A DNA stretch of 64,000 nucleotides from Colius striatus (lineage: Eukaryota > Chordata > Aves > Coliiformes > Coliidae): positions 50,290,152-50,354,151 of the forward strand of contig NC_084763.1 of NCBI RefSeq assembly GCF_028858725.1, written 5' to 3'. How positions within the stretch are numbered: position 1 is the first letter of the stretch; each line of letters starts with the position of its first letter. A program made the position numbers and the translations under genes. Below the pieces are notes generated by a model. It had not been told where the DNA came from. It saw only the letters and a program-made list of their open reading frames with translations, and did no database searches. Of this stretch, positions 1-64,000 are shown in pieces.

Positions 1-1258
1 GGGCTCCTCTTCATAATCCTCCTTCTGGTGTGCCAATTAAAAATAAGTAGGAGGCATTGACGACAAGGGACACAGACGAGCGTTATGTCAATAATAATGT
101 TAATAATATATCATGTCAATATGAAGCATTGCATTCATAACACCATAATGAATTCTGTCTGATGTTTCTTGTGCTCAGCCCCCTGTCCTCTCGCACAGAC
201 TTCTGCTAAATATAGGCCAGAAGGCAAAAGACTTTCTATCCATGCCTATATATGTTGAACTTCTGTGAGTATTCAACAGAATCAGTTGAATATCAAACCA
301 GAAAACTGACTCTTCCAGCCTCATATGCCTCTGAATCGTCTGCTTTTCGGAGATTTCTGCTGCCTTAAGTGAGGCACAGTACCTTTGACAATTGCAGTTT
401 CTGAGGCCACTAGTTGTCACTCTGTACACGAAACTCATGTCTTAGCTGCAGAACCTGGAGTGCCAGTCATGCATAATGAACATAACAGAGATGTCTTTAT
501 CAGGTTCATTTATATATACTCCGATCAGTGTCTATCTTCTATTGCACTTTGACATAAATCAGGAAGTTCAGCTCACAAGAAATTGGTAACACTCCTTGGT
601 TAAAGAGGAAAGTATGACTCTGTTCCAGATTGTGCAACTGCTTTCAAGAGCCTCTGAACTGTCCATGTCTGGGAAATACACAATTGATGTGCACTGCAAA
701 TGATGTAATGGGAGATCACTGACCTCAGAGACTTTTTACAGTACAGTTTTTCAAATTTATTTCCCTTTTTTTCTGGAACAGGATTTCTTTTTTATTTTGG
801 AGGGAGGGGAAGATTAACTTTGCATCAAGGATGGCACTCCCTGCTAAATCCATCTTGGATTATTAATTGAAATGGTACTAGTCAGCTTCTTTCTCTTAGA
901 GTCAAATGCTGTTGTCAAAATTGTCAAAACTAACATTGCAACTGAAAAGAGCCACCTGCCTGCTCTGTGAAGTGTGGCAGCCATTCTCACCTTTGCTAGA
1001 GATTGAAGTGGTTTCTCTGTAATTGGTTTATTTCATAGCCAAAATTGAAGATATTAAATCCCTTTTATGCTTGCATTGGAGATGAAGAGCCAGGCAAACG
1101 CTTTATTGCATTTTCCGAGCAGGGAACCTGAATGACAGCAAATATTTGCTTTCATCTGTATACAATACAAACAGGAATTCCACTTAAATCCTGACTTAAA
1201 CCTTGTTCTAGGCCTAACTCCTGACTACATTGTCCATCCATACAACTGGCAGCACCAG
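1..1258. other. No gene seen
   Basis: AT-rich intergenic sequence without a credible exon or a repeat I can name. A short stretch near 110-150 (ATGTCAATATGAAGCATTGC) resembles 35940-35965. Confidence 0.5.
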
Positions 1259-2458
1259 TGTCGTGGTTTGGCCCAGCTAGCACAACAGCACCACGACAGT
1301 TTCTCGCTCGATGCCCCCATTCACCCCTACCCTCGTTAAGATGGCGGAGGACCCAGCGAAATGGGAGTAAAAAGATAAGCAAGATTGTTGTGGATTGAGA
1401 CAAGGGCAGGGAGGGCTCACTGCCAATTATGGTTCTGGGCAAAACAGACTCTAGTACTCGACTTAGAGAGGAAAGTAGGAAAGTTTATTCTACAAGAAAC
1501 AGAACAGAATAAAAGCAAAAAGGGAGTAGGATGATGAGAAAATGACAAGCAGCACTTTAAGATCTCCCTCCCCCATCCCTCCTTTCTTCCCGGGCCCAGC
1601 TCTCTGCTCCCGATATCTCTACCTCCTCCCCCTGCAACAGCTCAGGGGGGCAGGGAATGGGGGATGTGGTCAGTCTCTCACAGATGGGCTTTGCTGCTTC
1701 TGTCTTCTCAGATGAGGATGACTCCTGGCATTCTTCCCCTGCTCCAACACGGGGTTCCTCCCCCGGAACACAGTCCTTAACAAACTTCTCTGGTGTGGGT
1801 TGTTCCCAGCAGCTGCGGCTTCTGCCGATACAGGGTCCCTCACACGGGACACAGTCCTTGGTGAATATCTTTGACATGGATTCTTCACCACGGTTGCAGT
1901 TTCTGCAGTTGCAAGGTCCCTCTCTCGGGACAAGGCCTCCTCCGGCCAAAATCACTGTCCCTGGCTCGGGGCCTTTAATGAAGTGAATCACTGCCCCTGG
2001 TCCGGGGTCAGCTTTAGCAAAATGAGTCTCTGCCCCTGATGCGGGCTCATTATCAAAATGAGTCTCTCCCGCTGATGTGGGGTCTTTAAAGAAATGAAAA
2101 TAAATCTCAGCTTCACCAGTTCTCTCTATAGAATGCAGGGGAGTCTCTGCTACAGTACACCTCCTCCCTTTCATCACTGACCTTGGAGTCCGCATGGTTG
2201 TTTCTCTCACTGTTCCTACTCCTTGCACCACCACCAGCCAGAAGAAGAGAAGAAGGGGCAGAAGCAAGAAAGAAGATGGAGGAAGACACCTCCCCTTCCG
2301 GCTTCTTCTTAAAAAGTGATCGTGGAGGCGTCTAATTGGCTCAGCCCCAGAAGTGAGCCTTTTCTGAGCTGGGGAGAGTTGTGAGCAACTTCTTGCAGGA
2401 GCCATCTTTGCAGCCCCTTCCCCCATACCAGAAAAGGCTGTCATGTCAAACCATGACA
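1259..2458. mobile_element. Solo LTR of an avian endogenous retrovirus with 5-bp target duplication
   Basis: Begins TGTCGTGGTTTG and ends CAAACCATGACA, an imperfect 12-bp inverted terminal pair. The direct repeat ACCAG flanks it (1254-1258 and 2459-2463). About 1200 bp, with internal short repeats around 1740-2090. No gag, pol or env sequence adjoins it. Confidence 0.9.
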
Positions 2459-2689
2459 ACCAGGCCCAGTTGACCCTGGAGAGATCCCAGTTTCTGCCAA
2501 GTAAGGCATGTTTATATGCTGATTCCAGCTGCTTTTAGGATAGTCTTCCAAGTTCAGAATTGGCTTATCCTGCCAGATAGATATAGTCCAGTGAGGCTGT
2601 GAACAGGATATAGTTTTTCAGAAGATCAGTGATGAGTTTTATGTCTATCTAATTATATTGGTTCCGATTTCGAGATGTTGAGGCCTCAT

Positions 2690-2900
2690 GAGATTGTCAT
2701 CTATCGTCTACCTAGCCAGGCTAGCCTGGATCAGGTGGAGATGGTCACCCTCTCAGGGAAGCTGTTGTCCCAGTGGAGGGCTGTAAAGTCTGTACCCCAC
2801 ACTCCTGGGTGGAGGAGGGGGCAAGCTCCACCTGTGCAAGGTGTGCTCTAGTGAAGTCCCTTGGGCAGCAGGTGGAGGAGCTGAAGGAGGAAGGGAGTAC
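2690..2900 (+). repeat. Probable CR1 5' region fragment
   Basis: The stretch ending GGCAGCAGGTGGAGGAGC resembles the ORF1 leader of CR1 LINEs. Weak, by recognition only. Confidence 0.4.
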
Positions 2901-3011
2901 CTTGTGTTTATTGGTCTGTTCCATTCCTCTTGGCTATATATCCCAGTGATATTAATGGTGAGTCTCTAGGAAAATGTTATTTGTGTATAGTTTGGTGAGG
3001 AGATTTGGAAG

Positions 3012-3262
3012 TACATCACAGAATCAATCACAGAATTATTTATGTTGGAAAAGACCTTTAAGATGTAACACTGCCACATCCACCACTAACCGTGACCCTA
3101 AGCACTACATCTACACTTCTTGTAAATACCTCCAGGGATGGTGACTCAACTGCTTCCCTTGGCATCCTGGAGAAATGCTTGATAACCCTTCCAGTGAAAA
3201 ACATTTTCTTAATATCTAATCTAAACGACTCCTGATGTAACTCAAGGCCTTTTATCCATAAT
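3012..3262 (-). repeat. CR1 LINE 3' end, antisense
   Basis: Starts at the terminal AGAATC-like tail and encodes on the minus strand the CR1 ORF2 C-terminus (VESPSLEVF), with the usual TTGGAAAAGACCTTTAAGAT. Confidence 0.9.
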
Positions 3263-4391
3263 TTGATAAGCAAAGATGAATCTGAAATGCTGACTATTGC
3301 TGGACCAAAGGCACTGACATCTTCCGTGTACTACAAAGTACTCTTCTCAGCCTAGACTACTCTAGAGATCTGATCTGAACCGAAGAAACTCACTGAAGAG
3401 GGTCTGTGTTTGAAGCAGTAGATTAGACCACCATGTCTTGATGAATTTCAGGTATTACATAAAGTCACAGGTAATGACTGCATGCATGGAACTTGTATTC
3501 TGTTTGACTTCTATGTATAGAATTTGCTTTTAAATTTGCAATGCAAAATATGTTCTTAGAAATATGAAAATTATTTCCTATAGCCAGATTGAAACCGAAC
3601 ACAATGCACTGATTTTAAATCATAATGTATTTTAGAGTCTGCTAGAATTTCCAAAACAGGAGCACTACTACAAAAGTATCATTAAATTTGTCTCTCTGAG
3701 GGCGCTACTTTCAAAAGCATGTGGAAGGTCTCAGTGAATAAAGACAAGGACTGGTGTTAGGTTTGAGAAAAGTTAGAATAAGGAAGCAGATGAGGTGTAA
3801 AAATTTACAATAACAACAAGACAGACTTTAGGTTTTGATTTTAAAAATTACTACTCTTGTTTATCTGAGCTTTCATAAAAAATGTTTATTTTTAAACAAA
3901 AACAGTTGCTTTAATGTGTGATTAACAACCACTAAGTTTTTAATTTTTATTTTCTTTTCATTCTTTTCATTTTGAATTTTAATATTTTTGCACACTTAGG
4001 AAAAATTAAGTTTACTTATTTCAAAAGAAACCTTTAAAATTCACAATATGAAGAAGTAGTTGAAAAAGATGCCCCTTATTATACACATTTGCTAATATTG
4101 AATTTAAGGATAATAGATGAAGAATACTGTAATGACAAACAAAGTAATAATACTGTGCTGCTTCCCATGGACATTCATCATTTCAAAATGCAAACTTAAC
4201 TAATTTCATTAAAACTTTACAGTTGCAATGTGCATTAAAGATACAAATTTACCAAATGGAAATGAACATAGATTAACTTATCTATTTCCAGTTTAAAAGA
4301 ATGAAATAGTGTCTGCAGTGAAATACACTCTGAGGTGCTACAAAGGATTCAGGTATCTTGAAAGTTACACAGTTCCTGGGTGAGAAGACTC
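3263..4391. other. 3' flank and likely 3' UTR of PKS A
   Basis: AT-rich. From about 3720 to 4324 it is recognisably but distantly related to 41400-42095 beyond PKS B, with many substitutions and indels. From 4325 to the stop codon the two are nearly identical. Confidence 0.7.
3885..3890 (-). terminator. Candidate polyadenylation signal of PKS A
   Basis: AATAAA on the minus strand lies about 500 nt past the stop codon in an AT-rich 3' flank. It is one candidate only; the exact hexamer is not kept at the equivalent place in copy B. Confidence 0.3.
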
Positions 4392-7300
4392 CTATAGCCA
4401 GCTCCCATTTTCTGCACCCTCAACCACAGTGCTTTTGTTCTCAACGCTTCTATTTGCATCGCTCGTTTCCTCTAAAACCACTACTAAACTCGACAGAGTT
4501 GTGTGAGGATCAAGCAGTTTCAGAAGAGGTATGTCCACCTTTCTCTCTTGGAAGACACGGTTCTGAATTGTCATAGCTAACATAGAGTCTATGCCCAGCG
4601 ATGACAGCGGCGTATTCATCGTCAGCTCATCCGCGCTCTGGCCGGTGAGGTCACTCACCAGCGACGTGATGTAGTCTTCAGATTTGATTAAGGCACTATC
4701 CTGGCCTGGAGTTGACTCAGAGACTTCAAGCTTGTTCCTGAATTCTTCTGACATGAGGGAGATGAAGCGACTTTTGAGGGAAGTAATCCGAGAAAAGACG
4801 TGATGCAACAAAGCTTGAAAGTTCAGCTTGATGACGGCTTGCTGCGGGTTGTTCCGAAGCAAGCTCTTCCTGAGGTACTCGTGGATTTCATGCACCTGCA
4901 GAACCTCTATGCCCTTAAATCCCAGAATGTTCTGAATATGGCTTTGATTGAGCAGCACGCCGAGGTTCAAAGCACCCCAGTTAATGGACTGGCCTGAAAG
5001 CCCACAGTTCCTCCTGTAGAGGCAGAAGGCATCCAGGAAAGAGTTTGCAGCTGCGTAGTTTGCCTGGGTGGAATTCCCCAGAAAGGAAGTAACAGAGGAG
5101 TAGCACACAAAGTAGTCAAGCTGCTGGCCTCTGGTAGCCCAATGAAGATTTAGGGTCCCTGCTACCTTGGGGCTCAGCACTTTCTGAAAGTCAGCCAGGC
5201 TCAGGACTTCAAGGTGGCCGTCGTGTAAAACGACGGCGCTCTGAAATACACCTTTGATTGGAGTCCCGGCAAAGACGGTCGCGATGGACTGGAAAGCTTT
5301 CTCCACGGCGCTGCTCAAAGTCACATCACACTGCACAAACGCCACCTTGCAGCCTTTGTGCTGCTGCTGCAAAGCCTTCAGCTCTCCTTGCTTCTCGCTG
5401 CTTGGGTTGCTCCGGGAGAGTATTGCAATGCACCCTCCTCCATTCTCAGCTATGAATTTCACCGTTTCAAAGCCCAGCCCAGTGAGCCCCCCGACTACCA
5501 CGTAAACAGCGTGCTGCTTGAACAGCTGCTTCTGGGCTTCGTACAGCGGGATGTCTGACAGCACGGGGGTGTCCCTCTGCCTCCTCAGGACAGCAAGCGG
5601 GACAGACTGGCAGCTGAAATAGGACATCACACAGTTCATCCTTTCAAAGCTGCCCCTCTGCTGAAACACAGAACCTGGCAGCCGTCGAAATGGTTTCATA
5701 TCCATGGAACTGACCCACGCCTGCACGGCCTTTTGCAGTTGCTTCAGAGGGGCTTTCTGGAAAATGCTGGCAAGCGTAAGCACATGGAAGCTGATGTTTT
5801 CATGATCAATTCCACCAACAGCCTGCAGACACGTGGGCTGTTGATTGCCACACACTATCACCACATCTCGGAGAAAGTGCATGTGGGACAGATCCTCCGG
5901 AGACAGTCTGTTTACTGGGGGAAGAACCACAAGGGCATGGCACATGTTTATATACTGCAGCTTCTCTGGCGTGGGCCTGGCAAGCACTGTTCTCCAGCCC
6001 ATCTCTTCTGCTGCCACACAAAGGACGTGGCACAAAACTGACGACGGCTCTGTAGAAATGACACCCAGTGTTCTGCCACGTTTCCCCTTGGGTAACCGCT
6101 GAGTGAAGATCTCCCACGCCATGATAAAGTAGGACACACAAGGCACATTCTGAAAGCACGGGAACTTCTTTACCTTGAAACACACTGCTCCTGGAATCCA
6201 AACTCGGGATGATGCAGCAGCTGGGTAGCAGGAAGCCACGTGATCTCCCACTTGAAGCCTCTTCACGGCACTGCCTGTGGCTGTAACCGTGCCACTGAAA
6301 TCGAGAGCTAAAAGTCCGTGCTTGTCTACTACTTGTGAATTCCAATACAGTGTGTTCCCAAAGCTGCGACTAGAAACACTGATGGGAAAATAATCTTCTG
6401 AGTGGAGACATATTTTATCCACTTGAATTTCCACGCCGTGTGCGTCAAGCTGAGGAGCAGCGCTGGTGCACAATTCTGCAGACAAGTCTTTGGCTGTGTA
6501 CGGATCAGACGTGTACAAAGCGAAGGCTTCTGACTGCTGGGCAGCTCTTATGGCCTGGCCGTAGTCTGCATCGACAAAAGGTGTGCGGCAGACTTCAGCC
6601 ACGTAAGTTCTTCCTTGGCTGATGCAAAGCTCTGGGTAGTCCTCACCTTTGTATTTGACAAGAACGTCTGCCAGCACTGAGATGTCCAGCGAACTGCAAG
6701 AGCTCAGGTCAATTATCTGAAATGTGATTTCTGGAACCTCAAGGACACAAGTTCTGGTCATGCCATACAATGCAAAGCCACAGCTCACGTGGTCGACGTA
6801 CCTTTCTGATGTTCTGTAGGTGATCACTCGGACTGAGCAGTGGGACCTTTTCTCCCTCAGTGCCACAATAACTTGGCGATAGGCTTCACAACACTTTGCC
6901 AATTGGTCTACCCCTTGGCTTGGGACATCTTCGTTTAACTTTTGAATTCCCCACAGGAACAGAATTTCATCATAATCCTCAACCTCTGCTCTCATTTGCT
7001 TCACAGTGGGGCTTTCCAAGAGCCTTTCCCACTCTTCATACTTAACGTATCTCGAATCAGGATGCAAATACTTTTTCAGCCGCTCTGCTACCCCAAATTG
7101 GTCAGCAAACACCAGCACTCTGGGCATAGCCCCCACATGTCCAGTCGCCTGTGAAACACAGACTTCTTTCCACTTGCTCTCAAACATGAGCTCATTCTCT
7201 CGGGAAGACGCTTGCTTCATGAAAGTGATGGCCACGCGCTTCAGCTCAGCCAAAACAGTGCCACGCTTGTCCATGAAGCACCCACAGACCTCTAGGCAGT

Positions 7301-9950
7301 TTCCAAAGGCCTTGCTCGTTCTCATATAGATCATCATTTCTTCCTCCAGCGGTCGGAGCACCACCAGGCTGCCTATCCCTGAGGGAAAGCCCGCTCGGCA
7401 CTGGAGCGTCTTTGACGTCATGACAGCGGTCATCTGCAGAAAGCAGTCGAGCAGCACTGGGTGGATACAGTAGTTGTACATCTCTCGGGCGGTCTCCTTG
7501 TTCACCTTGATGCTTGTGATCGCTTCCTTTAGTTCCTGGCAATAATGCACATCGCTGAGCTGCCTGAAGACGGAGCTGTACTGGAAGCCAACCTGAGACA
7601 GCGCTTCATAAACCTCCTCTCTGCTAACCACCCCCCTGCATCTTTGAAAGATCTCTTGGAAGGAGATGGTGCTTTCTTCCACCACAGCCTCAGCCCCCTT
7701 GGTAACTTGGCCTGCGGCGTAAACTGCGTTGGAGGAAGAGAGGATCTCAAAGGCTGTCGCTGCTTTTTGCGCACTCAGCTTGATGCTCAAGACTTGGGAA
7801 CTCTGCGTGAGAACACACGGCGCAGAAAAACTGACACTCATCTGGCAAGTGCTCAGGGGCACTTTAGGACTGGAGCCACTCAGCACAGAGGCCAGACCAA
7901 GCTCCGCATACAAAGCACCAGGGACTAAAGCCACACCATTGTGCTTGTGCTCGTACAGGTACGATGTCGTGTCCTGGGACAGCAGGCAGCCAAACTCCGT
8001 GTTGTCGCTGCTTGTGCTGTAAAGCAAAAGGTGGCTGGAGCTGACGCCTCTTTGGTTTGCTTGCTGGTGGATATCCAGACAGGCCATCAGCTTCTTGCGG
8101 TCAAACTGATACCGAGGAATGGCCACGGGGATGCTCTGGTACCCATCATACAGGTGCTGCCAGCGCGGATTACATCCCAGTTCAAAGAGCTTTCCCACCA
8201 GGGTGAAGAGCGTCTGATACTCGGCATCAGTTTGCAAGGAAGAGAACACCTTGGTGCCTTTTCCAAGAGTCTCCTTGATGCTTCGCTGCAAAGCTCGCTG
8301 AGGACCTATTTCCACAAACACCACGTTTTCCCTGTCTCGAGCCACACTTTGGATGGCTTGAGTGAAAGCAACAGGCTCACGAGTGTGCCGGGCCCAGAAC
8401 TTGCCCTCAGCAAAGTCACTTCCCAAAGCAGCCGCCCCTGTCAGCGTTGACACCACTTCCATTTCCCCCTGCTGTTTTTCTAAAGGCCGGATGCTCTCTT
8501 CCAACTCCCCAAGTATTGTGTCCATGCTGGGGCTGTGGTACGCAGCTGGCACGCTCAAGACGTGAAGGAAGATGTCTCTCTGGCTGAAAGCTTGAGCTAA
8601 ATCTCTCTGCACAGCATCCACAGAGTCTACACTCCCAGACAAGGTGCAGGAAACGGGGCTGTTGAAGGCTGCGATGCACACCTGTCCCGCATAGGGATGC
8701 AGACGCTCAGCAACCTCTTGCACAGGGATGTTTCCGACCACCAGCATCCTGCCAGCAGCCGTCTTTGCCTGCAGACGGCTCCGGTGATAAATCACTTTGA
8801 CCGCATCTGCCAGGGACAGGTACCCAGCACAATGAGCTGCGGCAACTTCCCCCACCGAGTGGCCAACAGCAGCGACTGCCTCAATGCCCCAGTGTCTCAG
8901 CAGGGAAGCCAAGGCAACCTGCAGGGTAAAGAGCAAGGGCTGGGCGAGCTGCGGATTCAGCAAATCCTGGGGGCTGTGAGCTCTCGCTGGCAGGAGGCTG
9001 ATGGGAGCGTGCTTCTGAAAAAGCGCTTCTATTGCCTTACACTTGTCTCTGAACACGGGCTCTGAGCTCAGCAGGGCCTCGCTGAAGCCCCGCAGCGGCA
9101 CGCCGTTGCCACAGAACACAAACACCAGCTGCGGCTCCGCCTTTGACGTGGCCACGGTAGTGCTGGCTGCCGACAGAACCTCTCGCTGCAGGTGTTGGAG
9201 AGAATTGGTGACAAACGCCTTGCGGTACCGGTAGCTGGCGTGGCTTCTTCTGCAGGCAGATGTGTAGGCCAGGCTTGGGAGAGTCACCGAGTTCCTCGTG
9301 CTCAGCTCGGCAGCTGTGTCAGCCATGCTCAGCTGAAGGGACTTACTCGATGCTGCTGACAGCACAACTAATTCAAGAGGCCTCTTAAAGGCCGGAAGAG
9401 GCTCCAGCTGCTTCACCTGCCTGACTACCACATGAGCATTGGTTCCTCCAAAGCCAAAGCAGTTGATGCCAGCTACTCTTCCGTACTCGCGGGACTCTTC
9501 CCAGGGCTCTACGGCCGTGGGAATTGCAAGGTTCAGTTTCTCTGTGTCGATGCTGCTCGTCTCCCTCGAGTAGTGCAAGGATGGAACGATCTTTCCGTGG
9601 TGCATCATCAGAAGCACTTTGATTAACCCCGCTGCTCCAGCAGCTGATTCTGTGTGGCCAATGTTTCCTTTCACTGAACCCACTTTCAGAACAGAAACTT
9701 GGGAAGACCTGTTTTTACAAATGACACTCCCCAGGCTTTCAGCTTCCGTAGGGTCTCCAGCGGCAGTTCCTGTACCGTGGGCTTCAACGTACTGCACAGC
9801 TGACGGGTCGACATGCACCTCATAGACGCTGCGCAGTAGCTTCTCTTGCTCGATTCGAGATGGTCTTGTGATTGGAGTCATGGACCTGCCGTTCTGATTT
9901 ACTGCACTGATGTTTATGACACCCCAGATTTTGCTGTAGTCTTCCTTTGC
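4392..9950 (-). CDS. PKS: PKS A terminal coding exon 6 (rest of KS through ACP)
   Basis: One 5559-nt exon follows a CAACACAG acceptor, starting [10 protein letters not shown], and runs to a TAG at 4394-4392. It holds the KS histidines, all of AT, DH, the degenerate ER, KR and ACP. The length of this single exon is typical of animal PKS genes whose 3' part has lost introns. The antisense and alternate frames inside it are shadows. Confidence 0.96.
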   Translation of the reverse strand, partial: AKEDYSKIWGVINISAVNQNGRSMTPITRPSRIEQEKLLRSVYEVHVDPSAVQYVEAHGTGTAAGDPTEAESLGSVICKNRSSQVSVLKVGSVKGNIGHTESAAGAAGLIKVLLMMHHGKIVPSLHYSRETSSIDTEKLNLAIPTAVEPWEESREYGRVAGINCFGFGGTNAHVVVRQVKQLEPLPAFKRPLELVVLSAASSKSLQLSMADTAAELSTRNSVTLPSLAYTSACRRSHASYRYRKAFVTNSLQHLQREVLSAASTTVATSKAEPQLVFVFCGNGVPLRGFSEALLSSEPVFRDKCKAIEALFQKHAPISLLPARAHSPQDLLNPQLAQPLLFTLQVALASLLRHWGIEAVAAVGHSVGEVAAAHCAGYLSLADAVKVIYHRSRLQAKTAAGRMLVVGNIPVQEVAERLHPYAGQVCIAAFNSPVSCTLSGSVDSVDAVQRDLAQAFSQRDIFLHVLSVPAAYHSPSMDTILGELEESIRPLEKQQGEMEVVSTLTGAAALGSDFAEGKFWARHTREPVAFTQAIQSVARDRENVVFVEIGPQRALQRSIKETLGKGTKVFSSLQTDAEYQTLFTLVGKLFELGCNPRWQHLYDGYQSIPVAIPRYQFDRKKLMACLDIHQQANQRGVSSSHLLLYSTSSDNTEFGCLLSQDTTSYLYEHKHNGVALVPGALYAELGLASVLSGSSPKVPLSTCQMSVSFSAPCVLTQSSQVLSIKLSAQKAATAFEILSSSNAVYAAGQVTKGAEAVVEESTISFQEIFQRCRGVVSREEVYEALSQVGFQYSSVFRQLSDVHYCQELKEAITSIKVNKETAREMYNYCIHPVLLDCFLQMTAVMTSKTLQCRAGFPSGIGSLVVLRPLEEEMMIYMRTSKAFGNCLEVCGCFMDKRGTVLAELKRVAITFMKQASSRENELMFESKWKEVCVSQATGHVGAMPRVLVFADQFGVAERLKKYLHPDSRYVKYEEWERLLESPTVKQMRAEVEDYDEILFLWGIQKLNEDVPSQGVDQLAKCCEAYRQVIVALREKRSHCSVRVITYRTSERYVDHVSCGFALYGMTRTCVLEVPEITFQIIDLSSCSSLDISVLADVLVKYKGEDYPELCISQGRTYVAEVCRTPFVDADYGQAIRAAQQSEAFALYTSDPYTAKDLSAELCTSAAPQLDAHGVEIQVDKICLHSEDYFPISVSSRSFGNTLYWNSQVVDKHGLLALDFSGTVTATGSAVKRLQVGDHVASCYPAAASSRVWIPGAVCFKVKKFPCFQNVPCVSYFIMAWEIFTQRLPKGKRGRTLGVISTEPSSVLCHVLCVAAEEMGWRTVLARPTPEKLQYINMCHALVVLPPVNRLSPEDLSHMHFLRDVVIVCGNQQPTCLQAVGGIDHENISFHVLTLASIFQKAPLKQLQKAVQAWVSSMDMKPFRRLPGSVFQQRGSFERMNCVMSYFSCQSVPLAVLRRQRDTPVLSDIPLYEAQKQLFKQHAVYVVVGGLTGLGFETVKFIAENGGGCIAILSRSNPSSEKQGELKALQQQHKGCKVAFVQCDVTLSSAVEKAFQSIATVFAGTPIKGVFQSAVVLHDGHLEVLSLADFQKVLSPKVAGTLNLHWATRGQQLDYFVCYSSVTSFLGNSTQANYAAANSFLDAFCLYRRNCGLSGQSINWGALNLGVLLNQSHIQNILGFKGIEVLQVHEIHEYLRKSLLRNNPQQAVIKLNFQALLHHVFSRITSLKSRFISLMSEEFRNKLEVSESTPGQDSALIKSEDYITSLVSDLTGQSADELTMNTPLSSLGIDSMLAMTIQNRVFQERKVDIPLLKLLDPHTTLSSLVVVLEETSDANRSVENKSTVVEGAENGSWL

Positions 9951-12900
9951 CTGTGTTGTGAAAAAGAAACAGTATCTTTAATAATCTCACCTACAGGAGA
10001 AAACCAGACAACTCAACCAGGAACAGAGTATGCCATGAACTTCTAAATGCACCATCCCTTCCCCAAGGCAGGGGACGTGCACAAATGCACAATGCTCACC
10101 AAGTGCCTGCTTAATTTTAAGCTTGGATTGCTTAAGCTAGCAATCAAACTTTAGGCTGCTTCACAAGCAATCTTACCTTTTGCAGTGGCTTGAGGAAAAC
10201 AACACCACAGCCTTCTCCCCTTCCATAGCCATCGGCCTTTTTGGAGAAGGGTTTGCTGACTCCCTCTGGAGAGATCATTTTTGCTTTGCTGAGGGATACA
10301 AAGGTGCGGGGGTCTATTATGCAGTTCACTCCACCACAGATTGCTGCCTCACAGTCTCCTGCAGTAAGATAGAAACACACTCATGATGTTGGCATGTCCA
10401 GCATGAGAGCAGCCCTAGCCATCCTCATTCGTTTCGTTGCCCAGCATCCCAGCAGCCCTGTTACCTGATTTAATTGCTCGCAAGGCATAGTGCAGAGCAA
10501 AAAGAAAAGATGAACATGCAGTGTCAACAGCCAGTGATGGTCCAGTCAGATTAAAGGTGAATGACACCCTGTTAGCAGCAATGCTCATCGCTGTTCCCGT
10601 GCCGTCATAGTGATTTATTTCACTCACTGCTCTGCTTGTTACAATTTCATAGTCTCGATTCATGAGCCCTGTAAATATATCAAGTACATGTCACGTTAAC
10701 CTGAGCAAACAAGAAGGATCCTCAGCTCTAAAGCCGGCAGTGTGAGCTGCTTTTCTGTTTTAATAGTAAACTACACGGCATCAGTGCTCCTATGGCAAAA
10801 CTTACACAAACATCCCCAACACCTGAAACTTCTACCTGTAAGTGATGGGTCTTCCCTGATGGCTTAGCTCGTGGTGTGATGCATGGAAGTTCTGTGTAGC
10901 CTGCTTAGACCCTCTAATCTCAGTCTGAGAGTGGTTGCTTTGGTTTTGCCATGCAAATAGACATTAAGAAATTGCAATGAGAAGAGCAGGGATATAAATG
11001 TTCAGGACATTAGCTCTAGTTCCTTAGGTGTTCCAGTTGAAGGTCACAGCAGAAGCTAAAACCACTGCTTTTTATTTACCTTTAATTTGCTCAATTTAGT
11101 CAATAAGATGGAAATAGGGCCTGTGCAAGGAGTTGGAAAATGAAGCACCTCTATCTGGAGAGGAAGGAGTTGTCTCCTTTCTGAAAGAAGAGCTGTTCTC
11201 AGAGTAAAAGGTGATGTAAAGTTTCTGCCCCATAGGTACATCGGCCTAACTATTCCAGAAAACTCCTCTGAAAAGGGACAGAGATTACAGCTGTTACTCC
11301 AGCTCCTTGAGAAAATACAAGAGTTCACTTGGAAGGGATGTACAACAATCATCTAGTCCAACTGCCTGAACAAGTCAGTGCTCACCAAAGGTAAAGCGTG
11401 TTACTAAAGGTATTGTACAAATGCCTTTTACACACTGGCAGGCCTGGAGAAACCATCTCCTCTCTAGCAAACCTGTTTTAGTGCTTGACCACTCTCTCTG
11501 TAAATAAATGCTTCCTAACATCAAGTCTGAACCTCCTCTGATGCAGCTTTGAACCATTCCCACATGTCCTATCACAGGATATCAGGCAGAAGAGACCAGA
11601 ACCTCCTTCCCCTCTTCCCCTCCTCAGGAAGCTGTAGAGAGCAAAGTTTGCATCCGAGTCTCCTTTTCTCCTAACTCCCAGCCTGAGCCCTCAGCTGCTC
11701 CTCATGGGTCATGCCTTCCAGCCCTTTCACCAGCTTTGTTGCCCTCCTCTGGATGCCTCCATTCTGTATCGTGGGTCCCAGAACTGTACACAGTTCTCAA
11801 GGCGAGGCTGCACCAATGCTAAATACAACAGGATAATCCCTGCTTTTGACCAGCTGCTTATACTGAAGTTCTCTGTCCCTCTTGAGCTGAGGACACAGGA
11901 CTCCAAATGAGGCCTCACCAGGGCAGAGTAGAGAGGGAGCAGAACCTCCCTCGACCTGCTGCCCACACTTTTCTTGATGCATCCCAGGATGCCATTGGCC
12001 TTCTTGGCCATGAGGGCACATTGCTGCCTCATGGTTAGTTTATTATCAAGCAGGACTCACAGGTCTCTCTGCAGAGCTGCTCTCCAGCAGGTCACCTTTA
12101 GCCTGTACTGGTGCATGGGGTTGTTCCTTCCCAGATGCAGGACCTTAAGCCCCACAACACCTTAACCAATGTTATACTGGAAAACAGTGTAGGCCTGGCT
12201 TGAGTATCATTTCTAAGAAGGGCTGGGTTGACGAGGCAGTTTAACAGTTTCCTGCTTCAACTTCAGTACCAAAAGACACCAAGGGAGCCCCCTAAAATAC
12301 GGATGTGAATTACATACAACAAACCTCCAGAGTAGCCTAGCAATCCTTACCAAAAATAACTGGCACACAACAGTAGCCTTAGATCTCCAGTGCTAGATAC
12401 ACAGGTAAAGCTTATGAGGGAGTGCTCCAAGCTTTGTGAGATTCAAATGTACTTTCTTTGCCATGTTATTTTTGTCTTACCAATAAAAACCCCTGTTTTG
12501 GTGCCACTGACAGCTTCTACGGGGACTCCAGCATCCTCCAGGGCTTTGTACGTGCACTCTATCAATAACTTCTGCTGCGGATCCATGCGTTCAGCTTCCA
12601 TATTATTGATCCCAAACAGGTGGTTGTCAAATGAATTAAATCTAAAAGACACAGGTACAAGATACAGACAACATGTATTTACTCCTACACTCAGAGTTAA
12701 CACACATTTTTTGCAATTTGATGAAAAGCAAAGTAGTAACTTTAGGCCACAGCTCCCATTTATGAAATTCAGAAACAAATATTCATAGGTCATAATACTC
12801 AAATGAAACACAAGGTCTCCTTCTTTACTATCTAGCAAAACTGCACTACCTTACTTTGTCTGTAAATTATCACAACTGAACTAGAATTACTTTTCCACAT

Positions 12901-14153
12901 AAGCAAGGAATTAGGTCCCAAGATCCAACAAAGCTGGCTAACCTTCAGGCTGAAGCTGGAGGAATTTTAAATGTGGCTTGCACCTTCTGAAAGGCTGGAC
13001 ATGTCTGGCTAAGTATGAAAAAAAATTAGTGTCACCACATGGTAACAGACTCACTCATCGAGAAGAGCAGCTCGTGTTGTACATATCTTTCCTGGCTTGT
13101 TATCATCTGGATCATACCAATCTTTGGCATTAAATCTCTCAGGGGGAATTTCTACTGTGCAGTTTTTGCCTTCCTCCAGGACCTTCCAGAAGTTGTCAAT
13201 TCCATCACCTGTTGTACAGAGGTTTTAAAGTCGATTAAATCATGTGCTCCCCCTCCCCACACCAACTCAGAAATGCTCTCAGTTACAGAGAACTCCCACG
13301 TAGACATTTTGAGTGCTCAAGAAGCATCACCAGAGAAAGAAATGATCATGTTTTGGTGAGAGGAAAAAGGAAAGGCATGAATGATCCTTTCACTGCCTGC
13401 CTTAGAGCAGTAGAAGTCACAAAATGCTTAATCTTCTGCTGTCCCTGTTTCCCTAAGATTGTAAATGTGAGAGTACTGTAATACAGGCTGCTGTCACAAT
13501 ATATGATAGGCAATATCAGTTCTTTACCACAGTTAGCCTCTCATCTTGTACAAGGGGCTATATTTAGGTCTGTGTTTGTGAGAGGCAAAACCTGACTACA
13601 GACAGCTGTATTTATCTAGCTCTGCTCTCTTCTGGGACCTTTCCAAGTGAGTACTGTAATAAAGCAGAAAGATTCCTGTTAGCAAGACCCAAGCTATTTC
13701 TATTAGGGGCAGGGCTGGTGATACTGACAGGCCCTCCATCTGTCCTGTCCCTATGGGTACACAGTCCTGCAGCGATGCACCGTCACCCAGCCAGTGCATT
13801 CAGAGAGCTCAAACCCTCCCAGACCCACCCACTTCACTTGTGTGAGGTTCATGTCTGCAGCTCAATGCCCTGCCTACAGACAGCACTGCAGGTCTGTCTC
13901 TCAGGGGACAAATTGCAATCAAGGGATTTCCACCACAGAGGGTCCTTTTAAAAAGATCCTTCAAGTAGCAAAGCCATGAATTGTACAGAAGTAAGGGAGG
14001 AATGTGTTGTTTTGCTCCACTTCAACATTAATCAGTGACTCTGCTTTTCTGTGTTCACTCAGCAGCCCACCCTGCTTTTACCCAAAACTTACCTCCAGGG
14101 AAATTGCATCCTATCCCCACAATTGCAATTTCATCTCCAGTCTCCATCTTCAT
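4392..14153 (-). CDS. PKS: Animal polyketide synthase, copy A (six coding exons, 2106 aa)
   Basis: Iterative type I PKS, expected to act in the cytosol and build a polyketide from malonyl-CoA units. Coding exons are 14093-14153, 13055-13208, 12481-12641, 10465-10668, 10177-10358 and 4392-9950; they sum to 6321 nt and join in frame through GT/AG sites. KS spans about residues 7-430 with Cys177 (DTACSS), His312 (EAHGTGT) and His353 (GNIGHTES). AT has Ser619 (GHSVG), Arg644 (YHRSRL) and His726. DH has His922 in an HxxxGxxxxP motif and Asp1089. An ER-like region (about 1420-1690) lacks the GGVG nucleotide motif. KR has GGLTGLG at 1741-1747 with Lys1849, Ser1873 and Tyr1886. ACP Ser2043 lies in GIDSM. 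No thioesterase follows. The start is the ATG at 14153, just before the KS motif IAIVGIG. By family it resembles budgerigar MuPKS and fish/sea-urchin PKS. Copy B is about 99% identical. Confidence 0.93.
10177..10358 (-). CDS. PKS: PKS A coding exon 5
   Basis: The 182-nt exon lies between a CTGCAG acceptor and a GTAAGA donor. It encodes the KS core from DCEAAICGG through [10 protein letters not shown] to FLKPLQK and ends in phase 0. It is protein-identical to copy B. Confidence 0.93.
10465..10668 (-). CDS. PKS: PKS A coding exon 4 (KS active-site cysteine)
   Basis: The 204-nt exon lies between a TTTACAG acceptor and a GTAACA donor. It carries the KS nucleophile in [12 protein letters not shown] (Cys177) and is protein-identical to the copy B exon. 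Confidence 0.93.
11300..12148 (-). repeat. CR1 LINE in PKS A intron 3
   Basis: An antisense CR1 3' half with the familiar blocks (CACCAGCTTTGTTGCCCTCC, CAGAACTGTACACAGTTCTC). Copy B has a different CR1 in the opposite orientation in this intron. Confidence 0.88.
12481..12641 (-). CDS. PKS: PKS A coding exon 3
   Basis: The 161-nt exon follows a CTTTTAG acceptor and ends at a GTAAGA donor. It encodes the KS region containing the DPQQKLLIE motif and ends at VFIG. Phase 2 in, phase 1 out. Residue 86 is Met here and Thr in copy B. Confidence 0.92.
13055..13208 (-). CDS. PKS: PKS A coding exon 2
   Basis: This 154-nt exon begins after CAG at 13211-13209 and ends at a GTGAGT donor. It encodes the N-terminal KS segment from DGIDNFW to AALLDE and takes codon phase 1 in, phase 2 out. 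It differs from copy B at K49R, P54Q and D71N. Confidence 0.9.
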
Positions 14154-14161
14154 CTCCAGGG
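14093..14161 (-). CDS. PKS: PKS A exon with start codon (coding 14093-14153)
   Basis: The ATG at 14153 opens a 20-codon segment ending in GCNFPG plus one base, followed by a GTAAGT donor at 14092-14091. A pyrimidine-poor but acceptable CAG acceptor at 14164-14162 suggests the exon begins at 14161 with eight untranslated bases. A second in-frame ATG lies two codons downstream at 14147. Confidence 0.85.
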
Positions 14162-15115
14162 CTGTGCAATACAGGTCTAAGTGTCAGTTAGCTCAAACAA
14201 TTGTGCCTTTAGAATTAAGTAAATTTCAAATTAAAAGGTGAACTTTCCACAAACACATGCACTTGTTCATAGCTTCATTGATTTGTTTTCCACTGTGATG
14301 AGAAATGCCACTCCCTACAGGTGACCAGAGCTGTGTGATGTTTTCCTTGTTGTCTCTGCTTTCAGAGGAATATCTCTAATCCTCAGACTCCCCTGTTCAC
14401 AGACACTTCCTTTTACTATTAACCTCTGCTACTCCTGACACCGGCTGATCTGCACCCAAGCCTCTCCCAGATCGGTCCTGCTTTGCTCCTTACAGACAGA
14501 AGTCACTTGCACATTGACCAGAGCATATTCTCAGCTCTGTCATCTCTACCCTATTCACAAAGCAGGTCTCCCAAACAGACACTGCTTTGGTAGATCCCAG
14601 GCTGCTGAGCCTTACTCTAAATCAGCTTCGTCTGCAGTCCGAGTTTAACCCCCACTGACCATACTCTGAGCCAACAATTCTCAGAGGTTTTGCTTTGAAA
14701 CATGACATTTAAAACAACTGCTCAGATTCACACTTTGAAAAATCTGCTTCATGGTCCCATTAACTAAGACAGAGAAAGGTAAAGGGCTACTAAGCAAAAC
14801 CAGAGACCAGCATCTGGCTTTCTAGAAGTACCTTCTGTTTCACCAATAATACTAATTCCAAAATGCTATAAAAAGAATTTCCTTTTAGATCTTTCAAAGC
14901 TGACTATGACTTCTGTGGTGTCTCTAGTTCATAGTTTAACTTCACTGCTAACCTTAAGCAGCAAAGCCCAACATAGATACTCTTGTCACAAGATCCTTTT
15001 AAGCATTGCTCCTCAGTTAGCACTTAAATAGCATATCATAGAAAAATAAGGACCTTCTGATTCTAACATGTCTTTGGCATCTATAGAATTACCCAGTGAG
15101 CTATGAAACTCTTAC

Positions 15116-15143
15116 CTTATATCATCCCAGTAGGGTGCACTAA
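15116..15143 (-). other. PKS: Probable 5' non-coding exon of PKS A
   Basis: A strong donor (AAG|GTAAGAG) has its GT at 15115-15114. It lies about 50 nt downstream of a TATA box, so a short untranslated exon of roughly 28 nt would splice to 14161. The transcription start near 15143 is inferred from the usual TATA spacing only. The arrangement is preserved in copy B. Confidence 0.55.
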
Positions 15144-15165
15144 TAGGCTGAGGCTGTGGAAGCTG

Positions 15166-15173
15166 TTTATATA
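15166..15173 (-). promoter_or_regulatory. PKS: TATA box of PKS A
   Basis: TATATAAA on the minus strand, in the context CCTATATAAACAG, is conserved in copy B. It sits upstream of the predicted non-coding exon and about 1 kb upstream of the start codon. Confidence 0.6.
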
Positions 15174-15252
15174 GGATCCTGTGAGGTTTCTCATTTAATA
15201 CTTATGCTAAACTGGGATGGAAATGTTAACGCCTTTCAAAGGAAAGAAAGCA

Positions 15253-15265
15253 ATGACTCATGTGA
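15253..15265 (-). promoter_or_regulatory. Overlapping AP-1-like and M-box-like sites upstream of PKS A
   Basis: On the plus strand the sequence reads ATGACTCAT (15253-15261), an AP-1 type palindrome, overlapping TCATGTGA (15258-15265), an E-box of the form bound by MITF/TFE proteins. They lie about 85 nt upstream of the TATA box and are unchanged in copy B. Function is inferred from motif and position only. Confidence 0.35.
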
Positions 15266-15275
15266 TTACTCAATG

Positions 15276-15290
15276 CCCCCCCCCCCCCCC
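15276..15290. repeat. Poly-C tract of 15
   Basis: An uninterrupted run of 15 cytosines about 100 nt upstream of the PKS A TATA box. Copy B has only a few bases at this point. Confidence 0.95.
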
Positions 15291-15399
15291 GACTAAAGTT
15301 CAAAACTACTTCCCTGGAGTAATAAATTCTTCATGAAATCAGCTTCTACATGACGATAAGAGTAAAATCTCTGTCTTATCTAACTTCTAACATTTAGCA

Positions 15400-17384
15400 A
15401 ACACTAAGTCAGAGATACCTTGGCACAAAATAGCCCATAAAAAATGTATTATTTAATCTTTAAAGCAACAATGCAAATTAGATTGCTCTTAGTATCAACA
15501 AATCTGAACTGGCATATAAAGTCCTTACTATTTGTTGAAGGGGTTTTAGTTGTTGGAAACTAAGCACAAACTCTTCATGAACATAAAACCTGAGTTTCAT
15601 GTTTGATTATACAGCTGCAGGAACAGTTAAATATAGAAGAACAAAAAGCCTTGTGAAAAAGGCAAGTTTTCTCAAAATATTTCAAAACCTACCAAGACAT
15701 TAAAGCAGTATCAAGCTTCCTGTCTAAAAACTGCCATCTTCTTAAAAGCAAGACAAACAGAGAATAGCCAGAAGTCATCACTGAAGGATCAAGTCTACTA
15801 GTCTCTGCTGGATACCTTTTTAACATCTCCCTCATCATCCAACCACCCAAACTCATCTTTTTCTCTCCTCACCTTATAACTGAAACACAGTGTTGGAGCA
15901 GTCAGAAGAGTTCGTATATAGTGAACGTTTTCCCTGTCATGGGACCCAACTCTTTCCAAAAGACAGCAAAAACCACTGTGCTGAGAAAAAAGTTTATTCT
16001 GCCACTGAATAGCTTTGCAACCTGCTCTGAAAAGCTCAAGTTCATCTGTTTCATAGGTGTAAATCTCAGTCCCTCACTTCTCTGAATTCTGAGGTTATTT
16101 GAAGTTATTTAACAACTTCTTTAACTAAACCCACTTGCCTGATGTTGAGGCTTGCCTGAGATGGCTAGTCTGATGCTAACTTGAGTATACCTGTATTTTA
16201 TATGTGTCTTAAAGAATACTCTTTGCCATGAGAGCACATTGCTGGTTCACGTTCAACTCGGTGTCCAACAGGTTCCCTATGTCCTTTCCTGAAAAGCTGC
16301 TTTCCAGCTGGAAAACAGGAAAGATCTGTTAGATTTTTGTAGCTATACTGATCCATGCACCAGAGTATGTTTAGGACTGGAAAGCAGATTTGCAATTTTT
16401 TTATGTACAGCTACAACAGTAGCTACAATAGATCTACTGTAGCTGTACTGGATTTCAATAGCTACACCGGGATTTTAGTGAACGTTAGGCATTTAAAGTA
16501 CAATTTGATTTAAAAATAAGAAAAACTTGCTTACCAAGCAGTCATCTAATCTGTTAGGTAAAGTGACAAGATTTCTCTATCTTCAGCACAGAAGATCCTT
16601 AAACTCCTGTTGCTGCCATCCTGTTCACACACAAAAGTGCTGTGGTCTGAAAGAGTAAGCAGCGCGTTCCAGATAAGCCTATACGATTCCAGGCAGACAC
16701 ATATACACTGTGTCCTCCTGTGAGTTCTTCCTGATTAGCAGACCTAGAGCACACCTATTTCAGCCAACATGAGTGAGCCATTTCAAAACACAGCAATGAT
16801 GACATGCTTTTAGGTCTGTTCTGGTTTGCATTGGAGATGGTGACACACATTTTCAGTCATTAGCCAGAGCTAATAAATAAGTCACCATAATAAGGTTCCA
16901 AGTCACCTGTCCTACAAAGCTCTTCTAGGCACCAGGGAATCACTAGGAAGATTTTGTACCTTCTACAGGGAATTATTTTGTTAGTTGAGTCAGTAACTGT
17001 TTCAGATATAACCTTTAGTCTTGATTGAGAACCAGAATCAGTCATTTCCACTTCCAAAATTAACAACCTGGCCTGTAGGTTGCAGAACCAAGCTCCTTTG
17101 TGCTTGCTCTCTTGACATTCTCTTTATTCTCTTTACACAGCCACTCAGCTAAAGGGACTCATACCTGTGCTCTATGCTTCCTGGACAGGGGCTGTAATCA
17201 ATAAGATGATATTGAAGAAGCTGGCATCTCTTCACCTCTTTGTTGTACACTTCTTTTTAATTTCATGTACACAGAAGTACCCAACTGCTGCCTGCAAAGC
17301 ATGAAATGATCTGTGCCACACAAAGCTGTCATTTCCTCATGTTCACCAGTAGACAGGACTTCTTCCCACTTCTTCCCACTCCTT
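15400..17384. other. No gene seen between PKS A and block X
   Basis: Unique-looking AT-rich sequence with one CR1 fragment (16225-16330). No match to the region upstream of PKS B was noticed. Confidence 0.45.
16225..16330 (-). repeat. CR1 fragment
   Basis: A short antisense piece (CCATGAGAGCACATTGCTGG, AAAAGCTGCTTTCCAGC) is typical of the CR1 ORF2 end. Confidence 0.6.
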
Positions 17385-17530
17385 TATCTCTGCATTTGTT
17401 TTTGTTCAGCCTTCTGACACTAGCTGTTGTCCTGCAACCCATGGAGATTAACGATAAAGCTGAGATCCACCTGCAGCCCATGGAGGACCCCACACTGGAG
17501 CAAGTAGCTGTGCCCAAAGAAGGCAGCTTT
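17385..17530. mobile_element. ERVL-type LTR fragment
   Basis: The phrase CTGCAGCCCATGGAGGACC followed by CACACTGGAGCA is the reverse complement of motifs seen in the LTR at 36165-36774. Only about 150 bp is recognisable. Confidence 0.55.
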
Positions 17531-17639
17531 TGAAAATACATTCTCCAGAGAATAAGATCAAGCAGGGTTAACTCTGGAAGACTTTCAACTGCTCTCCAAG
17601 TTAGAGAAATTCAACAAGACTAAATTCTCTACAGATTCC

Positions 17640-18060
17640 TGGTATATTGTATGTAAAGCATGTTACCTGGGAACTGACATTTCTGCAAACAGTCTGGCTT
17701 CTCAAAGATGTTTTAAACCAAATGTCAATAAAAATATATAGACACTGGCATAGACAGAGCCACAGAAGCAGACTTTCATGTTTGCATAAGCAATAGAAGC
17801 GGATATTACTCTGATACACACACCAGTAAGAAATAAATACCAGGAGAGCCTGGGCTGATCTGAGGAGAAGGTAACTTCCCTAATATCCTCTTTACATAGA
17901 AACACTATTGCAGAAGGAACTTTCCATCTCAAAGAAGCATACAATTACCTTCCCGTAAATGAAATGGGAAGAGATCTGAAAGGTCATCCTTTACATGGGT
18001 AACAGAAAAAATGCCTACACTCACCTCTTTGATAGCTCTTTTGTGTATCCAAGCACTGAT
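17640..18060. repeat. Locally duplicated block X (first copy)
   Basis: Recognisably homologous to 59815-60185 and in part to 62670-62900, with common phrases such as CAATAAAAATATATAG. Frames differ between copies, so it is unlikely to be coding. Confidence 0.7.
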
Positions 18061-18179
18061 GAATAAAAGTTTAGTTTATGCTTAGATCAGTATTCTCTGA
18101 CACTTAGAAATATGTTAGAAATATGTAAAGGTTTCAAAAGTATGAAAAAACTATAAACAAAGCCAAAACAGACATTGAT

Positions 18180-19140
18180 TGATCAAAGAAAGAGTAGGAG
18201 AAAAGCACTGCAGTTTTTCTCTTTTTTTTTCTTACACTTCCTGAAGATCTTCAAGACCTGACCATTTTACAAGGAGGTTTAGAAATCTGTATGCAATAAA
18301 AAAGCAGCCTGCAAAGATAACATATCTGTATTAATAAGACACTGATTAAAGAGGGAAACTTACACAGTTCTCGTAAAAGTAAGTTGTGAAACCATTTATA
18401 CACATTAAGGAAAGTGAAATTTTATAGACATTTTACAAGGAAGTACAAACCAAGTCAACTAGTTTCTTCAGTGGCCTCCTGTTACATTGTACTCGTAGCA
18501 CTCCAGGGCTCCATAAGTAGAATTTAGAGCAGTCCTCATGGAAAACCTCAGCATTATGAACTCACAGTGGAGACAGGAATTGTTCCTTACCTCAGCTTGA
18601 AAACAAACATTCTGGAGCTAAAGTCATAAGAATCTGGCAGCTCACTTTGCCTTTCTGGTATCCTACACTGACAAGCTGAAATTCTGTCCCTCACTATGAT
18701 GTACAATAGAAGCAGCATTATCACCCCACCAGTTAAAATACTCTGCAACTCCATTCTTCCTAAAAAGAAAACTGAAATGAGTGTAGACATTCCTGAAGAG
18801 CCTCACACTGAGATGGCCTCAGGACATGCCTAACACATACTGACAGCTCAGAGACATCATGTCAGTCAGCAACAGCTTTTCGCACAACACAGCTGCTTCT
18901 GCATTAACTCTGCTCGCTCCTACATAATGTCTAAGGTCACCATATTCACTGCAAGTACCAGTCTCATCATCAAGCAGAGGAGCAGCAGCCACTCATCCTG
19001 CCAGTGCCCAGCAGACGGCAATTTCACACAGTCACTGTGCACTCCCAAAGCAAGGAAGAGCAGACCTCCAACATGAATAACCCTCAACATGAATAACCTT
19101 CAACATGAAAGAACACCTGTTAGTTCTGGGTCCTGGTGCC
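18180..19140. repeat. Locally duplicated block Y with the membrane-anchor exon
   Basis: Nearly identical to 62980-63985, except that the second copy has a 12-bp repeat of CTCTATAAGTAT near 63350. Includes the exon at 18591-18754. Confidence 0.85.
18591..18754 (-). CDS. Putative first coding exon of an unrecognised membrane-anchored protein, copy 1
   Basis: After a TTTCTTTTTAG acceptor, an ATG at 18754 opens 54 codons plus two bases and runs into a strong donor (CTGAG|GTAAGG). The peptide has a short N-terminus, a single hydrophobic helix at about residues 6-20 (GGVIMLLLLYII) and a basic/polar stretch after it, like a type II/III signal anchor. The copy at 63443-63606 has one silent change and no amino-acid change. 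Reading could instead begin upstream at 18790 in frame. I do not recognise the family, and no following exon could be identified between here and the PKS A promoter, so it may be an orphan exon of a decayed gene. Confidence 0.5.
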
Positions 19141-19779
19141 AGAATAACTAATGGATTTAATCTGAAATGCAATCTCATGGCATTCTATTTCAAATTGAAT
19201 GAAATTGTATTTCAACATCTTTGCAGTTGTATGTGGAAATTATTTCAGGCTGCAGGATTTCTTGAAAGGGCAAAAGTCACAGATTTTTTTCTGCCTATGA
19301 AATACAGAGTAGATAGGGAGTTAAAGCATGCTTGGAAACAATTACTCATGGAGCTGAGCAACTGAAGAGTGCTGAGGTCATTGACATCTCCTTAACCTTA
19401 TTTAACAAGAATTTACACATGAGGCTTCTTTTACGTCTATATTCACCGCCCACACAACTAAGCAGCAGCAGTCAGCAGTGTATGAATGTGCATCCACAAC
19501 ACAATCTTATGGTGGCTGAATTAGCCACAGAGCACCAAGTTCTTCAAGGGAAGTGACAATTTTCCTCCATTTAGTCCAAGACTTCACTGGCAGCACTGTG
19601 CCCTAGGTTGGGCTCCCCAGTACAAGAGATACCAGCTTACAGGAGTGCGACCAGTAATGGGCCACCATGACAGCTGGGTCCTGGAGCACACAATGGACAA
19701 GGCTGAGAGAGCAAGACTCTGTCTTGAGAATATCAAGGGTGGGCAGGATCTTCTTTCTGCCTTCAGCTATGTGATGGGA

Positions 19780-20460
19780 AAGTGCAGAGAAAACAGACTG
19801 TTCTCAGAGTTGTAGTTGGAAAGGACAGGGACCAAGTCTCACAACTTGTATTAAGAGAAATTCCAGTAATATATTGTCATGAGCAAAAGCTGTTTACTTC
19901 TTCAGGGTGGCACCTCTCAGCTCCTGCTCAAGCAGCCCCTTGGCTCCAGCCCCTGCCCAGGCATCTTCTCTCTTGCCATCCACCCACTCCAGCCTGGTCT
20001 TTCTTCCTGCTTCCCCTCCAGCTCTGGCCTTGTTTCTCCCTTACTTGGTGCTTGCCACTCTAAGACATTTTCACAGAGGTGCCACAGGCTCCCCTGCAGA
20101 CAGGCTCAGCCATGCTGTGGGTCTGCTGGATTCGGCTGGAACCGGCAGTGACTGGCTCAGGGCAGTCTCTGGCCTCTCTGCACAGAGGCCGCCCCTGCAA
20201 CCCCGTACCAAACCCCCGACAGTTCTGAGGGGGAAAATCACGATGAAGGTAGTCAACTGCTGGAACAGGCTGCCCAGAGGCTCTGAGTCCCCACCTTTGA
20301 AGGTGCTCCACACAGAGCTGGACAAAGAACTCAACAACATGATCCCACATCCACGCCAGCCCCTCTCTGAGGCCCAGATCAGATGAGTGCCAGAGGGCCT
20401 TTGCAATCCAAATTACCCCATGATTCTGCAAAATTCTTTGAATCATTTCCAATCTCAGTA
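19780..20460. repeat. Locally duplicated block Z (first copy)
   Basis: Matches 61000-61655 closely, including the phrase GTCATGAGCAAAAGCTGTTT and the CR1-like tail. In the second location it directly follows a truncated block Y. Confidence 0.85.
20225..20450 (+). repeat. CR1-like 3' end within duplicated block Z
   Basis: Sense-strand CR1-type C-terminus (WNRLPRG, then a LKVLH block) ending in CATGATTCTG. It lies in a block (19780-20460) that recurs at 61000-61655. Confidence 0.65.
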
Positions 20461-22889
20461 AATGTTTCAAAGACAAAACAATACAGAGACAGATCAGACC
20501 AGTCCTCATGACGTACTTTCAACTTGAATTTGTGAGCTGTGAAAAATCACACAAAAATCAGACCTTATGGTTTTCATTACAGAGAAAAAGATTGCAGCCG
20601 ACATACATCATAAGTCAGTTAAATCATCTACATTTAAACATACTGTTCTAACCAGGAAGATTGAATTCTTTGATTTCTGACAATGACTTAGTATTTGATT
20701 TCCAAACCTTTTCAAAGCCAGAGAGAAACGCAAACCATGTAAAACAATGTCCCTATTAACACAGCACACACCCGACAAACACCAATGGTATTATGAAAGC
20801 AAGAGAACAACAGTTGCTTTCTTTGCAAAGCCTGGCAGCAAACATGACACTATCACCTGTGTTTTTATCTATTAGCCTAGCAGAATAGACTTGCCCATTG
20901 AAGGGGAGATCTGTGCTCAGTTTCCTCTTCATCTTGAGCAGTCTCAGATCCAGTAAACACAATATTAATTGTCAGGAGAGAGTTTGTGCCTTCATCTACA
21001 AATGCAGGAAAAACACGACTTGCTCTGCCACAAAGAGTATTTCAGATTTTACCCTATTAGAAGATCATATAAAAGGCATGAACGGGCCAGGGAACATGAG
21101 AAGGTTGGCACATACATCCTGCTTGAAGACCACTCTGAATTGAGAGGTGGTGGAGCCATCATCCTGTGCCAAAAGGCAGACCCCTAAGCCTCAGAAAGAG
21201 TTAAGGCACCTATCTGTGCTCAGTGCTCTGAGTAGCTCCTGACACGAGGCTATTTCCTACCTTCTGAAAAGAGCTGGTCTCCAGCTCCTGAGGAGCCAGA
21301 AAGAAACTGGGAAAATTTTATTTTCTCCCTTGTCAAACTTTAAAGTCAGTATCCCTTTATGGCTTTGAAAGCATTTAGCTGGACACTGTGACTTCATGTC
21401 TGCTGCAATGTCAGTGGATCATCCACAATCTGGTTCACTGACAGGTTATCCTACAAGTCTTCTTGGTCTGCCTATGAGGCCAGGTGTGTGTCTGTACTTT
21501 CTTCCCAGACACAGGTCTATTTATCTCTGCAGTTTTCTCCATATGAGAGGCTTTCTTTTCCAGCTGGGTAACTCTGTGACAAGAACTCATCGAGTGTCTA
21601 CATGACATCAAATAGCTTACCCCTTTTTTCTGAGCACAGATTCCTCTGATGTGAGGAGCTCTTACAATAACATCCTATAAATCCCTTCAAGGAAACTGAG
21701 AACAGAATGTGGGAAATGCTACCAATTTAGAGTCTGATTCATTACAGAAATGAGATTTTCACAACTTAGGAGCTACAGGAAATAGCTTCCCAGAGCCTGT
21801 CTCAGAACTGATGTACTCAGAACCCCTGAACACACAAAAGGGACTCACCGGGACACAACCTGCGCTGGGAACAGTGGGAAAGCTGCACAGACTCTGGCTG
21901 CCTGCTTGAGGCTCACAGCTGGCAAGCCTGTCTCCTCAGGATGACAGAGAAGTACCTACAACTTTCATTTGCAAGTAGTGGCAGAAGAGGAATTGCATCT
22001 TTTACAGAAAGGCAAGGAGAAGAAGTGCCTGCCTGAACTAATTGGCTAGACACCTCTCCCCAGGTGTCACATCTGAGCTTAACGTTTCCCTCAGGCAGAG
22101 CACACTCAAATCACTGTCATCTACCAGCGTCACAAACACCAGGCTGCAGGGTATTTTGTGGACTTGGAAAGATGCTTTCTGTCACTGCTACTGCACAAAG
22201 CTCTGGTGTATCACACCACTGGGACTTTTGTGGCTTGCCCATTTCAATCATTAAACTTAGTCTTGTATTTTTTCAGCTGTCACTCCCTGTTTTGCAAACC
22301 TGCTTACAAAAGACAGCAAACACGGCAAGATACACATCGTCACTTTCTGTGTTTTGCTCCCAGGCAGAAGAATAATCTTTTGTGCTGAAGCGACAATGGC
22401 AGCAGCTTCAGGTAAAACTGTAAAGAGGAAAAAAAATCTAATTTTTCCTAATCCCTGGCACTAATGGGAACTGCATGCAGTTATCCTCAGGGCAAGGGAC
22501 CGGGCAACATAATATAGGCTGAGGGCCAGCTGGGCATGCAGCATAGCACAGGCTCACTGCTATAGGATCTTCTTCACTTCCTTATATGCAACGGTCTCCT
22601 GCTCAGGATCACCACACCTTATTCCTCACTTTTTAATTTTGCAGCCTCCTTCTCACAACATGGGCACTAGACAGGGATTTTATCTTGTAAGGTCAGTATA
22701 ATTGATTCCATAATATACCATGGAAGTGTCTTCCCTAGGGTTCTTCTCTGTTTGCATACACAAGGATCACATTAATCCTGTTTAGTACAGGGAGTTAAAG
22801 ACAATTACCTGAAAGGAGGCTGTAGTGAGGTGCATGTTGGTCTCTTCTCCCAAGCCACAAGCAACAAGGATGAGAAAAAAATGCCACCA
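20461..22889. other. No gene seen
   Basis: Only short open frames without conserved motifs or paired splice sites that I could support. Confidence 0.45.
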
Positions 22890-23112
22890 AGGTAAGTTTA
22901 GGTTGGGTATTAGGAAAATATGTCATCACTGAAAGAGTTGTCAAGCATTGGAATGGGTTGCCCACTAAAGTGGTTGAGTCACCATCTCCAGAGATAAGTA
23001 AAACATGCGGTGTTTAGAGACACAGTTGGTCTTGGCAGTGATGAGTTACGGTTGGACTCAATGATCTTCAAGGTCTTTCCAAACTAAATGATTCTGTGAT
23101 TCTATGATTCCA
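22890..23112 (+). repeat. CR1 LINE 3' end
   Basis: Sense CR1 tail ending GATTCTGTGATTCTATGATT, with GGTTGGACTCAATGATCTTC upstream. Confidence 0.9.
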
Positions 23113-23917
23113 AGATCCCAAACACAAACTCCAAAATCACTTGTTATCCCAGCTGTCCACTACGTGCAAGCTTTCATCAGACAACCATGCATGACACAGT
23201 CCTGATACCAGCTGTGGTCTTTGCTCCTGCCTTACCTTACTCTTCCCCTTGCAAGAGGCCTGACAGTCACCTGATTCCCCAGTGAGTTTGTTAAGCACAA
23301 GATACACACAGAAAGTCACCTTTATTTTGCAGGATTACAGTGTTAGGCTAAACGAGGGGCCAGACAAGCCACAGGATGCAGTAAAGCACAGGTATGGCAG
23401 GACTCCCCACCAGTGCAAGCAAAATGCTCCAACAGTCATTGAACAACATGTCTCAGGTGGCAAAGCAGAGAGAGAAGTGCCAATGCTTTGCTCTCTTCTG
23501 TGCAAAAAGATACTTTGTTATGCTTCACCACGGATCATTTTGCAGATCTCACTTTTGGTAGAGCTTAAGACAGCTATGGCAACTGAATGGGGAAGAAACC
23601 GAGGTGCACAGGTAGGAGGTGGTAGATGGGAGAGTGCTTTGAAACATCATCACCACAGGCTGAGACAGCATCCACACCTCACACCTACTGCTGCTCAGGG
23701 AAAGAGCATGGTGGCTGAACTGGGATGCAGGCAGCTCTCGGCACGATGGATGCTGTCACGGTATTGAGACCCGCAGGGACTGGGCTCCCCGTGGAAAAAA
23801 GGAGTGGCCGCAGCGCGCCCGCTCGTCGAGAGCCGGGCCCGGGGCGCGGCGCGCAGGGGGGAGCCTGGAGTCCCGCCTGCCCCCGCCTGCCCGTCCAGGG
23901 GAGGCGGCCGAAGCCCC

Positions 23918-23976
23918 AGCGAGGCAGAGCGAGGCAGGGCAAGGCAGGGCAAGGCAGGGCAGGGCAGGGCAAGGCC
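23918..23976. repeat. Short GGCAGGGCAA tandem repeat
   Basis: Imperfect units of about 10 nt (GGCAGGGCAA and variants) repeat five to six times about 110 nt upstream of the PTCHD3 start codon. Confidence 0.8.
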
Positions 23977-24084
23977 CCGGCGGGACGGCCCTGCCCGCGC
24001 CACTGAAAACCGCTCATCCGGGGCGGCTCTGCCTCGGCGCAGCCAGAAGCCGCGCAGCAACAGCCCCGCGGCCCCGCGTCACCC

Positions 24085-29608
<5,524 letters not shown>

Positions 29609-29700
29609 CTCTGTTAAATGTAATGTATGTTTCTTGTGTGTAGCTTCAAGTGCAGTGATTTTCAGGGAATATAAGGAATGACGAAAATGAAGGGCTGAAA

Positions 29701-29706
29701 AATAAA
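29701..29706 (+). terminator. Candidate polyadenylation signal of PTCHD3
   Basis: AATAAA lies 92 nt after the stop codon. An ATTAAA at 29852-29857 is an alternative. Confidence 0.45.
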
Positions 29707-30186
29707 GGCATCAGGGAAGCAAAAGCTTCAAAAAGTCCAGGCAAGAAAAATAACAGAAGAAGAACCTCAAATGCACTTAATGGAGTTGTATTTCTCATTT
29801 GCCTGACTAGTGCCTTAGTGTTGTTAAATATTTATTTTTGTGAACTTGTATATTAAAATTATTACAAACAGTGACCACTGCATCAGTTTCATGGACAACA
29901 TTACGGGTTTGCCAGGCAACATACACAGGAGGGAAGAGAACTCCCACTGCTTGCATTTCCTGCCTTTCACCTTGATGGTCTACAGAGCCTAGAGGGAGTT
30001 TTCACTCAGCTAGTGTTTAAGCCCTTCAGTCCTAAAATGACAAAGACATGAATTCTGTTGTGTTCGTCAGTGACAGCCCATCCTATGAGGCATCGGTACA
30101 GCAGAGGAGCTTTCACTGCGAAGACCTAAGAATGTATAAGGTGGTCTCTTAATCCGCAGGGACCAGGCACTGGAGCAATATTCAGT

Positions 30187-30440
30187 TCATAGAATCACAG
30201 AATGGTAAGGGTTGGAAGGGACCTTTAGAGATCATCTAGTCCAACCCCCCTGCAGAAGCAGGGTCACCTAGATCAGGTCACAGAGGAACGTGTCCAGGCG
30301 GGTCTTGAAGCCCTCCAAGGAAGGAGACTCCACACCCTTCCTGGGCAGCCTGTGCCAGGGCTCCCTCACCTCAACAGTGAAATAGTTTTTCTTATGTTTA
30401 AGTGGAACTTTTTATGCTCCAGCTTCATCCCCTTACCCCT
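30187..30440 (-). repeat. CR1 LINE 3' end, antisense
   Basis: Begins ATAGAATCACAGAATGGTAA and carries GGGTTGGAAGGGACCTTTAG, a CR1 end of a different subfamily from the others. Confidence 0.92.
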
Positions 30441-30542
30441 TGTCCTGTTGCTAGCTACCATACAAAAAAGGGATGCCCTATGCTTGTTGGAAATCAAAGG
30501 AATGCTGGTAACTGATGCTTGGGATTTTGGAAAAAACATGTT

Positions 30543-32770
30543 TTAGGAGTTAGTAAAGCATTCAGTCGAATCCTGGATTTGTTGCGTGGTTCTTCTGAGC
30601 AATGCACAGTGTGACAAAGCAAGGGTCTGCTTCTGTTTCCTCTGAATTTCCAAACAATTTTTTCTCTCCAAAACTGACTCCCAAGGGTTTCTATCAAGTA
30701 ACCTCCTACATAAGTCAGAGCCTGCCCTTTGGATGTGCGAAGTGTCAGTTTTGCTGCCCTGCCTCCAAACATCTCTGTGAATAGAGAACTTAATAATTTC
30801 ATGGTCACTGTTCCCCAGATGGTGTCCAACTGCCCCATCCTTCACAAGACCTTCTCTGTTCACAAAGAAGATGTCCAGCAGGGCACCCTCCCTGGTCAGT
30901 TCACTTGCCAGCTGTGTGGGGAAGTTCTCCTCCACACATTCCAGGAGCTTCCTCATTTGTTGCCTCTCTGCTGTGTTGTATTTCCAGCAGATACCTAGGA
31001 AGATGAAGTCTCCAACAAGAATAATGGCAAGTGACTACAAGATTTCTCCCAAGTGCTTATAGAATGACTGATCTACCTCACTGCTCTGGTTGGGAGGTTT
31101 GTAGCAGACTCCCACAGCAATATCAGCTTTATTTGGCTTGCCTCTTAGCCTAATCCAAACACTCTTAACCCCATCATCACTATACTTAAGTTCTGAACAT
31201 TCATAAACTTTCCTAGCATAAAGAGCCACCCCATCACCTCTCCTTTCCTGTTTGTCTCTCCTGAAAAGCTTGTAACTATTGATTGCTGCGCTCTAGCCAT
31301 GTGAGGGATCCCACCACATTTCTGTGATAGCCACTGTGTCATAGTTTTCCTGTTGCATCATGGCTTCAAGCTCCCACTGTTTGTTGCTCTCACTCCTTGC
31401 ATTGGTATAGATGCACTTCAGAACCCTTTGTCCTTCTGAGATAGGTGCATTCCATTTGCTGTCAGCAAGTGATGATAATCAGAAAACCCAAATCTCCACC
31501 AATAACACCAGTCCTGGAGCCATGAATTCCATGTTAATTCCCTGTCTATCTCCATCTCACACTCCCTGATACTCCTTAACCTCTCCACTTCCTCCTTAAG
31601 CTCTGCCAGCAGACTGAGCAGGTCATTGTCGTGGTTTAGGCCCATCAGGGAACAAAGACCACGATTAGCCTCAAGTACCGAAGAGGCTGAGAATTGCTCA
31701 AGGGCAGGGAGGGCTTAATTGCCGCTTAAGGTTCAGGACAAAACAGACCAGGCTACTCGGTTTGGGGAAGAAAACAGAAAATAATTTAATGCAACATCAA
31801 CTAAAACATACCCCCCCCAAAAAAAACCCAAAACATAGCCAAAACGAAACAACACAGAGTAATACATCAGTGGAAAGTCCAACCAGCCTTTTTAAGAACA
31901 CCTTCCTGCCACACCTCCCCTCTTCCCGGGCTCAGAGCCCTGATCCCGGGGTTTTTACTTTGCCCTCCCCTGAACGGTTCGGGGGGGCAGGCAGTGGAGG
32001 TCTCAGTCAGTCTGCTCCCAATAGCTTCTGCCGTCTGTCCCTCCTCAGGACGGGTGAACTCCACACCAGTCCTCCCTGCAAGTCCGTGGGGTAACTCACA
32101 CACACAGCAGCCCTGCACGGGCTGCTCTGACGTGCACCCATTCCAAAGGCTGCAGCTCCTCTCTGCCTCTCGTGTGGGGCTGCTCTGCGGCGTGCAGGCT
32201 CTCCAACACGGCCTGGGCCATGGCCCCTCCCCACACAGTCCCTCGCCCGTCCGGGCTCACTCACATGGAGCTGCTGGTGGCTCTCAGTCCTGCCACGGAT
32301 CTCCACAGGTTTCAGGGGCACAGCTTGCATTCTCGCCACGTCTTGCAGAAGGGTCTCCGGTCTACTGCTCCTCCTTCCTTCCTCCTCTGGCTGAAGGGTC
32401 CGCGTGGTCGCCTCCATCTTGTATCACCCATACACCTCCTGCCTCGCATTCCAAATTCCCGTCCCCTAAATAGTGATGGCAGAGGCGCCAGATTGGCCCA
32501 GCCGGGCCGGAGGTGGGTCTGAACCTAGGAGCCGGGGGAGGGTCCGCAAACTCTTTACCGGGTCTTCACTGCAACCCGCTCCCCCTGTTACTAAGCCAAA
32601 AGCTGCTCCTTGCTAAACCAGAACAGTCATTCACCCAGTCGCTTCGGACACAAGTGTTGTCTCTGCCATCCTCTGCTGCGAGTGACAGGCTGAGGGACTC
32701 CCTGCAGCCAGAGACCTGCACAGCAATATGCCTTTGTGAGAGCTCTCTCTGGGTTCCCACGTTTTTCTGG
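30543..32770 (-). repeat. CR1 LINE 5' part (ORF1 and endonuclease), antisense, split by an LTR
   Basis: On the minus strand it encodes an ORF1 leader (LLSLLAELKEEVERLR), then endonuclease blocks (VGVCYKPPNQ, then SDHEIIKF). The LTR at 31627-32625 interrupts it. Frames are broken in several places. Confidence 0.85.
31627..32625. mobile_element. Solo LTR inserted in a CR1 element, 5-bp target duplication
   Basis: Begins TGTCGTGGTTTAG and ends CTAAACCAGAACA, flanked by GTCAT at 31622-31626 and 32626-32630. It interrupts an antisense CR1 ORF1 whose frame continues on the other side. Related in terminal sequence to the LTR at 1259-2458. Confidence 0.88.
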
Positions 32771-33224
32771 TGTTGACTTTTGCACGAGTGGTCACCAGGG
32801 CTACTTCTTGTGACAGAGTGATGTCCACTAATGGAATTAGACCATTATTAGGGAAGAGGGACGAGTTACTACCAACTTGTGTGACACACCTCCTTTCTCT
32901 GTTTTCACTCTGGCACAGGGATCTCAAGACACCTGGACCTGCCCATATGACTAACCAACCAAACTTGCACAGCACACCCAGAGGGCTCATCCACACCCCC
33001 TGGGCTCAACGTTGCTCAGTGCACAGGGACCTGTGATCCCTGCGCTCCTGGGGCGTTTCAGTAGCCCGCAGTGTCTGCAGCTCTGCCCACACCTGGCCTG
33101 TCTCTCACGTGAGACATGCTGGCACTGACAGGGACCCCTCCATTTGCCACGAGGCTCCCAGCTCCAGAAAACCTTCCTGTGCTCGATCTGCCAATCTGCT
33201 TGAGGATGGAGCAGCTCTGATGGC

Positions 33225-33785
33225 TGCTCTCGGTGACTAAATATCTACCACATCTTTTAAATACTCCCAGGGATGGGGAATCCACCAGCTCCCTGGGCAG
33301 CCTGTGCCAGTGTTAACAACCCTGTCAGTAACATTTATTTCTTTATTTCCAACCTAAACCTCCCCTGGCACAATTTGAGGCTGTTTCCTCTTGTCTTATT
33401 GCATGTTTCTTGGGAGAAGAGACCGACCACCACCTCGCTACAACCTCCTTTCAGGTAGTTGTAGAGAGTGATTGTGTCTCCCCTGAGCCTCCTTTTCTCT
33501 AGACTAAACACTCCCAGCTCTCTCAGCCACTCCTCATCAGACTTGTGCTCCAGACCCTTCACCAGCTTCATTGCCTGTCTCTGGACACGCTCTAGAACCT
33601 CAATGTCCCTCTTGTAGAGAGGCCCAAAACTGAACACAGTATTCAAGGTGTGGCCTCACCAGCACTGAGTAGAGGGGCAAAAATCACTTCCCTGGTTCTG
33701 CTGGCCACAGCATTTCTGATATAAGCCAGGATGCCTTTGGCCTTCTTGGCCACCTGGGCACACTGCTGGCTCATGTTCAGCCATC
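33225..33785 (-). repeat. CR1 LINE 3' half, antisense
   Basis: Contains the blocks GGGATGGGGAATCCACCAGC and GACCCTTCACCAGCTTCATTG, ending near the CTGGCTCATGTTCAGC motif. Confidence 0.92.
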
Positions 33786-35721
33786 TATCTGCTGAATGCT
33801 AAATCCAATACCTTCTGAGAAGCACTCGCAAAACTGGCATTTCTGCAGGCAAATAACTTGGAAAGTCCATAGAGACCAATTGATTTATGATATTTAGCTG
33901 CCCAACTGTGTTTTCTATTGTCAGTTTGAAGTATTAATTTCAAGTTCAGCGAGGAGAAATCCTTCCAGTGCTTCTCTGCAGGGAGAAGCAGTCTGTATTT
34001 GCATAAGCTGTTGGAGACTGTGTTTCTCCTAAACCTAGCCCTGCTCAGTCCCATATTGTTCCAAACTCGGCAGCTTCTTATTTGCCCAGAGATGCTGAAA
34101 ATAGGTTTCACTTCTTCAGAGCTCTGCCACACAGATATTTAAGGAATGCAAGTATTGAACAATCTCGTCACTGATGTGATAAACACATCCTTAGAAGCAA
34201 ATTGAATTAACCTCAGCTGATTTCTAACCAAGTTAGTCTTCAGAGAAAATACTTGTGAAAACTCCTCAATTGATGAACAGTCAGCCTGATAAATAGAGCA
34301 GAAGGCTTCTTATTTGAAGTTCACCTGGGTTTGTAACCAGAGTACAGACCATCTGTTCTGATTTGCCAGACTGATATTTATAGCTTTTAATCTACAAAAT
34401 ATAGCCATAATAGTCATTTAGAAATGTCAGTGAGAATTATCAAAGCTGTTCCTACCACAGTGGCTTTAACTCTGGTGTTCAACTACGTAAATGTTTCCAT
34501 AGATTTTAATTACTTCTGCATATCTGAGGGGATATGTGTCCAAGGTTGTAAAAATCCTCTGTTACCCTGAGAATACTGACTTTATGACTAAAAAGAAATT
34601 TGGGTCTGTATGTTCGGTCTCCTTGTGACAAATTCCAAATGTCTTGCTGCTCTGTGTGTGAAAAATATATGAATATATAACTTCTACAGTATTCTCACCA
34701 GGGAGTGCCCTGGGAATTGCTGCATATTAGCCTAACCAACAGCTAACAAGAAGCTTGCTGTTAAGTCAGAAATCTCTTTCTGAAAAATAAAACCTTGTGT
34801 TTGAAGACTTGGGTTATTTTATTCACTGTTCTGCTGCTGAATAAAATATCTTCTTGCTAATCATAGAACAGCTCTTGTGTTTTCAAACCGTAGGAGCCCT
34901 CCCTGCAAGTTTTTGCTCACACTGTTAGCTGTGAGTAAAAGCTGTTAGCTTCAACATGGCTGCTCAGTTGAATAAAGGGCTTCTCTTTTCTGTAATGCAG
35001 AATAGCCTAATATATGTGTGTGCACAGGTGTACACACAAACACTCACCTTTAATCTTTAAACCACTGCTTCATTTTAATGTACACTTGCAGCTCATTATC
35101 AGCTGTAGTCCTATCTTGCAAGCTTCTCTTTTCACAAAAGAGGTCTTGTGTAAAGCAATGCTGACACAGGAATTGTGGCACTGTTTAGAGGGTGGCTTCT
35201 TGATTTGGAAAAGGGTTGCAGCATCAACAGTTAAGTTAAATGTGTATTTCAGCAGTTTCCAAAGTAGATCCGTTCTGCTGAATTTGCTGTGTGTGATCCT
35301 GGCCTCAAAGGGACTCCTCTTAGCCACATCTAGCCACAGCAGCCACCACGGGAGGCGAAGGCACAGGTACATTTGCCCTGTGCCCATCTGCTCTTCTAAT
35401 AGAGGCTTCTATCAAATAATAGCTGAGAGCTGTAGAACTGTTAATCTGTAAATGACAATAATAAGAGATGAGGAAAGTTTATAAAATACAAACTGTCCAG
35501 GCAGAGAGATATGAGATACAATCTTGTCATCACCACTCCAGGATTTAAAGCCAAGGAGATTTACCAGACAACATATGGGTTCAGTTCCTGGAAACCTAAG
35601 GCATAACTGTCTCTATTCTTTCTGGGCAAGCTTCCACAACTCATGAAAGCCAATATTAACTTCACTGAGAATAGGATTAGAGAATTCATGCTAAAAATCT
35701 AATTGAAAGATTTGGATCACA
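33786..35721. other. No gene seen
   Basis: AT-rich sequence downstream of PTCHD3. A relic of PKS exon 3 was looked for near 35150-35310 and not found. Confidence 0.45.
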
Positions 35722-35900
35722 GTAACAGACTTACTCATCAGGAAGACAGCTCACACTGTGCACATCTTTCCCTGTGTGCACAGTATTTTATATGTTAAAT
35801 CTTTCCAACAGTATTTCCCCCAGGTTAATTTTGTCTGTTTCCAGAAATTGTCTGTTCCATTGCTTACTGACTTCAGTGATTAAAAAACAGAATCATCAAT
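35722..35900 (-). pseudogene. Decayed PKS exon 2 relic (third PKS copy)
   Basis: The stretch aligns along its length with PKS exon 2 and its flanks (13041-13240). Kept blocks include the donor side (GTAACAGACTTACTCATC), the middle (TTAAATCTTTCC) and the acceptor side (TTTCCAGAAATTGTCTGTTC). Small deletions and many substitutions destroy the reading frame. No other exon of this copy was recognised; an LTR at about 36165-36774 occupies the place where exon 1 would be expected. Confidence 0.75.
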
Positions 35901-36164
35901 ATTTTCCCCTCGGTTCACATACAGAAGTAAAGATATGTTATGTCAATATGAAGAGTTGCATTCTTTGGATTTCTTAATTGTTTGGTGACAAGAAATGATG
36001 GTTCAGCACAGCAGCCTCTTCTTCATATTCTTACTATTGAAAAAAAAAAACCCTAAACCAAACACCACCTGGATTAAATCATCCTCCTCTCCTGTATGAG
36101 AAATGTAAAGCTGTCTTTCTAAACCAGTCCCTTGGCTCATCAGTTGTCATTCACATTGCAAACA

Positions 36165-36774
36165 TGGATTGTCCTGGATTCCTACAGCTATCAGGCTGCT
36201 CCAGCCTGAGTCCCTCACAGGATCACAAGTCCTGACAGCAAACCTGCTCTGGCATGGGCTCCTCTCCCCATGGGCTCCCAGGTCCTGCCAGGAACTGGCT
36301 CCAGTGTTGGCTTCCCATGGAGTCACAGCCTCCTTCAGGCATCCACCCTCTCTGGCGTGGGCTCCTCCAAGTGGATCTCTGCTCCCCCATGGCCTCCATG
36401 GACTGCAAGGGCACAGCTGCCTCAATATGGGCTGTACCGCAGGGGAATCTTTCTTTCAGAGCCTGAGCACCTCCTCCCTCTCCTTCTCTACTGACCTTGG
36501 TGTCTGCAGAGATGTTGCTCTCACATTCTCACTCCCTGTTACTGCTGCAGTTTAGCACCTGCCCAGCACCTTCTTCCCCTTCTCAAATACATTAAGCACA
36601 GAGGCATTACCTCAATCACTAATTGGCTGGGCTTTGGTCAGCTGTGGGTCCATCTTAGAATTAACTGACTCTAGCCCTATTAGCTACAGGGGAAGCCTCT
36701 GGCAGCTCTTTGTTTAAAGAAGCCCCTCCTGTAGACCCCCACTACCAAAACCTGGCCCAGACAAAACCACTACA
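36165..36774. mobile_element. Partial ERVL-type LTR
   Basis: Contains the characteristic avian LTR segments (repeated CTCC...TGGGCTCC phrases, GCCTCCTTCAGGCATCC) and ends CAAAACCACTACA. The other end is not recognisable. It lies just beyond the PKS exon-2 relic. Confidence 0.7.
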
Positions 36775-37029
36775 AACTTCCAGAATTGCCTTACTCCTAC
36801 TAAGTGTCATGAAATTTGTCTCTTTGGGCTCTTCTTTCAGAAGTGTGGGGTAGGTCTCCCCTTAGAGCGTGAAGGGTGGTCAAAAGTGATATAAAGAGCA
36901 AGAGGGGGATCAGTCATGGGCTTCTGAATTGATCACTTTTTCACAAGGCTCTATGTAGTGTGGTGGTGTCAAATGTTTGCAAATATTTGGACTGATAAAG
37001 ATGATTATATCTACCTGCAAATGGATTTC

Positions 37030-37745
37030 ACAGAATCACAGCAAGACTGAGGTTAGGTGGGACCTCCAGAGGTCATCTGAACTAACTCCCTGCTCAAGCC
37101 AGGACTCCTAGAACCTGTTGCCCAGGGCTATGAACAAAAGGCTTTTGAACATCTCCAAGGATATTAGGAGGCTAATATCCATCTCCAAGGCTGGATATGT
37201 GGAGGAATTTCTTTACTGAAAGGGTTGTCAGGCATTGGAACGGGCTGCCCAGGTCGGTGCTGGAGTCACCGTCCCTGGAGGGGTTTAAGAGATGGGTGGA
37301 TGTTTCACTTAGGGAAATGGTCTAGTGGTTGATAGGGCTGGGACAAAGGCTGGACTCGATCTTAAAAGTCTCTTCCAGCTGGAAAGATTCTATGATTCTG
37401 TAAGGATGGAGTCTCTGGCAACCTGTGCCAGTGCTCAGCCACACTGACAATGAAACATTCTTTCCAGATGCCCAGAGGGAGCCTCCCATGTTTCAATCTG
37501 TTCCTGTTGCCTCTGGTCCTGTTGTTGGGCACCACTGAAAAAAGCCTGTCTTCACTCTCTTTGCACCCTCCCTTCAGATATTTATACACATTAATGAGAT
37601 CCCCCTGAGCCTTTTCTTCTCTAGGTTTAACAGTCCCACCTGCCTTAGCCTTTCCACATATGTGTAGTGCTCCAGTTCCTTAATCATCCCAATACCCTTG
37701 AATATCTGGAGAACTTTGCTGTAGCTCTTCAAGGATCCTGAAATC
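37030..37745 (-). repeat. CR1 LINE antisense, interrupted by a second CR1
   Basis: Antisense CR1 occupies 37030-37160 and 37400-37745. A sense CR1 3' end (about 37190-37400, ending GATTCTATGATTCTG) lies between the two parts, a nested insertion. Confidence 0.8.
37190..37400 (+). repeat. CR1 LINE 3' end nested in another CR1
   Basis: Sense-oriented tail with TTTCTTTACTGAAAGGGTTG and a terminal ATTCTATGATTCTG. Confidence 0.88.
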
Positions 37746-38399
37746 TGTATGTCTTGTTTTGTTAGTAATGCTGCCAAGCCTTATAACTGTCTCTGAGGTC
37801 ACAGGTGCAAACACTTAAGTCAGTACTACTTTCCACTAGCATCACAGGAACAGCCTATCAAATAAGATACCTGTCAACTACATTAATTAAAACATTTCTA
37901 TGGATCCCTTCAGGATACAACATTTGTATTCAAGATACGAGTGAAGGAAGCCATTATCAGCAACATTGTCACTATTGACTGAATACCTACTTCTGTGTTA
38001 TCTGAAGGAGAAAATGCAGCTTGGCTTCATAAGATCTTGGGGTTTGGCTGCCTGGGCTCAGGGCCAAGGTAGCTCATCTGGGACCATGGGGAGAGCCTAT
38101 GTGGGAAGGCCATGGCCACAGCCAGCCCTGGTCTTGGGGAAATACTTCTAAACTGAGGCTCTAGCTCCTGGCCTCTTCCAGATTTAGGGCCACTTCTGCA
38201 TCGTGGTCTTGCCACAGCTTGGCTGTGAGCCCTGACCTGGGTGCAGCTCACATCTGCAGGCTGACAGGCATGTTGTCAGGCATTACATGATCCAGGCAAG
38301 ATGAGAGACAGACATTGGTTTACTTGCAAGAAAATGAAGTTGCTAGTTCAGCCTGCAAGCTCCTTTAACACAACAGAGGTATGTTTTGATGAATTGCCC

Positions 38400-39440
38400 G
38401 AGGCACAAAACAAAAAATGCATCCATGAGCACATTTTCCAAAGCAACGTTAGGGCTCTTTGCCATTAATTCTGTATTTATGTTGTTGCTGTTTAGAACAT
38501 ATCTGACTAATTGCATTTATGGTTGTACTCAGAGATGGGGAGACAGATGTTTTAGCAGTTTGGCTAGATGTTATATCACTTCAGGCTCTGACTGGAAAAA
38601 TTAATAGTTTTCCAAGTACTGTGCCAGAGCCATGATGACCTTATTAGTGAATATGCATCCTGCTAATGGGATCCTTCCTCTGATAACAGGATTGATAGTT
38701 TGGAGTCTGAGAGCACAAAATCTTTAAAAATACACCCATGCAATGAGATTAATTGCAAAGACCAAACAACATTGTCACTAAAAGCCTTCTGTTAAACACA
38801 GATACAGGGTTTGGGGTTTTTTTTCCACAAGTAATTTATCTAATTACAATTCAGATTTTGAGCAGAACATCATTTTTCAGGAGGAAATGACAGTTACAGC
38901 TTTCTCAAACAATTACATTTGACAGCAGCCAATGAAGAAAAAAACCTTTTAAACTAATTCAGAGGCATAAGCAAGAACTTCAAGGTCCTGTTCATGTGTT
39001 CCAGTTATGATGTTTGGTAGTACAGAACAGCACTCAAGACTTTGTCACTGCTCCTACGGAGCTGTGGGCTGCTTCTGTGTTTTTGCAGTCTGTTTGGTTT
39101 CTCATAGGTAACTTTTCCTTCTCCTCCAGCTGGCTGCTGCTTTCAGGACATCAAACAGATCTCTGAGCTAATGTGTCATCTGTGTGGGTTTTCCAGGCTA
39201 CTTTTCTGGTCATATATCCCACATATTTGTCAGACACAAATGAAAGAGTAGTCAGTACTCTGCCATTGCTATCTTACGCTGCATTATAAACTGCTGCTGT
39301 CAGAATAGTCAAGTCTAATGTTCTGGCTGCTGAAACTCTTTGCCAGGGCATTTTTCAAGATTGAGTTTCTCACTATACTTTTGGGCACTGGCAATGGTCT
39401 TGTTTTTATTCACATATTCTGGCCTCGGGGACATTTACGG
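38400..39440 (+). pseudogene. Decayed PTCHD3 exon 4 relic
   Basis: Two segments match the PTCHD3 terminal exon: 38405-38600 (sharing the peptide IYGCTQ) and about 39050-39440 (AFFKIEFLTILLG against TFFKIMFLVILFG, with upstream matches around GFSVD). The segment between them is barely recognisable. Frameshifts and stops are frequent and no other exon was found, so this is a pseudogene. It is oriented like PTCHD3 and converges on PKS B. Confidence 0.75.
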
Positions 39441-40714
39441 CAGATTCACAGAAGGAGTCAAACACGTAGAAGACATCAGCTCCTTCAGCAATACCTCAGA
39501 ACACAAGCACTATCAACAGATTCTGAAAATCCATGTCACAGTAAGAGGAGAACAGTGATTGCTTGGGCAAGAGAAAGCCAAAGAGCACACTGCAGCCAGT
39601 CAAAGTTGGTGATTCAGCCTCACAGAATTAGATTTGTCTTTATCAAGACTAAAATCAATAGGTTGAATTACAACTGCTCAATGCAAAGATGTATGAGAGA
39701 TTCTCACATCTACTTGACAATAAAGCTTGTTTGCCCACATTCAACAGGAGACAGGGATAGAAGCTCTGGAGTAGTGTTTTTCATGACCGTATCAAGCTCT
39801 GGGACCCCTCCTTCTCCTCCATTTCCCAAAATCATCTCCATTTCTGCTTCCATCAGCTCACCACCTGAGAACTTGCATTGCAGAATATCTCTGCTCCTTT
39901 GAGCAGAGCCTCTGGCTGATGACTCTAGGGGTGAAACAGGAAAATTGGGAGCTCATCTTGAGCTGCTTCTTTTGCCAAACCATAGGCTTCCCAATGGCCT
40001 TCTGTTTAGGAGAATAAGGATCATTTTCTTTCTACTATCTTGCTGCTGTCCTAGATAAGAAGCCATAGCTGCCCTTGCTTTGAACTTTGACAGTTTGTCC
40101 TGGGATGATGAGCCTCCTCTGGGATGATGAGCCTTCTCACACCTTCTACATCTGCTGCTTTGCCAGGAGTTGACATAGATGGCTTTTGCACAGCTCAGTT
40201 AACACTTGTGTAGCAGCAGCAGTTGAGCACTACCGGACTGTCTCCTCAAAGGGACATGTTCCTTTGGCTCAGGTGTCATGCTGAGTTCCCAGCACTGTGT
40301 ATATCTCCTAAGCACCAAAACCACGTTGACCTTCCTAAAGTCCACGTGAAACCTCTGACTCTGCCTCTTTCTTTGCAGACAAAGGGGACTGCAGAAGATC
40401 AAGGCTTTTTTCTACTCCTCTCCAGAGCACTTGCCACATTCTTGTGGAATTGTTGCCATGTTTTGCTGCTGTCCAGTACAGCCTCGTTCTCTGGAAAGGT
40501 ATAAAATGTATTTTAAAAGTAGAAATGTGTACATCTTATATTTACCCATGTATAGAGACACAGCAAACCTAGAAGCTTACACAGTGTGGTACCTCACATG
40601 GGCAATAGGTAATACACCCACTCATGGCAGGAAAGGTGACATGTAGCCAGTTCTCTCTTCTCTCTCTCTCTCTCCCTCCCTTATGGAAGAGATTCTCTCA
40701 CCCTTTCCTCATGG

Positions 40715-40870
40715 AAGTGTTGTTACAGTCCCTTAATCATCTTCATGGGCCTCCTTTGGACTCTTTCCAGTGTGCCCATGTCTCTGTTGTTACTGAGGAG
40801 GCAAGAACTAGACACTGCACTCCAGGCATAGCCTCAGCAACACTGCATAACATTCAGGCAAAATGTGTGC
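40715..40870 (-). repeat. CR1 fragment, antisense
   Basis: CCTTAATCATCTTCATGGGC and GGACTCTTTCCAGTGTGCCC are CR1 ORF2-end phrases. Confidence 0.65.
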
Positions 40871-41154
40871 TGTTCTGCAGGTGGGATGCATTCATTACTG
40901 ACACAAACCTTATTTCAGGTGCTCAGGCTGACACAGGGCAATGTTTGCGCTATTGCTGCCTCTGGCGAGTTGGGCAGATGGTGCAGTGCTGAAATAGGCA
41001 GCTGAGGCAGTGGGAGATTCCGCTTCCTTCCATTACAGCCTTGCAGCACTACGGACAGCAACTCTGCTCCTCCTTCCGTTTACTTTCCTAGTGCACAGCG
41101 ATTCTTGCGGCCAATGGCTGTTAACAACAACTGGTCTTGGCACCACACTTTCTG

Positions 41155-41300
41155 GCTGCAGCACCAGAGCTACGAGGAGAGGCTGAGCTAACTGGGCTTG
41201 CTCAGCCCGGGGACCGACGGTTTCAGAGGGACCTCATAGTCCACGAATACTCCATGCACTGGAGAATATAACCAGAGCTGCAAGGGCCATCTTTGGGTGA
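41155..41300 (+). repeat. CR1 fragment, sense
   Basis: GAGAGGCTGAGCTAACTGGG followed by a GCTCAGCCCGG block is a diverged CR1 phrase. Confidence 0.5.
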
Positions 41301-42162
41301 ATGATAATTCTATAAAAACGGGGAAAGATACAAGAAATTATTTCCATATCAAAACATCAGCTTCCTTCAGTGTCTTTGGGTAAAAGTCTGTGTTTTCTCA
41401 CTGAAGAAAAATAAGGGCTGGTGTAAGGATTAGGAAAAGTTGAACTAGAGAGAAAAACTAGAGTAAAAAAATTTAAAACCACTAAGACACAATTTAGATC
41501 TTTGTTTTTAAACCTGTTTAAACTGTTCCTGTTAACTTGCACTTTCATAAAACATGGTCAATTAATAAAGGAAAAACAGTTGCTTTAGTGTATGCTTTGC
41601 AACTGATATATTTTTAATACTTTTGCAGACATAGGAATAAATGTGTTTCTTTGTGAGAAGAAACCTTTCACATTCACCATATCTACAAGTCTTTCAAAAC
41701 ATGCCCCTATTTATACATAATTCAGTATATTAAAATAAAAGATAATACATTAAGAACACAGTAATGACAAACACAGTGATAGTCCCAAGCTGCTCCCCAT
41801 GGACATTCATCATTTCAAATTGCAAACTTACCATTTTAATTAAAAACTTCATATGGTACATCAATTGCAATGACCATGGAAGATACAAATTTACCAAATG
41901 AAAAAAGAAAATGGATTAACCTACCTATTTCCACTTTATAGAAGTAAAAAAAAGAAGGTAAAACATGTTGCAAGGAACAAGTCAAATAATTGACTAAAAT
42001 TAATACAGCTAGTACAACGGCAGAATAACCTGCTGTGGGGATTTCTGGATCAATGAACAAGAGCACGTTAAGCATCACCAGATGTCCTACCCTGCACACT
42101 CTGAGGTGCTACAAAGGATTCAGGTATCTTGAAAGTTACACAGTTCCTGGGTGAGAAGACTC

Positions 42163-45100
42163 CTATAGCCAGCTCCCATTTTCTGCACCCTCAACCACAG
42201 TGCTTTTGTTCTCAACGCTTCTATTTGCATCGCTTGTTTCCTCTAAAACCACTACTAAACTCGACAGAGTTGTGTGAGGATCAAGCAGTTTCAGAAGAGG
42301 TATGTCCACCTTTCTCTCTTGGAAGACACGGTTCTGAATTGTCATAGCTAACATAGAGTCTACGCCCAGCAATGACAGCGGCGTATTCATCGTCAGCTCA
42401 TCCGCGCTCTGGCCGGTGAGGTCACTCACCAGCGACGTGATGTAGTCTTCAGATTTGATTAAGGCACTATCCTGGCCTGGAGCTGACTCAGAGACTTCAA
42501 GCTTGTTCCTGAATTCTTCTGACATGAGGGAGATGAAGCGACTTTTGAGGGAAGTAATCCGAGAAAAGACGTGATGCAACAAAGCTTGAAAGTTCAGCTT
42601 GATGACGGCTTGCTGCGGGTTGTTCCGAAGCAAGCTCTTCCTGAGGTACTCGTGGATTTCATGCACCTGCAGAACCTCTATGCCCTTAAATCCCAGAATG
42701 TTCTGAATATGGCTTTGATTGAGCAGCACGCCGAGGTTCAAAGCACCCCAGTTAATGGACTGGCCTGAAAGCCCACAGTTCCTCCTGTAGAGGCAGAAGG
42801 CATCCAGGAAAGAGTTTGCAGCTGCGTAGTTTGCCTGGGTGGAATTCCCCAGAAAGGATGTAACAGAGGAGTAGCACACAAAGTAGTCAAGCTGCTGGCC
42901 TCTGGTAGCCCAATGAAGATTTAGGGTCCCTGCTACCTTGGGGCTCAGCACTTTCTGAAAGTCAGCCAGGGTCAGGACTTCAAGGTGGCCGTCGTGTAAA
43001 ACGACGGCGCTCTGAAATACACCTTTGACTGGAGTCCCGGCAAAGACGGTCGCGATGGACTGGAAAGCTTTCTCCACGGCGCTGCTCAAAGTCACATCAC
43101 ACTGCACAAACGCCACCTTGCAGCCTTTGTGCTGCTGCTGCAAAGCCTTCAGCTCTCCTTGCTTCTCACTGCTTGGGTTGCTCCGGGAGAGTATTGCAAT
43201 GCACCCTCCTCCATTCTCGGCTATGAATTTCACCGTTTCAAAGCCCAGCCCAGTGAGCCCCCCGACTACCACGTAAACAGCGTGCTGCTTGAACAGCTGC
43301 TTCTGGGCTTCGTACAGCGGGATGTCTGACAGCACGGGGGTGTCTCTCTGCCTCCTCAGGACAGCAAGCGGGACAGACTGGCAGCTGAAATAGGACAACA
43401 CACAGTTCATCCTTTCAAAGCTGCCCCTCTGCTGAAACACAGAACCTGGCAGCCGTCGAAATGGTTTCATATCCATGGAACTGACCCACGCCTGCACGGC
43501 CTTTTGCAGTTGCTTCAGAGGGGCTTTCTGGAAAATGCTGGCAAGCGTAAGCACATGGAAGCTGATGTTTTCATGATCAATTCCACCGACAGCCTGCAGA
43601 CACGTGGGCTGTCGATTGCCACACACTATCACCACATCTCGGAGAAAGTGCATGTGGGACAGATCCTCCGGAGACAGTCTGTTTACTGGGGGAAGAACCA
43701 CAAGGGCATGGCACATGTTTATATACTGCAGCTTCTCTGGCGTGGGCCTGGCAAGCACTGTTCTCCAGCCCATCTCTTCTGCTGCCACACAAAGGACGTG
43801 GCACAAAACTGACGACGGCTCTGTAGAAATGACACCCAGTGTTCTGCCACGTTTCCCCTTGGGTAACCGCTGAGTGAAGATCTCCCACGCCATGATAAAG
43901 TAGGACACACAAGGCACATTCTGAAAGCACGGGAACTTCTTTACCTTGAAACACACTGCTCCTGGAATCCAAACTCGGGATGATGCAGCAGCTGGGTAGC
44001 AGGAAGCCACGTGATCTCCCACTTGAAGCCTCTTCACGGCACTGCCTGTGGCTGTAACCGTGCCACTGAAATCGAGAGCTAAAAGTCCGTGCTTGTCTAC
44101 TACTTGTGAATTCCAATACAGTGTGTTCCCAAAGCTGCGACTAGAAACACTGATGGGAAAATAATCTTCTGAGTGGAGACATATTTTATCCACTTGAATT
44201 TCCACGCCGTGTGCGTCAAGCTGAGGAGCAGTGCTGCTGCACAATTCCGCAGACAAGTCTTTGGCTGTGTACGGATCAGACGTGTACAAAGCGAAGGCTT
44301 CTGACTGCTGGGCAGCTCTTACGGCCTGGCCATATTCTGCATCGACAAAAGGTGTGCGGCAGACTTCAGCCACGTAAGTTCTTCCTTGGCTGATGCAAAG
44401 CTCTGGGTAGTCCTCACCTTTGTATTTGACAAGAACGTCTGCCAGCACTGAGATGTCCAGCGAACTGCAAGAGCTCAGGTCAATTATCTGAAATGTGATT
44501 TCTGGAACCTCAAGGACACAAGTTCTGGTCATGCCATACAATGCAAAGCCACAGCTCACGTGGTCGACGTACCTTTCTGATGTCCTGTAGGTGATCACTC
44601 GGACTGAGCAGTGGGACCTTTTCTCCCTCAGTGCCACAATAACTTGGCGATAGGCTTCACAACACTTTGCCAATTGGTCTACCCCTTGGCTTGGGACATC
44701 TTCGTTTAACTTTTGAATTCCCCACAGGAACAGAATTTCATCATAATCCTCAACCTCTGCTCTCATTTGCTTCACAGTGGGGCTTTCCAAGAGCCTTTCC
44801 CACTCTTCATACTTAACGTATCTCGAATCAGGATGCAAATACTTTTTCAGCCGCTCTGCTACCCCAAATTGGTCAGCAAACACCAGCACTCTGGGCATAG
44901 CCCCCACATGTCCAGTCGCCTGTGAAACACAGACTTCTTTCCACTTGCTCTCAAACATGAGCTCATTCTCTCGGGAAGACGCTTGCTTCATGAAAGTGAT
45001 GGCCACGCGCTTCAGCTCAGCCAAAACAGTGCCACGCTTGTCCATGAAGCACCCACAGACCTCTAGGCAGTTCCCAAAGGCCTTGCTCGTTCTCATATAG

Positions 45101-47721
45101 ATCATCATTTCTTCCTCCAGCGGTCGGAGCACCACCAGGCTGCCTATCCCTGAGGGAAAGCCCGCTCGGCACTGGAGCGTCTTTGACGTCATGACAGCGG
45201 TCATCTGCAGAAAGCAGTCGAGCAGCACTGGGTGGATACAGTAGTTGTACATCTCTCGGGCGGTCTCCTTGTTCACCTTGATGCTTGTGATCGCTTCCTT
45301 TAGTTCCTGGCAATAATGCACATCGCTGAGCTGCCTGAAGACGGAGCCGTACTGGAAGCCAACCTGAGACAGCGCTTCATAAACCTCCTCTCTGCTAACC
45401 ACCCCCCTGCATCTTTGAAAGATCTCTTGGAAGGAGATGGTGCTTTCTTCCACCACAGCCTCAGCCCCCTTGGTAACTTGGCCTGCGGCGTAAACTGCGT
45501 TGGAGGAAGAGAGGATCTCAAAGGCTGTCGCTGCTTTTTGCGCACTCAGCTTGATGCTCAAGACTTGGGAACTCTGCGTGAGAACACACGGCGCAGAAAA
45601 ACTGACACTCATCTGGCAAGTGCTCAGGGGCACTTTAGGACTGGAGCCGCTCAGCACAGAGGCCAGACCAAGCTCCGCATACAAAGTACCAGGGACTAAA
45701 GCCACACCATTGTGCTTGTGCTCGTACAGGTACGATGTTGTGTCCTGGGACAGCAGGCAGCCAAACTCCGTGTTGTCGCTGCTCGTGCTGTAAAGCAAAA
45801 GGTGGCTGGAGCTGACGCCTCTTTGGTTTGCTTGCTGGTGGATATCCAGACAGGCCATCAGCTTCTTGCGGTCAAACTGATACCGAGGAATGGCCACAGG
45901 GATGCTCTGGTACCCATCATACAGGTGCTGCCAGCGCGGATTACATCCCAGTTCAAAGAGCTTTCCCACCAGGGTGAAGAGCGTCTGATACTCGGCATCA
46001 GTTTGCAAGGAAGAGAACACCTTGGTGCCTTTTCCAAGAGTCTCCTTGATGCTTCGCTGCAAAGCTCGCTGAGGACCTATTTCCACAAACACCACGTTTT
46101 CCCTGTCTCGAGCCACACTTTGGATGGCTTGAGTGAAAGCAACAGGCTCACGAGTGTGCCGTGCCCAGAACTTGCCCTCAGCAAAGTCACTTCCCAAAGC
46201 AGCCGCCCCTGTCAGCGTTGACACCACTTCCATTTCCCCCTGCTGTTTTTCTAAAGGCCGGATGCTCTCTTCCAACTCCCCAAGTATCGTGTCCATGCTG
46301 GGGCTGTGGTACGCAGCTGGCACGCTCAAGACGTGAAGGAAGATGTCTCTCTGGCTGAAAGCTTGAGCTAAATCTCTCCGCACAGCATCCACAGAGTCTG
46401 CACTCCCAGACAAGGTGCAGGAAACGGGGCTGTTGAAGGCTGCGATGCACACCTGTCCCGCATACGGATGCAGACGCTCAGCAACCTCTTGCACAGGGAT
46501 GTTTCCGACCACCAGCATCCTGCCAGCAGCCGTCTTTGCCTGCAGACGGCTCCGGTGATAAATCACTTTGACCGCATCTGCCAGGGACAGGTACCCAGCA
46601 CAATGAGCTGCGGCAACTTCCCCCACCGAGTGGCCAACAGCAGCGACTGCCTCAATGCCCCAGTGTCTCAGCAGGGAAGCCAAGGCAACCTGCAGGGTAA
46701 AGAGCAAGGGCTGGGCGAGCTGCGGATTCAGCAAATCCTGGGGGCTGTGAGCTCTCGCTGGCAGGAGGCTGATGGGAGCATGCTTCTGAAAAAGCGCTTC
46801 TATTGCCTTACACTTGTCTCTGAACACGGGCTCTGAGCTCAGCAGGGCCTCGCTGAAGCCCCGCAGCGGCACGCCGTTGCCACAGAACACAAACACCAGC
46901 TGCGGCTCCGCCTTTGACGTGGCCACGGTAGTGCTGGCTGCCGACAGAACCTCTCGCTGCAGGTGTTGGAGAGAATTGGTGACAAACGCCTTGCGGTACC
47001 GGTAGCTGGCGTGGCTTCTTCTGCAGGCCGATGTGTAGGCCAGGCTTGGGAGAGTCACCGAGTTCCCCGTGCTCAGCTCGGCAGCTGTGTCAGCCATGCT
47101 CAGCTGAAGGGACTTACTCGATGCTGCTGACAGCACAACTAATTCAAGAGGCCTCTTAAAGGCCGGAAGAGGCTCCAGCTGCTTCACCTGCCTGACTACC
47201 ACGTGAGCATTGGTTCCTCCAAAGCCAAAGCAGTTGATGCCAGCTACTCTTCCGTACTCGCGGGACTCTTCCCAGGGCTCTACGGCCGTGGGAATTGCAA
47301 GGTTCAGTTTCTCTGTGTCGATGCTGCTCGTCTCCCTCGAGTAGTGCAAGGATGGAACGATCTTTCCGTGGTGCATCATCAGAAGCACTTTGATTAACCC
47401 CGCTGCTCCAGCAGCTGATTCTGTGTGGCCAATGTTTCCTTTCACTGAACCCACTTTCAGAATGGAAACTTGGGAAGACCTGTTTTTACAAATGACACTA
47501 CCCAGGCTTTCAGCTTCCGTAGGGTCTCCAGCGGCAGTTCCTGTACCGTGGGCTTCAACGTACTGCACAGCTGACGGGTCGACATGCACCTCATAGACGC
47601 TGCGCAGTAGCTTCTCTTGCTCGATTCGAGATGGTCTTGTGATCGGAGTCATGGACCTGCCGTTCTGATTTACTGCACTGATGTTTATGACACCCCAGAT
47701 TTTGCTGTAGTCTTCCTTTGC
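42163..47721 (-). CDS. PKS: PKS B terminal coding exon 6
   Basis: This 5559-nt exon is co-linear with 4392-9950 at a constant offset of 37771, without a single indel. It has 17 amino-acid differences that I could list against copy A. It ends at a TAG at 42165-42163. Confidence 0.96.
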   Translation of the reverse strand, partial: AKEDYSKIWGVINISAVNQNGRSMTPITRPSRIEQEKLLRSVYEVHVDPSAVQYVEAHGTGTAAGDPTEAESLGSVICKNRSSQVSILKVGSVKGNIGHTESAAGAAGLIKVLLMMHHGKIVPSLHYSRETSSIDTEKLNLAIPTAVEPWEESREYGRVAGINCFGFGGTNAHVVVRQVKQLEPLPAFKRPLELVVLSAASSKSLQLSMADTAAELSTGNSVTLPSLAYTSACRRSHASYRYRKAFVTNSLQHLQREVLSAASTTVATSKAEPQLVFVFCGNGVPLRGFSEALLSSEPVFRDKCKAIEALFQKHAPISLLPARAHSPQDLLNPQLAQPLLFTLQVALASLLRHWGIEAVAAVGHSVGEVAAAHCAGYLSLADAVKVIYHRSRLQAKTAAGRMLVVGNIPVQEVAERLHPYAGQVCIAAFNSPVSCTLSGSADSVDAVRRDLAQAFSQRDIFLHVLSVPAAYHSPSMDTILGELEESIRPLEKQQGEMEVVSTLTGAAALGSDFAEGKFWARHTREPVAFTQAIQSVARDRENVVFVEIGPQRALQRSIKETLGKGTKVFSSLQTDAEYQTLFTLVGKLFELGCNPRWQHLYDGYQSIPVAIPRYQFDRKKLMACLDIHQQANQRGVSSSHLLLYSTSSDNTEFGCLLSQDTTSYLYEHKHNGVALVPGTLYAELGLASVLSGSSPKVPLSTCQMSVSFSAPCVLTQSSQVLSIKLSAQKAATAFEILSSSNAVYAAGQVTKGAEAVVEESTISFQEIFQRCRGVVSREEVYEALSQVGFQYGSVFRQLSDVHYCQELKEAITSIKVNKETAREMYNYCIHPVLLDCFLQMTAVMTSKTLQCRAGFPSGIGSLVVLRPLEEEMMIYMRTSKAFGNCLEVCGCFMDKRGTVLAELKRVAITFMKQASSRENELMFESKWKEVCVSQATGHVGAMPRVLVFADQFGVAERLKKYLHPDSRYVKYEEWERLLESPTVKQMRAEVEDYDEILFLWGIQKLNEDVPSQGVDQLAKCCEAYRQVIVALREKRSHCSVRVITYRTSERYVDHVSCGFALYGMTRTCVLEVPEITFQIIDLSSCSSLDISVLADVLVKYKGEDYPELCISQGRTYVAEVCRTPFVDAEYGQAVRAAQQSEAFALYTSDPYTAKDLSAELCSSTAPQLDAHGVEIQVDKICLHSEDYFPISVSSRSFGNTLYWNSQVVDKHGLLALDFSGTVTATGSAVKRLQVGDHVASCYPAAASSRVWIPGAVCFKVKKFPCFQNVPCVSYFIMAWEIFTQRLPKGKRGRTLGVISTEPSSVLCHVLCVAAEEMGWRTVLARPTPEKLQYINMCHALVVLPPVNRLSPEDLSHMHFLRDVVIVCGNRQPTCLQAVGGIDHENISFHVLTLASIFQKAPLKQLQKAVQAWVSSMDMKPFRRLPGSVFQQRGSFERMNCVLSYFSCQSVPLAVLRRQRDTPVLSDIPLYEAQKQLFKQHAVYVVVGGLTGLGFETVKFIAENGGGCIAILSRSNPSSEKQGELKALQQQHKGCKVAFVQCDVTLSSAVEKAFQSIATVFAGTPVKGVFQSAVVLHDGHLEVLTLADFQKVLSPKVAGTLNLHWATRGQQLDYFVCYSSVTSFLGNSTQANYAAANSFLDAFCLYRRNCGLSGQSINWGALNLGVLLNQSHIQNILGFKGIEVLQVHEIHEYLRKSLLRNNPQQAVIKLNFQALLHHVFSRITSLKSRFISLMSEEFRNKLEVSESAPGQDSALIKSEDYITSLVSDLTGQSADELTMNTPLSLLGVDSMLAMTIQNRVFQERKVDIPLLKLLDPHTTLSSLVVVLEETSDANRSVENKSTVVEGAENGSWL

Positions 47722-50700
47722 CTGTGTTGTGAAAAAGAAACAGTATCTTTAATAATATCACCTACAGGAGAAAACAAGACAACTCAACCAGGAACAGAGT
47801 ATGCCATGAACTTCTAAATGCACCATCCCTTCCCCAAGGCAGGGGACGTGCACAAATGCACAATGCTCACCAAGTGCCTGCTTAATTTTAAGCTTGGATT
47901 GCTTAAGCTAGCAATCAAACTTTAGGCTGCTTCACAAGCAATCTTACCTTTTGCAGTGGCTTGAGGAAAACAACACCACAGCCTTCTCCCCTTCCATAGC
48001 CATCGGCCTTTTTGGAGAAGGGTTTGCTGACTCCCTCTGGAGAGATCATTTTTGCTTTGCTGAGGGATACAAAGGTGCGGGGGTCTATTATGCAGTTCAC
48101 TCCACCACAGATTGCTGCCTCACAGTCTCCTGCAGTAAGACAGAAACATACTCATGTTGGTATGTCCAGCATGAGAGCAGCCCTAGCCATCTTCATTCGT
48201 TTCGTTGCCCAGCATCCCAGCAGCCCTGTTACCTGATTTAATTGCTCGCAAGGCGTAGTGCAGAGCAAAAAGAAAAGATGAACATGCAGTGTCAACAGCC
48301 AGTGATGGTCCAGTCAGATTAAAGGTGAATGACACCCTGTTAGCAGCAATGCTCATCGCTGTTCCCGTGCCGTCATAGTGATTTATTTCACTCACTGCTC
48401 TGCTTGTTACAATTTCATAGTCTCGATTCATGAGCCCTGTAAATATATCAAGTACATGTCGCGTTAACCTGAGCAAACAAGAAGGATCCTCAGCTCTAAA
48501 GCCGGCAGTGTGAGCTACTTTTCTGTTTTAATAGTAAACTACACGGCATCAGTGCTCCTATGGCAAAACTTACACAAACATCCCCAACACCTGAAACTTC
48601 TACCTGCACAGTAAATGATGGGTCTTCCCTGATGGTTTAGCTCGTGGTGTGATGCACGGAAGTTCTGTGTAGCCTGCTTAGACCCTCTAATCTCAGTCTG
48701 AGAGTGGTTGCTTTGGTTTTGCCATGCAAATAGATATTAAGAAATTACAATGAGAAAAGCAGGGATATAAATGTTCAGGACATTAGCTCCAGTTCCTTAG
48801 GTATTCTCTATCATTTTTTAACAATCTTAGAGCACAGATGAGGTGCCTGAGGACTGGAGAAAGGGCAATGTCACTCCAGTCCTCAAAAAAGGCAAGAAGG
48901 ATGATCAAGGAAAACACAGGCCAATCAGCCTCACCTCCATCCCTAGAAAGGTGATGGAACAGCTCATCCTGGATGCCATTTCTAAGCATACAAAGGAAAA
49001 GATGGTTATCAAGGGGAGTCAACATGGATTCACCAAGGGGAAATCCTGCTTGACCAACCTGATAGCCTTCTATGAGAGTATAACTAGCTGGCAGATGAGG
49101 GGAAAGCAGTGAATGCCATTTACCTTGACTTCAGCAAGGCTTTTGACACCCATATATCCAAGTAGGAAGGCTCAGGCAATATGTGTTGGATGAGTGGACG
49201 GTGAGGTAGATCAAGAACTGGCTGAATGATAGAGCCCAGAGGGTGGTGATCAACAGCATCGAGTCGAGTTGGAGGCCTGTGGCCAGTGGAGTTCCACAAG
49301 AGTTGGTCCTGGGGCTACTAAAAAATCTTCATCAACGACCTGGATGAGGGGACAGAGTCACCCTCAACAAGTTCGCTGATGACACTAAACTGAGAGGACT
49401 GGCTGATTCACCAGAGTCTGTGCTGCCATTCAGTGGGGTCTTGACTGGTTTGAGAGTTGGGCAGGTACCAATGTTATCAGTTGGACGAGTGCACCTTGGT
49501 AGCCTACTAATATCTACATGAGGATCTCTGCTGATTCCAAAGGTCCTTAAGCCCCACAACGCTTTAACCAATGTTTTACTGGAAAACAGTGTAGGCCTCG
49601 CTTGAGAGTATCTTTCCTAAGAAGGGCTGGGTTGACGAGGCAGTTTAACAGTTTCCTGCTTCAACTTCAGTACCAAAAGACACCAAGGGAGCCCCCTAAA
49701 ATACGGATGTGAATTACATACAACAAACCTCCAGAGTAGCCTAGCAATCCTTACCAAAAATAACTGGCACACAACAGTAGCCTTAGATCTCCAGTGCTAG
49801 ATACACAGGTAAAGCTTATGAGGGAGTGCTCCAAGCTTTGTGAGATTCAAATGTACTTTCTTTGCCATGTTATTTTTGTCTTACCAATAAAAACCCCTGT
49901 TTTGGTGCCACTGACAGCTTCTACGGGGACTCCAGCATCCTCCAGGGCTTTGTACGTGCACTCTATCAATAACTTCTGCTGCGGATCCATGCGTTCAGCT
50001 TCTGTATTATTGATCCCAAACAGGTGGTTGTCAAATGAATTAAATCTAAAAGACACACGTACAAGATACAGACAACATGCATTTACTTCTACACTCAGAG
50101 TTAACACACATTTTTTGCAATTTCATGAAAAGCAAAGTAGTAACTTTAGGCCACAGCTCCCATTTATGAAATTCAGAAGAACATGGAACATTACAGTTGA
50201 AAAAGACCTTTAAGATCATCAAGTCCAAGCACTAACCTCACACTGCCAGACCCATCACTAAACTAAATCATATCCCTCAGCACCTCAGCTATGCGTCTTT
50301 TGAATATCTCTAGGGATGGTGACTCCACCACCACCCTGGGCAGCCTGTTGCAATGCTTAATAACCCTTTCAGTGAAAAAGTTCTTCCTAAAGTCCAAGCT
50401 AAACCTCCCCTGGCACAACTTGAACTCATTTCCTCCTGTGTGCCCTGTCATTCATTACTGGAGAGATCAACTCCCACCTCACTACAACTCGTCTTCAGGT
50501 AGTTGTGTCTCCTCTCAGCCTCCTCTTCTCTAGGCTAAACATCGCCAGCTCCCTCAGATGCTTCTCATAAAGGCCTGTTCTCCAGACCCTTCACCAGCTT
50601 TGTTGCCTGTCTCTGGATTCACGCCAGCACCTCAATGTCTTTCTTGTAGTGAAGGGCCCAGAACTGAACACAGTATTCTAGGTGCAGCCCCACTGGTGCT

Positions 50701-53700
50701 GAGTAGAAGGGGACAATCACTTCCCTGGTCCTGCTGATCACAATATTTCTGATACAAGCCAGGATGCCATTGGCATGCTTGGCCACCTGGGCACACTGCT
50801 GGCTCATGTTCAGCTGGCTGCTGATTAACACCTCCAGGTCCTTTTCTGCTGGACAGCTTTCCAGCCACTCTGTATAAAGCCTGTAGCATTGCCTGGGTCT
50901 GTTGTGATACAAGTGCAGGACCTGATGCTTGGCCTTGTTGAACCTCGTGTAATTGTCTCAGCCCATTGTTCCAGCCTGTCCAGGGCCCTCTGAAGTGCCT
51001 TCCTGCACTCAAGGAAATCTACATACCAGCACAGCTTCAAGTCATCTGCAAAATTCCTAAGGTTGCACTCAATTCCCTAATCCACATCATTGATAAAGAT
51101 GTTAAACAGGATAGGCCCCAGCACCAAGTCCTGGGGAACACCACTGGTGACCAGCCATCAGCTGGATTTAACTCCATTCACTGTGACTCTCTGGGCTTGT
51201 CATCCAGTCAGTTTTCGACCCATCTCAGAGCAGGCCCATCCAAGCCACAGCCAGTTAGTTTCTCCAGCAGGATGCTGTGGGAGAATGTGTCAAAGACCTT
51301 ACTGAAGCCTTCACCTCATCCACTAAGCGGGTCATCTTGTCATAGAAAGACATCAGGTTGGTCAAACAGGACTTGCCCTTCATAAAGCCATACTGACTGA
51401 AGAAAATGTTTCTAGTCCACACTACTCAAATGAAGCACAAGATCTCCTTCTTTACTATCTAGCAAAAGCAGACTTCTTTACTTTGTCTCTACATTGTCTC
51501 ACCTGCAACTGAATTACTTCTCCCCAGAAGCACAAGATTCGGTCTTGAGGTCCAGCAAAGCTGGCCAACCTTCAGGCTGAAGCTGGAGGAATTTTAAATG
51601 TGGCTTGCACCCCCTGAAAGGCTGGACATGTTTGGCTAAATACCAAAAATAAAAAAGTGCCCACACACGGTAACAGACTCACTCATTAAGAAGAGCAGCT
51701 CGTGTTGTACATATCTTTCCTGGCTTGTTATCATCTTGATCATACCAATCTCTGGCATTAAATCTCTCAGGGGGAATTTCTACTGTGCAGTTTTTGCCTT
51801 CCTCCAGGACCTTCCAGAAGTTGTCAATTCCATCACCTGTTGTACAGAGGTTTTAAAGTCGATTAAATCATGTGCTCCCCCTCCCCACACCGACTCAGAA
51901 ATGCTCTCAGTTACAGAGAATTCCCACATAGACATCTCGAGTGCTCAAGTAGCATCACCAGAGAAAGAAATGATCATGTTTTGGTGAGAGGAAAAAGGAA
52001 AGGCATGAATGATCCTTTCACTGCTTGCCTCAGAGCAGTAAAAGCCACAAAAATCCTTGATCTTTTGTTGTTCCCATTTCCCTACCATGTTACTGCTTTT
52101 ATGACATATACACATCATGTCTTTAATGACTACACAGGTACGATGAATTTTTTCTGTATCTGTACAGCACCACTCCTCAGGCAGCGACACCAGTAGCAAA
52201 AGTTAATCTCTGAACATTAACTTGTTGGAGACAGAGCGAGTTTACAAATACCAGGAAAATGCCATGGGCATCCTTTCTCCCTAACACTAGAAGGGCATCT
52301 AAATGGAACAGAAAAGGATATTCAGTGCTGAGAGAGCCTAACATCTCACTAGTGGATTATGGGGGACGCTGTCCTTACTGGTTGAGATCCAGAGCTCCAG
52401 CTCCACACACTGAGGATATGTCTATACCTTCTTGTTCTTAGCCCAGAAACCAACTAACATGGCGACCACACAGTAGTGCACATTTCTTCTCCTCCCACCT
52501 TCCACTTTCCCTAAGGCACACAGTGGCTGCACCCACACTCACTCCAGACATAGTCTCTTGCAGGTGCTACCCTGTAGCATGCCCAAGCACTGACTGGGAG
52601 TGCTCCACGGGCCCAGGCCAGCGCTGGGCCAGGGCCCGAGCAAGCAGTCAGTAACAGCGATCGTGGGACAGTGCTCCCACTGACACCCTCTCATCATCAC
52701 AGACACAACATCTCCAAAGAGATTCCCTTCATTGGCATGTTTGGACCAACAAATGGCTTGCACCAAATTAGTACTTAATGCTCAGGCAAGAGACTGCTGC
52801 TACGTATTTACTGTCAGTTTACTAGATTCAGAAGCATCTAGGTTTGCTCACAGTTAGCTATGGACACACACTTCTCTCTGTACAACATGTACCTACTGAA
52901 TCTTGGACATACTGAAGCCAGGAACTGAAATATGCTGAGGGCAAGAAAGAAAACAAGGAAAGAGAGAGACTAGTATGGTCACCTCTAGGGCTTAATGTCA
53001 ACTTGCAAGGACAGAATTGTATTCTGCTCCATGGATTACTTCAGGACTATTTAAACCTGTATCTAATCTAAAGAGTATGGACAGTATCAAAGCAGCACTC
53101 AGAACTTGGAAATCTCTCACTGCTACCTAAACATCTCCAGCCATCTAATCTTAGTCAGACATCTCAGAATATAATGTCAACTGTCACTTTCATAGGGCCC
53201 AAGTGTAACCGAGACTGTAAATTTGACACTACTGTAATACAGGCTCTGTAGGAAATATCGGTTCTTTACTCAAGTCAGCCTCCCATCTTGTACAAGGGGC
53301 TATATTTAGGTCTATGTTTGTGAGAGGCAGAACCTGACTACAGACAGCTGTATTTATCTAGCTCTGCTCTCTTCTGGGACCTTTCCAAGTGAGTACTGTA
53401 ATAAAGCAGAAAGATTCCTGTTAGCAAGACCCAAGCTATTTCTATTAGGGGCAGGGCTGGTGATACTGACAGGCCCTCCATCTGTCCTGTCCCTACGGGT
53501 ACACAGTCCTGCAGCAATGCACCGTCACCCAGCCAGTGCATTCAGAGAGCTCAAACCCTCCCAGACCCACCCACTTCACTGGTGTGAGGTTCATGTCTGC
53601 AGCTCAATGCCCTGCCTACAGACAGCACTGCAGGTCTGTCTCTCAGGGGACAAATTGCAATCAAGGGGTTTCCACCACAGAGGGTCCTTTTAAAAAGATC

Positions 53701-53895
53701 CTTCAAGTAGCAAAGCCATGAATTGTACAGAAGTAAGGGAGGAATGTATTGTTTTGCTCCACCTCAACATTAATCAGTGACTCTGCTTTTGTGTGTTCAC
53801 TCAGCAGCCCACCCTGCTTTTACCCAAAACTTACCTCCAGGGAAATTGCATCCTATCCCCACAATTGCAATTTCATCTCCAGTCTCCATCTTCAT
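42163..53895 (-). CDS. PKS: Animal polyketide synthase, copy B (six coding exons, 2106 aa)
   Basis: Tandem paralogue of copy A with the same exon sizes and phases: 53835-53895, 51683-51836, 49885-50045, 48233-48436, 47948-48129 and 42163-47721, again 6321 nt with one stop. All catalytic residues listed for copy A are kept: Cys177, His312, His353, Ser619, Arg644, His726, His922, Asp1089, Lys1849, Ser1873, Tyr1886 and Ser2043. The ER-like region is equally degenerate. About 21 residues differ from copy A, including A933T next to the DH motif and S2038L and I2041V next to the ACP serine (GVDSM here). Nothing suggests that either copy is broken. Introns 2 and 3 and the region upstream carry CR1 and other insertions that copy A lacks, so the genomic span is about 2 kb longer. 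Confidence 0.93.
47948..48129 (-). CDS. PKS: PKS B coding exon 5
   Basis: The 182-nt exon, protein-identical to copy A, ends at a GTAAGA donor in phase 0. Confidence 0.93.
48233..48436 (-). CDS. PKS: PKS B coding exon 4 (KS active-site cysteine)
   Basis: The 204-nt exon encodes VDTACSS with Cys177. It is protein-identical to the copy A exon, with only silent changes. Confidence 0.93.
48840..49500 (+). repeat. CR1 LINE reverse-transcriptase fragment in PKS B intron 3
   Basis: The sense strand encodes RT blocks ([23 protein letters not shown], then [10 protein letters not shown] in another frame). It is absent from the same intron of PKS A. Confidence 0.93.
49885..50045 (-). CDS. PKS: PKS B coding exon 3
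   Basis: The 161-nt KS exon with DPQQKLLIE has the same acceptor and donor as copy A. Residue 86 is Thr. Confidence 0.92.
50183..51410 (-). repeat. CR1 LINE in PKS B intron 2
   Basis: About 1.2 kb of antisense CR1 from the 3' end into RT sequence. PKS A has no CR1 at the equivalent point (near 12780-12800), so this insertion distinguishes the paralogues. Confidence 0.92.
51683..51836 (-). CDS. PKS: PKS B coding exon 2
   Basis: The 154-nt exon has splice sites identical to those of copy A. Relative to copy A it carries Arg49, Gln54 and Asn71. Confidence 0.9.
52080..53220. other. Insertion specific to PKS B intron 1 region
   Basis: About 1.1 kb between exon 2 and the start exon has no counterpart in PKS A, where matching flanks are joined near 13440-13500. 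No named repeat or exon was seen in it. Either an insertion here or a deletion in A would explain it. Confidence 0.6.
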
Positions 53896-53903
53896 CTCCA
53901 GGG
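53835..53903 (-). CDS. PKS: PKS B exon with start codon (coding 53835-53895)
   Basis: The ATG at 53895 opens the same 20-codon segment plus one base as in copy A, with donor GTAAGT at 53834-53833. The CAG acceptor before 53903 is also kept. Confidence 0.85.
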
Positions 53904-54964
53904 CTGTGCAATACAGGTCTAAGTGTTAGCTCAAACAATTGTGCCTTTAGAATTAAGTAAATTTAAAATTAAAAGGTGAACTTTCCACAAACACATGCAC
54001 TTGTTCATAGCTTCATTGATTTGTTTTCCACTGTGATGAGAAATGCCACTCCCTACAGGTGACCAGAGCTGTGTGATGTTTTCCTTGTTGTCTCTGCTTT
54101 CAGAGGAATATCTCTAATCCTCAGACTCCCCTGTTCACAGACACTTCCTTTTACTATTAACCTCTGCTACTCCTGACACCGGCTGATCCGCTCCTGAGCC
54201 TCTCCCAGATCGGTCCTGCTTTGCTCCTTGCAGACAGAAGTCACTTGCACATTGATCACAGCATATTCTCAGCTCTGTCATCTCTACCCTATTCACAAAG
54301 CAGATCTCCCAAACAGACTCTGCAAATTAACGCTTAAAAGCAGACCAAGGATCAGGCAACAGACAAGCAAAGAGCTGAAGGAGCAAAAATGCATCTTACA
54401 TATGCTGGAAAAGTGCCTGGGAAGGAAAACCTTATTCATAGCTCTGCTTTGATGGATCCCTGGGCTGCTGAGCTTTACTCTAAACCAGCTTCCTCTGCAG
54501 TCCGAGTTTAACCCCCACTGACCATACTCTGAGCCAACAATTCTCAGAGGTTTGCTTTGAAACATGAAATTTAAAACAACTGCTCAGATTCACACTTTGA
54601 AAAATCTGCTTCATGGTCCCATTAACTAAGACAGAGAAAGTTAAAGGGCCACTGAGCAAAAACAGAGACCAGCATCTGGCTTTCTAGAAGTACCTTCTGT
54701 TTCACCAATAATACTAATTCCAAAATGCTATAAAAAGAATTTCCTTTTAGATCTTTCAAAGCTGACTATGACTTCTGTGGTGTCTCTAGTTCATAGTTTA
54801 ATTTCACTGCTAACCTTAAGCAGCAAAGCCCAACATAGATACACTTGTCACAAGGTCCTTTTAAGTATTGCTCCTCAGTTCATATCATAGAAAAATAAGG
54901 ACCTTCTGATTCTCACATGTCTTTGGCATCTATAGAATTACCCAGTGAGCTATGAAACTCTTAC

Positions 54965-54992
54965 CTTATATCATCCCAGTAGGGTGCACTAA
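54965..54992 (-). other. PKS: Probable 5' non-coding exon of PKS B
   Basis: The same donor as copy A (GT at 54964-54963) lies a short distance downstream of a conserved TATA box. The upstream exon limit is estimated from TATA spacing. Confidence 0.5.
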
Positions 54993-55014
54993 TGGGTTGA
55001 GGCCGTGGAAGCTG

Positions 55015-55022
55015 TTTATATA
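55015..55022 (-). promoter_or_regulatory. PKS: TATA box of PKS B
   Basis: TATATAAA on the minus strand, identical in sequence and spacing to copy A. The overlapping ATGACTCAT/TCATGTGA pair is also present upstream at 55103-55115. Confidence 0.6.
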
Positions 55023-55795
55023 GGATCCTGTGAGGTTTCTCATTCAAATACATATGCTAAACTGGGATGGAAATGTTAACGCCTTTCAAAGGGAAGAAAG
55101 CAATGACTCATGTGATTAATCAGTGGCCCTGACTTAAGTTCAAAACTGCTTCCCTGGAGTAGTAAATTCTTTACGAAATTGGTTCTACAACAGGATAAGA
55201 CTAACATCTCTGTCTTATCTACATCTGAATACTACATTATCTGCAATGTCATAAACTTACAATTGTCCAGTATGATAATTACAGACTTGACATCAAAGTC
55301 ATATAAATAAGGGCTTCCTGAAAAGTTATTAAACTGAAAAACTGAGCAATGTTAAAACAATTTATGATTTCTTCGGACAGCTGTAGAAATGGTTCAAAGC
55401 ATAAAATGAAACTGCATTTCTTGATAACTTACATCATAGAAAATTAGCCTAAAAAATCATGATCTAATCTTCAGCACCCACACATTTTCCTGAATGACAA
55501 AGAAAAAAAACCCCAAACACTCACAAGAGAGGAACAAAAAAGCCCCCATGAGCCTCCAAAACTACTGAGAAGATCCCATTCTAAAACAGATATCAAGATG
55601 TTGCTCCAAATCAAAGCTTAGAGAAGATGAGTATTTGATCCTATTTTCCTCTAGGATGAATTACCTTTCTTTATACTTCAGCAAGTCACTCCCCATGAGG
55701 GTTACACTATCTTGTACATAGTTATAACTGAGAGGCCAACTACAAAGCTGAGAAAACAATACAGGTAATCACAGATGTTGGGAGACAAACAATCT

Positions 55796-58240
55796 TAGAA
55801 TAACAGAATTAAGTTGGAAAATAAGATCATTGAGTCCAACCATTAACCTAGTACTGTTATATCCACCACTAAACCACATCCTTAGCACCACATCTACATA
55901 TCTTTTAAACACCTCCATGGATGGTGACCTCACCATCTCCCTGGGCAGCCTGTCCTGTTGCATGACAACCCTTTCAGTGAGATGATTTTTTTTCTAACAT
56001 CCAATCGAAACCTCTCCTGGCACAATCTGAGGCTATTTCATCTTGTCCTGTTGCTTGTAGCCTAGGAGAAAAGACTGACCCCCACCTCACTACAACCTCC
56101 TTTCAGGTAGCTGTAGAGAACAATCATGTCTCCCTTCAGCCTCCAATTCTCCAGGCTAAACAACTCCTGTTCCTTCAGGCACTTCTCGTAAGACTCATGC
56201 TCCAGACCCTTCACCATCTTTACTGTCCATGTCTGGACACACTCTAGCACCTTAGTGTCTTTCTTGTAGTGAGGGGCCCAAAACTGAACACAGTTTTTGA
56301 GATGTGGCCTCATCAGTGCCAAGTACAGGAAGACAATCACTTCCCTGGCCCTGCTGGTCACACTGACGCAAGCCACGATGCCATTGGCCTTCTTGTCCAC
56401 CTGGGCACACTGCTGGCTCACGTTCAGCTGCTGTCAACCAACACCCCTGGGTCCTTTTCCACCAGGCAGCTTTCCAGCCACTCTGTCCCAAGCCTGTAGC
56501 ATTGCCTGGGGTTGTTGCAGCCCAGCATTTGGCCTTGTTGAACCTCACGCAATTGGCCTTGGCCCATCGCTTCAGCCTGTCCAGGTCCCTCTGAAAAGCC
56601 TTGCTGCCCTGAAGTACATCTACACACCACCAAGCTTCGTGTCACCTGCAAAGTCACTGAGGGTGTACTCGATCCCCTCATCCAGATCATTGATAAAGAT
56701 GTTAAACAGAACAGGCCCCAGCACCAAGCCCTGGGGAACACCACTGGTGACCAGCTGCCAACTGGATTTAACTTCATTCTCCACCCACTCTCTGGGCCCG
56801 GCCATCTACCTATCTTTTTATCCAGTGAATATTACACTCTGTGATAGGTTTGTGTGGAGGCACTTTTGCTTGGTAACAGAGGAAGAGGGCTGCAGTGGTG
56901 GCCCCTGTAAACAGTTCACGAAACTTCCCTCTGCTTTCAGGTGGACCCACCTCCTGCCTGAACAAGCAAATCTAGTGCCTCTGCCATCATTATTTAAGAA
57001 GGGATATATGTAAGATGCTTTTGTAGTGCGTAGGAGGAGGTGGAAGGGTGAGATAAAATCAAGGTGACTGTGTGTACCCTGCAGTCAGAGCAGGAGGAAG
57101 AAAGGAGGAGCGCCAGACTGGAGACCACTGTGCAGCACATGGCAAGACAGCAGCTGTGACTTACAGAGGGAGGAGTAGAGGGAAGTGGATCTTAAAGGGC
57201 TGGTGGTACCTTTCATCATCATCCTAATTTGTATTGCTTCCAGTTTGATATGTTTTCTGTTTGTTATGGTTTTGGTTAGCGGTGGATTAAGGTTCATTTT
57301 CTTCTCCAAGTCAAGCAGTGCCATCTGTTTTGCCCAGGACTGTAAGTGGCGAGTGAGCACTCCCTGTCCTCAGTGATTTCCAAAGGCCTTCAGTTACTTT
57401 TCTCTCCCTCATCCCATTGAGAGGGGGAGGAGGGAGCAAGCGGCTGCTCATGGTTCTTTGTTCTTGGCTGGGCCAAAACCATGACACACTCCTCCAAGCC
57501 ATAGGCAGCCAGTTTCTCCAGGAGTAGACTGTGGGAAACAGTAACAAAGGCTTTACTAAAATCTAGGCAGACTTACAGCCCCTCTTGTAAATGGGCACCA
57601 CATTTGCCAACTTTCAGTCAATGGAGACCCTCACAACCAAACAGGACTACTGATAAATGATGTAAAATGGCTTGGTGAGCACTTCCACCTTTTCCCTCAG
57701 TACCCTCGGGTAGATTCCATCCAATCCCATAGACCTGTGTGTATATAAATTGTTTGGCAGGTTGCTAACCATTTCCACTGGGATTATGGCAGCTTAATTC
57801 TTCTCCCCATCGTCTTCCAGCTCAGGGGGCTGGGTACCTGGAGAACAACTAGTCTTACTACTAATGACTGAAGCAAAGAAGATATTAAGTACCTCAGCCT
57901 TTTCCTTATCTTTTGCCATTGTTTTTCCCAGCACACAATAAAAGAGATTCTCCTTGACCTTTCTATTGTTGCTGATGTATTTACAGAAATAATTTTTATT
58001 GTCTTTTATTGTAGCTAGATTACATTCTAATTGGGCTTTGGCCCATCTAATTTTTTCCTTGTACAACCTCATAACATCCTCATAGTCCTCCTACTTCCTC
58101 CTCCTTCTTTGTCACCTGGCTTCCAGCCAAAGCTCTCTGTTCAGTCAGGCTAGTCTTCTTCCCTGCCGGCTCATCCTTCAGGACATGCAGACAACCTGCT
58201 CTTGTGCCTTTAAGATTTCCTTCTTGAAGAAATAATAGTA
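55796..58240 (-). repeat. CR1 LINE, antisense, split by an LTR
   Basis: Minus-strand coding remnants run from the endonuclease-RT linker (about 58072, LYKEKIRWAKAQLE) through RT to the 3' end near 55796. The LTR at 56840-57486 interrupts it. Confidence 0.88.
56840..57486. mobile_element. Solo LTR inserted in a CR1 element, 5-bp target duplication
   Basis: Begins TGTGATAGGTTTGTGTGG and ends GGCCAAAACCATGACA, flanked by CACTC at 56835-56839 and 57487-57491. CR1 reverse-transcriptase sequence in the same antisense orientation continues on both sides. Confidence 0.88.
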
Positions 58241-58415
58241 TTCTGCTGTGCCAAAACTAATCACTCCTTTGGTCTGCCTGTCTGTTTAGGTTCTGTCCCA
58301 CATCAATATACCATCCTCCCCAATAAGGAAGAATGGGTTTGTTTGTTCTCTTTTGTCTATTGATTTTTTTTATTCAATCCATTCACAACAACACAGGGCT
58401 ATGAAATAGAATTAT

Positions 58416-59260
58416 ACAATTATACAATCATTGGAGTTGGAAGAGACCTTTAAATGTCATTTAGTCCCACCTTCCTGCAATAAACAGGGATATCTTTGAC
58501 TAGAGCAGGTTACTCAGAGCCTCATCCATCCTAATCTTGAATGTTTCCAGGGATGGGACATCTACCACCTCTCTGGGTAACCCATGCCAGTGTTTCACAA
58601 TAAAACATTTCCCCCTTACACCTACTCTGAATCTACACTCTTTTTAGTTGAAACCATTGCATCTTGTTGTATCAAAACAGGCTCTGTCCCCATCTTTCTT
58701 ACAAGCCCCTTTTAAGTATTGAAATGCCACAATAAGGTTTCCCTGGAGCCTTCTCAATGTCAAACAACTCCAATTCTCTCAGCCTTTCCTCACAGGAGAG
58801 GTGTTTCATCCCTCTGATGATTTTTGTGGCATTCTCTAGACCTGCTCCAACAGATCCAAGTTTTTCCTGTGCCAAGGACTCCAGAGCTGGATGTAGTACT
58901 TGAGATTCATTATACAGTTGTCTTCTGGGTTACAAGCACACATTGCTGTCTCATAACTGTTTTTCATCTGCCAGTACTTCCAAGTCCTCTGCAGGTCTAC
59001 TCTCAAGTCCTTAATCTCCAAGCCTTTATTGATACTGGGAGTTACCCCAAACCATGTGCAGGACCTTGCACTTGGCCTTCTTGAACCTCATTAGGTTCAC
59101 ATGGGCCAAATCCTCAAGCTTGTCAAGTCGCTCTGGATGGCAACCTGTCCCTCAGGTGTGTCAAATGTACCGCTCAGCTTGGTGTGCTCTGCAAAGTTGC
59201 TGAGGGTGCATTTGATTCCACTGCTTATGCCATTGATATTATTAAATAAATTAAATATTA
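58416..59260 (-). repeat. CR1 LINE 3' half, antisense
   Basis: Starts near TTGGAGTTGGAAGAGACC and contains CATGCCAGTGTTTCACAATA and CAGGACCTTGCACTTGGCC. Older and more diverged than its neighbours. Confidence 0.85.
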
Positions 59261-59814
59261 AAAAGTACAGGTCTCGATATGGAAACTTACATGCTACTAC
59301 TTACACTGGAGATGAGTTTATGGAGGTCTGGTCAACAAAGGCAGTGGAGCATTGCAGAGTTGGCTGTTTGACCAGTGCAGGTGGTCACTGCACTCCCATT
59401 CCAATTGGAAGCAATGAGCACTTGACAAATTCCCTGGAAATAGAAGGAAAATTACTCCTTCAGTTAAGAGGGTAATTCCTACCCAAGAAAGGGAAATGAA
59501 AAAAGGGTAGGTCAGGATCACATTTGTGTCTTACAATTAGCAATCTGAGGAGATTGCTAACTGAACAACAGTGATTTCCCTAAACAAAATTCCAGTAGGT
59601 GACCAGTGAAAATAAAAAGGAGAACAAAAGTAACAGAGGAGGATAAAGGTGGTATCAGGATGCACTCTAGTTCATTTATCAGAAGTAATATCTAACATGG
59701 CTGTCGCTACTTAGGCCCAAGCATACGCTGTCTCTGTGTGACATACAGCATTCTAGTGAATGTGCTCCCAACTCAACAGCAATTCGAGAAGCTGAATTTC
59801 TCTGCAAGCTTCTG

Positions 59815-60990
59815 GTATATTGTATGTAAAGCAGGTTACCTACACAACGATATTTCTTCAAACATTCTGGCTCCCCCAAAAAGTTTTAACCATGTGTCAA
59901 TAAAAATATATAGGCAGAGATAGATCCACAGAAGCAGATAATTCCAGGTTTGCAACAACAAATTAAAGAAGATAAACACTCCAACAATAAATAAGCCAGA
60001 ATAGCCTGGATTGACCTGAGAAGGAAATAACTTTCCCAATAACCCATTGGCACAGAAGGGCAATGATTACCTTTGTTGTGTAGCGGAAACTTTCCGCCTC
60101 AGATAGCTATAAAATTACCTTCCAGTAAATGAAATGGGGACAGATATGGAAGGTCATCCCTTACATGGGCAACAGAAACAAATAAAAGTCATGGAGTCAT
60201 AAAATCATTTTGGTTGGAAAAGACCTTCAAGATCATAAAGTTCAACCACTAACCTCATGCTGCCAAGCCCATCACTGAACCACGTCCCTCAGTACTTCAT
60301 CTATGCATCTTTCAAATATTTCCAGAGATGGTGACTGCACCAGCTCCCTGGGTAGCCCATTCCAATGCTTAACAGCCCTCTTAATGAAAAAGTTCTTCCT
60401 CATCTCCAATCTAAATCTCCCCTGGTGCAACTTGAGGCCATTTCCTCTTGTCCAATCACTCATTGCTTGGGAGAAGAGATGGATCCTCACCTTATTACAA
60501 ACTCCATTCAGGTAATTGTAGAGAGTGATCATGTCTCCCCTCAGCTGCTCCTCATCAGACTTGTTCACCAGACCTTTCACCAGCTTCATTGCCTGTCTCT
60601 GGACATGCTTTAGCACCTCAATGTCTTTCATGTAGTGAAGGGCCCACACTGAACACAGTACTCAAGCTATGGTCTTATCAGTGCTAAGTACAGGGGCACA
60701 ATGCCCATGACCACCTCTTCCATATCTTTGTTGTGTATCTGAGCTCTGCTGAATCAAAGTTTCGTTTGTGCTCAGATCAGTATTGATACATAACTATTCA
60801 AAACAAGAAGTTAGTGTTTCAAAGGAAAAAAAAAGATCAAAGACTCATCAAGCAAAAGCAGGAGAGAAGCACTGCTGTTTTTCTCTGCAGTTTTTCTCCA
60901 TAAATAACATGCACTTATAGCTCCTCAAGATCTTCAAGAGCTGACCATTTTACAGGGAATCTTAGAAAAATGTATGCAACAAAAAAGCCT
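59815..60990. repeat. Block X plus start of block Y (second copy, CR1 inside)
   Basis: Homologous to 17640-18320, split by the CR1 at 60190-60700. Block Y is cut off after TGTATGCAACAAAAAAGCC and joined to block Z. Confidence 0.75.
60190..60700 (-). repeat. CR1 LINE 3' half, antisense
   Basis: The blocks TTGGTTGGAAAAGACCTTCA and GACCTTTCACCAGCTTCATT are diagnostic. It sits inside the repeated block X/Y and splits it. Confidence 0.93.
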
Positions 60991-60999
60991 CCTGCAAAG

Positions 61000-61655
61000 A
61001 CTGTTCTCAGAGATGTGCTTGGGAAAGGACAGAGACCAACTCTTACAACTTGTATCAAGAGAAATTCCAGTAAGATATTGTCATGAGCAAAAGCTGTTTA
61101 CTTCTTCAGCTCCTGCTCAAGCAGCCCCTTGGCTCCAGCCCCTGCCCAGACATCTTCTCTCCTGCATCCACCTGTTCCAGACGGGTCTTTCTTCCTGCTT
61201 CCCCTCCAGCTCCGGCCTTGTTTCTCCCTTACTTGGTGCTTGCCACTCTTACTTTATGACATTTTCAGAGGTGCCACAGGCTCCCCTGCAGACAGGCTCA
61301 GCCATGCTGTGGGTCTGCTGGATTCGGCTGGAACCGGCAGTGACTGGCTCAGGGCAGTCTCTGGCCTCTCCGCACAGAGGCCGCCCCTGCAACCCCGTAC
61401 CAAACCCCCGACAGTTCTGAGGGGGAAAATCACGATGAAGGTAGTCAACTGCTGGAACAGGCTGCCCAGAGGCTCTGAGTCCCCACCTTTGAAGGTGCTC
61501 CACACACAGCTGGACAAAGAACTCAACAACATGATCCCACATCCACGCCAGCCCTTCTCTGAGGCCCAGATCAGATGAGTGCCAGAGGGCCTTTGCAATC
61601 CAAATTACCCCATGATTCTGCAAAATTCTTTGAATCATTTCCAATCTCAGTAATT
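61000..61655. repeat. Block Z (second copy)
   Basis: Homologous to 19780-20460. Joined on the right to CR1 sequence. Confidence 0.85.
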
Positions 61656-61679
61656 TTTATTATTATTCCATAATCTGTT

Positions 61680-62670
61680 ATTATGGAATGGATTATTTTG
61701 AGTGCCATCATGAGGAACATAGGAGACAACCATGGGTTCAGGCCCAGTCAGCACAGGTATTGGAAAGGCAGGTCCTGCCTGACTGCCTTGATGTCCTTCT
61801 GTGACAAGATGACCCACTTAGTGGATGAGGGAAAGGCTGTGGATCTTGTCTACCTGGACTTTAGTAAAGTTTTGACAGCATCCTCCTGTGGGAAAGCAAG
61901 CATGGCAAGCATGGCTGCCCATGGCTTGGATAGACCTACTCTGTGATGGGTGGAAAACTGCCTGGATGGCAGGGCCCAAAGAGTGAAGGGGAGTGCAGTT
62001 AAATCCAGTTGCTGGCTGGTCACCAGTGGTGTTCCACAGTGCTTGGTGCTGAGGCCTGTCCTATTTAATATCTTTAGCAATGATCTGGATGACGGGATTG
62101 AGTGCACACTCAGTGACTTCACAGGTGACCTGAAGCCTGCTGGTGCAGAGATCTGCCTGAGAACAAGAAAGCTTTTCAGAGGGTCCTGGACAGGCTGGAA
62201 CGATGAGGCAAGGCCAGTTGTGTGAGGTTCAACAAGGCCAAGTGCTGGGTCCTGCACTTGGGCTACAACAACCCCAGGCAATGCTACAGGCCTGGGACAG
62301 AGGGGCTGGAAAGCTGCCTGGTGGAAAAGGACCCAGGGGTGTTGGTTGACAGCAGCTGAACATGAGCCAGCAGTGTACCCAGGTGGACAAGAAGGCCAAT
62401 GGCATCCTGGCTTGCGTCAGTAATAGTGTGACCAGCAGGACCAGGGAAGTGATTGTCCCCTTGTACTTGGCACTGTTGAGGCCACATCTCAAAAACTGTG
62501 TTCAGTTTTGGGCCCCTCACTACAAGAAAGACACTAAGGTGCTGGAGTGTGTCCAGACATGGACAGTAAAGATGGTGAAGGGTCTGGAGCACAAGTCTTA
62601 CGAGGAGTGCCTGAAGGTAACACAGGTTGTTTAGCCTGGAGAAGAGGAGGCTGAAGGGAGACATGATCAC
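61680..62670 (+). repeat. CR1 LINE RT-to-C-terminal fragment, sense
   Basis: Encodes LVYLDFSKV and later CR1 blocks (GHTD-like ACP-free region, LWAPHYKKD-type phrase). It lacks the true 3' end and joins the second copy of block X directly. Confidence 0.9.
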
Positions 62671-64000
62671 ATATCCCAATAATAAATAAGCCAGGATAGC
62701 CTGGATTGACCTGAGAAGGAAATTAACTTTCCCAATAACACACTGGCACAGAAACACTGGCGCAGAAGGGCAATGATTACCTTTGTTGTGTGGCAGAAGA
62801 TTTCCGCCTCAGATATATATATATTACCTTCCAGTAAATGAAATGGGGACAGATATGGAAGGTCATCTCTTACATGGGCAACAGAAACAAATACCCATGA
62901 TCACCTCTTCCATATCTTTGTTGTATATCTTAAATATTCAAAACAGTAAGGTAGGGTTTCAAAGAAAAAAAAACCTATGAGCAAAACTTAAACATTGTCT
63001 GATCAAAGCAAAAGTAGGAGAGAAGCACTGTAGTTTTTCTCTGCAGTTTTTCTCCATAAATAATGTCCACTTAGAGTTCCTGAAGATCTTCAAGACCTGA
63101 CCATTTTACAAGGAGGCTTAGAAATATGTATACAATAAAAAAGCAGCCTGCAAAGATAACATACCCTTATTAATAAGACACTGGTTAAAGAGGGAAAGCT
63201 TTTACAGTTCTTGTAAAAGTAAGATGTGAAACCATTTATACACATTAAGGAAAGTGAAATTTTATAGACATTTTACAAGGAAGTACAAACCAAATCAACT
63301 AGTTTCTTCAGTGGCCTCCTGTTACATTGTACTCGTAGCACTCCAGGGCTCTATAAGTATCTCTATAAGTAGAATTTAGAGCAGTCCTCATGGAAAACCT
63401 CAGCATTCTGAACTCACAGTGGAGACAGGAATTGTTCCTTACCTCAGCTTGAAAACAAACATTCTGGAGCTAAAGTCATAAGAATCTGGCAGCTCACTTT
63501 GCCTTTCTGGTATCCTACACTGACAAGCTGAAATTCTGTCCCTCACTATGATGTACAATAGAAGCAGCATTATCACCCCACCGGTTAAAATACTCTGCAA
63601 CTCCATTCTTCCTAAAAAGAAAACTGAAATGAGTGTAGACATTCCTGAAGAGCCTCACACTGAGATGGCCTCAGGACATGCCTAACACATACTGACAGCT
63701 CAGAGACATCATGTCAGTCAGCAACAGCTTTTCGCACAACACAGCTGCTTCTGCATTAACTCTGCTCGCTCCTACATAACGTCTAAGATCACCATATTCA
63801 CTGCAAGTACCAGTCTCATCATCAAGCAGAGGAGCAGCAGCCACTCATCCTGCCAGTGCCCAGCAGACGGCAATTTCACACAGTCACTGTGCACTCCCAA
63901 AGCAAGGAAGAGCAGACCTCCAACATGAATAACCCTCAACATGAGTAAACATCTGTTAGTTCCGGGTCCTGGTGCCAGAATAATTAATGGTTTTTCCTTG
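62670..64000. repeat. Partial block X and full block Y (third copy)
   Basis: The start matches 59980-60180 and the rest matches 18100-19150, including the membrane-anchor exon. It runs to the window edge. Confidence 0.8.
63443..63606 (-). CDS. Putative first coding exon of an unrecognised membrane-anchored protein, copy 2
   Basis: Encodes the same 54 residues as 18591-18754, with the same acceptor before the ATG and the same GTAAGG donor. One silent change (threonine ACT to ACC) was seen. It stands beyond the promoter of PKS B as the other copy does beyond PKS A. No downstream exon was identified. Confidence 0.5.

Follow-up and report, generated by a model that had tools for sequence, protein, structure and literature searches.

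The genome of the speckled mousebird, Colius striatus, carries two intact, near-identical polyketide synthase (PKS) genes in tandem, and the duplicated segment is a two-gene unit, PKS(-)/PTCHD3(+). The initial annotation of the window, i. e. of the whole stretch of 64,000 nucleotides that was analyzed, had missed the second gene of this unit. The PKS pair is real, and the event that gave rise to it, a tandem duplication, is of an ordinary kind and has already been reported for other birds. With a probability of roughly two thirds, we regard the duplication as old and the copies as having been homogenized later by gene conversion.

Structure of the tandem units

Both PKS genes were rebuilt from the sequence; they are complete, are located on the minus strand, and have their stop codons 37.8 kb apart. 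Copy 1 (LOC133625531; 4392..14153) consists of the six exons 14153-14093, 13208-13055, 12641-12481, 10668-10465, 10358-10177, and 9950-4392; copy 2 (42163..53895) consists of the exons 53895-53835, 51836-51683, 50045-49885, 48436-48233, 48129-47948, and 47721-42163. The exon lengths are common to both copies (61, 154, 161, 204, 182, and 5559 nucleotides), all five introns of each gene have GT-AG borders, and both reading frames encode 2106 residues without any internal stop. The coding sequences differ at 47 of 6321 nucleotides (0.7%), the proteins at 21 of 2106 residues, which corresponds to 99.0% identity. The copy 1 product matches the public protein P0001, which is annotated as uncharacterized protein LOC133625531 of Colius striatus, in every residue. 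Rebuilding the genes reproduced everything that had initially been claimed about the tandem pair with respect to intactness, exon number, length, and the approximate number of 21 amino acid differences.

PTCHD3 copy A (24085..29608, plus strand) comprises four coding exons (24085-24807, 25034-25155, 26228-26373, and 28005-29608) for 864 residues; its spliced product is identical to the public protein P0121. An intact copy B was found in fetched flanking sequence past the end of the window, at 65531-71076 in window coordinates. The two PTCHD3 genes differ at 4 of 864 residues and at 14 of 2595 bases (dS 0.016, dN 0.002). Based on same-order matches, unit 1, in which PKS(-) and PTCHD3(+) are arranged head to head, occupies 3729..30003, and unit 2, which contains PTCHD3 copy B, occupies 41396..64000 and runs past the window to 71475. 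Collinear matches tie 3729-30003 to 41396-71475 (17 of 26, for rows of at least 100 bases and offsets of 30-48 kb). For the intergenic part at 17.6-20.5 kb more than one pairing is possible, and the stretches 18130-19158 and 19795-20461 have their partners in swapped order. A repeat-like family was observed in the intergenic stretches 17605-20461, 59778-61653, and 62681-63994; its pairs are 69-96% identical and occur in shuffled order.

The units are separated by a spacer of 11.4 kb (30004-41395). It contains a decayed PTCHD3 remnant (38307..39419, plus strand), which gave short matches of about 24-64% identity with stop codons inside, hinting at an older PTCHD3 copy. We also considered that the unit might extend into the spacer but rejected this, as the matches there are scattered and mostly repeat-like or out of order.

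Domain composition of the PKS proteins

For the copy 1 protein (P0001), Pfam detected, in this order, KS, AT, DH, a trace of ER below the threshold, KR, and ACP. Exon 6 of both copies contains the same Pfam domains, except that a weak ACP model (PF23297) passes for copy 1 only. A thioesterase was found by Pfam neither in the copy 1 protein nor in exon 6 of either copy. Both copies possess the motifs for the KS cysteine and its two histidines, the AT serine and histidine, the DH histidine and aspartate, KR, and the ACP serine, which are the meanings we take these motifs to have. For these domains, the initial annotation was right in stating that all catalytic residues are kept; the statement needs correction for the ER, as one narrow pattern, applied without an alignment, found the NADPH glycine motif in neither copy. 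The same pattern had no hit among the 63 listed proteins longer than 2000 residues, copy 1 included. The only Pfam signal in the ER region is an ADH_N trace of 20.2 bits versus a cut-off of 23.5 bits. Because the glycine motif was not found and the trace is below the cut-off, the ER looks inactive in the mousebird proteins. An inactive ER has been described for some members of this PKS group (PMC6334511).

The domain order KS-AT-DH-ER-KR-ACP without a thioesterase is that of the animal (vertebrate) iterative type I PKSs of the MuPKS/ApPKS group. Within avian PKSs, the mousebird protein is 79-85% identical to the listed full-length avian proteins P0002-P0038, and it is located inside the birds in a tree of 39 chosen rows. 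What would mark an animal fatty acid synthase, namely a C-terminal thioesterase and closest similarity to this enzyme, was not found. Among solved structures, the best match was a putative polyketide synthase (654 bits), compared to 568 bits for mycocerosic acid synthase and 408 bits for the best fatty acid synthase.

Copy number in the genome

The number of PKS loci was determined by a six-frame search of the species' own genome (1.21 Gb) with exon 6 of copy 1 as query, and all 13 first-look candidates were scored. Seven matches resulted: the two window copies, four matches on contig C1, and one on C7, the contig on which the window spans 50290152-50354151. In this search, the two window copies are the only full-length open PKS loci. 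The four C1 matches lie at two places, near 165.25 and 165.27 Mb, and the two longer ones contain 5 and 6 stop codons. These broken exon-6 fragments (165248000-165257000 and 165260000-165269000) cover about residues 678-1019; over their main part, the DNA is about 92% identical to both window copies, and the two long stretches that carry them are 99.4-99.7% identical to each other. The remaining match, on C7 at 17.9 Mb with 35% identity, is perhaps a fatty acid synthase.

Mosaic divergence between the copies

In order to compare the units, 13 blocks were characterized by their K80 distance and by a Fisher test (raw p-values) against the synonymous differences of the exons (26, that is 47 minus 21, of 1465 sites). 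Eight blocks do not differ from the exon synonymous rate and five do, with raw p-values between 4.7e-5 and 3.7e-37. Divergence is low in most parts. The dS value is 1.8% for PKS and 1.6% for PTCHD3; among the PKS introns, divergence is 2.7% in 1a, 3.0% in 2b, 2.1-2.7% in the aligned parts of intron 3 (K80 0.021 and 0.028), 3.9% in intron 4, and 0.9% in intron 5 (K80 0.009). The PTCHD3 introns are 0.9-2.5% diverged, the 5' side of this gene 1.4% and its 3' side 2.1%. The values for the intergenic stretches 21392-22369 and 19795-20461 are 3.6% and 4.2%, and those upstream of PKS 2.3% and 4.9%.

Much higher values were found at three places. Intron 1b is 6.9% diverged (K80 0.074, raw Fisher p = 3.7e-5). 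Intron 2a (12796..13054, minus strand, 259 bases; counterpart 51423-51682 in copy 2) is 16.6% diverged (K80 0.19, raw Fisher p = 3.5e-20), with 43 substitutions and one gap column. The 3' flank of PKS copy 1 (3729..4295, minus strand) is 22-29% diverged (21.5% and 29.0%) from the flank of copy 2 at 41396-41938, with K80 values of 0.25 and 0.37 and raw Fisher p-values of 2.5e-33 and 3.7e-37. The first 67 bases past the PKS stop codon show 0% divergence and are followed by an abrupt fall to about three quarters identity, from where the flanks stay collinear except for a 128-base stretch in copy 2; 516 bases could be aligned.

The two intronic islands are close to sequences that only copy 2 contains. 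Intron 1b abuts a stretch of 1127 bases in intron 1 (52085..53211), and intron 2a sits 18 bases from a stretch of 1223 bases in intron 2 (50182..51404), which has relatives among the other repeats of the window and is presumably CR1-like. The islands are one-sided: on the opposite side of each copy-2-only stretch, in introns 1a and 2b, divergence is just 2.7-3.0%. The middle of intron 3 (11034-12138 versus 48807-49540) gave no match and was left out of the block comparison; a forced alignment of the whole intron is 31% different. The region 17605-18317 (24-26% diverged) was considered as a further island and dropped, as it also matches 62681-63163 and behaves as a repeat. In summary, homogenized tracts with sharp edges lie beside strongly diverged homologous flanks, and no third match to the 3' flank was found within 134 kb.

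Duplication history

Because the homogenized tracts end sharply beside old homologous flanks, we read this mosaic as the outcome of gene conversion; both the age of the duplication and the cause of the homogenization are inferred from the sequence. A segment of about 26-30 kb with the divergently oriented PKS and PTCHD3 genes would have given rise to a second, head-to-tail copy in the ancestry of this mousebird. Gene conversion, i. e. non-reciprocal exchange between the copies, would then have homogenized both genes and most of the aligned introns to about 1-4%, and the islands that escaped would be the PKS 3' flank and, adjacent to the copy-specific stretches, parts of introns 1 and 2.

A comparison with other birds gives some idea of the timing. 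In a quick tree of 39 chosen rows, the two Colius PKS proteins group and Urocolius is outside (SH-aLRT 99). The Urocolius protein, which is partial and stems from a 6589-base contig, differs from copy 1 at 67 and from copy 2 at 65 of 1341 residues, i. e. by about 5%; between Strix and Colius, about 15% of the exon-6 residues differ. If a dN/dS value of about 0.25 is assumed, the synonymous distance would be, as a rough scale, about 0.09 to Urocolius and about 0.26 to Strix. The last homogenization probably occurred after the Colius-Urocolius split, and the age of the 3' flank (K80 0.25-0.37) may be close to that of the split between mousebirds and the other Neoaves.

Several observations count against an old duplication. 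Among the aligned noncoding blocks, the majority differ by only 1-5%, and a fairly recent duplication explains most of these; the gap count of intron 2a is low for old neutral DNA, and each island is found on one side only. The argument for an old event is based on the 516 aligned bases of the 3' flank and the 259 bases of intron 2. It is conceivable, if on the whole doubtful, that a single tandem duplication took place recently, after the Colius-Urocolius split and with a neutral divergence of about 2%, that no gene conversion occurred, and that the diverged stretches are repeats, products of local hypermutation, or replaced segments. Such a history would agree with the low divergence of genic and intergenic blocks alike, with the few gaps and the one-sidedness of the islands, and with the fact that the Colius PKS copies are each other's closest relatives in the 39-row tree. 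It is difficult to reconcile with the 3' flank, which directly follows both genes with conserved order and orientation, is free of a third match over the distance given above, and adjoins a 100% identical stretch despite its divergence of 22-29%; moreover, the rates of the blocks differ strongly.

The 99% identity of the coding regions could also suggest an assembly artefact, in which two haplotypes of a single-copy locus were set in tandem. We consider this highly improbable: the window is a single gapless 64-kb sequence with copy-specific stretches of 1.1-1.2 kb, the 3' flanks are 22-29% diverged and some intron and flank stretches 7-29% different, and the units enclose the 11.4-kb spacer with its decayed PTCHD3 remnant and contain PTCHD3 genes that differ at 14 of 2595 bases. 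The reading as alleles or as a false duplication was rejected on the differences in introns, insertions, and flanks, and the initial view of the copies as two genes was supported. An old tandem duplication followed by gene conversion is the history we prefer.

Possible functional consequences of the gene pair

For the PKS pair, dN/dS is 0.25 according to NG86 (0.0044/0.0176) and 0.40 according to YN00 (0.0051/0.0128); per site, nonsynonymous changes are rarer than synonymous ones (Fisher p = 1.8e-6). Judged by their sequences, both enzymes look functional. Both are predicted to be iterative enzymes (KS-AT-DH-KR-ACP, without a working ER and without a thioesterase), and by analogy to the product of budgerigar MuPKS, each would make an unsaturated polyene acyl chain, which would be released by another protein.

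The initial annotation had suggested that two functional-looking copies would allow dosage or specialization in polyketide pigment or other roles. The functional-looking tandem pair was retained; specialization found little support. The effect of the pair is most likely one of dosage, because the proteins and the proximal upstream DNA are near-identical; a further reason to favor dosage over specialization is that the enzymes both look functional, with a dN/dS of 0.25-0.40. That the copies serve different tissues or make different products, due to coding or distal regulatory changes, would be compatible with either duplication history; we consider it improbable. It would fit the observations that, relative to 38 avian rows, copy 2 is the one with the rarer residue at 14 of the 21 differing sites (copy 1 at 6, 1 tied), that the most unusual difference, S2038L in copy 2, is placed beside the ACP serine motif at a position where serine occurs in all avian rows that have a residue there (37 of 37), and that close upstream homology stops near 15.4 kb and 55.2 kb, respectively. 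Speaking against specialization are the dN/dS value of 0.25 (NG86) or 0.40 (YN00), the region upstream of the start, in which the 428 aligned bases differ by only 2.3%, and the fact that none of the tested motifs has been lost in either copy. At 8 of the differing sites, Urocolius possesses one of the two residues, namely that of copy 2 at 5 sites and that of copy 1 at 3. At 2 sites, which belong to the 14 of copy 2, Urocolius contradicts the call based on the avian majority and has the copy 2 residue.

In birds with such a homogenized pair, two genes may be taken for a single one in short-read copy counts, in the assignment of RNA-seq reads, and in knock-outs, and selection may act on dosage. 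The copies can be told from each other by their 3' flanks, which are distinct (3729-4295 versus 41396-41938), and by the 47 differences in the coding sequence; with the help of these markers, dosage versus specialization becomes directly testable.

Comparison with known PKS systems

The initial statement that avian PKS work concerns single named genes has to be corrected, as pairs in chicken and quail had already been reported (PMC6334511) and Sylvia atricapilla shows a pair, too: two partial PKS proteins of this species (P0087/P0089) are 99.4% identical over 1321 residues and have contigs of equal listed length. As to PTCHD3, two PTCHD3-like proteins each, again with contigs of equal listed length, were observed in the pigeon Caloenas (P0149/P0150, 96% identical) and in the cuckoo Cuculus (P0159/P0210, 92% identical); in a tree of 35 chosen rows, the pairs of Caloenas, Cuculus, and Colius each group within species. 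Such within-species PTCHD3 and PKS pairs can result either from repeated recent duplications or from one old duplication under concerted evolution. As a speculation, which we think is rather unlikely to hold, the PKS-PTCHD3 unit might be an ancient and widespread avian tandem array with concerted evolution of both genes; the pairs of chicken, quail, blackcap, pigeon, and cuckoo would then be the same old duplication, re-homogenized, and many bird PKS genes regarded as "single-copy" would stem from collapsed assemblies.

In squamates (gecko, lizard), the matches listed include several PKS proteins of one species with contigs of equal listed length, which resembles the situation in the mousebird. 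However, among 37 chosen rows, PKS copies from a single squamate species are diverged and in many cases belong to different clades, whereas the mousebird copies are near-identical. Old diverged PKS paralogues of the squamate kind were not found in birds among the rows of the trees (39 and 37, chosen from 120 listed of 7351 matches plus copy 2). Animals usually have one to three pks genes, and the chicken PKS is listed as LOC420486 (PMC4604110). Among the titles listed in our search of the open-licence literature, none dealt with a mousebird PKS, with the duplication of avian PKS genes, or with gene conversion between such genes.

According to PMC10764717, only one vertebrate PKS, that of the budgerigar, had been characterized. 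Avian PKSs are probably iterative, and the products of MuPKS are highly unsaturated C14-C18 acyl precursors, which has been linked to the inactive ER (PMC6334511). MuPKS and the mousebird copies have in common the avian PKS group and an ER that is inactive or, in the mousebird, looks inactive, and the locus may be the same (PMC6334511, PMC8616904); a redpoll PKS has been placed on chromosome 2, with RAB18 and YME1L1 as its neighbors, and its homology with the budgerigar gene has been suggested (PMC8616904). The expression of the budgerigar gene in yeast is also mentioned there. For MuPKS the polyene product has been shown, whereas for the mousebird copies it is predicted by analogy. The mallard ApPKS is, like the mousebird enzymes, a homologous avian PKS without thioesterase or methyltransferase; it is described as the unique PKS of its genome, in contrast to the two of the mousebird (PMC6334511).

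The closest parallel is found in Gallus gallus and Coturnix. Avian PKS homologues are mostly single genes, but these two species have two pks copies each, with proteins that are 98% identical (PMC6334511); as in the mousebird, there are two copies per genome with near-identical proteins, and synteny is stated to be kept. Section 5 of that account describes no unit structure, PTCHD3 duplication, or pattern of divergence, whereas the mousebird unit was compared block by block. What the present analysis adds is the unit of two genes, together with evidence for gene conversion; on this basis, it would become testable whether birds have one PKS gene or two.
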